Positions 1-64,000 of a stretch of 64,000 nucleotides of DNA are shown here, one piece after another. Every line of letters begins with the position of its first letter. Within the stretch, counting starts at the first letter, position 1. The translations under genes were made by a program, and so were the position numbers. Source of the DNA: Crossaster papposus (taxonomy: Eukaryota > Echinodermata > Asteroidea > Velatida > Solasteridae); assembly GCA_037893245.1 (NCBI GenBank), contig JBAIAA010000262.1, forward strand, positions 1,240,001 to 1,304,000, in the 5' to 3' direction. The notes under the pieces are model-generated. The model was not told the origin of the DNA. It saw only the letters and a program-made list of their open reading frames with translations, and made no database searches.

Positions 1-380
1 ATCCTCGGACCTCTGGGTTATGGGCCCAGCACGATTCCACTGCGCCACTCTGCTTCATGTGAATTTGGAAACAGCAAACAAAATTAAAGCAAACATTATA
101 AAAACATTATAATATAGTTATTACATTTGAATAACAGTGAAGCAAAAATACCTCTTTAGCAGAGCGAGGTTTTGGTCCTCGGACCTCTTGGTTATGGGCC
201 CAGCACGCTCCCACTGCTCCACTATGCGTAACTGTCTTTCATGAAAATGAAATCACTATCAAGGAAATACTTATCCTGAGCAGACCGAGGTTGTGGTCAT
301 CCGAACTCTCGGTTACTTACCAAGAAAGTGTCTACTTCGTCACTCTGAGTCGAGTACCTCAAGTCATACCAAAAACTTGT

Positions 381-452
381 TAGCAGAGCGAGGTTTCGAT
401 CCTCGGACCTCTGGGTTATGGGCCCAGCACGCCCCCACTGCACCACTCTGCG
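381..452 (-). pseudogene. Initiator tRNA-Met-like hybrid module (CAT)
   Basis: T-arm and anticodon arm match the intact gene (T-loop ATCGAAA, loop CCCATAA), but the 5' half carries B-type sequence: first base C instead of A, losing the diagnostic A1:U72 pair, and a changed D-arm. It reads as a recombinant between A and B modules. Confidence 0.6.
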
Positions 453-1336
453 TAACTATGTTTAATGAAAATGAAATCACTATCAAGGACATAATTATCC
501 TGAGCAGATCGAGGTTGTGGTCATCCGAAATATCGGTTACTGGCCAAGAAAGTGTCTACATCGTCACTCTGAGTCGAGTACCTCAAGTCATACCAAAAAC
601 GTGTTAGAAGAGCGAGGTTTCGATTTTCGGACCTCTGGGTTATGGGCCCAGCACGCTTCCACTGCGCCACTCTGCTTCATGTGAATTTAGAAACAGCAAA
701 CAAAATTAAAGCAGACATTCTGAAACACATTCTAAAATATGTATTACATTTGAATAACAGTGAAGCAAAAATACCTCTTTAGCAGAGCGAGGTTTTGGTC
801 CTCGGACATCTGGGTTATGGGCCCAGCACGCTCCCACTGCTCCACTCTACTTCATGTAAATTTAGAAACAGCAAACAAAATGAAAGCAGACATTCTAAAA
901 ACATTCTAAAATATTTATTAAATTTGAATAACAGTGAAGAAAAAATACCTCTTTAGCAGAGCGAGGTTTTGGTCCTCTGACATCTGGGTTATGGGCCCAG
1001 CACGCTCACACTGCTCCACTCTACTTCATGTAAATTTAGAAACAGCAATCAAAATGAAAGCAGACATTCTAAAAACATTCTAAAATATTTATTAAATTTG
1101 AATAACAGTTAAGCAACAGTTAAGGTTTTGGTCTTTGGACCTCTGGGTTATGGGCCCAGAACGCTCCCACTGCAAGACTCTGCGTAACTGTCTTTCATGA
1201 AAATGAAATCACTATCAAGGAAATAATTATCCTGAGCAGACCGAGGTTGTGGTCATCCGAACTCTTGGTTACTTACCAAGAAAGTGTCTACTTCGTCACT
1301 CTGAGTCGAGTACCTCAAGTCATACCAAAAACTTGT

Positions 1337-1408
1337 TAGCAGAGCGAGGTTTCGATCCTCGGACCTCTGGGTTATGGGCCAAGCACGCTTCCACTGCGCC
1401 ACTCTGCT
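1337..1408 (-). pseudogene. Initiator tRNA-Met-like (CAT), broken anticodon stem
   Basis: One change at 1381 replaces G29 with T and breaks one of the three G:C pairs of the anticodon stem. Otherwise identical to the perfect gene. Confidence 0.6.
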
Positions 1409-2303
1409 TCATGTGAATTTAGAAACAGCAAACAAAATTAAAGCAGACATTCTAAAAACATTCTAAAATATGTATTACATTTGAATAACAGTGAAGCAAA
1501 AATACCTCTTTATCAGAACGAGGTTTTGGTCCTCGGACCTCGGGGTTATGGGCCCAGCACGCTCTCACTGCTCCACTCTACTTCATGTAAATTTAGAAAC
1601 AGCAAACAAAATTAAAGCACACATTCTAAAAACATTCTAAAATAGTTATTACATTTGAATAACAGTGAAGCAAAAATACCTCTTTAACAGAGCGAGGTTT
1701 TGGTCCTCGGACCTCTTGGTTATGGGCCCAGCACGCTCACACTGCAACACTCTGCGTAACTGTCTTTCATGAAAATGAAATCACTATCAAGGAAATAATT
1801 ATCCTGAGCAGACCGAGGTTGTGGTCATCCGAACTCTCGGTTACTTACCAAGAAAGTGTCTACTTCGTCACTATGAGTCGAGTACCTCAAGTCATACCAA
1901 CAACGTGTTAGAAGAGCGAGGTTTCGGTCTTCGGACCTCTGGGTTAAGGGCCCAGCACGCTTCCACTGCGCCACTCTACTTCATGTAAAGTTAGAAACAG
2001 CAAACAAAATGAAAGCAGACATTCTAAAAACATTCTAAAATATTTAAATTTGAATAACAGTTAAGCAAAAATACCTCTTTAGCAGAGCGAGGTTTTGGTC
2101 TTCGGACCTCTGGGTTATGGGCCCAGCACGCTCCCACTGCAACACTCTGCGTAACTGTCTTTCATGAAAATGAAATCACTATCAAGGAAATAATTATCCT
2201 GAGCAGACCGAGGTTGTGGTCATCTGAACTCTCGGTTACTTACCAAGAAAGTGTCTACTTCGTCACTCTGAGTCGAGTACCTCAAGTCATACCAAAAACT
2301 TGT

Positions 2304-2375
2304 TAGCAGAGCGAGGTTTCGATACTCGGACCTCTGGGTTATTGGTTCAGCACGCTTCCACTGCGCCACTCTGCT
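2304..2375 (-). pseudogene. A-type module with broken anticodon stem (AAT)
   Basis: Plus-strand GGGTTATTGGTTCAGC replaces GGGTTATGGGCCCAGC, so the stem CTGAA/CCCAG has two mismatches and the loop reads CCAATAA. Sister copies occur near 9528, 9925 and 11066. Acceptor is intact; the T-arm carries the change GATACTCGG. Not a working initiator. Confidence 0.6.
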
Positions 2376-3622
2376 TCATGTGAATTTAGAAACAGCAAAC
2401 AAAATTAAAGCAGACATTCTAAAAAACATTCTAAAATATGTATTACATTTTAATAACAGTGAAGCAAAAATACCTCTTTAGCAGTGCGAGGTTTTGGTCC
2501 TCGGACCTCGGGGTTATGGGCCCAGCACGCTCTCACTGCTCCACTCTACTTCATGTAAATTTAGAAACAGCAAACAAAATTAAAGCACACATTCTAAAAA
2601 CATTCTAAAATAGTTATTACATTTGAATAACAGTGAAGCAAAAATACCTCTTTAGCAGAGCGAGGTTTTGGTCCTCGGACCTCTTGGTTATGGGCCCAGC
2701 ACGCTCCCACTGCAACACTCTACTTCATGTAAATTTAGAAACAGCAAACAAAATTAAAGCACACATTCTAAAAACATTCTAAAATAGTTATTACATTTGA
2801 ATAACAGTGAAGCAAAAATACCTCTTTAGCAGAGCGAGGTTTTGGTCCTCGGACCTCTTGGTTATGGGCCCAGCACGCTCCCACTGCAACACTCTGCGTA
2901 ACTGTCTTTCATGAAAATGAAATCACTATCAAGGAAATAATTATCCTGAGCAGACCGAGGTTGTGGTCATCCGAACTCTCGGTTACTTACCAAGAAAGTG
3001 TCTACTTCGTCACTATGAGTCGAGTACCTCAAGTCATACCAAAAACTTGTTAGCAGAGCGAGGTTTTGGTCTTCGGACATCTGGGTTATGGGCCCAGCAC
3101 GGTCCCACTGCTCCACTCTACTTCATGTGAATTTAGAAACAGCAAACAAAATGAAAGCAGACATTCTAAAAACATTCTAAAATATTTATTAAATTTTAAT
3201 AACAGTGAAGCAAAAATACCTCTTTAGCAGAGCGAGGTTTTGGTATTCGGACCTCTGGGTTATGGGCCCAGCACGCTCCCACTGCAAGACTCTGCGTAAC
3301 TGTCTTTCATGAAAATGAAATCACTATCAAGGAAATAATTATCCTGAGCAGACCGAGGTTGTGGTCATCCGAACTCTTGGTTACTTACCAAGAAAGTGTC
3401 TACTTCGTCACTCTGAGTCGAGTACCTCAAGTCATACCAAAAACTTGTTAGCAGAGCGACGTTTTGGTCTTCGGACATCTGGGTTCTGGGCCCAGCACGG
3501 TCCCACTGCTCCACTCTACTTCATGTGAATTGAGAAACAGCAAACAAAATGAAAGCAGACATTCTAAAAACATTCTAAAATATTTATTACATTTGAATAA
3601 AAGTGAAGCAAAAATACCTCTT

Positions 3623-3694
3623 TAGCAGAAAGAGGTTTTGGTCCTCGGACCTCTTGGTTGTGGGCCCAGCACGCTCCCACTGCTCCACTATGCG
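3623..3694 (-). pseudogene. B-type module with CAC anticodon
   Basis: Loop CCCACAA gives CAC (Val codon GUG) on a B-type body with a degenerate T-loop. Also at 7544-7615 and 13131-13202. The three copies mark related higher-order blocks. Confidence 0.55.
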
Positions 3695-4236
3695 TAACTA
3701 TTTTTAATGAAAACGAAATCACTATCAAGGAAATAATTATCCCGATCAGACCGAGGTTGTGGTCATCCGAACTCTCGGTTACTGACCAAGAAAGTGTCTA
3801 CTTCGTCACTCTGAGTCGAGTACCCCAAGTCATACCAAAACTTGTTAGCAGAGCGAGGTTTTGGTCCTCGGACCTCTGGGCCCAGCACTCTCCCATTGCG
3901 CCACTCTGCTTCATGTGAATTTGGAAACAGAAAACAAAATTAAAGCAAACATTCTAAAATCATTATAATATAGTTATTACATTTGAATAACAGTGAAGCA
4001 AAAATACCTCTTTAGCAAAGCGAGGTTTTGGTCCTCGGACCTCTTGGTTATGGGCCCAGCACGCTCCCACTGCTCCACTATGCGTAACTATTTTTAATGA
4101 AAATGAAATCACTATCAAGGAACTAATTATCCTGAGCAGACCGAGGTTGTGGTCATCCGAACTCTTGGTTACTTACCAAGAAAGTGTCTACTTCGTCACT
4201 CTGAGTCGAGTACCTCAAGTCATACCAAAAACACGT

Positions 4237-4308
4237 TAGCAGAGCGAGGTTTCGATCTTCGGACCTCTGGGTTAAGGGCCCAGCACGCTTCCACTGCGCC
4301 ACTCTACT
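4237..4308 (-). pseudogene. Initiator-body tRNA with CTT anticodon (subfamily)
   Basis: Anticodon loop CCCTTAA places CTT at positions 34-36 on an otherwise initiator-type body; U3-G70 wobble and an A52:C62 mismatch are also present. Sister modules with CTT begin at 1909, 7768, 10672, 15707, 26542, 27736, 29088, 31236, 36004, 39130 and 42279, twelve in all. CTT would read the Lys codon AAG if the RNA were made and charged, but the body lacks elongator features. Spread by duplication from one mutation is the simplest explanation. Confidence 0.7.
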
Positions 4309-6199
4309 TCATGTAAAGTTAGAAACAGAAAACAAAATGAAAGCAGACATTCTAAAAACATTCTAAAATATTTATTACATTTGAATAACAGTGAAGCAAA
4401 AATACCTCTTTAGCAGAGCGAGATTTTGGTCCTCAGACCTCTTGGTTATGGGCCCAGCACGCTCCCACTGCTCCACTCTGCGTAACTATTTTTAATGAAA
4501 ATGAAATCACTATCAAGGAAATAATTATCCTGAGCAGACCGAGGTTGTGGTCATCCGAACTCTCGGTTACTGACCAAGAAAGTGTCTACTTCGTCACTCT
4601 GAGTCGAGTACCTCAAGTCATACCAAAAACGCGTTAGCAGAGCGAGGTTTCGATCTGCGGACCTCTGGGTTAGGGGCCCAGCACGCTTCCACTGCGCCAC
4701 TCTACTTCATGTAAAATTAGAAACAGCAAACAAAATGAAAGCAGACATTCTAAAAACATTCTAAAATTTGTATTACATTTGAATAACAGTGAAGCAAAAA
4801 TACCTCTTTAGCAGAGCGAGGTTTTGGTCTTCGGACATCTGGGTTATTGGCCCGGCACGCTCACACTGCTCCACTCTACTTCATGTAAATTTAGAAACAG
4901 CAATCAAAATTAAAGCAGACATTCTAAAAACATTCTAAAATATTTATTAAATTTGAATAACAGTTAAGCAAAAATACCTCTTTAGCAGAGCGAGGTTTTG
5001 GTCTTTGGACCTCTGGGTTATGGGCCCACAACGCTCCCACTGCAAGACTCTGCGTAACTGTCTTTCATGAAAATGAAATCACTATCAAGGAAATAATTAT
5101 CCTGAGCAGACCGAGGTTGTGGTCATCCGAACTCTTGGTTACTTACCAAGAAAGTGTCTACTTCGTCACTCTGAGTCGAGTACCCCAAGTCATACCAAAA
5201 ACTTGTTAGCAGAGCGACGTTTTGGTCTTCGGACATCTGGGTTATGGGCCCAGCATGGTCCCACTGCTCCACTCTACTTCATGTGAATTTAGAAACAGCA
5301 AACAAAATGAAAGCAGACATTCTAAAAACATTCTAAAATATTTATTAAATTTTAATAACAGTGAAGCAAAAATACCTCTTTAGCAGAGCGAGGTTTTGGT
5401 ATTCGGACCTCTGGGTTATGGGCCCAGCACGCTCCCACTGCAAGACTCTGCGTAACTGTCTTTCATGAAAATGAAATCACTATCAAGGAAATAATTATCC
5501 TGAGCAGACCGAGGTTGTGGTCATCCGAACTCTTGGTTACTTACCAAGAAAGTGTCTACTTCGTCACTCTGAGTCGAGTACCTCAAGTCATACCAAAAAC
5601 TTGTTAGCAGAGCGACGTTTTGGTCTTCGGACATCTGGGTTATGGGCCCAGCACGGTCCCACTGCTCCACTCTACTTCATGTGAATTTAGAAACAGCAAA
5701 CAAAATGAAAGCAGACATTCTAAAAACATTCTAAATTATTTATTACATTTGAATAAAAGTGAAGCAAAAATACCTCTTTAGCAGAAAGAGGTTTTGGTCC
5801 TCGGACCTCTTGGTTTTGGGCCCAGCACGCTCCCACTGCTCCACTATGCGTAACTATTTTTAATGAAAATGAAATCACTATCAAGGAAATAATTATCCCG
5901 ATCAGACCGAGGTTGTGGTCATCCGAACTCTCGGTTACTGACCAAGAAAGTGTCTACTTCGTCACTCTGAGTCGAGTACCCCAAGTCATACCAAAACTTG
6001 TTAGCAGAGCGAGGTGTTGGTCCTCGGACCTCTGGGTTATGGGCCCAGCACTCTCCCATTGCGCCACTCTGCTTCATGTGAATTTGGAAACAGAAAACAA
6101 AATTAAAGCAAACATTCTAAAAACATTATAATATAGTTATTACATTTGAATAACAGTGAAGCAAAAATACCTCTTTAGCAAAGCGAGGTTTTGGTCCTC

Positions 6200-8810
6200 G
6201 GACCTCTTGGTTATGGGCCCAGCACGCTCCCACTGCTCCACTATGCGTAACTATTTTTAATGAAAATGAAATCACTATCAAGGAAATAATTATCCTGAGC
6301 AGACCGAGGTTGTGGTCATCCGAACTCTCGGTTACTGACCAAGAAAGTGTCTACTTCGTCACTCTGAGTCGAGTACCTCAAGTCATACCAAAAACACGTT
6401 AGCAGAGCGAGGTTTCGATCTTCGGACCTCTGGGTTCAGGGCCCAGCACGCTTCCACTGCGCCACTCTACTTCATGTAAAGTTAGAAACAGAAAACAAAA
6501 TGAAAGCAGACATTCTAAAAACATTCTAAAATATTTATTACATTTGAATAACAGTGAAGCAAAAATACCTCTTTAGCAGAGCGAGATTTTGGTCCTCAGA
6601 CCTCTTGGTTATGGGCCCAGCACGCTCCCACTGCTCCACTCTGCGTAACTATTTTTAATGAAAATGAAATCACTATCAAGGAAATAATTATCCTGAGCAG
6701 ACCGAGGTTGTGGTCATCCGAACTCTCGGTTACTGACCAAGAAAGTGTCTACTTCGTCACTCTGAGTCGAGTACCTCAAGTCATACCAAAAACGCGTTAG
6801 CAGAGCGAGGTTTCGATCTGCGGACCTCTGGGTTAGGGGCCCAGCACGCTTCCACTGCGCCACTCTACTTCATGTAAAATTAGAAACAGAAAACAAAATG
6901 AAAGCAGACATTCTAAAAACATTCTAAAATATTTATTACATTTGAATAACAGTGAAGCAAAAATACCTCTTTAGCAGAGCGAGGTTTTGGTCCTCGGACC
7001 TCTGGGTTATGTGCCCAGCACGATTCCACTGTGCCACTCTGCTTCATGTGAATTTAGAAACAGCAAACAAAATGAAAGCACACATTCTAAAAACATTCAA
7101 AAATAGTTATTTCATTTGAATAACAGTGAAGCAAAAATACCTCTTTAGCAGAGCGAGGTTTTGGTCCTCGGACCTCTTGGTTATGTGCCCAGCACGCTCC
7201 CACTGCTCCACTATGCGTAACTATTTTTAATGAAAATGAAATCACTATCAAGAAAATAATTATCCTGAGCAGACCGAGGTTGTGGTCATCCTAACTCTCG
7301 GTTACTGACCAAGAAAGTGTCTACTTCGTCACCCTGAGTCGAGTACCTCAAGTCATACCAAAAGCGTGTTAGCAGAGCGAGGTTTCGATTTTCGGACCTC
7401 TGAGTTATGGGCCCAGCACGCTTCCACTGCGCCACTCTGCTTCATGTGAATTTAGAAACAGAAAACAAAATTAAAGCAGACGTTCTAAAAACATTCTAAA
7501 ATATGTATTACATTTGAATAACAGTGAAGCAAAAATACCTCTTTAGCAGAGCGAGGTTTTGGTCCTCGGACATCTGGGTTGTGGGCCCAGCACGCTCCCA
7601 CTGCTCCACTATGCGTAACTATTTTTAATGAAAATGAAATCACTATCAAGGAAATAATTATCCTGAGCAGACCGAGGTTGTGGTCATCCGAACTCTCGGT
7701 TACTGACCAAGAAAGTGTCTACTTCGTCACTCTGAGTCGAGTACCTCAAGTCATACCAAAAACACGTTAGCAGAGCGAGGTTTCGATCTTCGGACCTCTG
7801 GGTTAAGGGCCCAGCACGCTTCCACTGCGCCACTCTACTTCATGTAAAGTTAGAAACAGAAAACAAAATGAAAGCAGACATTCTAAAAACATTCTAAAAT
7901 ATTTATTACATTTGAATAACAGTGAAGCAAAAATACCTCTTTAGCAGAGCGAGATTTTGGTCCTCAGACCTCTTGGTTATGGGCCCAGCACGCTCCCACT
8001 GCTCCACTCTGCGTAACTATTTTTAATGAAAATGAAATCACTATCAAGGAAATAATTATCCTGAGCAGACCGAGGTTGTGGTCATCCGAACTCTCGGTTA
8101 CTGACCAAGAAAGTGTCTACTTCGTCACTCTGAGTCGAGTACCTCAAGTCATACCAAAAACGCGTTAGCAGAGCGAGGTTTCGATCTGCGGACCTCTGGG
8201 TTAGGGGCCCAGCACGCTTCCACTGCGCCACTCTACTTCATGTAAAATTAGAAACAGAAAACAAAATGAAAGCAGACATTCTAAAAACATTCTAACATAT
8301 TTATTACATTTGAATAACAGTGAAGCAAAAATACCTCTTTAGCAGAGCGAGGTTTTGGTCCTCGGACCTCTGGGTTATGTGCCCAGCACGATTCCACTGT
8401 GCCACTCTGCTTCATGTGAATTTAGAAACAGCAAACAAAATGAAAGCACACATTCTAAAAACATTCAAAAATAGTTATTTCATTTGAATAACAGTGAAGC
8501 AAAAATACCTCTTTAGCAGAGCGAGGTTTTGGTCCTCGGACCTCTTGGTTATGTGCCCAGCACGCTCCCACTGCTCCACTATGCGTAACTATTTTTAATG
8601 AAAATTAAATCACTATCAAGAAAATAATTATCCTGAGCAGACCGAGGTTGTGGTCATCCTAACTCTCGGTTACTGACCAAGAAAGTGTCTACTTCGTCAC
8701 CCTGAGTCGAGTACCTCAAGTCATACCAAAAGCGTGTTAGCAGAGCGAGGTTTCGATCTTCGGACCTCTGAGTTATGGGCCCAGCACGCTTCCACTGCGC
8801 CACTCTACTT
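6200..8810. repeat. 1368-bp tandem segmental duplication
   Basis: About 6200-7440 is repeated at about 7570-8810. Markers align at constant spacing: ACACGTT at 6394 and 7762, ACGCGTT at 6792 and 8160, GCGTGTT at 7364 and 8732. Only scattered differences are seen. Related blocks occur at 3.6-4.8 kb. The spacing is about three 398-bp dimers plus one 174-bp monomer. Confidence 0.8.
8166..8237 (-). pseudogene. Initiator-body tRNA with CCT anticodon (subfamily)
   Basis: Loop CCCCTAA gives CCT at 34-36 (Arg codon AGG). The anticodon stem is still CTGGG/CCCAG and the T-loop ATCGAAA. Sister copies start at 4635, 6798 and 32827. The leader GCGTTAG and the T-stem change (CTGCGG) mark the subfamily. 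No evidence of expression. Confidence 0.65.
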
Positions 8811-9134
8811 CATGTAAAGTTAGAAACAGCAAACAAAATGAAAGCAGTCATTCTAAAACATTCTAAAATATTTATTAAATTTGAATAACAGTGAAGCAAA
8901 AATACCTCTTTAGCAGAGCGAGGTTTTGGTCTTCGGACCTCTGGGTTATGGGCCCAGCACGCTCCCACTGCAACACTCTGCGTAACTATTTTTAATGAAA
9001 ATGAAATCACTATCAAGGAAATAATTATCCTGAGCAGACCGAGGTTGTGGTCATCCGATCTATCGGTTACTGACCAAGAAAGTGTCTACTTCGTCACTCT
9101 GAGTCGAGTACATCAAGTCATACCAAAAACTTGT

Positions 9135-9206
9135 TAGCAGAGCGAGGTTTCGATCCTCGGACCTCTGGGTTATGGGCCCAGCACGCTTCCACTGCGCCAC
9201 TCTACT
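9135..9206 (-). tRNA. Initiator tRNA-Met (CAT), near-intact, left block
   Basis: Differs from the perfect copies by one base: acceptor position 3 is T, giving a U3-G70 wobble. Anticodon, D-arm and T-arm are unchanged. A TTTTT run precedes it on the plus strand. It is the best-preserved copy left of the insertions. It could be functional, but a changed acceptor pair may affect processing or initiation factor recognition. Confidence 0.8.
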
Positions 9207-12200
9207 TCATGTAAAGTTAGAAACAGCAAACAAAATGAAAGCAGACATTCTAAAAACATTCTAAAATATTTAAATTTGAATAACAGTTAAGCAAAAATAC
9301 CTCTTTAGCAGAGCGAGGTTTTGGTCTTCGGACCTCTGGGTTATGGGCCCAGCACACTCCCACTGCAACACTGCGTAACTGTCTTTCATGAAAATGAAAT
9401 CACTATCAAGGAAATAATTATCCTGAGCAGACCGAGGTTGTGGTCATCTGAACTCTCGGTTACTTACCAAGAAAGTGTCTACTTCGTCACTCTGAGTCGA
9501 GTACCTCAAGTCATACCAAAAACTTGTTAGCAGAGCCAGGTTTCGATACTCGGACCTCTGGGTTATTGGTTCAGCACGCTTCCACTGCGCCACTCTGCTT
9601 CATGTGAATTTAGAAACAGCAAACAAAATTAAAGCAGACATTCTAAAAACATTCTAAAATATGTATTACATTTGAATAACAGTGAAGCAAAAATACCTCT
9701 TTAGCAGAGCGAGGTTTTGGTCTTCGGACCTCTGGGTTATGGGCCCAGCACGCTCCCACTGCAACACTCTGCGTAACTGTCTTTCATGAAAATGAAATCA
9801 CTATCAAGGAAATAATTATCCTGAGCAGACCGAGGTTGTGGTCATCTGAACTATCGGTTACTTACCAAGAAAGTGTCTACTTCGTCACTCTGAGTCGAGT
9901 ACCTCAAGTCATACCAAAAACTTGTTAGCAGAGCGAGGTTTCGATACTCGGACCGCTGGGTTATTGGTTCAGCACGCTTCCACTGCGCCACTCTGCTTCA
10001 TGTGAATTTAGAAACAGCAAACAAAATTAAAGCAGACATTCTAAAAACATTCTAAAATATGTATTACATTTGAATAACAGTGAAGCAAAAATACCTCTTT
10101 AGCAGTGCGAGGTTTTGGTCCTCGGACCTCGGGGTTATGGGCCCAGCACGCTCTCACTGCTCCACTCTACTTCATGTAAATTTAGAAACAGCAAACAAAA
10201 TTAAAGCAAACATTCCAAAAACATTCTAAAATAGTTATTACATTTGAATAACAGTGAAGCAAAAATACCTCTTTAGCAGAGCGAGGTTTTTGTCCTCGGA
10301 CCTCTTGGTTATGGGCCCAGCACGCTCCCACTGCAACACTCTACTTCATGTAAATTTAGAAACAGCAAACAAAATTAAAGCACACATTCTAAAAACATTC
10401 TAAAATAGTTATTACATTTGAATAACAGTGAAGCAAAAATACCTCTTTAGCAGAGCGAGGTTTTGGTCCTCGGACCTCTTGGTTATGGGCCCAGCACGCT
10501 CCCACTGAAACACTCTGCGTAACTGTCTTTCATGAAAATGAAATCACTATCAAGGAAATAATTATCCTGAGCAGACCGAGGTTGTGGTCATCCGAACTCT
10601 CGGTTACTTACCAAGAAAGTGTCTACTTCGTCACTATGAGTCGAGTACCTCAAGTCATACCAACAACGTGTTAGAAGAGCGAGGTTTCGGTCTTCGGACC
10701 TCTGGGTTAAGGGCCCAGCACGCTTCCACTGCGCCACTCTACTTCATGTAAAGTTAGAAACAGCAAACAAAATGAAAGCAGACATTCTAAAAACATTCTA
10801 AAATATTTAAATTTGAATAACAGTGAAGCAAAAATACCTCTTTAGCAGAGCGAGGTTTTGGTCTTCGGACCTCTGGGTTATGGGCCCAGCACGCTCCCAC
10901 TGCAACACTCTGCGTAACTGTCTTTCATGAAAATGAAATCACTATCAAGGAAATAATTATCCTGAGCAGACCGAGGTTGTGGTCATCTGAACTCTCGGTT
11001 ACTTACCAAGAAAGTGTCTACTTCGTCACTCTGAGTCGAGTACCTCAAGTCATACCAAAAACTTGTTAGCAGAGCGAGGTTTCGATACTCGGACCTCTGG
11101 GTTATTGGTTCAGCACGCTTCCACTGCGCCACTCTGCTTCATGTGAATTTAGAAACAGCAAACAACATTAAAGCAGACATTCTAAAAACATTCTAAAATA
11201 TGTATTACATTTGAATAACAGTGAAGCAAAAATACCTCTTTAGCAGTGCGAGGTTTTGGTCCTCGGACCTCGGGGTTATGGGCCCAGCACGCTCTCACTG
11301 CTCCACTCTACTTCATGTAAATTTAGAAACAGCAAACAAAATTAAAGCACACATTCTAAAAACATTCTAAAATAGTTATTACATTTGAATAACAGTGAAG
11401 CAAAAATACCTCTTTAGCAGAGCGAGGTTTTGGTCCTCTGACCTCTTTGTTATGGGCCCAGCACGCTCCCACTGCAACACTCTGCGTAACTATTTTTAAT
11501 GAAAATGAAATCACTATCAAGGACATAATTATCCTGAGCAGATCGAGGTTGTGGTCATCCGAAATATCGGTTACTGGCCAAGAAAGTGTCTACTTCGTCA
11601 CTCTGAGTCGAGAACCTCAAGTCATACCAAAAACGTGTTAGAAGAGCGAGGTTTCGATTTTCGGATCTCTGGGTTATGGGCCCAGCACGCTTCCACTGCG
11701 CCACTCTGCTTCATGTGAATTTAGAAACAGCAAACAAAATTAAAGCAGACATTCTAAAAACATTCTAAAATATGTATTACATTTGAATAACAGTGAAGCA
11801 AAAATACCTCTTTAGCAGAGCGAGGTTTTGGTCCTCGGACATCTGGGTTATGGGCCCAGCACGCTCACACTGCTCCACTCTACTTCATGTAAATTTAGAA
11901 ACAGCAATCAAAATTAAAGCAGACATTCTAAAAACATTCTAAAATATGTATTAAATTTGAATAACAGTTAAGCAAAAATACCTCTTTAGCAGAGCGAGGT
12001 TTTGGTCTTTGGACCTCTGGGTTATTGGCCCAGAACGCTCCCACTGCAAGACGCTGCGTAACTGTCTTTCATGAAAATGAAATCACTATCAAGGAAATAA
12101 TTATCCTGAGCAGACCGAGGTTGTGGTCATCCGAACTCTTGGTTACTTACCAAGAAAGTGTCTACTTCGTCACTCTGAGTCGAGTACTTCAAGTCATACC

Positions 12201-13601
12201 AAAAACTTGTTAGCAGAGCGAGGTTTCGATTTTCGGACCTCTGGGTTATGGGCCCAGCACGCTTCCACTGCGCCACTCTGCTTCATGTGAATTTAGAAAC
12301 AGAAAACAAAATTAAAGCAGACGTTCTAAAAACATTCTAAAATATGTATTACATTTGAATAACAGTGAAGCAAAAATACCTCTTTAGCAGAGCGAGGTTT
12401 TGGTCTTCGGACATCTGGGTTATTGGCCCGGCACGCTCACACTGCTCCACTCTACTTCATGTAAATTTAGAAACAGCAATCAAAATTAAAGCAGACATTC
12501 TAAAAACATTCTAAAATATTTATTAAATTTGAATAACAGTTAAGCAAAAATACCTCTTTAGCAGAGCGAGGTTTTGGTCTTTGGACCTCTGGGTTATGGG
12601 CCCAGAACGCTCCCACTGCAAGACTCTGCGTAACTGTCTTTCATGAAAATGAAATCACTATCAAGGAAATAATTATCCTGAGCAGACCGAGGTTGTGGTC
12701 ATCCGAACTCTTGGTTACTTACCAAGAAAGTGTCTACTTCGTCACTCTGAGTCGAGTACCTCAAGTCATACCAAAAACTTGTTAGCAGAGCGACGTTTTG
12801 GTCTTCGGACATCTGGGTTATGGGCCCAGCACGGTCCCACTGCTCCACTCTACTTCATGTGAATTTAGAAACAGCAAACAAAATGAAAGCAGACATTCTA
12901 AAAACATTCTAAAATATTTATTAAATTTTAATAACAGTGAAGCAAAAATACCTCTTTAGCAGAGCGAGGTTTTGGTATTCGGACATCTGGGTTATTGGCC
13001 CGGCACGCTCACACTGCTCCACTCTACTTCATGTAAATTTAGAAACAGCAATCAAAATTAAAGCAGACATTCTAAAAACATTCTAAAATATTTATTAAAT
13101 TTGAATAAAAGTGAAGCAAAAATACCTCTTTAGCAGAAAGAGGTTTTGGTCCTCGGACCTCTTGGTTGTGGGCCCAGCACGCTCCCACTGCTCCACTATG
13201 CGTAACTATTTTTAATGAAAATGAAATCACTATCAAGGAAATAATTATCCCGATCAGACCGAGGTTGTGGTCATCCGAACTCTCGGTTACTGACCAAGAA
13301 AGTGTCTACTTCGTCACTCTGAGTCGAGTACCCCAAGTCATACCAAAACTTGTTAGCAGAGCGAGGTTTTGGTCCTCGGACCTCTGGGTTATGGGCCCAG
13401 CACTCTCCCATTGCGCCATTCTGCTTCATGTGAATTTGGAAACAGAAAACAAAATTAAAGCAAACATTCTAAAAACATTATAATATAGTTATTACATTTG
13501 AATAACAGTGAAGCAAAAATACCTCTTTAGCAGAGCGAGATTTTGGTCCTCAGACATCTTGGTTATGGGCCCAGCACGCTCCCACTGCTCCACTCTGTTA
13601 A

Positions 13602-13708
13602 GGAGAAATGACGAAAAAGTGGACATTCTTTGATTCGAATGGGCGAGGACGCTCAGCGTCCGAGCCCAATTTGAATCAAAGAATGTCCACCTTTTGAGTC
13701 GTTTCTCC
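13602..13708. repeat. Large imperfect hairpin
   Basis: Left arm GGAGAAATGACGAAAAAGTG onward (13602-13644) is complementary to 13664-13708, with a few mismatches and a small length difference. The centre GGACGCTCAGCGTCC is itself a perfect stem with a one-base loop. Placed within five bases of the array junction, it could be the end of a fold-back element. Confidence 0.8.
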
Positions 13709-14870
13709 GACTTAAACTACGTCCCTTTTACACCCATTGTCAATATTTAAAAGGAACAACAAGTGTCAATTCTTACTAATGCTTTAAAGTATAAGACGAT
13801 TTAATTCCATTGTTCAGTGGTGCAAGCTACTAAGGAATGTGAAAGCTTTGTCCTGTCTAGTCTCCGTGTTGCGTAACCAAACAAGTGAATAAAGGTTGGG
13901 TAAAATGAGGGTGTTTAAAATGCCCAGTACATTCGACTTCGAAGTCATTTGATGCCATACATTGTTGTGCGTCGGGTGTGTCTCTGCTAACTCCGCTAAT
14001 ATGTCTTCCAGTGAGGATCCGTACATATTTTTGAGTAGGAATACGTTGGGAGATATGTTGTGTCACTTCAAGAACTGACTCGCCAATTTATTTTGATGGT
14101 GATTTACACCAGTATTTTGGGACATATTCGATGAGGATTTTATACTCCAATGAGGATTTATACTAAAGCGGCAAATTCAGAGGTGAAGAAACTTCCTACT
14201 ACTCGTGGCTGATTTGGACCCCTAACGGATCAGGTAATGATGGAAAATAAGCAAGAAAAGGAAACAAGAACTTGTTATTCCCAACATTTGGCTTAGCTCT
14301 CATCAGCAGCTCATTTTGGCTTAATATTTTTACCAATTTTAGCCCTTTTTATGGTGTAACAATATTGTCAGTAGTCATTATTCCGTGTCGAAAGTATACC
14401 AGCCTTTTGTTAAACCCTGAACGGTTTCATTATCACACGTCAAACCAGACTCGGAACAAAACTAATTTCTGTTGGTTTTTCTGCCGTTTTTGCTACACAG
14501 GTATACGACAGGACAGGACAACATGGGCGAGTTAGCGAATGTAAAGTACATGTACGTGTTATACGTATACCAGCCCTTTTAAAGTTGTGCATTATAGTAG
14601 TACTTTTTAGGACCTTCGAACGTATGACATAACTATGACCTATCTCCGTCGAAAATTATTCCCATTTACAAGAAATGTACATATTTTAAATTGCAAACCA
14701 TCGCTTCGACCTTGCTAATAAAAAGGTTTATCCTCCATTTGTTTTCTTAGTGGTAATAAGTTCTTGGGCCATTTTCATTTTCGAATGTTTTAGACAAACC
14801 TTGATGCAATTTGTTACATGCGGTTTGGCGCATCCATCTTATTTTATTTTTGTTATTGTTGATATCCCAG

Positions 14871-15105
14871 GTTGTGGCAAATCTGTGCAACAAGGCTTTT
14901 GGACGAACCACTCCATACGATCGAGCATGGCAGCATCTCGTCTCTACAACAAGGGCTTCGGTGGCCAGAACCAGTGAGGATCATAGGAGAGCAGTCAGCC
15001 GTGCTGAAACTGCATAAGCGCGTCGACACGGCAAAGAGACCTCCAAGACAATTAACTGTTGAAAGCTCTAAAGAAACTGTCAACATAGCTCTTACTAAGT
15101 TGTAA
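14871..15105 (+). other. Possible terminal exon with polyadenylation signal
   Basis: A pyrimidine-rich tract ending in GATATCCCAG (14861-14870) is a plausible splice acceptor. The sequence after it stays open for 77 codons in the frame starting at 14872 and ends with a stop (15103-15105) that overlaps AATAAA. A second frame is open to about 15017. The richer base composition contrasts with the AT-rich DNA upstream. I recognise no domain or family in either frame. It could be the 3' end of a host gene carried here with its intron, a processed remnant, or chance. Confidence 0.35.
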
Positions 15106-15109
15106 TAAA
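15104..15109 (+). promoter_or_regulatory. Polyadenylation signal AATAAA
   Basis: Canonical hexamer directly after the stop codon of the possible terminal exon, inside insertion 1. Its position supports a 3' transcript end, but no upstream gene is visible. Confidence 0.4.
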
Positions 15110-15164
15110 TATAACAATAGCAATTTCTGTGTCCACTGAGTCGTTCTTTTTCTGTTAATTCTTA

Positions 15165-15194
15165 AAAGAATGTACAGTTAACTGTACATTCTTT
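15165..15194. repeat. 30-bp perfect palindrome
   Basis: AAAGAATGTACAGTT followed directly by its reverse complement, 50 bp before the array resumes. It shares AAAGAATGT with the left hairpin arm. About 30 bp upstream, GTCCACTGAGTCGTTCT resembles GTCCAC-GAGTCGTTTCT of the hairpin (13684-13707), so the two ends of insertion 1 are related. Confidence 0.75.
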
Positions 15195-15244
15195 AAAATA
15201 ATCGACACTTTTCTGAATAGAGTGACGTCACAAGAGTAGTTTAA

Positions 15245-16346
15245 TGACCAAGAAAGTGTCTACTTCGTCACTCTGAGTCGAGTACCTCAAGTCATACCAA
15301 AAACTTGTTAGCAGAGCGAGGTTTCGATCCTCGGACCTCTGGGTTATGGGCCCAGCACGCTTCCACTGCGCCATTCTGCTTCATGTGAATTTAGAAACAG
15401 AAAACAAAATTAAAGCAGACATTCTAAAAACATTCTAAAATATGTAATACATTTTAATAACAGTGAAGCAAAACAAACTCTTCAGCAGAGCGACGTTTTG
15501 GTCCTCGGACATCTGGGTTATGGGCCCAGCACGCTCACACTGCAACACTCTGCGTAACTATTTTTAATGAAAATGAAATCACTATCAAGGAAATAATTAT
15601 TCTGAGCAGACCGAGGTTGTGGTCATCCGAACTCTCGGTTACTGACCAAGAAAGTGTCTACTTCGTCACTCTGAGTCGAGTACCTCAAGTCATACCAAAA
15701 ACGTGTTAGCAGAGCGAGGTTTCGATCTTCGGACCTCTGGGTTAAGGGCCCATCACGCTTCCACTGCGCCACTCTACTTCATGTAAAGTTAGAAACAGCA
15801 AACAAAATGAAAGCAGACATTCTAAAAACATTCTAAAATATTTATTAAATTTGAATAACAGTTAAACAAAAATACCTCTTTAGCAGAGCGAGGTTTTGGT
15901 CTTCGGACCTCTGGGTTATGGGCCCAGCACGCTCCCACTGCTCCACTCTACTTCTTGTAAATTTAGAAACAGCAAACAAAATGAAAGCAGACATTCTAAA
16001 AACATTCTAAAATATTTATTAAATTTGAATAACAGTGAAGCAAACATACCTCTTTAGCAGAGCGAGGTTTGGGTCTTCGGACCTCTGGGTTATGGGCCCA
16101 GCACGCTCCCACTGCAACACTCTGCGTAACTATTTTTTCATGAAAATGAAATCACTATCAAGGAAATAATTATCCGGAGCAGACCGAGGTTGAGGTCATC
16201 CGAACTCTCGGTTACTGACCAAGAAAGTGTCTACTTCGTCACTCTGAGTCGAGTTCCTCAAGTCATACCAAAAACTTGTTAGCAGAGCGAGGTTTGGGTC
16301 TTCGGACCTCTGGGTTATGGGCCCAGCACGCTCCCACTGCAACACT
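15245..16346 (-). repeat. tRNA-iMet-derived tandem array, middle island
   Basis: About 1.1 kb of the same array stranded between the two large insertions. It resumes at TGACCAAG inside a C module and stops after CAACACT at the edge of the retrotransposon. It contains A-type modules at 15309-15380 (CAT) and 15707-15778 (CTT anticodon), plus B and C modules. Its sequence, including the spacer variant with CAAACTCTTCAG, is closely matched by the array just right of the retrotransposon (25680-26700), which supports both being parts of one locus before insertion. Confidence 0.92.
15309..15380 (-). tRNA. Initiator tRNA-Met-like (CAT), one acceptor mismatch
   Basis: Only difference from the perfect copies is G7 to A, creating an A7:C66 mismatch. 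It lies in the island between the two insertions. The equivalent module right of the retrotransposon (near 25747) shares this change and has an additional TAGC to TATC change. Confidence 0.65.
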
Positions 16347-16361
16347 ATTTGCATCGCCGCC
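16344..16361 (+). repeat. Left terminal inverted repeat
   Basis: ACTATTTGCATCGCCGCC is the exact reverse complement of 25566-25583. The first three bases (ACT) may belong to the array. Homology stops immediately inside, so the terminal repeat is short. DIRS-type elements have inverted termini; Ngaro elements normally have split direct repeats, which I could not find. Confidence 0.8.
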
Positions 16362-17887
16362 TTCGTCATGGGCGAATGATTTTATATCAGTCGCGATGTT
16401 GGCGGGACCGCAGCTGGGTGTCCGATAGATCTGTTCCCGGTTATACAGGATTTGCACAGGGAATCAAGGGCCCCGTGGTTTTAGTTACGAGCATTACGGT
16501 TTGTGAGGTTTTCTCTTTTGTATTGTATGGTTCCACAGCTCTGGATTCGTGGATTTGAAGGTATGGTTTGGATTTCTTTCATTTTTGAGGAAAGAATTAT
16601 CGCTAGAGCTATGGCGATATATAGCACATAAGGTGCGTGCAGGCCGGGAGATCTCGTTGACCCAGTACGGTAAATGTTTATCACAGGCGTCACCAGACGC
16701 ATGTGACGTGATTCAAATGACTTTGAGGCTGGCCGCTTGAGCGGGCACGTATAAAGCCTTTGTTGTCAATCGGGTGATTCGACATGCAAGCTTTTGTTTC
16801 CCACCCTTTTACCTGAGCAGGGTGGGGCCTAAGGCATTCGTTTCATTAAAGCGCCAATACCGTGGTGCGGTATTACCGGTATCATTCGTGAGTAGTGCGG
16901 TGCACGGCCAACCGGGCAGGCACCTACAATTTGAAAAATAGAGATATTCCGCTGGTCGTCCATGATTAGCGTGACACCCGATGTTATAGAGGTGAGTCCG
17001 CCTAATATTTGGCGCATGATATTGCCCTGTTATGGTTTTATTAAAGGCTTTAATAGGCAAGACTTTGGAAAGATTCAATATATTTTTTATATATAGGCCC
17101 TATATACATGTATATTTTTTTATATATATATTTTTAAAGCAAACTGTCGCAAGGTTAAGGTCCGCTGAGCGAGAGGTAGATTCCTAGGGAAAATAAAGGA
17201 TCGTACACGAATCGTCGTGCATTCAGTACGCGTCAGTACCGTACGCGTCAGTCGAGTGCAATAACCCTTCGGCTTTCTTTTTCTTGTAAAACAAACAAGC
17301 AAAACAATAATATATATAAAATAAAAAAAATTAAAAAAAATGGCCCAGTTTTGGCTATTGGTTTGTTTGTATTATTTTCTATAATTAGGACAACGGTGGC
17401 TTTACAAAAAAAATTAAAAACAAAAATTAAAATTGTTTAGCCAGTCTGCGTGGGAGTGCGGCCCACGGATTTAGTCTTAAAGACCGCCTTTTCTCACCCC
17501 TAAATCACGTCCAAACGTGCTATAGCCCCTCGTGTCCTTTGTACATACAAAGTCCGCGCAACTTGTTGAAAAGGATATCGCGCACTGCTCGTTACGCGGT
17601 TGGTCGGACCGTTTTGCGCGGCTACTTTGCTGTGCATTCACGCCGCGGGGCATGTTCGGAATATTCTCAGCATGTAAGGTTTGGCAAGAAATATTAGAAA
17701 CATTTTTGGTTGGGTAATTTTGCCCCTTGTGCAGTCCTTACAATACGTGTTGGCCTAATTACTCACTTCCTCGAGGAATAATAGTGAACTGAAGACTGAA
17801 GGTATTATAGCTATTTAGAGGGGAATGTTGTACTGTAATGACATTATCGAGTTTTAATTAGCCAAGTTTTGATTTTCCACTTTATAG
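16362..17887. other. 5' non-coding region of the retrotransposon
   Basis: No convincing coding frame; short ORFs occur on both strands without domains. A TATAAAG at 16750-16756 could be a promoter element but is unsupported by anything else. An AT-rich stretch with TATA tracts and A runs lies at about 17080-17340 and 17400-17440. The direct-repeat partner expected for a Ngaro 5' end was not found by eye. Confidence 0.5.
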
Positions 17888-18221
17888 GAAAGCGAGGAGG
17901 CGTATGGGGCAGCTGGGGAGGCATGCACGAAGATCTTTCGTGGCCTTTGCGCCAAGTTCAGGATTTCGGCGCCATGTTTTGAGCGTCTAGTAGGGGACGG
18001 CTGGGACGACCCGAGTAAGTTTAAGGATATTAGTCCTTCATGCAAAGATCACGTGTTGGCGCTCGCCCCAAACTGACGGCGGTCAGAAGCGCAATATTGA
18101 GATGATGCTCGATCGGGTGGATGCTGGGCCTCTTGATGCTGCAGTTTCAAAGGCCAAGTTAGTGAAGTCTTTTACTATTATAAAACCGACGAAGCTCTTT
18201 AACAAAGTAAATGTGTCCTAA
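17888..18221 (+). pseudogene. Gag-like coding remnant, two frames
   Basis: After a splice-acceptor-like TTTATAG, one frame is open at 17888-18076 (residues include FERLVGDGWDDPSKFKDI) and the neighbouring frame continues at 18072-18221 (KRNIEMMLDRVDAGPLDAAV), ending in TAA. There is no in-frame ATG at the start. The charged, low-complexity-free composition and the frame handover look like a former ORF with one frameshift. Its place upstream of the CCHC region suggests ORF1/gag of the element, but I recognise no family. A host exon is the alternative; GTAAGT at 18015 could be a donor site. Confidence 0.45.
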
Positions 18222-18829
18222 TAGGCGTTGGGTATCCGACATATTATAGTCGATGACCACGAACCTGAAGAGCGGTGAAATGGCTCCAGGTTAGCAAGAG
18301 GTAGTCCTGTTAATATTTTAGTTAAGGGGAATGATCGTTCGTTCTGTCGGAATTCTTTGGAAATGAATTGAAATGGTGTTTTGTATAGTAGGTTTTGTTG
18401 CACTGACCTTTTAGAATTTGTCGTGTTAAATGAAGAAAACAAATTTTTGACTATGTATATATTTTTATATATGTTTATATATATAGCCCGCATATTGTCA
18501 TAGTCATTAGGAGTTTTATTTTTCGATGTTCGCAATTGTTGTATCCTCCTTAAAAGAACCACAAATCTCACTAAATAGTATTACCGTAGTAATATTTTAT
18601 TGGACTTTTGATTTGATTGGAATCGAACGTGATACGGTTTTGGCAGCCGTCCTATTTTTTAGGTTATCGCAGCCACATTTTTGTTTTTCAGACACATGAA
18701 TTTAGTATTGAAACATCAGGCAGGCCGGGTGGTCTGGTTAGGCATAGGCACATAAATCAATATGAAGAGCATGTTATAAGGTCATGGTTGTCGAAGGGCC
18801 AGTTTGAAATCTGGCTTTGGTATATCATT
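18222..18829. other. Non-coding stretch inside the retrotransposon
   Basis: AT-rich, with short TATATA tracts near 18450-18485. ORFs on both strands have no recognisable content. Nothing else supported. Confidence 0.5.
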
Positions 18830-20620
18830 CCAGCCTGCCGAGCGGTAAATAGGCTCAAGGTCGGGTGGAAGCATGATATTGTCGCGGATATAACTTGCTA
18901 GGCTGCAAATAGGCTCAAGGCTGTAACCAACGAAAATATATATACATATATTTTGACGAACATGGTAGCCTACAATGCGATATAGGGGTCAGAAGTAACT
19001 GTGTAAAACAAAATGCTGTTGCATCGATATAGCCGGCGGAGCGGTAAATAGGCTCGAAGGCGTGTACGCCAGTTTGTTCACAAGTCAATGTACAACCTGA
19101 GGAGCGGAAATTGGCTCAAGGTCGTGTGTAAGCAGTTTGTTCACATTTAAGGTACAGCCTGATGAGCGGTAATCGGCTCAAGGTTGTGTGTAAGCAAGTT
19201 GTTAACATATCAATGTGCAGTTCGAGAAGCGGTATCCGGCCTAAGGCCGTGTGTAAGCAGTTGGTTCACATATCAATGTACAGCCTGAGGAGCGGTAATT
19301 GGCTCAAGGTCGTGTGTAACTTGTAAGCAGTTTGTTCACATTCAAGGTACAGCCTGAGGAGCGGTAATCGGCTCAAGGTCGTGTGTAACTTGTCAGCAGT
19401 TTGTTTACATTCAAGGTACAGCCTGGGGAGCGGTAATCGGCTCAAGGTCGTGTGTAACTTGTCAGCAGTTTGTTCACATTCAAGGTACAGCCTGAGGAGC
19501 GGTAATCGGCTCAAGGGCGTGTGTAAGCAAGTTGTTCACATATCAAGGTACAGCCTGAGGAGCGGTAATCGGCTCAAGGCCGTGTGAAGGCAAGTTGTTC
19601 GCATATCAGTGTACAGCCTGAGGAGCGGTAATCGGCTCAAGGTCGTGTGTAACTTGTCAGCAGTTTGTTCACATTCAAGGTACAGCCTGAGGAGCGGTAA
19701 TTGGCTCAAGGCCGTGTGAAGGCAAGTTGTTCACATTAGTGTGCAGCCTAATGAGCGGTAATCGGCTCAAGGCCGTGTGAAGGCAAGTTGTTCACATATC
19801 AGTGTGCAGCCAAATGAGCGGTAATCGGCTCAAGGTGCATGGTGTGTAAGCAAGTTGTTCACATATTAATGTACAGCCTAATGAGCGGTAATTGGCTCAA
19901 GGTCATGTGTAAGCAAGTCGTTCAGTTATTCGCATATCAAGGTATAAACCTGAGGTGTTAATATTGGCTCAAGGCCATGTGTAAGCAAGTTGCCATCCTT
20001 AATGCATAGCCTGAGGAGCGAGAATTGGCCCAAGGCCATGTGTAAGCGAGTCGTTCACAAATCAATGTGTAGCTTAAGGAGAGGTATTTGGCCTAAGACC
20101 GCGTGTAAGCATGTTGGCTCACAATTGTACGCATAGCCTGTGGAGCCTGTAATCGGCTCGAGGCTTGATACAAAACCGGCAGAGCGGTAAATTGGCTGAA
20201 GTCTGCGAGTAAACAGTTACAAATTTGTTATCACATTAATTGAGTGTGTGCAAGTAATATGCTGATAAAAGCCTGCAGAGCGGTAAATTGGCTCAAGGCT
20301 GCGAGTAAGCAGTTACAAATTTGTTATCACATTAATTGAGTGTGTGCAAGTAATATGCTGATACAAAGCCTGCAGAGCGGTAAATTGGCTCAAGGCTATA
20401 TAAGGGTAGCCTACAGAATTTTAAAATGGCGCGAGGCTGGGTGCAAGCAAGATGTCAACACAGAACCTGCAGAGCGGAATTGGCTCAAGGTTGTGTAAAA
20501 GTGTAGTCTGCAGAGTTTTAATTTGGCTTGGGGCCGTGTGCAAGCAAGATGTTTGGCTCAAGGCCGTGTATAAGTGTAGCCTACATAATGTTAAATTGGC
20601 TCGTGGCTGTATGTAAGCAG
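18830..20620. repeat. Minisatellite of about 57-71 bp units
   Basis: More than twenty degenerate tandem copies of a unit with core GAGCGGTAATCGGCTCAAGG followed by GTGTAAGCAAGTTGTTCACA. Spacing is 57-71 bp in the central part. Near 20176-20370 a longer 97-bp form repeats twice. Copies at the two ends are most diverged, as in arrays growing from the middle. It separates the two gag-like remnants. ORFs through it on both strands are repeat artefacts. Confidence 0.85.
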
Positions 20621-20755
20621 GATCGACATAAAATCGACTAACTTTTATGCGCTTGAGGTCTTGGAGGTAGCACGAAGTGTGGTTTCAATCAGTTTGAATT
20701 TTGTCGCAACTTTATGCAGAAAATTGCGAAAGTTGGAAAACTTTGCTGTTGGTGA

Positions 20756-21290
20756 ACTGAGTTTACATCACCACGGGTTCACATCATCACAGAAAACGCT
20801 GTGTGTGACCAGTGTCTGATGGGAATGACTTTGCGACATATTTATAGTACTGAAACCGGTTATGACTCCAACGTCGCCTACGTCATGTCCTTGTTGCGCA
20901 AGTACATCGATGAATTTGCACCACTTACGTCTGAAGATGCAAAGGAGAAACAGCTTTATGTTAATCTTCTGTCGGAATGCACAAAACACGTTGAAACCAA
21001 AACTGAGGGTGTGGCTATGTATATTTATAAGTCTATTACCGGGGAGGGACTCAGACAAGCGCCTGCGTTTTGCCCGAAAACAACTGGGCTTGAGTGCTCC
21101 ACCTTCGGAGGTACACAGAGGCAGGGCTAAGGTACAGGGACGTCAAGGTTTTCATCCCAGGGGTCTGTTTGGCGGTCAGCAGTCTCGCCTGTCCTTTCCG
21201 TCGGGTGCCCGAAGCAATGCATCTCGGGGCCCGTGTTTTCAGTGCCAAAAAGGGGACACCTTGCGCGAGAGTGCAGAGAAATAATGTAGA
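20756..21290 (+). pseudogene. Gag C-terminal region with split CCHC zinc knuckle
   Basis: Open from 20756; the first ATG is at 20819, and the frame (residues such as YVMSLLRKYIDEFAPL) runs to 21130. The frame starting at 20862 takes over near 21100 with a basic, Gly/Arg-rich stretch. Two knuckle cysteines (codons 21234 and 21243) lie in that frame. The His and last Cys with correct C-x2-C-x4-H-x4-C spacing (codons 21257 and 21272) lie in another frame after a run of five A. A single-base loss in that run explains the break. CCHC knuckles bind RNA in gag proteins. Confidence 0.65.
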
Positions 21291-21447
21291 AACAAGAATT
21301 GGGAAGTCAGTGTTAGCTTAATGCACCAAATGTATCGTTAGCATATTATCTGCTTAGTTTACATGTCACAGGATCTCGGATTTGCACTCTGAGTTTGTCG
21401 TGAGAAAAAGTGATTTCCCTTAGTAGGAAAGAAGAAGAATAAAGAGT

Positions 21448-22302
21448 ATGCAGGCATTAAGCTTGATTGAATGTTTTGTTTTCCCCTTTGTGGCATTTTT
21501 GCTGTGCTTTTCTTCACAGGCTTACAAAACATACATGGGCGTCCTGAGCACGCATACGTGGGAGCGTTCATCGAGTCATCATTTTGACCCAGTCAAGGCA
21601 CAGAATAGTAAGCGAGACGAGGGTGCTTGCTCCTGGATAGACATATCCGGCAAACAGGCCGATGCACTAGATGGGTATGCTCCCGACCCGGTACATGTTT
21701 TAGCGGAAAATTGTCAGCCAGATTTTAGAGCTCTCCGTTTTCGAGATCCCACTTTGTTTGTTGCGGGTGGCTTGAACCGTACTACTGACGCCTGGGAGGA
21801 GGTCCTATCAGAATGTGGTCACGTGGGACACCGTGTTCAACGGTGGCTCAGACGAGGGGTCGAAATATTCGAATTTTTCCGTCATTACCAAGGGGAGTAC
21901 AAGGGAAGGTTCTTTGACTCTGATGTTCCGCCATCCATGTATTTTGAGAACGCTCCAAACTGTAAGCAGTACGTGAGCTTCATTAACGAAGCCATCGTTA
22001 AGCGTATCATAGAGGGATCAGTGGAGCTTCTAGGGCCGGTCGATGAGGTCACTCCTCCAAGATGCATTAATGCTTTGTCGGTGGAGCCGATCAAGCCACG
22101 GCTGGTGCTGTCAATGAAGGGCCCAAACCTATGGTGTACAGATACTCCGTTCAACCTGGTTCCCCTAGGAGATATTGTGAAATCAATCGATAGGGATGGC
22201 CCTTTTTTTTTTCAAGGACCGATGATGCGCAGGGACATAAACAAGTTAAGTCGTCTCAAAGGAAGAAATACCCTTCTGGCGTTTTGTAGACTCCTTCTCT
22301 GA
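21448..22302 (+). pseudogene. Reverse transcriptase N-terminal part, palm missing
   Basis: 284-codon frame. From about residue 185 it resembles the fingers region of DIRS/Ngaro-type RT (VKRIIEGSVELLG, PRLVLSMKGPNLW, PFNLVPLGDIVKSI). It then passes from DGPFFFQ, encoded at a run of ten T, to a short unrelated tail and stop. No YxDD catalytic box is present in any frame here, so several hundred bases of palm are apparently deleted. A strong acceptor-like tract ending TTCTTCACAG (to 21519) suggests that the true pol exon may begin at 21520 rather than at the ATG. Introns have been described in YR retrotransposons. Confidence 0.7.
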
Positions 22303-22745
22303 GCCCATTCCTTGGAGGCAAGAGCGGCATGTAAATTTACATCTCAGCTCAGACGCATCTGGCTACAGATGGGGAGGCGTGTTGATGCAGCATACCGGCA
22401 ATATATTCTTTGGTGATTATTGGCCGCCGGACGTACAGTGCATTGTAGACATATGCTACAAGGAGGCCCTTTGCATTGTATTTTGTTTTGTTGTCGGTCA
22501 TTGACCACCTGTGGGATCGGAGAGTCAAGGTCAAAGTTGATTCTCAGAGTTCGTATCATGCATGGACTGGTTTGAGGGCCAGATCTGTAGCTCTAGTGCA
22601 AGTCCCAAAGCTTATATTTGCTTTGATCCTGGGGGCCAATTTTGCGTTGCAACTCGAATGGATACCTTCCAGTGACAACATGGCTGACGCCCCATCTAGG
22701 GAGATTTCTTTTGCCGATGCCAGGCTGCCGTCGTCCATCTGGTTT
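22250..22745 (+). pseudogene. RNase H domain, frameshifted
   Basis: Two frames. 22250-22504 encodes FWRFVDSFSEPIPW and SSDASGYRWGGVL, with the first catalytic Asp (codon 22352), and YKEALCIVF with the Glu (codon 22463). The frame starting at 22476 continues with VKVKVDSQSSYHAW (Asp codon 22539) and SSDNMADAPSREI (Asp codon 22686). All four acidic residues of the RNase H D-E-D-D set are thus present, in order and correctly spaced, but separated by one frameshift. In the intact element this domain degrades the RNA template during cDNA synthesis. Confidence 0.8.
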
Positions 22746-23163
22746 TTTTGTGTTTTTTTCAGAAGGAGCTTGCTGGACCAGCGGGTTTTACATTTGATCT
22801 TATGGCCTTGCCTTCCAACTTGCCAAAAGGATATGATGGGAATCCACTCAGGTTCTTTTCTCGATACCCAGTCCTAGGTTCGGCTGGCGTTAATGTATTT
22901 GCACAAGAGTGCCCGCGATGAGAACAGCTGTATGTTTTCCCCCGTTTGTTTTGAATCCTGCTCTCATCAGGTTTTTCTGCGAATGGGGAAATGTTACAGT
23001 GGCTATGGTGGTGCCAAAGCATTCTCATCCGAGGTCTTGGTGGCCTAAATTGAAGTCCTTCGCGGTACAGTCTGTCTGTTTGGCCAAACGAGGGCAAGTT
23101 GGGGCCCTGGAGTACCCTTCGAGACGAGGCTACGAGAGAGCCGCCACTGGCATTTCCCTTTGA
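22746..23163 (+). pseudogene. Conserved post-RNase H region of YR element polyprotein
   Basis: Frame 22760-22921 includes FDLMALPSNLPKGYDGNPL and GVNVFAQECPR, and the frame starting at 22909 includes YVFPPF-like VCFPPFVLNP and WWPKLKSFAV. These blocks (LMA, LRFFSRYP, GVNVFAQ, FPP, WWP) resemble the segment between RNase H and the next domain in DIRS/Ngaro polyproteins. Two T-runs (22742-22748, 22753-22759) followed by CAG mimic a splice acceptor at 22762. At least two frameshifts. Confidence 0.6.
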
Positions 23164-23803
23164 GTTGTGGGCATTCAAGTGTATCTTCCCTGGCGGCGGC
23201 ACCATGATCAGGGAAGTGAAACTTCCAGAGCGACAGTCAGTCCTAATTTTTGCGGACTCCATGTTTAAGGGGCTAAACGGTTATGGTTGGCCGTCATCCT
23301 TGCAGGTTAGTATGAAGGTGGCAGGGGGCGCAAAGATGGACATTTTGTGCCGAAATTTAGCATCAGCTTGCAGATCTCAGGTCCCAAGTGTTGCAGTGTT
23401 ACACGGAGGCACAAGTGACTTCAGCAGACTGGATATTTGCGCGCATGGGGTGTCTGGTCTATTGAGGGTTTTTGGGACAGCCTCCAAGTGGTTAAGGAAC
23501 CAATTCCCAGAGTGCCGGTTTGTTATGTCGTCAGTTTGTCAAACCAGGTTGAGTTCTGTCAACCAGTCGGTAGCTGTTGTTACTGTCGAATTAAGGCGGA
23601 GGTGCCAAGCAGCGGGTTGGCATTTTTTGTCAAACGACTACATCACGCAGCAAGGCTTGGCGGATGATGTTCACCTGACCGTCTGGGGCATGCTGAAGCT
23701 GCACCGGAAACTGCAAATGATGATAAGGGCACCGTCGATCAGGCGTTGTAGTTCCGATAAAAGGTTAGCTGTTGCCCGCGGAGCGGAGGCTATTTTATTT
23801 TGA
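23099..23803 (+). pseudogene. SGNH-type hydrolase domain
   Basis: 234-codon open frame. Block I LIFADSMFKG gives the candidate nucleophile Ser54; VAGGA (76-77) fits the Gly block; HGGTSD (102-107) matches block III except that the usual Asn of GxND is Ser106; ADDVHLTVWG gives the Asp189-x-x-His192 pair. SGNH/GDSL-like hydrolases are carried by Ngaro elements and some CR1 LINEs, with unknown role in transposition. This is the longest unbroken domain of the element. Its upstream 45 residues (LAFPFELWAFKCIF) belong to the preceding polyprotein region, entered through a frameshift near 23100. Confidence 0.75.
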
Positions 23804-24394
23804 TAACCAGTTCTCAAATTTGCTTTCTTTTGAAGCTTATTCACATGGCGACGAGGTTGCGTGAGTTGGATGGGCGCCTGGACGGTTCATCATACAGCAA
23901 ACAGCAGAAGAGTCTGGCTAGAAGTCTGGATGTTTTCCTAAAAGAAAACCACTGCTCCGTTTATTGTACTGAAGGTCTAGATTTGGATACGGCAGCACCG
24001 AACGACATAGTGGCTTTTCTGATTGACAGAGTTCATATACTTGGTTGCAAGAATTTCGGAAAGCACGGGTTCTTCGATTGTGGATGTCAGCGGTGTCTTG
24101 CGGCTGGAACGGTTGACTCCTACGTAGCACAGCTTAGAGCGTACTTCAATTCTGTAGGTTGGACTCAGCCTTGGCGGCAGGGCACATCCTGGGCAATCCC
24201 TGCATCTCTTTTCGAGTTCGTAAATACGTAAAGGCTATCAGAGTAGAGCAGGCAGAAGCGCATGTTACACCGCACCAGGCCGTCCCTATATTTTCGGACA
24301 AAATAAGGTGGTTGGCCAATTAGATAAGGAAGCGGCTAGCTGATCTGAGCAGCGTAAGCTCTTGCTTTGTCTACCCTTATATCCTGCTCCGTGA
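23800..24394 (+). pseudogene. Tyrosine recombinase, N-terminal core-binding part
   Basis: The frame is open from 23800 (overlapping the hydrolase stop); the first ATG is at 23845. It encodes an alpha-helical segment ending in DCGCQRCLAAGTVDSYVAQL, a Cys-rich plus GTVDSY motif resembling the SAM-like DNA-binding domain of Ngaro YRs. It breaks at 24231. The next frame (24217-24394) continues with KAIRVEQAEAHVTPHQAVPI but contains an in-frame TAG near 24322. Confidence 0.7.
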
Positions 24395-25051
24395 TCTGGC
24401 CTTTTTCTTTGCCTATGGTGGGCTGGCGACAGAGCGGCTGACCTCGGTCTTGGAAAAACTTATGAAGTCACTAAAGTCGATGGCAGGGAGCTTCTGTTCA
24501 ATCACACGATTGGCAAGACTATCCGGGAGAGCAGCTCCTCGCTCATAATAATTCCAAAGTTGGATGAAGGGGAGAAGGACCATGCGAGGGCAGTCGATGA
24601 AATGGTGGATTTAGCAACGGCATCGGGTGTCGATCTTTCAGACGGGTACCTTTTCAGGCCCGCCTCTCCGGACCGGAAGTCTTTAGTCAATAAGCCCTTC
24701 ATCGGAGGCAACCCAAACAGCCGTCTAAAGAACTACTTCGCAGCTTCCAAGGACGCAGGCGAAATAAGTCTCCGAGCACACGGCAATAGGGCCGGGGTGG
24801 CAGCTACTCTTCGGATCCTTGGCGCAACCGAGCAGCGGGTCATGGATCATCGTAAATGGGCGACGCAGAAGACCTTTAAGCACTACACCGAGGTCGAGAA
24901 GGTTTCGAGGATGCAGGGCACAGTTCAAATGCTCCAGGACGCGGTAGAGGGGAAAGACAAAGACCGTCCTACCGCTGATCTGGCAGGCAGTTCCTACCGT
25001 GTCCTGAACTCAAATTTTAGGGCCGAGAAGGCGTTTCCGGGAATAAATTAA
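24395..25051 (+). pseudogene. Tyrosine recombinase catalytic domain
   Basis: Open frame of 218 codons. AGDRAADLG carries the first catalytic Arg (codon 24431); RAHGNRAGVAATLRILG carries His-x-x-Arg (codons 24779 and 24788); DHRKWAT gives the His/Trp position (Trp codon 24857); KTFKHYTEV carries the nucleophilic Tyr (codon 24884). The complete R-H-R-W-Y set in the right order identifies a YR of the DIRS/Ngaro class, which joins the circular cDNA to the target. It is entered from the previous frame by a frameshift just before WWAGDR, so no full-length product is possible. Confidence 0.85.
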
Positions 25052-25565
25052 TAGTGTGGAATAGTTCTATGGATGCATCCATTTATTAGCTGTTCTTTAG
25101 GCGCGTGGGCGCAGGGGCTTTAGGATTTAGGGTGCAGGAATGGCCTGGCAACCACATGTAAACCCGTATATGACCCACGCCCTAAATGGGGTCACTGACC
25201 ATTTGATTTATACTAGACCATGTAATTTGTAACGCATATGCATGCTCCAGTCGAGAGCTCCGCTGCAAGTTAATTGTCAACCAAACGTTTTACACAAAGA
25301 GTAACGCGAAATTGCAGGCCCTATACAATAGATAGCTATGAAAAGGAGGTACGACGGTTTGATTCATTAGATTGCCAGCAGCTTTGTTTAGGCAGTGCTC
25401 AACGTATTTGTCTGCAGCAAACTCTAAGTTTTAAATGAGTGAGGGGTGGGTGAGATATGGGGAAAGGTGCGTTTAAGTTGAGTTTATCGTAAGTATCGGG
25501 GGCTCGGAGAGAAAATCTCTTACCCCCATACCTAAGACAATGTAGAATCTTGAGCACTGGTCGAT
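25052..25565. other. 3' non-coding region of the retrotransposon
   Basis: No coding frame. It should hold the B1-A2-B2 split repeats of a Ngaro element, or the internal complementary region of a DIRS element, but I could not see either by eye. Confidence 0.5.
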
Positions 25566-25583
25566 GGCGGCGATGCAAATAGT
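25566..25583 (-). repeat. Right terminal inverted repeat
   Basis: GGCGGCGATGCAAATAGT, complementary to the left end. It is followed by TT and then array sequence ACTATGCGTAAC. The two extra bases may be element or junction sequence. Confidence 0.8.
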
Positions 25584-28123
25584 TTACTATGCGTAACTAT
25601 TTTTAATGAAAATGAAATCACTATTAAGGAAATAATTATCCTGAGCAGACCGAGGTTGTGGTCACCCGACCTCTCCGTTACTGACCAAGAAAGTGTCTAC
25701 TTCGTCACTCTGAGTCGAGTACCTCAAGTCATACCAACAACTTGTTATCAGAGCGAGGTTTCGATCCTCGGACCTCTGGGTTATGGGCCCAGCACGCTTC
25801 CACTGCGCCATTCTGCTTCATGTGAATTTAGAAACAGAAAACAAAATTAAAGCAGACATTCTAAAAACATTCTAAAATATGTATTACATTTTAATAACAG
25901 TGAAGCAAAACAAACTCTTCAGCAGAGCGACGTTTTGGTCCTCGGACATCTGGGTTATGGGCCCAGCACGCTCACACTGCAACACTCTGCGTAACTATTT
26001 TTAATGAAAATGAAATCACTATCAAGGAAATAATTATTCTGAGCAGACCGAGGTTGTGGTCATCCGAACTCTCGGTTACTGACCAAGAAAGTGTCTACTT
26101 CGTCACTCTGAGTCGAGTACCTCAAGTCATACCAAAAAGTTGTTAGCAGAGCGAGGTTTCGATCCTCGGACCTCTGGGTTATGGGCCAAGCAAGCTTCCA
26201 CTGCGCCACTCTGCTACATGTGAATTTAGAAACAGCAAACAAAATGAAAGCAGACATTCTAAAAACATTCTAAAATATTTATTAAATTTGAATAACAGTG
26301 AAGCAAAAATACCTCTTTAGCAGATCGAGGTTTTGGTCTTCGGACCTCTGGGTTATGGGCCCAGCACGCTCCCACTGCAACACTCTGCGTAACCATTTTT
26401 AATGAAAATGAAATCACTATCAAGGAAATAATTATTCTGAGCAGACCGAGGTTGTGGTCATCCGAACTCTCGGTTACTGACCAAGAAAGTGTCTACTTCG
26501 TCACTCTGAGTCGAGTACCTCAAGTCATACCAAAAACGTGTTAGCAGAGCGAGGTTTCGATCTTCGGACCTCTGGGTTAAGGGCCCATCACGCTTCCACT
26601 GCGCCACTCTACTTCATGTAAAGTTAGAAACAGCAAACAAAATGAAAGCAGACATTCTAACAACATTCTAAAATATTTATTAAATTTGAATAACAGTTTA
26701 ACAAAAATACCTCTTTAGCAGAGCGAGGTTTTGGTCTTCGGACCTCTGGGTTATGGGCCCAGCACGCTCCCACTGCAACACTCTGCGTAACTATCTTTCC
26801 TGAAAATGAAATCACTATCAAGGAAAAAATTATCCTGAGCAGACCGAGGTTGTGGTCATCCGAACTCTCGGTTACTGACCAAGAAAGTGTCTACTTCGTC
26901 ACTCTGAGTCGAGTACCTCAAGTCATACCAAAAACTTGTTAGCAGAGCGAGGTTTCGATCCTCGGACCTCTGGGTTATGGGCCCAGCACGCTTCCACTGC
27001 GCAATTCTGCTTCATGTGAATTTAGAAACAGAAAACAAAATTAAAGCAGACATTCTAAAAACATTCTAAAATATGTATTACATTTTAATAACAGTGAAGC
27101 AAAACAAACTCTTCAGCAGAGCGACGTTTTGGTCCTCGGACATCTGGGTTATGGGCCCAGCACGCTCACACTGCAACACTCTGCGTAACTATTTTTAATG
27201 AAAATGAAATCACTATCAAGGAAATAATTATTCTGAGCAGACCGAGGTTGTGGTCATCCGAACTCTCGGTTACTGACCAAGAAAGTGTCTACTTCGTCAC
27301 TCTGAGTCGAGTACCTCAAGTCATACCAAAGACTTGTTAGCAGAGCGAGGTTTCGATACTCAGACCTCTGGGTTATGGGCCCAGCACGCTTCCACTGCGC
27401 CACTTTGCTTCATGTGAATTTAGAAACAGCAAACAAAATGAAAGCAGACATTCTAAAAACATTCTAAAATATTTATTAAATTTGAATAACAGTGAAGCAA
27501 AAATCCCTCTTTAGCAGAGCGAGGTTTTGGTCTTCGGACCTCTGGGTTATGGGCCCTGCACGCTCCCACTGCAACACTCTGCGTAACTATTTTTAATGAA
27601 AATGAAATCACTATCAAGGAAATAATTATCCTGAGCAGACCGAGGTTGTGGTCATCCGAACTCTCGGTTACTGACCAAGAAAGTGTCTACTTCGTCACTC
27701 TGAGTCGAGTACCTCAAGTCATACCAAAAACGTGTTAGCAGAGCGAGGTTTCGATCTTCGGACCTCTGGGTTAAGGGCCCATCACGCTTCCACTGCGCCA
27801 CTCTACTTCATGTAAAGTTAGAAACAGCAAACAAAATGAAAGCAGACATTCTAAAAACATTCTAAAATATTTATTAAATTTGAATAACAGTTAAACAAAA
27901 ATACCTCTTTAGCAGAGCGAGGTTTTGGTCTTCGGACCTCTGGGTTATGGGCCCAGCACGCTCCCACTGCAACACTCTGCGTAACTATCTTTCCTGAAAA
28001 TGAAATCACTATCAAGGAAAAAATTATTCTGAACAGACCGAGGTTGTGGTCATCCGAACTCTCGGTTACTGACCAAGAAAGTGTCTACTTCGTCACTCTG
28101 AGTCGAGTACCTCAAGTCATACC

Positions 28124-28128
28124 AAAAA
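28124..28128 (-). terminator. Pol III oligo-T terminator of tRNA copy 1
   Basis: Five A on the plus strand (five T in the transcript sense), six bases beyond the last tRNA base. RNA polymerase III terminates at runs of four or more T. Equivalent runs lie at 30098-30102 and 31624-31628, and at the same place after most A modules. Confidence 0.75.
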
Positions 28129-28133
28129 CTTGT

Positions 28134-28205
28134 TAGCAGAGCGAGGTTTCGATCCTCGGACCTCTGGGTTATGGGCCCAGCACGCTTCCACTGCGCCACT
28201 CTGCT
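28134..28205 (-). tRNA. Initiator tRNA-Met (CAT), fully paired copy 1
   Basis: Read on the minus strand: acceptor AGCAGAG/CTCTGCT with discriminator A (7 of 7 paired, A1:U72), D-stem GCGC/GCGT, anticodon stem CTGGG/CCCAG with loop CCCATAA (anticodon CAT), variable AGGTC, T-stem CGAGG/CCTCG with loop ATCGAAA; 72 nt in total. A1:U72, the three consecutive G:C pairs, C33, and A54/A60 in the T-loop are the accepted hallmarks of metazoan initiator tRNA and exclude elongator Met. No intron and no encoded CCA. TTTTT follows after five bases. This is among the best candidates for a functional gene in the window. Confidence 0.95.
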
Positions 28206-28307
28206 TCATGTGAATTTAGAAACAGAAAACAAAATTAAAGCAGACATTCTAAAAACATTCTAAAATATGTATTACATTTGAATAACAGTGAAGCAAAACA
28301 AACTCTT

Positions 28308-28379
28308 CAGCAGAGCGAGGTTTTGGTCCTCGGACATCTGGGTTATGGGCCCAGCACGCTCACACTGCAACACTCTGCG
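28308..28379 (-). pseudogene. Module B reference: initiator-like tRNA with altered T-loop
   Basis: On the minus strand the anticodon arm is intact (CTGGG, CCCATAA, CCCAG), but the acceptor begins CGCAGAG against CTCTGCT, losing A1:U72, the D-arm is changed, and the T-loop reads ACCAAAA instead of ATCGAAA. That removes the conserved core of the Pol III B box. Many B modules elsewhere also carry CTCTTGG (an A41 mismatch) in the anticodon stem. Best read as a tRNA pseudogene class that is amplified with the array. An RNA role other than translation cannot be excluded. Confidence 0.75.
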
Positions 28380-28428
28380 TAACTATTTTTAATGAAAATG
28401 AAATCACTATCAAGGAAATAATTATTCT

Positions 28429-28500
28429 GAGCAGACCGAGGTTGTGGTCATCCGAACTCTCGGTTACTGACCAAGAAAGTGTCTACTTCGTCACTCTGAG
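28429..28500 (-). pseudogene. Module C reference: diverged 72-nt tRNA fossil
   Basis: Aligns without gaps to the initiator tRNA across all 72 positions. Acceptor CTCAGAG/GTCTGCT pairs at only four positions. The anticodon stem CTTGG/CCGAG still closes with one G-U. The loop is TCAGTAA, so the anticodon position reads AGT. The T-arm GGATG/CCTCG no longer pairs. Despite the broken fold, the sequence is strikingly uniform across the array, which fits homogenisation of a dead copy rather than selection on a tRNA. Confidence 0.7.
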
Positions 28501-28531
28501 TCGAGTACCTCAAGTCATACCAAAAACTTGT

Positions 28532-28603
28532 TAGCAGAGCGAGGTTTCGATCCTCGGACCTCTGGGTTATGGGCCCAGCACGCTTCCACTGCGCCAATCT
28601 GCT
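28532..28603 (-). tRNA. Initiator tRNA-Met-like (CAT), one acceptor mismatch
   Basis: G7 to T gives a U7:C66 mismatch; otherwise identical to the perfect gene one unit to its left. It shows that decay begins even in the best-preserved stretch. Confidence 0.65.
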
Positions 28604-28929
28604 TCATGTGAATTTAGAAACAGAAAACAAAATTAAAGCAGACATTCTAAAAACATTCTAAAATATGTATTACATATGAATAACAGTGAAGCAAAACAAA
28701 CTCTTCAGCAGAGCGAGGTTTTGGTCCTCGGACATCTGGGTTATGGGCCCAGCACGCTCACACTGCAACACTCTGCGTAACTATTTTTAATGAAAATGAA
28801 ATCACTATCAAGGAAATAATTATTCTGAGCAGACCGAGGTTGTGGTCATCCGAACTCTCGGTTACTGACCAAGAAAGTGTCTACTTCGTCACTCTGAGTC
28901 GAGTACCTCAAGTCATACCAAAAACTTGT

Positions 28930-28950
28930 TAGCAGAGCGAAATGAAAATG
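28930..28950. repeat. Truncated-module junction (three copies)
   Basis: A module is cut after its first 11 plus-strand bases (TAGCAGAGCGA) and joined directly to AATGAAAATGAAAATG of the B-to-C spacer, deleting the rest of one module. The same junction occurs at 31078-31088 and 35847-35857, so one deletion product was copied to three places, including beside the MITE. Confidence 0.75.
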
Positions 28951-30107
28951 AAAATGAAATCACTATCAAGGACATAATTATCCTGAGCAGACCGAGGTTG
29001 TGGTCATCCGAAATATCGGTTACTGGCCAAGAAAGTGTCTACTTCGTCACTCTGAGTCGAGTACCTCAAGTCATACCAAAAACGTGTTAGCAGAGCGAGG
29101 TTTCGATCTTTGGACATCTGGGTTAAGTGCCCAGCACGCTTCCACTGCGCCACTCTACTTCATGTAAAGTTAGAAACAGCAAACAAAATGAAAGCAGACA
29201 TTCTAAAAACATTCTAAAATATTTATTAAATTTGAATAACAGTTAAGCAAATATCTCTCTTTAGCAGAGCGAGGTTTTGGTCTTCGGACCTCTGGGTTAT
29301 GGGCCCAGCACGCTCCCACTGCAACACTCTGCGTAACTACTTTTAATGAAAATGAAATCACTATCAAGGAAATAATTATCCTGAGCAGACCGAGGTTGTG
29401 GTCATCCGAACTCTCGGTTACTGACCAAGAAAGTGTCTACTTCGTCACTCTGAGTCGAGTACCTCAAGTCATACCAAAAACTTGTTAGCTGAGCGAGGTT
29501 TCGATCCTCGGACCTCTGGGTTATGGGCCCAGCACGCTTCCACTGCAACACTCTGCGTAACTATTTTTAATGAAAATGAAATCACTATCAAGGAAATAAT
29601 TATCCTGAGCAGACCGAGGTTGTGGTCATCCGAACTCTCGGTTACTGACCAAGAAAGTGTCTACTTCGTCACTCTGAGTCGAGTACCTCAAGTCATACCA
29701 AAATCTTGTTAGCAGAGCGAGGTTTCGATACTCAGACCTCTGGGTTATGGGCCCAGCACGCTTCCACTGCGCCACTCTGCTTCATGTGAATTTAGAAACA
29801 GCAAACAAAATGAAAGCAGACATTCTAAAAACATTCTAAAATATTTATTAAATTTGAATAACACTGAAGCAAAAATCCCTCTTTAGCAGAGCGAGGTTTT
29901 GGTCTTCGGACCTCTGGGTTATGGGCCCAGCACGCTCCCACTGCAACACTCTGCGTAACTATCTTTCCTGAAAATGAAATCACTATCAAGGAAAAAATTA
30001 TCCTGAACAGACCGAGGTTGTGGTCATCCGAACTCTCGGTTACTGACCAAGAAAGTGTCTACTTCGTCACTCTGAGTCGAGTACCTCAAGTCATACCAAA
30101 AACTTGT

Positions 30108-30179
30108 TAGCAGAGCGAGGTTTCGATCCTCGGACCTCTGGGTTATGGGCCCAGCACGCTTCCACTGCGCCACTCTGCT
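30108..30179 (-). tRNA. Initiator tRNA-Met (CAT), fully paired copy 2
   Basis: Identical over all 72 bases to the copy at 28134-28205, with the same five-T run five bases beyond the 3' end (30098-30102). The 5' flank contains AGAAAACAAAATT like the other perfect copies, so the flanks co-evolve with the gene, as expected for duplication of whole units. Confidence 0.95.
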
Positions 30180-31633
30180 TCATGTGAATTTAGAAACAGA
30201 AAACAAAATTAAAGCAGACATTCTAAAAACATTCTAAAATATGTATTACATTTGAATAACAGTGAAGCAAAACAAACTCTTCAGCAGAGCGAGGTTTTGG
30301 TCCTCGGACATCTGGGTTATGGGCCCAGCACGCTCACACTGCAACACTCTACGTAACTATTTTTAATGAAAATGAAATCACTATCAAGGAAATAATTATT
30401 CTGAGCAGACCGAGGTTGTGGTCATCCGAACTCTCGGTTACTGACCAAGAAAGTGTCTACTTCGTCACTCTGAGTCGAGTACCTCAAGTCATACCAAACA
30501 CTTGTTAGCAGAGCGAGGTTTCGATCCTCGGACCTCTGGGTTATGGGCCCAGCACGCTTCCACTGCGTCACTATGCTTCATGTGAATTTAGAAACAGAAA
30601 ACAAAATTAAAGCAGACATTCTAAAAACATTCTAAAATATGTATTACATTGGAATAACAGTGAAGCAAAAAAAAATCTTTAGCAGAGCGAGGTTTTGGTC
30701 CTCGGACATCTGGGTTATGGGCCCAGCACGCTCACACTGCTCCACTCTACTTCATGTACATTTAGAAACAGCAAACAAAATGAAAGCAGACATTATACAA
30801 ACATTCTAAAATATGTATTAAATTTGAATAACAGTGAAGCAAAAATACCTCTTTAGCAGAGCGAGGTGTTGGTCTTCGGACCTCTGGGTTATGGGCCCAG
30901 CACGCTCCCACTGCAACACTCTGCGTAACTATTTTTAATGAAAATGAAATCACTATCAAGGAAATAATTATTCTGAGCAGACCGAGGTTGTGGTCATCCG
31001 AACTCTCGGTTACTGACCAAGAAAGTGTCTACTTCGTCACTCTGAGTCGAGTACCTCAAGTCATACCAAAAACTTGTTAGCAGAGCGAAATGAAAATGAA
31101 AATGAAATCACTATCAAGGAAATAATTATCCTGAGCAGACCGAGGTTGTGGTCATCCGAACTCTCGGTTACTGACCAAGAAAGTGTCTACTTCGTCACTC
31201 TGAGTCGAGTACCTCAAGTCATACCAAAAACGTGTTAGCAGAGCGAGGTTTCGATCTTCGGACCTCTGGGTTAAGGGCCCATCACGCTTCCACTGCGCCA
31301 CTCTACTTCATGTAAAGTTAGAAACAGCAAACAAAGTGAAAGCAGACATTCTAAAAACATTCTAAAATATTTATTAAATTTGAATAACAGTTAAACAAAA
31401 ATACCTCTTTAGCAGAGCGAGGTTTTGGTCTTCGGACCTCTGGGTTATGGGCCCAGCACGCTCCCACTGCAACACTCTGCGTAACTATCTTTCCTGAAAA
31501 TGAAATCACTATCAAGGAAAAAATTATCCTGAACAGACCGAGGTTGTGGTCATCCGAACTCTCGGTTACTGACCAAGAAAGTGTCTACTTCGTCACTCTG
31601 AGTCGAGTACCTCAAGTCATACCAAAAACTTGT

Positions 31634-31705
31634 TAGCAGAGCGAGGTTTCGATCCTCGGACCTCTGGGTTATGGGCCCAGCACGCTTCCACTGCGCCACT
31701 CTGCT
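31634..31705 (-). tRNA. Initiator tRNA-Met (CAT), fully paired copy 3
   Basis: Third copy identical over 72 bases to those at 28134 and 30108. Pol III terminator-like TTTTT lies at 31624-31628. The three perfect copies fall within 3.6 kb of each other. I found no fully identical 72-mer elsewhere in the window by eye. Confidence 0.95.
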
Positions 31706-32826
31706 TCATGTGAATTTAGAAACAGAAAACAAAATTAAAGCAGACATTCTAAAAACATTCTAAAATATGTATTACATTTGAATAACAGTGAAGCAAAACA
31801 AACTCTTCAGCAGAGCGAGGTTTTGGTCCTCGGACATCTGGGTTATGGGCCCAGCACGCTCACACTGCAACACTCTGCGTAACTATTTTTAATGAAAATG
31901 AAATCACTATCAAGGAAATAATTATTCTGAGCAGACCGAGGTTGTGGTCATCCGAACTCTCGGTTACTGACCAAGAAAGTGTCTACTTCGTCACTCTGAG
32001 TCGAGTACCTCAAGTCATACCAAAAACTTGTTAGCAGAGCGAGGTTTCGATACTCAGACCTCTGGGTTATGGGCCCAGCACGCTTCCACTGCGCCACTCT
32101 GCTTCATGTGAATTTAGAAACAGCAAACAAAATGAAAGCAGACATTCTAAAAACATTCTAAAATATTTATTAAATTTGAATAACACTGAAGCAAAAATCC
32201 CTATTTAGCAGAGCGAGGTTTTGGTCTTCGGACCTCTGGGTTATGGGCCCAGCACGCTCCCACTGCAACACTCTGCGTAACTATCTTTCCTGAAAATGAA
32301 ATCACTATCAAGGAAAAAATTATCCTGAACAGACCGAGGTTGTGGTCATCCGAACTCTCGGTTACTGACCAAGAAATGTCTACGTCGTCACTCTGAGACG
32401 AGTACCTCAAGTCATACCAAAAACTTGTTAGCAAAGCGAGGTTTCGATCCTCGGACCTCTGAGTTATGGGCCCAGCACGCTTCCACTGCGCCACTCTGCT
32501 TCATGTGAATTTAGAAACAGCAAACAACATTAAAGCAGACATTCTAAAAACATTCTAAGATCTGTATTATATTTGAATAACAGTGAAGCAAAAATACCTC
32601 TTTAGCAGAGCGAGGTTTTGGTCCTCGGACCTCTGGGTTATGTGCCCAGCACGCTCCCACTGCAACACTCTGCGTAACTATTTTTAATGAAAATGAAATC
32701 ACTATCAAGGAAATAATTATCCTGAGCAGACCGAGGTTGTGGTCATCCGACCTCTCCGTTACTGACCAAGAAAGTGTCTACTTCGTCACTCTGAGTCGAG
32801 TACCTCAAGTCATACCAAAAACGCGT

Positions 32827-33660
32827 TAGCAGAGCGAGGTTTCGATCTGCGGACCTCTGGGTTAGGGGCCCAGCACGCTTCCACTGCGCCACTCTACTTC
32901 ATGTAAAATTAGAAACAGAAAACAAAATGAAAGCAGACATTCTAAAAACATTCTAAAATATTTATTACATTTGAATAACAGTGAAGCAAAAATACCTCTT
33001 TAGCAGAGCGAGGTTTTGGTCCTCGGACCTCTGGGTTATGTGCCCAGCACGATTCCACTGTGCCACTCTGCTTCATGTGAATTTAGAAACAGCAAACAAA
33101 ATGAAAGCACACATTCTAAAAACATTCAAAAATAGTTATTTCATTTGAATAACAGTGAAGCAAAAATACCTCTTTAGCAGAGCGAGGTTTTGGTCCTCGG
33201 ACCTCTTGGTATGTGCCCAGCACGCTCCCACTGCTCCACTATGCGTAACTATTTTTAATGAAAATGAAATCACTATCAAGAAAATAATTATCCTGAGCAG
33301 ACCGAGGTTGTGGTCATCCTAACTCTCGGTTACTGACCAAGAAAGTGTCTACTTCGTCACCCTGAGTCGAGTACCTCAAGTCATACCAAAAGCGTGTTAG
33401 CAGAGCGAGGTTTCGATCTTCGGACCTCTGAGTTATGGGCCCAGCACGCTTCCACTGCGCCACTCTACTTCATGTAAAGTTAGAAACAGCAAACAAAATG
33501 AAAGCAGTCATTCTAAAACATTCTAAAATATTTATTAAATTTGAATAACAGTGAAGCAAAAATACCTCTTTAGCAGAGCGAGGTTTTGGTCATCGGACCT
33601 CTGGGTTATGGGCCCAGCACGCTCCCACTGCAACACTCTGCGTAACTATTTTTAATGAAA
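32827..33660. repeat. Distant copy of the 8.17-9.0 kb block
   Basis: This stretch matches 8166-9000 almost base for base at an offset of 24660-24661, including the CCT-anticodon module, the TATGTGCCC variants, the GCGTGTT leader and the AGCAGTCATTCTAAAACATTC spacer change. A single base lost near 33210 accounts for the offset change. The two copies lie on opposite sides of both large insertions. Confidence 0.8.
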
Positions 33661-34764
33661 ATGAAATCACTATCAAGGAAATATTTATCCTGAGCAGACC
33701 GAGGTTGTGGTCATCCGATCTCTCGGTTACTGACCAAGAAAGTGTCTACTTCGTCACTCTGAGTCGAGTACCTCAAGTCATACCAAACACTTGTTAGCAG
33801 AGCGATGTTTCGATCCTCGGACCTCTGGGTTATGGGCCCAGCACGCTTCCACTGCGCCACTCTGCTTCATATGAATTTAGAAACAGCAAACAAAATGAAA
33901 GCAGACATTCTAAAAACATTCTAAAATATTTATTACATTTGAATAACAGTGAAGCAAAAATATATCTTTAGCAGAGCGAGGTTTTGGTCCTCGGACCTCT
34001 AGGTTATGTGCCCAGCACGCACCCACTGCTCCACTCTACTTCATGTAAATTTAGAAACAGAAAACAAAATGAAAGCAGACATTCTAAAAACATTCTAAAA
34101 TATTTATTAAATTTGAATAACAGTGAAGCAAAAATACCTCTTTAGCAGAGCGAGGTTTTGGTCTTCGGACCTCTGGGTTATGGGCCCAGCACGCTCCCAC
34201 TGCAACACTCTGCGTAACTATTTTTAATGAAAATGAAATCACTATCAAGGATATAATTTTCCTGAGCAGACCGAGGTTGTGGTCATCCGATCTCTCGGTT
34301 ACTGACCAAGAAAGTGTCTACTTCGTCACTCTGAGTGGAGTACCTCAAGTCATACCAAACACTTGTTAGCAGAGCGATGTTTCGATCCTCGGACCTCTGG
34401 GTTATGTGCCCAGCACGCTCCCACTGCTCCACTCTACTTCATGTACATTTAGAAACAGCAAACAAAATAAAAGCAGACATTCTAAAAACATTCAAAAATA
34501 TGTATTAAATTTAAATAACAGTGAAGCAAAAATACCTCTTAAGCAGAGCGAGGTGTTGGTCCTTAGACCTCTTGGTTATGGGCCCAGCACGCTCCCACTG
34601 CTCCACTATGCGTAACTATTTTTAATGAAAATGAAATCACTATCAAGGAAATAATTATCCTGAGCAGACCGAGGTTGTGGTCATCCGAACTCTCGGTTAC
34701 TGACCAAGAAAGTGTCTACTTCGTCACTCTGAGTCGAGTACCTCAAGTCATACCAACAACTTGT

Positions 34765-34836
34765 TAGCAGAGCGAGGTTTCGATCATCGGACCTCTGGGT
34801 TATGGGCCCAGCACGCTTCCACTGCGCCACTCTGCT
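34765..34836 (-). tRNA. Initiator tRNA-Met-like (CAT), one T-stem mismatch
   Basis: Single change in the T-stem (GATCATCGG instead of GATCCTCGG on the plus strand) leaves a mismatch next to the T-loop. All other elements are canonical. The B-box promoter overlaps this base, so transcription could be reduced. Confidence 0.6.
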
Positions 34837-35162
34837 TCATGTGAATTAAGAAACAGCAAACTAAATTAAAGCAGACTTTCTAAAAACATTCTAAAATAGT
34901 GATTATATTTGAATAACATTGAAGCAAACATACCTCTTTAGCAGAGCGAAGTTTTGGTCTTCGGACCTCTGGGTTATGGGCCCAGCAGGCTCCCACTGCA
35001 CCACTCTGCGTAACTATTTTTAATGAAAATGAAATCACTATCAAGGAAATAATTAACCTGAGCAGACCGAGGTTGTGGTCATCCGAACTCTCGGTTACTG
35101 ACCAAGAAAGTTTCTACTTCGTCACTCTGAGTCGAGTACCTCAAGTCATACCAAAAACGTGT

Positions 35163-35234
35163 TAGCAGAGCGAGGTTTCGATCCTCGGACCTCTGGGTTA
35201 TGGGCCCAGCACGCTTCCACTGCGCCACTCTGTT
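35163..35234 (-). tRNA. Initiator tRNA-Met-like (CAT), one acceptor mismatch
   Basis: G2 to A gives A2:C71; the rest is canonical. It is the last A-type module before the MITE. Confidence 0.6.
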
Positions 35235-35483
35235 TCATGTGAATTTAGAAAAAGCAAACAAAATGAAAGCAGACATTCTAAAAACATTCTAAAATATTTA
35301 TTACATTTGAATAACAGTGAAGCAAAAATACCTCTTTAGCAGAGCGAGGTTTTGGTCCTCGGACCTCTTGGTTATGTGCCCAGCACGCTCCCACCCCACT
35401 GCAACACTCTGCGTAACTATTTTTAATGAAAATGAAATCACTATCAAGGAAATAATTATCCTGAGCAGACCGAGGTTGTGGTC

Positions 35484-35491
35484 ATCCGAAC
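35484..35491. repeat. MITE target-site duplication, left copy
   Basis: ATCCGAAC, matching 35765-35772 exactly. Uninterrupted C modules elsewhere contain the sequence once (GTCATCCGAACTCTC), which confirms the pre-insertion site. Confidence 0.9.
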
Positions 35492-35764
35492 CACTGACCT
35501 CTATACATGGACAGATCATCCATTGTTTAATTTTGAAGTCGGCATGCAGAGAAGTGCAACATGGCGGACCCACAAAGTCACTCTGTGAGCCAATGAAATG
35601 TCCAGGTGTAGAGTTCAGTTGGTTGGTAAATCCACTGACCTCTACAACTGGACATTTCATTGGCTCACAGCAGTGACGCCATGTTGCACTTCCAGTTCGC
35701 GCCGACTTCAAGTGTTAGCACAGCAGAATATGGACAATGATCCGTCCAGGTGTTGAGGTCAGTG
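35492..35764. mobile_element. 273-bp fold-back MITE, hAT-like
   Basis: Flanked by a perfect 8-bp target duplication ATCCGAAC (35484-35491 and 35765-35772) inside a C module. Terminal inverted repeats begin CACTGACCTC and match at about 24 of 28 positions. Internally GTGAGCCAATGAAATGTCCA pairs with its complement further right, and AAGTGCAACATGGCG pairs with CGCCATGTTGCACTT, so the whole element folds back. The TIR-like motif CACTGACCTCTACA also occurs internally. No coding capacity. An 8-bp duplication with CA-start TIRs points to hAT, though other 8-bp superfamilies remain possible. Confidence 0.88.
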
Positions 35765-36576
35765 ATCCGAACTCTCAGTTACTGACCAAGAAAGTGTCTA
35801 CTTCGTCACTCTGAGTCGAGTACCTCAAGTCATACCAAAAACTTGTTAGCAGAGCGAAATGAAAATGAAAATTAATTCACTATCAAGGACATAATTATCC
35901 TGAGCAGACCGAGGTTGTGGTCATCCGAAATATCGGTTACTGGCCAAGAAAGTGTCTACTTCGTCACTCTGAGTCGAGTACCTCAAGTCATACCAAAAAC
36001 GTGTTAGCAGAGCGAGGTTTCGATCTTCGGACCTCTGGGTTAAGGGCCCAGCACGCTTCCACTGCGCCACTCTACTTCATGTAAAGTTAGAAACAGCAAA
36101 CAAAATGAAAGCAGACATTCAAAAAACATTCTAAAATATGTATTACATTTGAATAACAGTGAAGCAAAACAAACTCTTTAGCAGAGCGAGGTTTTGGTGC
36201 TCGGACATCTGGGTTATGGGCCCAGCACGCTCACACTGCTCCACTCTACTTCATGTACATTTAGAAACAGCAAACAAAATGAAAGCAGACATTCTAAAAA
36301 CATTCTAAAATATGTATTACATTTGAATAACAGTGAAGCAAAAGAAACTCATCAGCAGAGCGAGGTTTTGGTCCTCGGACCTTTGGGTTATGGGCCCAGC
36401 AGGCTCCCACTGCAACACTCTGCGTAACTATTTTTAATGAAAATGAAATCACTATCAATGAAATAATTATCCTGAGCAGACCGAGGTTGTGGTCATCCGA
36501 ACTCTCTGTTACTGACCAAGAAAGCGTCTACTTCGTCACTCTGAGTCGAGTACCTCAAGTCATACCAAAAACTTGT

Positions 36577-36648
36577 TAGCAGAGCGAGGTTTCGATCCTC
36601 GAACCTCTGGGTTATGGGCCCAGCACGCTTCCACTGCGCCACTCTGCT
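36577..36648 (-). tRNA. Initiator tRNA-Met (CAT), all stems intact
   Basis: One difference from the perfect copies, C to T in the variable loop (position 48). All four stems, the CCCATAA loop and the ATCGAAA loop are intact. Position 48 makes the Levitt pair in most tRNAs, so the change may be mildly destabilising. TTTTT trailer present. Confidence 0.82.
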
Positions 36649-37966
36649 TCATGTGAATTTAGAAACAGCAAACAAAATGAAAGCGGACATTCTAAAAACA
36701 TTCAAAAATATGTATTACATTTGAATAACAGTGAAGCAAAAATACCTCTTTAGCAGAGCGAGGTTTTGGTCCTCGGACCTCTGGGTTATGGGCCCAGCAC
36801 ACTCCCACCGCACCACTCTGCGTAACTATTTTTAATGAAAATGAAATCACTATCAAGGAAATAATTATCCTCAGCAGACCGAGGTTGTGGTCATCCGAAC
36901 TCTCGGTTACTGACCAAGAAAGTGGTCTACTTCGTCACTCTGAGTCGCGTACCTCAAGTAATACCAAAAACTTGTTAGCAGAGCGAGGTTTTGGTCCTCG
37001 GAACTCTGGGTTATGGGCCCAGCTCGCTCCCATTGCGCCTCTCTGCTTCATGTAAATTTAGAAACAGAAAACAAAATTAAAGCAGACATTCTAAAAACAT
37101 TCTAAAATATTTATTACATTTGAATAACAGTGAAGCAAAACTACCTCTTTAGCAGAGCGAGGTTTTGGTGTTCGGACCTCTGGGTTATGGGCCGAGCACG
37201 CTCCCACTGCAACACTTTGCGTAACTATTTTTAATGAAAATGAAATCACTATCAAGGAAATAATTTTCCTGAGCAAACCGAGGTTGTGGTCATCAGAACT
37301 CTCGGTTAATGACCAAGAAAGTGTCTACTTCGTCACTCTGAGTCGAGTACCTCAAGTCATACCAAAAACTTGTTAGCAGAGCGATGTTTCGATCCTCGGA
37401 CCTCTGGTTTATGGGCCCAGCACGCTTCCCCTGCGCCACTTTGCTTCATATGAATTTAGAAACAGCAAACAAAATGAAAGCAGACATTCTCAAAACATTC
37501 TAAAATATTTATTACATTTGAATAACAGTGAAGCAAAAATACCTCTTTAGAAGAGCGAGGTTTAGGTCCTCGGACCTCTGGGTTATGGGCCCAGCACGAT
37601 TCCACTGCGCCACTCTGCTTCATGTGAATTTAGAAACAGCAAACAAAATTAAAGCAAACATTCTAAAAACATTTTAAAATAGTTATTACATTCCAATAAC
37701 AGTGAAGCAAAAATACCACTTTAGCAGAGCGAGGTTTTGGTCCCAGCACGCTCCCACTGCTCCACTATGCGTAACTATTGTTAATGAAATTGAAATCACT
37801 ATCAAGGAAATAATTATCCTGAGCAGACCAAGTTTGTGGGCATCCGAACTCTCGGTTACTGACCAAGAAAGTGTCTACTTCGTCACTCTGAGTCGAGTAC
37901 CTCAAGTCATACCAAAAGCTTGTTAGCAGAGCGAGGTTCCGATCCTCGGACCTCTGGGTTATGGAC

Positions 37967-40900
37967 CCAGCACGCTCCCACTGCAACACTCTGCGTAACT
38001 ATTTTTAATGAAAATGAAAATGAAATCACTATCAAGGAAATAATTATCCTGAGCAAACCGAGGTTGTGGTCATCCGAACTCTCGGTTACTGACCAAGAAA
38101 GTGTCTACTTCGTCACTCTGAGTCGAGTACATCAAGTCATACCAAAAACTTGGAAGCAGAGCGAGGTTTTGGTCCTCGGACCTCTGGGTTATGGGCCCAG
38201 CACGCTCCCATTGCGCCACTCTGCTTCATGTAAATTTACAAACAGAAAACAAAATGAAAGCAGACATTCTAAAAACATTCTAAAATATTTATTACATTTG
38301 AATAACAGTGAAGCAAAAATACCTCTTTAGCAGAGCGAGATTTTGGTCTTCGGACCTCTGGGTTATGGGCCCAGCACGCTCCCACTGCAACACTCTGCGT
38401 AACTATTTTTAATGAAAATGAAAATGAAATCACTATCAAGGAAATAATTATCCTGAGCAAACCGAGGTTGTGGTCATCCGAACTCTCGGTTACTGACCAA
38501 GAAAGTGTCTACTTCGTCACTCTGAGTCGAGTACATCAAGTCATACCAAAAACCTGTTAGCAGAGCGAGGTTTCGATCCTCGGACCTCTGGGTTATGGGC
38601 CCAGCACTCTTCCACTGCGCCACTTTGCTTCATGTGGATTTAGAAACAGCAAACAAAATTAAAGCAGACATTCTAAAAACATTCTAAAATATGTATTACA
38701 TTTGAATAACAGTGAAGCAAAAATACCTCTTTAGCAGATCGAGGATTTGGTCCTCGGACCTCGGTGTTATGGGCCCAGCACGCTCCCATTGCTCCACTCT
38801 AATTCATGTAAATTTAGAAACAGCAAACAAAATGAAAGCGGACATTCTAAAAACATTCAAAAATATGTATTACATTTGAATAACAGTGAAGCAAACATAC
38901 CTCTTTAGCAGAGCGACGTTTTGGTCTTAGGACCTCTGGGTTATGGGCCCAGCACACTCCCACCGCACCACTCTGCGTAACTATTTTTAATGAAAATGAA
39001 ATCACTATCAAGGAAATAATTATCCTCAGCAGACCGAGGTTGTGGTCATCCGAACTCTCGGTTACTGACCAAGAAAGTGTCTACTTCGTCACTCTGAGTC
39101 GAGTACCTCAAGTCATACCAAAAACGTGTTAGCAGAGCGAAGTTTTGATCTTCGGACCTCTGGGTTAAGGGCCCAGCACGCTTCCACTGCGCCACTCTAC
39201 TTCATGTAAAGTTAGAAACAGCAAACAAAATGAAAGCAGACATTCTAAAAACATTCTAAAATATTTATTAAATTTGAATAACAGTGAAGCAAAAAATACC
39301 TCTTTAGCAGAGCGAGGTTTTGGTTTTCGGACCTCTGGGTTATGGGCCCAGCACGCTCCCACTGCAACACTCTGCGTAACTATTTGTAATGAAAATGAAA
39401 TCACTATCAAGGAAATAATTATCCTGAGCAGAGCGAGGTTGTGGTCATCCGAACTCTCGGTTACTGACCAAGAAAGTGGTCTACTTCGTCACTCTGAGTC
39501 GCGTACCTCAAGTAATACCAACAACTTGTTAGCAGAGCGAGGTTTTGGTCCTCGGACCTCTGGGTTATGGGCCCAGCACGCTCCCATTGCGCCTCTCTGC
39601 TTCATGTAAATTTAGAAACATAAAACAAAATTAAAGCAGACATTCTAAAAACATTCTAAAATATGTATTACATTTGAATAACAGTGAAGCAAAAATAACT
39701 CTTTAGCAGAGCGAGGTTTTGGTCTTCGGACCTCTGGGTTATGGGCCCAGCACGCTCCCACTGCAACACTCTGCGTAACTATCTTTCCTGAAAATGAAAT
39801 CACTATCAAGGAAATAATTATCCTGAGCAGACCGAGGTTGTGGTCATCGGAACTCTCGGTTACTGACCAAGAAAGTGTCTACTTCGTTACTCTGAGTCGA
39901 GTACATCAAGTCATACCAAAAACCTGTTAGCAGAGCGAGGTTTCGATCCTCGGACCTCTGGGTTATGGGCCCAGCACTCTTCCACTGCGCCACTTTGCTT
40001 CATGTGGATTTAGAAACAGCAAACAAAATTAAAGCAGACTTTCTAAAAACATTCTAAAATATGTATTACATTTGAATAACAGTGAAGCAAAAATACCTCT
40101 TTAGCAGAGCGAGGTTTTGGTCTTCGGACCTCTGGGTTATGGGCCCAGCACGCTCCCATTGCGCCTCTCTGCTTCATGTAAATTTAGAAACATAAAACAA
40201 AATTAAAGCAGACATTCTAAAAACATTCTAAAATATTTATTACATTTGAATAACAGTGAAGCAAAAATAACTCTTTAGCAGAGCGAGGTTTTGGTCTTCG
40301 GACCTCTGGGTTATGGGCCCAGCACGCTCCCACTGCAACACTCTGCGTAACTATCTTTCCTGAAAATGAAATCACTATCAAGGAAATAATTATCCTGAGC
40401 AGACCGAGGTTGTGGTCATCCGAACTCTCGGTTACTGACCAAGAAAGTGTCTACTTCGTTACTCTGAGTCGAGTACATCAAGTCATACCAAAAACCTGTT
40501 AGCAGAGCGAGGTTTCGATCCTCGGACCTCTGGGTTATGGGCCCAGCACTCTTCCACTGCGCCACTTTGCTTCATGTGGATTTCGAAACAGCAAACAAAA
40601 TTAAAGCAGACTTTCTAAAAACATTCTAAAATATGTATTACATTTGAATAACAGTGAAGCAAAAATACCTCTTTAGCAGAGCGAGGTTTTGGTCTTCGGA
40701 CCTCTGGGTTATGGGTCCAGCACGCTCCCACTGCAACACTCTGCGTAACTATTTGTAATGAAAATGAAATCACTATCAAGCAAATAATTATCCTGAGCAG
40801 ACCGAGGTTGTGGTCATCCGAACTCTCGGTTACTGACCAAGAACGTGGTCTACTTCGTCACTCTGAGTCGCGTACCTCAAGTAATACCAAAAACTTGTTA

Positions 40901-43900
40901 GCAGAGCGAGGTTTTGGTCCTCGGACCTCTGGGTTATGGGCCCAGCACGCTCCCATTGCGCCTCTCTGCTTCATGCAAATTTAGAAACATAAAACAAAAT
41001 TAAAGCAGACATTCTAAAAACATTCTAAAATATTTATTACATTTGAATAACAGTGAAGCAAAAATACCTCTTTAGCAGAGCGAGATTTTGGTCTTCGGAC
41101 CTCTGGGTTATGGGCCCAGCACGCTCCCACTGCAACACTCTGCGTAACTATTTTTAATGAAAATGAAAATGAAATCACTATCAAGGAAATAATTATCCTG
41201 AGCAAACCGAGGTTGTGGTCATCCGAACTCTCGGTTACTGACCAAGAAAGTGTCTACTTCGTCACTCTGAGTCGAGTACATCAAGTCATACCAAAAACTT
41301 GGAAGCAGAGCGAGGTTTTGGTCCTCGGACCTCTGGGTTATGGGCCCAGCACGCTCCCATTGCGCCACTCTGCTTCATGTAAATTTACAAACAGAAAACA
41401 AAATGAAAGCAGACATTCTAAAAACATTCTAAAATATTTATTACATTTGAATAACAGTGAAGCAAAAATACCTCTTTAGCAGAGCGAGATTTTGGTCTTC
41501 GGACCTCTGGGTTATGGGCCCAGCACGCTCCCACTGCAACACTCTGCGTAACTATTTTTAATGAAAATGAAAATGAAATCACTATCAAGGAAATAATTAT
41601 CCTGAGCAAACCGAGGTTGTGGTCATCCGAACTCTCGGTTACTGACCAAGAAAGTGTCTACTTCGTCACTCTGAGTCGAGTACATCAAGTCATACCAAAA
41701 ACCTGTTAGCAGAGCGAGGTTTCGATCCTCGGACCTCTGGGTTATGGGCCCAGCACTCTTCCACTGCGCCACTTTGCTTCATGTGGATTTAGAAACAGCA
41801 AACAAAATTAAAGCAGACATTCTAAAAACATTCTAAAATATGTATTACATTTGAATAACAGTGAAGCAAAAATACCTCTTTAGCAGAGCGAGGATTTGGT
41901 CCTCGGACCTCGGTGTTATGGGCCCAGCACGCTCCCATTGCTCCACTCTAATTCATGTAAATTTAGAAACAGCAAACAAAATGAAAGCGGACATTCTAAA
42001 AACATTCAAAAATATGTATTACATTTGAATAACAGTGAAGCAAACATACCTCTTTAGCAGAGCGACGTTTTGGTCTTAGGACCTCTGGGTTATGGGCCCA
42101 GCACACTCCCACCGCACCACTCTGCGTAACTATTTTTAATGAAAATGAAATCACTATCAAGGAAATAATTATCCTCAGCAGACCGAGGTTGTGGTCATCC
42201 GAACTCTCGGTTACTGACCAAGAAAGTGTCTACTTCGTCACTCTGAGTCGAGTACCTCAAGTCATACCAAAAACGTGTTAGCAGAGCGAAGTTTTGATCT
42301 TCGGACCTCTGGGTTAAGGGCCCAGCACGCTTCCACTGCGCCACTCTACTTCATGTAAAGTTAGAAACAGCAAACAAAATGAAAGCAGACATTCTAAAAA
42401 CATTCTAAAATATTTATTAAATTTGAATAACAGTGAAGCAAAAAATACCTCTTTAGCAGAGCGAGGTTTTGGTTTTCGGACCTCTGGGTTATGGGCCCAG
42501 CACGCTCCCACTGCAACACTCTGCGTAACTATTTGTAATGAAAATGAAATCACTATCAAGGAAATAATTATCCTGAGCAGAGCGAGGTTGTGGTCATCCG
42601 AACTCTCGGTTACTGACCAAGAAAGTGGTCTACTTCGTCACTCTGAGTCGCGTACCTCAAGTAATACCAACAACTTGTTAGCAGAGCGAGGTTTTGGTCC
42701 TCGGACCTCTGGGTTATGGGCCCAGCACGCTCCCATTGCGCCTCTCTGCTTCATGTAAATTTAGAAACATAAAACAAAATTAAAGCAGACATTCTAAAAA
42801 CATTCTAAAATATGTATTACATTTGAATAACAGTGAAGCAAAAATAACTCTTTAGCAGAGCGAGGTTTTGGTCTTCGGACCTCTGGGTTATGGGCCCAGC
42901 ACGCTCCCACTGCAACACTCTGCGTAACTATCTTTCCTGAAAATGAAATCACTATCAAGGAAATAATTATCCTGAGCAGACCGAGGTTGTGGTCATCGGA
43001 ACTCTCGGTTACTGACCAAGAAAGTGTCTACTTCGTTACTCTGAGTCGAGTACATCAAGTCATACCAAAAACCTGTTAGCAGAGCGAGGTTTCGATCCTC
43101 GGACCTCTGGGTTATAGGCCCAGCACTCTTCCACTGCGCCACTTTGCTTCATGTGGATTTAGAAACAGCAAACAAAATTAAAGCAGACTTTCTAAAAACA
43201 TTCTAAAATATGTATTACATTTGAATAACAGTGAAGCAAAAATACCTCTTTAGCAGAGCGAGGTTTTGGTCTTCGGACCTCTGGGTTATGGGCCCAGCAC
43301 GCTCCCATTGCGCCTCTCTGCTTCATGTAAATTTAGAAACATAAAACAAAATTAAAGCAGACATTCTAAAAACATTCTAAAATATTTATTACATTTGAAT
43401 AACAGTGAAGCAAAAATAACTCTTTAGCAGAGCGAGGTTTTGGTCTTCGGACCTCTGGGTTATGGGACCAGCACGCTCCCACTGCAACACTCTGCGTAAC
43501 TATCTTTCCTGAAAATGAAATCACTATCAAGGAAATAATTATCCTGAGCAGACCGAGGTTGTGGTCATCCGAACTCTCGGTTACTGACCAAGAAAGTGTC
43601 TACTTCGTTACTCTGAGTCGAGTACATCAAGTCATACCAAAAACCTGTTAGCAGAGCGAGGTTTCGATCCTCGGACCTCTGGGTTATGGGCCCAGCACTC
43701 TTCCACTGCGCCACTTTGCTTCATGTGGATTTCGAAACAGCAAACAAAATTAAAGCAGACTTTCTAAAAACATTCTAAAATATGTATTACATTTGAATAA
43801 CAGTGAAGCAAAAATACCTCTTTAGCAGAGCGAGGTTTTGGTCTTCGGACCTCTGGGTTATGGGTCCAGCACGCTCCCACTGCAACACTCTGCGTAACTA

Positions 43901-44211
43901 TTTGTAATGAAAATGAAATCACTATCAAGCAAATAATTATCCTGAGCAGACCGAGGTTGTGGTCATCCGAACTCTCGGTTACTGACCAAGAACGTGGTCT
44001 ACTTCGTCACTCTGAGTCGCGTACCTCAAGTAATACCAAAAACTTGTTAGCAGAGCGAGGTTTTGGTCCTCGGACCTCTGGGTTATGGGCCCAGCACGCT
44101 CCCATTGCGCCTCTCTGCTTCATGCAAATTTAGAAACATAAAACAAAATTAAAGCAGACATTCTAAAAACATTCTAAAATATTTATTACATTTGAATAAC
44201 AGTGAAGCAAA
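37967..44211. repeat. 3149-bp tandem segmental duplication
   Basis: About 37967-41062 and 41116-44211 are nearly identical at a constant offset of 3149. Markers such as ACTTGGAAGC fall at 38148 and 41297. I noticed only about three differences (near 38738/41887, 39976/43125 and 40318/43467). Identity ends near 41063/44212, where AATACCTC changes to AATAACTC. This is the youngest-looking event in the window. Confidence 0.85.
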
Positions 44212-47200
44212 AATAACTCTTTAGCAGAGCGAGGTTTTGGTCTTCGGACCTCTGGGTTATGGGCCCAGCACGCTCCCACTGCAACACTCTGCGTAACTAT
44301 CTTTCCTGAAAATGAAATCACTATCAAGGAAATAATTATCCTGAGCAGACCGAGGTTGTGGTCATCCGAACTCTCGGTTACTTACCAAGAAAGTGTCTAC
44401 TTCGTCACTCTGAGTCGAGTATCTCAAGTCATACCAAAAACTTGTTAGCAGAGCGAGGTTTCGATACTCGGACCTCTGGGTTATGGGCCCAGCTCGCTCC
44501 CACTGCAACACTCTGCGTAACTATTTTTAATGGAAATGAAATCACTATCAAGGAAATAATTATCCTGAGCAGACCGAGGTTGTGGTCATCCGAACTCTCG
44601 GTTACTGACCAAGAAAGTGTCTACTTCGTCACTCTGAGTCGAGTACCTCAAGTCATACCAAAAACTTGTTAGCAGAGCGAGGTTCCGATCCTCGGACCTC
44701 TGGGTTATGAACCCAGCACGATTCCACTGCGCCACTCTGCTTCATGTGATTAAGAAACAGCAAACAAAATTAAAGCAAACATTCTAAAAACATTCTAAAA
44801 TAGTTATTACATTTGAATAACAGTGAAGCAAAAATACCTCTTTAGCAGAGCGAGGTTTTGGTCCTCGGACGTTTTGGTTATGGGCCCAGCACGCTCCCAC
44901 TGCTCCACTATGCGTAACTATTTTTAATGAAAATGAAATCACTATCAAGGAAATAATTATCCTGAGCAGACCGAGGTTGTGGTCATCCTAACTCTCGGTT
45001 ACTGACCAAGAAAGTGTCTACTTCGTCACTCTGAGTCGAATACCTCAAGTCATACCAAAAACTTGTTAGCAGAGCGATGTTTCGATCCTCGGACCTCTGG
45101 GTTATGGGCTCAGCACGCTTTCACTGCGCCACTCTGCTTCATATGAATTTAGAAACAGCAAACAAAATGAAAGCAGACATTCTAAAAACATTGTAAAATA
45201 TTTATTACATTTGAATAACAGTGAAGCAAAAATACCTCTTTAGCAGAGCGAGGTTTTGGTCCTCGGACCTCTGGGTTATGTGCCTAGCACGCTCCCAATG
45301 CTCCACTCTACTTCATGTAAATTTAGAAACAGAAAACAAAATGAAAGCAGACATTCTAAAAACATTCTAAAATATTTATTAAATTTGAATAACAGTGAAG
45401 AAAAAATACCTCTTTAGCAGAGCGAGGTTTGGGTCTTCGGACCTCTGGGTTATGGGCCCAGCACGCTCCCACTGCAACACTCTGCGTAACTATTTTTGAA
45501 TGAAAATTAAATCACTATCAAGGTAATAATTATCCGGAGCAGACCGAGGTTGTGGTCATCCGAACTCTCGGTTACTGACCAAGAAAGTGTCTACTTCGTC
45601 ACTCTGAGTCGAGTACCTCAAGTCATACCAACAACTTGTTAGCAGAGGGAAGTTTCGATCTTCGGACCTCCGGGTTATGGGCCCATCACGCTTCCACTGC
45701 GCCACTCTGCTTCATGTGAATTTAGAAACAGCAAACAAAATTAAAGCACACATTGTAAAAACATTCTAAAATATTTATTACATTTGAATAACAGTGAAGC
45801 AAAAATACCTCTTTAGCAGAACGAGGTTTTGGTCCTCGGACCTCTTGGTTATGGGCCCAGCACGCTCCCACTGCTCCACTGTGCGTAACTATTTTTAATG
45901 AAAAGGAAATCACTATTAAGGAAATAATTATCCTGAGCAGACCGAGGTTGTGGTCATCCGAACTCTCGGTTACTGACCAAGAACGTGGTCTACTTCGTCA
46001 CTCTGAGTCGCGTACCTCAAGTAATACCAAAAACTTGTTAGCAGAGCGAGGTTTTGGTCCTCGGACCTCTGGGTTATGGGCCCAGCACGCTCCCATTGCG
46101 CCTCTCTGCTTCATGCAAATTTAGAAACATAAAACAAAATTAAAGCAGACATTCTAAAAACATTCTAAAATATTTATTACATTTGAATAACAGTGAAGCA
46201 AAAATAACTCTTTAGCAGAGCGAGGTTTTGGTCTTCGGACCTCTGGGTTATGGGCCCAGCACGCTCCCACTGCAACACTCTGCGTAACTATCTTTCCTGA
46301 AAATGAAATCACTATCAAGGAAATAATTATCCTGAGCAGACCGAGGTTGTGGTCATCCGAACTCTCGGTTACTTACCAAGAAAGTGTCTACTTCGTCACT
46401 CTGAGTCGAGTATCTCAAGTCATACCAAAAACTTGTTAGCAGAGCGAGGTTTCGATACTCGGACCTCTGGGTTATGGGCCCAGCTCGCTCCCACTGCAAC
46501 ACTCTGCGTAACTATTTTTAATGAAAATGAAATCACTATCAAGGACATAATTATCCTGAGCAGACCGAGGTTGTGGTCATCCGAACTCTCGGTTACTGAC
46601 CAAGAAAGTGTCTACTTCGTCACTCTGAGTCGAGTATCTCAAGTCATACCAAAAACTTGTTAGCAGAGCGAGGTTCCGATCCTCGGACCTCTGGGTTATG
46701 AACCCAGCACGATTCCACTGCGCCACTCTGCTTCATGTGATTAAGAAACAGCAAACAAAATTAAAGCAAACATTCTAAAAACATTCTAAAATAGTTATTA
46801 CATTTGAATAACAGTGAAGCAAAAATACCTCTTTAGCAGAGCGAGGTTTTGGTCCTCGGACGTTTTGGTTATGGGCCCAGCACGCTCCCACTGCTCCACT
46901 ATGCGTAACTATTTTTAATGAAAATGAAATCACTATCAAGGAAATAATTATCCTGAGCAGACCGAGGTTGTGGTCATCCTAACTCTCGGTTACTGACCAA
47001 GAAAGTGTCTACTTCGTCACTCTGAGTCGAATACCTCAAGTCATACCAAAAACTTGTTAGCAGAGCGATGTTTCGATCCTCGGACCTCTGGGTTATGGGC
47101 TCAGCACGCTTTCACTGCGCCACTCTGCTTCATATGAATTTAGAAACAGCAAACAAAATGAAAGCAGACATTCTAAAAACATTGTAAAATATTTATTACA

Positions 47201-47965
47201 TTTGAATAACAGTGAAGCAAAAATACCTCTTTAGCAGAGCGAGGTTTTGGTCCTCGGACCTCTGGGTTATGTGCCTAGCACGCTCCCAATGCTCCACTCT
47301 ACTTCATGTAAATTTAGAAACAGAAAACAAAATGAAAGCAGACATTCTAAAAACATTCTAAAATATTTATTAAATTTGAATAACAGTGAAGAAAAAATAC
47401 CTCTTTAGCAGAGCGAGGTTTGGGTCTTCGGACCTCTGGGTTATGGGCCCAGCACGCTCCCACTGCAACACTCTGCGTAACTATTTTTGAATGAAAATTA
47501 AATCACTATCAAGGTAATAATTATCCGGAGCAGACCGAGGTTGTGGTCATCCGAACTCTCGGTTACTGACCAAGAAAGTGTCTACTTCGTCACTCTGAGT
47601 CGAGTACCTCAAGTCATACCAACAACTTGTTAGCAGAGGGAAGTTTCGATCTTCGGACCTCCGGGTTATGGGCCCATCACGCTTCCACTGCGCCACTCTG
47701 CTTCATGTGAATTTAGAAACAGCAAACAAAATTAAAGCACACATTGTAAAAACATTCTAAAATATTTATTACATTTGAATAACAGTGAAGCAAAAATACC
47801 TCTTTAGCAGAACGAGGTTTTGGTCCTCGGACCTCTTGGTTATGGGCCCAGCACGCTCCCACTGCTCCACTGTGCGTAACTATTTTTAATGAAAAGGAAA
47901 TCACTATTAAGGAAATAATTATCCTGAGCAGACCGAGGTTGTGGTCATCCGAACTCTCGGTTACT
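43985..47965. repeat. 1991-bp tandem segmental duplication
   Basis: About 43985-45975 is repeated at 45976-47965, starting at GACCAAGAACGTGGTC (43984 and 45975). Differences are few: near 44531, 44557 and 44648. The length equals five 398-bp dimers. It overlaps the end of the 3149-bp duplication, so the events are nested. Confidence 0.82.
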
Positions 47966-49636
47966 GACCAAGAAAGTGTCTACTCCGTCACTCTGAGTCG
48001 AGTACCTTAAGTCATACCAACAAGTTGTTAGCAGAGGGAAGTTTCGATCTTCGGACCTCCGGGTTATGGGCCCATCACGCTTCCACTGCGCCACTCTGCT
48101 TCATGTGAATTTAGAAACAGCAAACAAAATTAAAGCACACATTGTAAAAACCTTCTAAAATATTTATTACATTTGAATAACAGTGAAGCAAAAATACCTC
48201 TTTAGCAGAACGAGGTTTTGGTCCTCGGACCTCTTGGTTATGGGCCCAGCACGCTCCCACTGCTCCACTATGCGTAACTATTTTTAATGAAAATGAAATC
48301 ACTATCAAGGAAATAATTATCCTGAGCAGACCGAGGTTGTGGTCATCCTAACTCTCGGTTACTGACCAAGAAAGTGTCTACTTCGTCACTCTGAGTCGAA
48401 TACCTCAAGTCATACCAAAAACTTGTTAGCAGAGCGATGTTTCGATCCTCGGACCTCTGGGTTATGGGCTCAGCACGCTTTCACTGCGCCACTCTGCTTC
48501 ATATGAATTTAGAAACAGCAAACAAAATGAAAGCAGACATTCTAAAAACATTGTAAAATATTTATTACATTTGAATAACAGTGAAGCAAAAATACCTCTT
48601 TAGCAGAGCGAGGTTTTGGTCCTCGGACCTCTGGGTTATGTGCCTAGCACGCTCCCAATGCTCCACTCTACTTCATGTAAATTTAGAAACAGAAAACAAA
48701 ATGAAAGCAGACATTCTAAAAACATTCTAAAATATTTATTAAATTTGAATAACAGTGAAGAAAAAATACCTCTTTAGCAGAGCGAGGTTTGGGTCTTCGG
48801 ACCTCTGGGTTATGGGCCCAGCACGCTCCCACTGCAACACTCTGCGTAACTATTTTTGAATGAAAATTAAATCACTATCAAGGTAATAATTATCCGGAGC
48901 AGACCGAGGTTGTGGTCATCCGAACTCTCGGTTACTGACCAAGAAAGTGTCTACTTCGTCACTCTGAGTCGAGTACCTCAAGTCATACCAACAACTTGTT
49001 AGCAGAGGGAAGTTTCGATCTTCGGACCTCCGGGTTATGGGCCCATCACGCTTCCACTGCGCCACTCTGCTTCATGTGAATTTAGAAACAGCAAACAAAA
49101 TTAAAGCACACATTGTAAAAACATTCTAAAATATTTATTACATTTGAATAACAGTGAAGCAAAAATACCTCTTTAGCAGAACGAGGTTTTGGTCCTCGGA
49201 CCTCTTGGTTATGGGCCCAGCACGCTCCCACTGCTCCACTGTGCGTAACTATTTTTAATGAAAAGGAAATCACTATTAAGGAAATAATTATCCTGAGCAG
49301 ACCGAGGTTGTGGTCATCCGAACTCTCGGTTACTGACCAAGAAAGTGTCTACTCCGTCACTCTGAGTCGAGTACCTTAAGTCATACCAACAAGTTGTTAG
49401 CAGAGGGAAGTTTCGATCTTCGGACCTCCGGGTTATGGGCCCATCACGCTTCCACTGCGCCACTCTGCTTCATGTGAATTTAGAAACAGCAAACAAAATT
49501 AAAGCACACATTGTAAAAACCTTCTAAAATATTTATTACATTTGAATAACAGTGAAGCAAAAATACCTCTTTAGCAGAACGAGGTTTTGGTCCTCGGACC
49601 TCTTGGTTATGGGCCCAGCACGCTCCCACTGCTCCA
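46868..49636. repeat. 1369-bp tandem segmental duplication
   Basis: About 46868-48267 is repeated at about 48237-49636. CATCCTAACTCTCGG marks 46975 and 48344. This offset differs by one base from the 1368-bp duplication in the left block, although the contents differ, pointing to the same register of exchange. Confidence 0.8.
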
Positions 49637-52600
49637 CTGTGCGTAACTATTTTTAATGAAAAGGAAATCACTATTAAGGAAATAATTATCCTGAGCAGAC
49701 CGAGGTTGTGGTCATCCGACCTCTCCGTTACTGACCAAGAAAGTGTCTACTTCGTCACTCTGAGTAGAGTACCGCAAGTCATACCAAAAACTTGTTAGCA
49801 CAGCGAGGTTTCAATCCTCGGACCTCTGGGTTATGGGCCCAGCACGCTTCCACTGCGCCACTCTGCTTCATGAAAATTTAGAAACAACAAACAAAATTAA
49901 AGCAGACATTCTAAAATATTTATTAAATTTGAATAACAGTGAAGCAAAAATACCTCTTTAGCAGAGCGAGGTTTGGGTCTAGGGACCTCTGGGTTATGGG
50001 CCCAGCACGCTCCCACTGCAACACTATGCGCAACTATTTTTAATGAAAATGAAATCACTATTAGGGAAATAATTATCCTGAGCAGACCGAAGTTGTGGTC
50101 ATCGGACCTCTCCGTTACTGACCAAGAAAGTGTCTACTTCGTCACTCTGAGTCGAGTACCTCAAGTCATACCAAACACTTGTTAGCAGAGCGATATTTCG
50201 ATCTTCGGACCTCGGGGTTATGGGCCCATCACGCTTCCACTGCGCCACTCTGCTTCATGTGAATTTAGAAACAGCAAACAAAATTAAAGGAAAAAATTGT
50301 AAAAACATTCTAAAATATTTATTACATTTGAATAACAGTGAAGCAAAAATACCTCTTTAGCAGAACGAGGTTTTGGTCCTCGGACATCTTGGTTATGGGC
50401 CAAGCACGCTCCCACTGCTCCACTATGCGTAACTATTTTTAATGAAAATGAAATCACTATTAAGGAAATAATTATCCTGAGCAGACCGAGGTTGTGGTCA
50501 TCCGACCTTTCCGTTACTGACCAAGAAAGTGTCTACTTCGTCACTCTGAGTAGAGTACCTCAAGTCATACCAAAAATTGTTAGCGGAGCGATGTTTCAAT
50601 CCTCGGACCTCTGGGTTATGGGCCCAGCACGCTTCCACTGCGCCACTCTGCTTCATGTGAATTTAGAAACAACAAACAAAATTAAAGCAGACATTCTAAA
50701 ATATTTATTAAATTTGAATAACAGTGAAGCAAAAATACCTCTTTAGCAGAGCGAGGTTTGGGTCTACGGACCTCTGGGTTATGGGCCCAGCAAGCTCCCA
50801 CTGCAACACTATGCGTAACTATTTTTAATGAAAATGAAATCACTATTAAGGAAATAATTATCCTGAGCAGACCGAGGTTGTGGTCATCCGACCTCTCCGT
50901 TACTGACCAAGAAAGTGTCTACTTCGTCACTCTGAGTCGAGTACCTTAAGTCATACCAAAAACTTGTTAGCAGAGCGAAATTTCGATCTTCGGACCTCTG
51001 GGTTATGGGCCCATCACGCTTCCACTGCGCCACTCTGCTTCATGTGAATTTAGAAACAGCAAACAAAATTAAAGGAAAAAATTGTAAAAACATTCTAAAA
51101 TATTTATTACATTTGAATAACAGGGAAGCAAAAATACCTCTTTAGCAGAACGAGGTTTTGGTCCTCGGACATCTTGGTTATGGGCCCAACACGCTCCCAC
51201 TGCTCCACTATGGGTAACTATTTTTAATGAAAAGGAAATCACTATTCAGGAAATAATTATCCTGAGCAGACCGAGGTTGTGGTCATCCGACCTCTCCGTT
51301 ACTGACCAAGAAAGTGTCTACTTCGTCACTCTTATTAGAGTACCTCAAGTCATACCAAAAACTTGTTAGCAGAGCGAGGTTTCGATCCTCGGACCTCTAG
51401 GTTATGGGCCCAGCACCCTTCCACTGCGCCACTCTGCTTCATGTGAAATTAGAAACAACAAACAAAATTAAAGCAGACATTCTAAAAAAATTCTAAAATA
51501 TTTATTAAATTTGAATAACAGTGAAGAAAAAATACCTCTTTAGCAGAGCGAGGTTTGGGTCTTCGGACCTCTGGGTTATGGGCCCAGGACGCTCCCACTG
51601 CTCCACTGTGCGTAACTATTTTTAATGAAAAGGAAATCACTATTAAGGAAATAATTATCCTGAGCAGACCGAGGTTGTGGTCATCCGAACTCTCGGTTAC
51701 TGACAAAGAAAGTGTCTACTTCGTCACTCTGAGTCGAGTACCTTAAGTCATACCAACAACTTGTTAGCAGAGGGAAGTTTCGATCTTCGGACCTCCGGGT
51801 TATGGGCCCATCACGCTTCCACTGCGCCACTCTGCTTCATGTGAATTTAGAAACAACAAACACAATTAAAGCAGACATTCTAAAATATTTATTAAATTTG
51901 AATAACAGTGAAGCAAAAATACCTCTTTAGCAGAGCGAGGTTTGGGTCTACGGACCTCTGGGTTATGGGCCCAGCACGCTCCCACTGCAACACTATGCGC
52001 AACTATTTTTAATGAAAATGAAATCACTATTAAGGAAATAATTATCCTGAGCAGACCGAAGTTGTGGTCATCCGACCTCTCCGTTACTGACCGAGAAAGT
52101 GTCTACTTCGTCACTGTGAGTCGAGTACCTCAAGTCATACCAAAAACTTGTTAGCACAGCGAGGTTTCAATCCTCGGACCTCTGGGTTATGGGCCCAGCA
52201 CGCTTCCACTGCGCCACTCTGCTTCATGTGAATTTAGAAACAACAAACAAAATTAAAGCAGACATTCTAAAAACATTCTAAAATATTTATTAAATTTGAA
52301 TAACAGTGAAGAAAAAATACCTCTTTAGCAGAGCGAGGTTTGGGTCTTCGGACCTCTGGGTTATTGGCCCAGCACGCTCCCACTGCAACACTCTGCGTAA
52401 CTATTTTTTAATGAAAATTAAATCACTATCAAGGAAATAATTATCCGGAGCAGACCGAGGTTGTGGTCATCCGAACTCTCGGTTACTGACCAAGAAAGTG
52501 TCTACTTCGTCACTCTGAGTCGAGTACCTCAAGTCATACCAACAACTTGTTAGCAGAGGGAAGTTTCGATCTTCGGACCTCCGGGTTATGGGCCCATCAC

Positions 52601-54730
52601 GCTTCCACTGCGCCACTCTGCTTCATGTGAATTTAGAAACAGCAAACAAAATTAAAGCACACATTGTAAAAACATTCTAAAATATTTATTACATTTGAAT
52701 AACAGTGAAGCAAAAATACCTCTTTAGCAGAACGAGGTTTTGGTCCTCGGACCTCTTGGTTATGGGCCCAGCACGCTCCCACTGCTCCACTGTGCGTAAC
52801 TATTTTTAATGAAAAGGAAATCACTATTAAGGAAATAATTATCCTGAGCAGACCGAGGTTGTGGTCATCCGAACTCTCGGTTACTGACCAAGAAAGTGTC
52901 TACTCCGTCACTCTGAGTCGAGTACCTTAAGTCATACCAACAACTTGTTAGCAGAGGGAAGTTTCGATCTTCGGACCTCCGGGTTATGGGCCCATCACGC
53001 TTCCACTGCGCCACTCTGCTTCATGTGAATTTAGAAACAGCAAACAAAATTAAAGCACACATTGTAAAAACCTTCTAAAATATTTATTACATTTGAATAA
53101 CAGTGAAGCAAAAATACCTCTTTAGCAGAACGAGGTTTTGGTCCTCGGACCTCTTGGTTATGGGCCCAGCACGCTCCCACTGCTCCACTGTGCGTAACTA
53201 TTTTTAATGAAAAGGAAATCACTATTAAGGAAATAGTTATCCTGAGCAGACCGAGGTTGTGGTCATCCGACCTCTCCGTTACTGACCAAGAAAGTGTCTA
53301 CTTCGTCACTCTGAGTAGAGTACCGCAAGTCATACCAAAAACTTGTTAGCACAGCGAGGTTTCAATCCTCGGACCTCTGGGTTATGGGCCCAGCACGCTT
53401 CCACTGCGCCACTCTGCTTCATGAAAATTTAGAAACAACAAACAAAATTAAAGCAGACATTCTAAAATATTTATTAAATTTGAATAACAGTGAAGCAAAC
53501 ATACCTCTTTAGCAGAGCGAGGTTTGGGTCTACGGACCTCTGGGTTATGGGCCCAGCACGCTCCCACTGCAACACTATGCGCAACTATTTTTAATGAAAA
53601 TGAAATCACTATTAGGGAAATAATTATCCTGAGCAGACCGAAGTTGTGGTCATCGGACCTCTCCGTTACTGACCAAGAAAGTGTCTACTTCGTCACTCTG
53701 AGTCGAGTACCTCAAGTCATACCAAAAACTTGTTAGCAGAGCGATATTTCGATCTTCGGACCTCTGGGTTATGGGCCCATCACGCTTCCACTGCGCCACT
53801 CTGCTTCATGTGAATTTAGAAACAGCAAACAAAATTAAAGGAAAAAATTGTAAAAACATTCTAAAATATTTATTACATTTGAATAACAGTGAAGCAAAAA
53901 TACCTCTTTAGCAGAACGAGGTTTTGGTCCTCGGACATCTTGGTTATGGGCCCAGCACGCTCCCACTGCTCCACTATGCGTAACTATTTTTAATGAAAAT
54001 GAAATCACTATTAAGGAAATAATTATCCTGAGCAGACCGAGGTTGTGGTCATCCGACCTCTCCGTTACTGACCAAGAAAGTGTCTACTTCGTCACTCTGA
54101 GTAGAGTACCTCAAGTCATACCAAAAACTTGTTAGCGGAGCGATGTTTCAATCCTCGGACCTCTGGGTTATGGGCCCAGCACGCTACCACTGCGCCACTC
54201 TGCTTCATGTGAATTTAGAAACAACAAACAAAATTAAAGCAGACATTCTAAAATATTTATTAAATTTGAATAACAGTGAAGCAAAAATACCTCTTTAGCA
54301 GAGCGAGGTTTGGGTCTACGGACCTCTGGGTTATGGGCCCAGCACGCTCCCACTGCAACACTATGCGTAACTATTTTTAATGAAAATGAAATCACTATTA
54401 AGGAAATAATTATCCTGAGCAGACCGAGGTTGTGGTCATCCGACCTCTCCGTTACTGACCAAGAAAGTGTCTACTTCGTCACTCTGAGTCGAGTACCTCA
54501 AGTCATACCAAAAACTTGTTAGCAGAGCGAAATTTCGATCTTCGGACCTCTGGGTTATGGGCCCATCACGCTTCCACTGCGCCACTCTGCTTCATGTGAA
54601 TTTAGAAACAGCAAACAAAATTAAAGGAAAAAATTGTAAAAACATTCTAAAATATTTATTACATTTGAATAACAGTGAAGCAAAAATACCTCTTTAGCAG
54701 AACGAGGTTTTGGTCCTCGGACATCTTGGT
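48787..54730. repeat. 3551-bp spaced segmental duplication
   Basis: About 48787-51180 matches about 52338-54730 at an offset near 3551. Module tags keep the same order: TAGCACAGCGAGGTTTCAATC, GCGATATTTCGATCTT, AGCGGAGCGATGTTTCAATC, GCGAAATTTCGATCTT. The intervening 1.1 kb contains reshuffled versions of the same modules. Confidence 0.75.
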
Positions 54731-55888
54731 TATGGGCCCAGCACGCTCCCACTGCTCCACTATGCGTAACTATTTTTAATGAAAATGAAATCACTATTAA
54801 GGAAATAATTATCCTGAGCAGACCGAGGTTGTGGTCATCCGACCTCTCCGTTACTGACCAAGAAAGTGTCTACTTCGTCACTCTGAGTCGAGTACCTTAA
54901 GTCATACCAAAAACTTGTTAGCAGAGCAAGGTTTCGATCCTCGGACCTCTGGGTTATGGGCCCAGCACGCGTCCACTGCGCCACTCTGCTTCATGTGAAT
55001 ATAGAAACAACAATCAAAATTAAAGCAGACATTCTAAAAACATTCTAAAATATGTATTACATTTGAATAACAGTGAAGCAAAAATACCTCTTTAGACGAG
55101 CGAGGTTTTGGTCCTCGGACCTCTGTGTTATGGGCCCAGCACGCTCCCACTGCTCCACTCTACTTCTTGTGAATTTAGAAACAGCAAACAAAATGAAAGC
55201 AGACATTCTAAAAACATTCTAAAATATTTATTAAATTTGAATAACAATGAAGCAAAAATACCTCTTTAGCAGAGCGAGGTTTGGGTCTTCGGACCTCTGG
55301 ATTATGGGCCCAGCACGCTCCCACTGCAACACTATGCGTAACTATTTTTAATGAAAATGAAATCACTATTAAGGAAATAATTATCCTGAGCAGACCGAGG
55401 TTGTGGTCATCCGACCTCTCCGTTACTGACCAAGAAAGTGTCTACTTCGTCACTCTGAGTCGAGTACCTCAAGTCATACCAAAAACTTGTTAGCAGAGCG
55501 AGGTTTCGATCCTCGGACCTCTGGATTTTGGGCCCAGCACGCGTCCACTGTGCCACTCTGCTTCATGTGCATTTAGAAACAACAAACAAAATTAAAGCAG
55601 ACATTATAAAAACATTCTAAAATATGTATTACATTTGAATAACAGTTAAGCAAAAATACCTCTTTAGCCGAGCGAGGTTTTTGTCCTCGGACCTCTGGGT
55701 TATGGGCCCAACACGCTCCCACTGCTCCACTATGGGTAACTATTTTTAATGAAAAGGAAATCACTATTAAGGAAATAATTATCCTGAGCAGACCGAGGTT
55801 GTGGTCATCCGACCTCTCCGTTACTGACCAAGAAAGTGTCTACTTCGTCACTCTTAGTAGAGTACCTCAAGTCATACCAAAAACTTGT

Positions 55889-55960
55889 TAGCAGAGCGAG
55901 GTTTCGATCCTCGGACCTCTAGGTTATGGGCCCAGCACGCTTCCACTGCGCCACTCTGCT
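55889..55960 (-). tRNA. Initiator tRNA-Met (CAT), G29-U41 variant
   Basis: Single change, C41 to T, turning one of the three diagnostic G:C pairs of the anticodon stem into a G-U wobble. The same variant occurs at 58055-58126 and 60209-60280, so it was spread by segmental duplication. The G:C triplet matters for P-site acceptance of initiator tRNA, so function is uncertain. Confidence 0.75.
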
Positions 55961-58054
55961 TCATGTGAATTTAGAAACAACAAACAAAATTAAAGCAGAC
56001 ATTCTAAAAACATTCTAAAATATTTATTAAATTTGAATAACAGTGAAGAAAAAATACCTCTTTAGCAGAGCGAGGTTTGGGTCTTCGGACCTCTGGGTTA
56101 TGGGCCCAGCACGCTCCCACTGCAACACTCTGCGTAACTATTTTTTAATGACAATTAAATCACTATCAAGGAAATAATTATCCGGAGCAGACCGAGGTTG
56201 TGGTCATCCGAACTCTCGGTTACTGACCAAGAAAGTGTCTACTTCGTCACTCTGAGTCGAGTACCTCAAGTCATACCAACAACTTGTTAGCAGAGGGAAG
56301 TTTCGATCTTCGGACCTCCGGGTTATGGGCCCATCACGCTTCCACTGCGCCACTCTGCTTCATGTGAATTTAGAAACAGCAAACAAAATTAAAGCACACA
56401 TTGTAAAAACATTCTAAAATATTTATTACATTTGAATAACAGTGAAGCAAAAATACCTCTTTAGCAGAACGAGGTTTTGGTCCTCGGACCTCTTGGTAAT
56501 GGGCCCAGCACGCTCCCACTGCTCCACTGTGCGTAACTATTTTTAATGAAAAGGAAATCACTATTAAGGAAATAATTATCCTGAGCAGACCGAGGTTGTG
56601 GTCATCCGAACTCTCGGTTACTGATCAAGAAAGTGTCTACTTCGTCACTCTGAGTCGAGTACCTCAAGTCATACCAACAACTTGTTAGCAGAGGGAAGTT
56701 TCGATCTTCGGACCTCCGGGTTATGGGCCCATCACGCTTCCACTGCGCCACTCTGCTTCATGTGAATTTAGAAACAGCAAACAAAATTAAAGCACACATT
56801 GTAAAAACATTCTAAAATATTTATTACATTTGAATAACAGTGAAGCACAAATACCTCTTTAGCAGAACGAGGTTTTGGTCCTCGGACCTCTTGGTTATGG
56901 GCCCAGCACGCTCCCACTGCTCCACTGTGCGTAACTATTTTTAATGAAAAGGAAATCACTATTAAGGAAATAATTATCCTGAGCAGACCGAGGTTGTGGT
57001 CATCCGACCTCTCCGTTACTGACCAAGAAAGTGTCTACTTCCTCACTCTGAGTCGAGTACCTTAAGTCATACCAAAAACTTGTTAGCAGAGCAAGGTTTC
57101 GATCCTCGGACCTCTGGGTTATGGGCCCAGCACGCGTCCACTGCGCCACTCTGCTTCATGTGAATTTAGAAACAACAAACAAAATTAAAGCAGACATTCT
57201 AAAAACATTCTAAAATATGTATTACATTTGAATAACAGTGAAGCAAAAATACCTCTTTAGCCGAGCGAGGTTTTGGTCCTCGGACCTCTGTGTTATGGGC
57301 CCAGCACGCTCCCACTGCTCCACTCTACTTCTTGTGAATTTAGAAACAGCAAACAAAATGAAAGCAGACATTCTAAAAACATTCTAAAATATTTATTAAA
57401 TTTGAATAACAATGAAGCAAAAATACCTCTTTAGCAGAGCGAGGTTTGGGTCTTCGGACCTCTGGATTATGGGCCCAGCACGCTCCCACTGCAACACTCT
57501 GCGTAACTATTTTTTCATGAAAATGAAATCACTATCAAGGAAATAATTATCCGGAGCAGACCGAGGTTGTGGTCATCCGACCTCTCCGTTACTGACCAAG
57601 AAAGTGTCTACTTCGTCACTCTGAGTAGAGTACCTCAAGTCATACCAAAAACTTGTTAGCAGAGCGAGGTTTCGATCCTCGGACCTCTGGATTTTGGGCC
57701 CAGCACGCGTCCACTGTGCCACTCTGCTTCATGTGCATTTAGAAACAACAAACAAAATTAAAGCAGACATTATAAAAACATTCTAAAATATGTATTACAT
57801 TTGAATAACAGTTAAGCAAAAATACCTCTTTAGCCGAGCGAGGTTTTTGTCCTCGGATCTCTGGGTTATGGGCCCAACACGCTCCCACTGCTCCACTATG
57901 GGTAACTATTTTTAATGAAAAGGAAATCACTATTAAGGAAATAATTATCCTGAGCAGACCGAGGTTGTGGTCATCCGACCTCTCCGTTACTGACCAAGAA
58001 AGTGTCTACTTCGTCACTCTTAGTAGAGTACCTCAAGTCATACCAAAAACTTGT

Positions 58055-58126
58055 TAGCAGAGCGAGGTTTCGATCCTCGGACCTCTAGGTTATGGGCCCA
58101 GCACGCTTCCACTGCGCCACTCTGCT
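58055..58126 (-). tRNA. Initiator tRNA-Met (CAT), G29-U41 variant
   Basis: Same 72-nt sequence as the copy at 55889, 2166 bp further on, inside the second copy of a segmental duplication. Confidence 0.75.
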
Positions 58127-58374
58127 TCATGTGAATTTAGAAACAACAAACAAAATTAAAGCAGACATTCTAAAAACATTCTAAAATATTTATTACATTT
58201 GAATAACAGTGAAGAAAAAATACCTCTTTAGCAGAGCGAGGTTTGGGTCTTCGGACCTCTGGGTTATGGGCCCAGCACGCTCCCACTGCAACACTCTGCG
58301 TAACTATTTTTTAATGACAATTAAATCACTATCAAGGAAATAATTATCCGGAGCAGACCGAGGTTGTGGTCATC

Positions 58375-61300
58375 CGAACTCTCGGTTACTGACCAAGAAA
58401 GTGTCTACTTCGTCACTCTGAGTCGAGTACCTCAAGTCATACCAACAACTTGTTAGCAGAGGGAAGTTTCGATCTTCGGACCTCCGGGTTATGGGCCCAT
58501 CACGCTTCCACTGCGCCACTCTGCTTCATGTGAATTTAGAAACAGCAAACAAAATTAAAGCACACATTGTTAAAACATTCTAAAATATTTATTACATTTG
58601 AATAACAGTGAAGCACAAATACCTCTTTAGCAGAACGAGGTTTTGGTCCTCGGACCTCTTGGTTATGGGCCCAGCACGCTCCCACTGCTCCACTGTGCGT
58701 AACTATTTTTAATGAAAAGGAAATCACTATTAAGGAAATAATTATCCTGAGCAGACCGAGGTTGTGGTCATCCGACCTCTCCGTTACTGACCAAGAAAGT
58801 GTCTACTTCGTCACTCTGAGTAGAGTACCTCAAGTCATACCAAAAACTTGTTAGCACAGCGAGGTTTCAATCCTCGGACCTCTGGGTTATGGGCCCAGCA
58901 CGCTTCCACTGTGCCACTCTGCTTCATGTGAATTGAGAAACAACAAACACAATTAAAGCAGACATTCTAAAATATTTATTAAATTTGAATAACAGTGAAG
59001 CAAAAATACCTCTTTAGCAGAGCGAGGTTTGGGTCTACGGACCTCTGGGTTATGGGCCCAGCACGCTCCCACTGCAACACCATGCGCAACTATTTTTAAT
59101 GAAAATGAAATCACTATTAAGGAAATAATTATCCTGAGCAGACCGAAGTTGTGGTCATCCGACCTCTCCGTTACTGACCAAGAAAGTGTCTACTTCGTCA
59201 CTCTGAGTCGAGTACCTCAAGTCATACCAAAAACTTGTTAGCAGAGCGAAATTTCGATCTTCGGACCTCTGGGTTATGGGCCCATCACGCTTCCACTGCG
59301 CCACTCTGCTTCATGTGAATTTAGAAACAGCAAACAAAATTAAAGGAAAAAATTGTAAAAACATTCTAAAATATTTATTACACTGAATAACAGTGAAGCA
59401 AAAATACCTCTTTAGCAGAACGAGGTTTTGGTCCTCGGACATCTTGGTTATGGGCCCAGCACGCTCCCACTGCTCCACTATGCGTAACTATTTTTAATGA
59501 AAATGAAATCACTATTAAGGAAATAATTATCCTGAGCAGACCGAGGTTGTGGTCATCCGACCTCTCCGTTACTGACCAAGAAAGTGTCTACTTCGTCACT
59601 CTGAGTCGAGTACCTTAAGTCATACCAAAAACTTGTTAGCAGAGCAAGGTTTCGATCCTCGGACCTCTGGGTTATGGGCCCAGCACGCGTCCACTGCGCC
59701 ACTCTGCTTCATGTGAATTTAGAAACAACAAACAAAATTAAAGCAGACATTCTAAAAACATTCTAAAATATGTATTACATTTGAATAACAGTGAAGCAAA
59801 ATACCTCTTTAGCCGAGCGAGGTTTTGGTCCTCGGACCTCTGTGTTATGGGCCCAGCACGCTCCCACTGCTCCACTCTACTTCTTGTGAATTTAGAAACA
59901 GCAAACAAAATGAAAGCAGACATTCTAAAAACATTCTAAAATATTTATTAAATTTGAATAACAATGAAGCAAAAATACCTCTTTAGCAGAGCGAGGTTTG
60001 GGTCTTCGGACCTCTGGATTATGGGCCCAGCACGCTCCCACTGCAACACTCTGCGTAACTATTTTTTCATGAAAATGAAATCACTATCAAGGAAATAATT
60101 ATCCGGAGCAGACCGAGGTTGTGGTCATCCGACCTCTCCGTTACTGACCAAGAAAGTGTCTACTTCGTCACTCTGAGTAGAGTACCTCAAGTCATACCAA
60201 AAACTTGTTAGCAGAGCGAGGTTTCGATCCTCGGACCTCTAGGTTATGGGCCCAGCACGCTTCCACTGCGCCACTCTGCTTCATGTGAATTTAGAAACAA
60301 CAAACAAAATTAAAGCAGACATTCTAAAAACATTCTAAAATATTTATTACATTTGAATAACAGTGAAGCAAAAATACCTCTTTAGCAGAACGAGGTTTTG
60401 GTCCTCGGACCTCTTGGTTATGGGCCCAGCACGCTCCCACTGCTCCACTGTGCGTAACTATTTTTAATGAAAAGGAAATCACTATTAAGGAAATAATTAT
60501 CCTGAGCAGACCGAGGTTGTGGTCATCCGAACTCTCGGTTACTGACCAAGAAAGTGTCTACTTCGTCACTCTGAGTCGAGTACCTCAAGTCATGCCAACA
60601 ACTTGTTAGCAGAGGGAAGTTTCGATCTTCGGACCTCCGGGTTATGGGCCCATCACGCTTCCACTGCGCCACTCTGCTTCATGTGAATTTAGAAACAGCA
60701 AACAAAATTAAAGCACACATTGTAAAAACATTCTAAAATATTTATTACATTTGAATAACAGTGAAGCACAAATACCTCTTTAGCAGAACGAGGTTTTGGT
60801 CCTCGGACCTCTTGGTTATGGGCCCAGCACGCTCCCACTGCTCCACTGTGCGTAACTATTTTTAATGAAAAGGAAATCACTATTAAGGAAATAATTATCC
60901 TGAGCAGACCGAGGTTGTGGTCATCCGACCTCTCCGTTACTGACCAAGAAAGTGTCTACTTCGTCACTCTGAGTAGAGTACCTCAAGTCATACCAAAAAC
61001 TTGTTAGCACAGCGAGGTTTCAATCCTCGGACCTCTGGGTTATGGGCCCAGCACGCTTCCACTGCGCCACTCTGCTTCATGTGAATTTAGAAACAACAAA
61101 CACAATTAAAGCAGACATTCTAAAATATTTATTAAATTTGAATAACAGTGAAGCAAAAATACCTCTTTAGCAGAGCGAGGTTTGGGTCTACGGACCTCTG
61201 GGTTATGGGCCCAGCACGCTCCCACTGCAACACTATGCGCAACTATTTTTAATGAAAATGAAATCACTATTAAGGAAATAATTATCCTGAGCAGACCGAA

Positions 61301-61775
61301 GTTGTGGTCATCCGACCTCTCCGTTACTGACCAAGAAAGTGTCTACTTCGTCACTCTGAGTCGAGTACCTCAAGTCATACCAAAAACTTGTTAGCAGAGC
61401 GAAATTTCGATCTTCGGACCTCTGGGTTATGGGCCCATCACGCTTCCACTGCGCCACTCTGCTTCATGTGAATTTAGAAACAGCAAACAAAATTAAAGGA
61501 AAAAATTGTAAAAACATTCTAAAATATTTATTACATTTGAATAACAGTGAAGCAAAAATACCTCTTTAGCAGAACGAGGTTTTGGTCCTCGGACATCTTG
61601 GTTATGGGCCCAGCACGCTCCCACTGCTCCACTATGCGTAACTATTTTTAATGAAAATGAAATCACTATTAAGGAAATAATTATCCTGAGCAGACCGAGG
61701 TTGTGGTCATCCGACCTCTCCGTTACTGACCAAGAAAGTGTCTACTTCGTCACTCTGAGTAGAGTACCTCAAGTC
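58375..61775. repeat. 2153-bp segmental duplication
   Basis: About 58375-59620 is repeated at about 60528-61775. TAGCACAGCG at 58852 and 61005 and GCAGAGCGAAA at 59241 and 61394 share the offset of 2153. The copies diverge near 59640/61793, where the next module differs. Confidence 0.72.
60209..60280 (-). tRNA. Initiator tRNA-Met (CAT), G29-U41 variant
   Basis: Third copy of the variant with C41 to T. Acceptor, D and T arms are intact and the TTTTT trailer is present. Confidence 0.75.
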
Positions 61776-62576
61776 ATACCAAAAACTTGTTAGCAGAGCG
61801 ATGTTTCAATCCTTGGACCTCTGGGTTATGGGCCCAGCACGCTACCACTGCGCCACTCTGCTTCATGTGAATTTAGAAACAACAAACAAAATTAAAGCAG
61901 ACATTCTAAAATATTTATTAAATTTGAATAACAGTGAAGCAAAAATACCTCTTTAGCAGAGCGAGGTTTGGGTCTACGGACCTCTGGGTTATGGGCCCAG
62001 CACGCTCCCACTGCAACACTATGCGTAACTATTTTTAATGAAAATGAAATCACTATTAAGAAAATAATTATCCTGAGCAGACCGAGGTTGTGGTCATCCG
62101 ACCTCTCCGTTACTGACCAAGAAAGTGTCTACTTCGTCACTCTGAGTCGAGTACCTCAAGTCATACCAAAAACTTGTTAGCAGAGCGAAATTTCGATCTT
62201 CGGACCTCTGGGTTATGGGCCCATCACGCTTCCACTGCGCCACTCTGCTTCATGTGAATTTAGAAACAGCAAACAAAATTAAAGGAAAAAATTGTAAAAA
62301 CATTCTAAAATATTTATTACATTTGAATAACAGTGAAGCAAAAATACCTCTTTAGCAGAACGAGGTTTTGGTCCTCGGACATCTTGGTTATGGGCCCAGC
62401 ACGCTCCCACTGCTCCACTATGCGTAACTATTTTTAATGAAAATGAAATCACTATTAAGGAAATAATTATCCTGAGCAGACCGAGGTTGTGGTCATCCGA
62501 CCTCTCCGTTACTGACCAAGAAAGTGTCTACTTCGTCACTCTGAGTCGAGTACCTTAAGTCATACCAAAAACTTGT

Positions 62577-62648
62577 TAGCAGAGCAAGGTTTCGATCCTC
62601 GGACCTCTGGGTTATGGGCCCAGCACGCTTCCACTGCGCCACTCTGCT
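62577..62648 (-). tRNA. Initiator tRNA-Met (CAT), G50-U64 variant
   Basis: One change from the perfect copies: T-stem base 64 is T, making a G50-U64 wobble, so every stem still pairs. Anticodon CAT, T-loop ATCGAAA. The same T-stem change (plus TTCC to GTCC in the D-arm) marks the modules near 54926, 57089, 59644 and 63770. A plausible functional gene at the far right of the array. Confidence 0.8.
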
Positions 62649-64000
62649 TCATGTGAATTTAGAAACAGCAAACAAAATTAAAGGAATAAATTGTAAAAAC
62701 ATTCTAAAATATTTATTACATTTGAATAACAGTGAAGCAAAAATACCTCTTTAGCAGAACGAGGTTTTGGTCCTCGGACATCTTGGTTATGGGCCCAGCA
62801 CGCTCCCACTGCTCCACTATGCGTAACTATTTTTAATGAAAATGAAATCACTATTAAGGAAATAATTATCCTGAGCAGACCGAGGTTGTGGTCATCCGAC
62901 CTCTCCGTTACTGACCAAGAAAGTGTCTACTTCGTCACTCTGAGTAGAGTACCTCAAGTCATACCAAAAACTTGTTAGCAGAGCGATGTTTCAATCCTTG
63001 GACCTCTGGGTTATGGGCCCAGCACGCTACCACTGCGCCACTCTGCTTCATGTGAATTTAGAAACAACAAACACAATTAAAGCAGACATTCTAAAATATT
63101 TATTAAATTTGAATAACAGTGAAGCAAAAATACCTCTTTAGCAGAGCGAGGTTTGGGTCTACGGACCTCTGGGTTATGGGCCCAGCACGCTCCCACTGCA
63201 ACACTATGCGTAACTATTTTTAATGAAAATGAAATCACTATTAAGGAAATAATTATCCTGAGCAGACCGAGGTTGTGGTCATCCGACCTCTCCGTTACTG
63301 ACCAAGAAAGTGTCTACTTCGTCACTCTGAGTCGAGTACCTCAAGTCATACCAAAAACTTGTTAGCAGAGCGAAATTTCGATCTTCGGACCTCTGGGTTA
63401 TGGGCCCATCACGCTTCCACTGCGCCACTCTGCTTCATGTGAATTTAGAAACAGCAAACAAAATTAAAGGAAAAAATTGTAAAAACATTCTAAAATATTT
63501 ATTACATTTGAATAACAGTGAAGCAAAAATACCTCTTTAGCAGAACGAGGTTTTGGTCCTCGGACATCTTGGTTATGGGCCCAGCACGCTCCCACTGCTC
63601 CACTATGCGTAACTATTTTTAATGAAAATGAAATCACTATTAAGGAAATAATTATCCTGAGCAGACCGAGGTTGTGGTCATCCGACCTCTCCGTTACTGA
63701 CCAAGAAAGTGTCTACTTCGTCACTCTGAGTCGAGTACCTTAAGTCATACCAAAAACTTGTTAGCAGAGCAAGGTTTCGATCCTCGGACCTCTGGGTTAT
63801 GGGCCCAGCACGCGTCCACTGCGCCACTCTGCTTCATGTGAATTTAGAAACAACAAACAAAATTAAAGCAGACATTCTAAAAACATTCTAAAATATGTAT
63901 TACATTTGAATAACAGTGAAGCAAAAATACCTCTTTAGCCGAGCGAGGTTTTGGTCCTCGGACCTCTGTGTTATGGGCCCAGCACGCTCCCACTGCTCCA

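Follow-up and report, generated by a model that had tools for sequence, protein, structure and literature searches.

The array that fills most of the window (the whole 64,000-nucleotide stretch of DNA that we analysed) is probably a tRNA-derived satellite in late decay that retains a few possibly live genes and that spread by unequal crossing-over in which its A and B bodies served as pairing partners. The satellite would derive from an initiator tRNA-Met locus of a eukaryote, most likely an animal. Its canonical 398-bp unit contains three initiator bodies in the same orientation, namely a near-intact A, a B whose T-loop is broken and a fossil C. On this reading, one stretch of DNA would show a gene of protein synthesis becoming satellite DNA, with successive states of decay next to one another and the exchange points preserved as hybrid genes.

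A tandem array on one strand occupies approximately 53.1 kb of the window (~83%). The initial annotation had spoken of more than 80% of the window and gave the coordinates of the right part; the array also fills the left and middle parts (see the table). Using the three bodies as a BLAST query, we obtained 394 tRNA-derived matches (117 A, 152 B and 125 C), of which 9 are partial (<65 nt); those at 37722 and 37733 are overlapping fragments of one broken body. All 394 lie on the minus strand, and the order is head-to-tail throughout. The counts (269 A/B and 125 C) agree with the earlier estimate of 260-270 A/B modules plus about 130 C modules, and the minus-strand array leaving the window at both ends was likewise borne out, as were the module spacings of 174 and 224 bp, the latter made up of 121+103 bp. 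Two unrelated insertions break the continuity of the array; for the large one, comparing its last frame with solved structures yielded a single weak match (E 0.089), on which nothing here relies. In the window, ARAGORN made 66 tRNA calls, 138 sites passed the Rfam tRNA model RF00005 (gathering score 29; top score 58.7 bits), and a published zebrafish anti-iMet probe matched exactly at 133 sites on the plus strand and 0 on the minus strand.

Because ARAGORN lumps initiator with elongator Met, the identification as initiator rests on the hallmarks and on the match to the anti-iMet probe. A eukaryotic initiator tRNA-Met is recognised by an A-T first pair, a GGG/CCC anticodon stem, A54 and A60; in the 72-nt body the first pair is formed by positions 1 and 71, and the T-loop positions 54 and 60 follow conventional numbering. 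The copies at 28134, 30108 and 31634, which are identical over 72/72 nt, combine these hallmarks with both promoter boxes (A and B) and a T5 terminator, were called tRNA-Met(CAT) by ARAGORN, scored 58.7 bits with RF00005 and match the probe exactly, in keeping with their first assignment as initiator Met. The copy at 36577 was also called Met(CAT) and reached 58.7 bits in Rfam. Within the A class (n=115), the first pair is A-T in 113 bodies, the anticodon stem is GGG/CCC in 95, and A54 and A60 are each present in all 115. For the A/B bodies as a whole (264; 115 A class and 149 B class), every hallmark tested, including the A and B boxes and a terminator of at least T4, and no broken pair were found in 10 copies; these represent 5 distinct sequences, all of which are followed by a T5 run at a distance of 5 nt, and 9 of the 10 lie in the right array part. 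The best copies have all initiator hallmarks and most members are dead, as had been proposed. A haplotype related to the A body at 62577 is present in four copies, at 54919, 57084, 59637 and 63762. To judge from their sequence, Pol III may still transcribe the 10 copies with a full set of hallmarks. When a single body each of A, B and C was folded by minimum energy, the cloverleaf was the best fold for none of them (z -2.09, -1.60 and -0.50, respectively), and we adopted covariance scoring instead.

The A and B bodies are identical at 66 of 72 positions and have unrelated flanks; a complete set of hallmarks occurs in 0/149 B bodies. The C modules had been counted correctly beside the A/B tRNA modules, and their tRNA origin had been overlooked: by sequence, C is another decayed initiator tRNA, the third body of the unit, whose consensus aligns without gaps to A with 50/72 identities (24/72 to a generic tRNA consensus) and which has derived bases in common with B. 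Because Rfam returned nothing up to E 10 for the single C module tested (28370-28535), the tRNA origin of C rests on sequence similarity. Six shuffle-controlled comparisons detected no similarity among the flanks of the A, B and C bodies; a likeness of the B and C 3' flanks was a first impression that the shuffle-controlled comparison did not reproduce.

Table. Positions of the array parts, of one example unit with its spacers, and of selected A and hybrid bodies in the window.
Feature	Position	Strand	Remark
Array, left part	1..13597	-	Extends beyond window start
Array, middle part	15241..16346	-	Flanked by two insertions
Array, right part	25586..64000	-	Extends beyond window end
A body, intact-looking initiator tRNA-Met(CAT)	28134..28205	-	T5 terminator; equals A consensus
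102-bp spacer, B 3' flank / A 5' flank	28206..28307	-	Placed from 398-bp unit
B body, initiator tRNA pseudogene	28308..28379	-	T-loop changed at 54 and 56 of 72-nt body; B box lost
49-bp spacer, C 3' flank / B 5' flank	28380..28428	-	Placed from 398-bp unit
C body, putative fossil third initiator tRNA copy	28429..28500	-	Recognised by sequence only; Rfam match absent
31-bp spacer, A 3' flank / C 5' flank	28501..28531	-	Holds A terminator
A body	30108..30179	-	Same sequence as 28134
A body	31634..31705	-	Same sequence as 28134
A body, hallmark-complete	36577..36648	-	1 base off consensus
A body, hallmark-complete	62577..62648	-	1 base off consensus
A body, hallmark-complete	9135..9206	-	Sole one of left array part
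Putative duplication product	30680..30751	-	102-bp spacer on each side; A-type first base, B-type T-loop
Putative deletion product (reciprocal)	29486..29557	-	Between spacers of 49 and 31 bp; 5' end of B type, T-loop of A type
Putative deletion product, second example	381..452	-	

We compared body type with flank context for the 264 A/B bodies, 4 of which have unclear flanks. In the B slot, 110/111 bodies are fully B-type, and the remaining one is B-type wherever its markers are readable. All 30 bodies of extra 174-bp modules carry an A-type position 1 together with a B-type base at 54, and all 5 bodies of shortened modules show the reciprocal arrangement of a B-type position 1 with A-type bases at 54 and 56; these recombinant bodies at variant spacings went unnoticed in the initial annotation. 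Breakpoints in the 30 duplication products fall in positions 1-10 (24), 11-19 (2) and 19-54 (4), and those in the 5 deletion products fall in positions 11-19 (1) and 19-54 (4). Because the breakpoints vary, several exchange events are required, and because the copies are not independent, these counts overstate the number of events. In 24/30 duplication products, position 1 is the only A-type signal inside the body, which puts the breakpoint at the extreme 5' edge. Among the A-slot bodies (n=114) there are 15 with a B-type T-loop and 4 of mixed type, and additional exchange or conversion is required for these.

Because the tRNA bodies are the sole detectable homology between the unit halves, unequal crossing-over inside the bodies is the best account of the hybrids, which, on their sequence, indicate that the array grew as its tRNA genes paired out of register and exchanged sequence. 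Bodies A and B would act as pairing sites for exchange across the unit halves, and each A/B exchange would leave an extra 174-bp module in one product and a missing module in the other. Units would be gained and lost by unequal crossing-over, a mechanism that we infer, and recombination, more than selection for tRNA supply, would uphold the length of the array; the evidence for this reading comes from a single window of one genome. If the reading is true, unequal crossing-over inside 72-bp genes has left its traces in the reciprocal hybrids.

The earlier description of the array as homogeneous has to be qualified, with a mean divergence of 6.5% among the 81 canonical units that we aligned and 142 distinct sequences among the 264 A/B bodies. 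Divergence between units is 5.8% at less than 500 bp, 5.1-5.3% at 0.5-5 kb and 7.2% beyond 40 kb; because units less than 500 bp apart differ more than those at 0.5-5 kb, homogenisation is more than a plain nearest-neighbour process. Nucleotide diversity (pi) is 0.083 for A, 0.076 for B and 0.065 for the spacers, and the values for A and B are not lower than that of the spacers (P(low) 0.87 and 0.75, respectively). For C it is 0.034, lower than in the spacers (p 0.010; 0.0014 without CpG sites) and lower than in its own flanks (p 0.02; 0.007 without CpG), and among 398 circular 72-bp windows just one is less diverse than C (two without CpG), with sites and copies being non-independent in all of these comparisons. 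C is less variable than the remainder of the unit, a pattern not predicted for a satellite that evolves neutrally.

Of the function ideas put forward initially, that of a selfish satellite, or of a neutral one, fits these data best. Dosage, the idea that selection keeps the cluster because it yields abundant initiator tRNA, possibly for oocytes (maternal use of repeated tRNA genes occurs in zebrafish and Xenopus), is unlikely and gains little from the data: the hallmark-complete A copies with their terminators possibly leave room for tRNA function and for selection on a subset, but the A bodies are as variable as the spacers or more, their paired sites are more variable than the unpaired ones (0.093 vs 0.069), no B body is complete, and nearly all complete copies are confined to the right part. 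In the stem pairs of A, covariation is no higher than in shuffles, and 12/46 of the changes seen preserve pairing compared with 22/126 of those possible, which leans to pair-keeping.

A chromatin element, that is, a boundary or a heterochromatin or centromere satellite acting via TFIIIC at the B boxes or via a protein on the uniform C body, is slightly less probable than dosage. The available text of PMC4041453 links the tRNA repeat at human 1q23.3 to a boundary role, and C is the most uniform part of the unit; however, low diversity in one 72-bp segment is modest evidence, and most B boxes are gone. The Pol III/TFIIIC boundary that had been suggested receives no support from the sequence, a strict B box being present in 33/115 A and 0/149 B bodies. 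We would give a similarly small chance to the view that C, the most decayed body, has been recast as a sequence-specific DNA element (putatively a box that binds a protein in a satellite of centromeres or heterochromatin), such that the dead tRNA is conserved while the intact-looking tRNAs drift.

We regard an origin from a mobile element, in which the repeats would be retroelements headed by a tRNA and arranged in tandem (either a SINE or a TRIM of the Helenus type with tRNA sequence in its LTR), as very improbable. According to the available text of PMC10886601, Helenus LTRs contain tRNA-like sequence and the zebrafish LTR-11_DR family forms tandem arrays, but LTRs would duplicate body and flanks together, whereas the flanks of A, B and C lack similarity, and the bodies are full-length, 10 of them intact-looking. 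Because CCA follows just 2/264 bodies, mature tRNA copies are an unlikely source. That an assembler inflated or scrambled the array is equally hard to credit: tandem arrays are difficult to assemble and exact repeats reach 1405 bp here, but the bodies are diverse, identical unit pairs number 0/54 within 500 bp and 12/3240 overall, and unrelated insertions interrupt the array.

Tandem tRNA arrays are already known in Hydractinia, Entamoeba and human. The classical tandem tRNA genes of Xenopus differ from the present array in their 3.18-kb unit with mixed tRNA types. The Hydractinia arrays (PMC11067881) are likewise tandem tRNA arrays of an animal, whereas the present array has three bodies in each unit, spacers of 31-102 bp and mostly broken copies. 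Entamoeba shares the tandem array units, with up to 5 tRNA genes per unit that concerted evolution most likely homogenises, but according to the available text (PMC2652664) complex short tandem repeats lie between the genes there and pseudogenes are without clear evidence, whereas here one tRNA type is present, mostly as pseudogenes. Compared with arrays of the Hydractinia and Entamoeba kind, regular tRNA repeats with similar spacers are present in the 398-bp unit, but the copies are not mostly intact. The human 1q23.3 tRNA VNTR is also a tandem tRNA gene repeat, variable in copy number in human, but is described in the text available (PMC4041453) as having a GC-rich unit of 7.3 kb in which tRNA genes of more than one type occur, with CTCF binding and 98% unit identity. 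Clusters of tRNA genes and pseudogenes across eukaryotes, which hold 89% of Nematostella tRNA loci, resemble the array in being large, mostly same-strand and inclusive of pseudogenes; the accessible portion of that survey (PMC2888827) does not describe an initiator-only array with a three-body unit, and the word 'initiator' is absent from its main text as available.

In the literature on precedents, whose results were largely off topic, we recognised no array that consists of initiator genes only and whose copies are mostly dead, and we claim no absence in print. Exact-pattern scans gave 0 hits for the spacer sequence and initiator core in viral contigs and 0 for the initiator core in bacterial and archaeal genome contigs. 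The tRNA counts from genomes with such arrays can be inflated; the ARAGORN calls in the window include Lys, Arg, Gln, Leu and Ile isotypes, which are mutated initiator bodies.

The tandem repeat totals about 53.1 kb, or 83% of the window, in agreement with the more than 80% estimated in the initial annotation, and is broken at two places, at about 13598-15240 and about 16345-25585. Using the three tRNA-derived bodies of the unit (71-72 nt) as BLAST queries, we obtained 394 matches in the window: 117 to A, a near-intact initiator tRNA-Met; 152 to B, in which the T-loop is broken; and 125 to C, a fossil. All 394 lie on the minus strand, the orientation that had been annotated; nine fall short of 65 nt, among them 37722 and 37733, which are overlapping fragments of one broken body. 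The canonical unit is 398 bp long and consists, in minus-strand order, of a 31-bp spacer, C, a 49-bp spacer, B, a 102-bp spacer and A.

For 264 of the 269 A and B matches a 72-nt body was obtained, two being cut by the window ends and three being of other length; four of the 264 are extensions of partial matches, including the overlapping pieces 37722 and 37733. ARAGORN made 66 tRNA calls in the window and the Rfam tRNA family reached its gathering score at 138 sites (58.7 bits for the top four), in both cases exclusively on the minus strand; the ARAGORN calls for Lys, Arg, Gln, Ile and Leu are A-class bodies with altered anticodons. Among the 115 A bodies, the initiator hallmarks A54 and A60 (conventional T-loop positions) are each present in all 115, the A-T first pair in 113, the GGG/CCC pairs in 95 and the CAT anticodon in 91, together with an A box in 102, a strict B box in 33 and a run of T4 or longer within 40 nt in 92. 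Every hallmark without a broken pair was found in ten A bodies, which represent five distinct sequences. The B bodies retain CAT (137/149) and a terminator (140/149), with an A box in one and a strict B box in none of the 149. The zebrafish anti-iMet probe published in PMC11417395 has 133 exact matches on the plus strand and none on the minus strand.

Site diversity was 0.083 for A, 0.076 for B, 0.034 for C and 0.065 for the spacers, so that A and B are not less diverse than the spacers (P(low) 0.87 and 0.75, respectively; 0.77 and 0.82 without CpG sites). In A, paired sites are more variable than unpaired ones (0.093 versus 0.069), and stem pairing and covariation among 60 distinct A bodies showed no excess over shuffles. 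Both sides of pair 51-61 are changed in three rows. In the opposite direction, the A stem alleles observed may lean toward pair-keeping (pairing kept in 12 of 46 observed versus 22 of 126 possible). On these diversity and pairing tests, most A and B copies look unprotected for tRNA function, and the ten hallmark-complete A copies may still be functional.

We classed the 264 bodies by both flanks and by diagnostic bases in the 5′ part (positions 1, 10-11 and 19) and the T-loop (54 and 56), the flanks being unclear for four. Of the 111 bodies in the B slot (upstream spacer 49 bp, downstream spacer 102 bp), 110 are wholly B-type, and the last has one marker that could not be read. The 114 bodies in the A slot (102 and 31 bp) all carry the A base at position 1, and their T-loop is A-type at both positions in 95, B-type at both in 15 and mixed in four. 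All 30 bodies between two 102-bp spacers, which form the extra 174-bp modules, combine A at position 1 with B-type at 54, and all five bodies between 49- and 31-bp spacers, in the shortened 224-bp units, combine B at position 1 with A-type at 54 and 56. A crossover joining an A body to a B body would be expected to yield these two hybrid classes. Because the flanks showed no similarity to one another in six shuffle-controlled comparisons, the tRNA bodies are the sole detectable homology linking the unit halves. Breakpoints of the extra-module bodies fall between positions 1 and 10 in 24, where the A-type signal is a single base at the body edge, between 11 and 19 in two, and between 19 and 54 in four; those of the shortened-unit bodies fall between 11 and 19 in one and between 19 and 54 in four. 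Because these breakpoint classes differ, more than one exchange event is needed, and the 30 and five hybrids are not event counts because modules were copied later. The 30 extra-module hybrids are split evenly, 15 each, between the left 15 kb and the right 38 kb of the array, so the exchange history seems unlike between the two sides.

Pairwise divergence among the 81 aligned canonical units averages 6.5%. From its lowest values, 5.1% for pairs 0.5-2 kb apart and 5.3% for those 2-5 kb apart, it rises to 6.0% (5-10 kb), 6.6% (10-20 kb), 6.9% (20-40 kb) and 7.2% (more than 40 kb); pairs less than 500 bp apart differ by 5.8%. The low point between 0.5 and 5 kb is consistent with higher-order blocks, each comprising a few units. 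Identical pairs number 12 of 3240, with none among the 54 pairs within 500 bp, and exact repeats extend to at most 1405 bp. In the assembled sequence, this pattern of divergence and repeats fits local exchange and does not resemble simple duplication by the assembler.

By its sequence, the C module represents a third tRNA. The C segment of the module tested aligns to the A body without gaps over 69 nt (local score 62; maximum of 29 in 2000 dinucleotide shuffles), and the full C consensus is identical to A at 50 of 72 and to B at 51 of 72 positions. Against the generic Rfam tRNA consensus C has 24 matches and A 38, and an Rfam search with one C module gave no match. Because C shares its bases at positions 1, 54 and 56 with B and not A, and those at 11 and 19 with A and not B, it is probably an offshoot of the B line, from which it most likely split later than the T-loop changes.

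C, the most decayed body (e.g., 28429-28500), is the least variable stretch of the repeat. Its diversity is low relative to all spacers (p = 0.010; 0.0014 without CpG sites) and to its own flanks (p about 0.02; 0.007 without CpG; 116 blocks, 78 distinct), and ranks second lowest among 398 circular windows (third without CpG). This uniformity may come partly from the absence of C from A/B exchange, but the C flanks are likewise outside that exchange. C may be under selection as a DNA element, or its uniformity may reflect chance or uneven conversion.

Tandem tRNA arrays have been described in Hydractinia (PMC11067881), Entamoeba (PMC2652664) and human 1q23.3 (PMC4041453) and are covered by a eukaryote-wide survey (PMC2888827). 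Compared with these, as far as the available portions of the sources describe them, the present array differs in having a single tRNA type, three bodies per unit at successive stages of decay, few intact copies and preserved reciprocal hybrids. Maternally deposited zebrafish tRNAs originate, according to PMC11417395, from highly repetitive regions. An origin from a retroelement such as Helenus, which according to PMC10886601 has an LTR with a tRNA-like sequence and forms tandem arrays in one family, is argued against by the mutually unrelated flanks of the array bodies and by the fact that 262 of the 264 bodies are not followed by CCA.

Insertions in the array and hallmark-complete A bodies
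Feature	Position	Length	Site	Characteristics
Second insertion	13598-15240			30-nt-arm hairpin near left end; 18-nt-arm palindrome near right end
Large insertion	16344-25583	~9.2 kb	close to B body 5′ end	inverted ends
Hallmark-complete A bodies	9135, 28134, 30108, 31634, 36577, 54919, 57084, 59637, 62577, 63762			all tests passed, no broken pair

Beyond the second insertion the array restarts within a C body, so that part of a unit was seemingly lost, instead of a target having been duplicated. The large insertion ends in 44-nt inverted arms that are 77% complementary, with a perfect outer 18 bp. One of its six open frames exceeded the Pfam cut-off (ALOG domain, E = 1.3e-06), whose fold is akin to that of DIRS-type recombinases; the other five frames were below the Pfam cut-offs, and an NCBIfam search with five frames gave no match. 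Tentatively, this insertion is probably a broken DIRS/Ngaro-like retroelement. Its retroelement-like character, together with the acceptor stems of the initiator tRNAs, suggests that the DNA comes from an animal. Within the insertion, 19070-20623 carries tandem repeats whose periods are about 61-63, 73 and 96-97 bp and which share a common core of approximately GAGCGGTAATCGGCTCAAGG.
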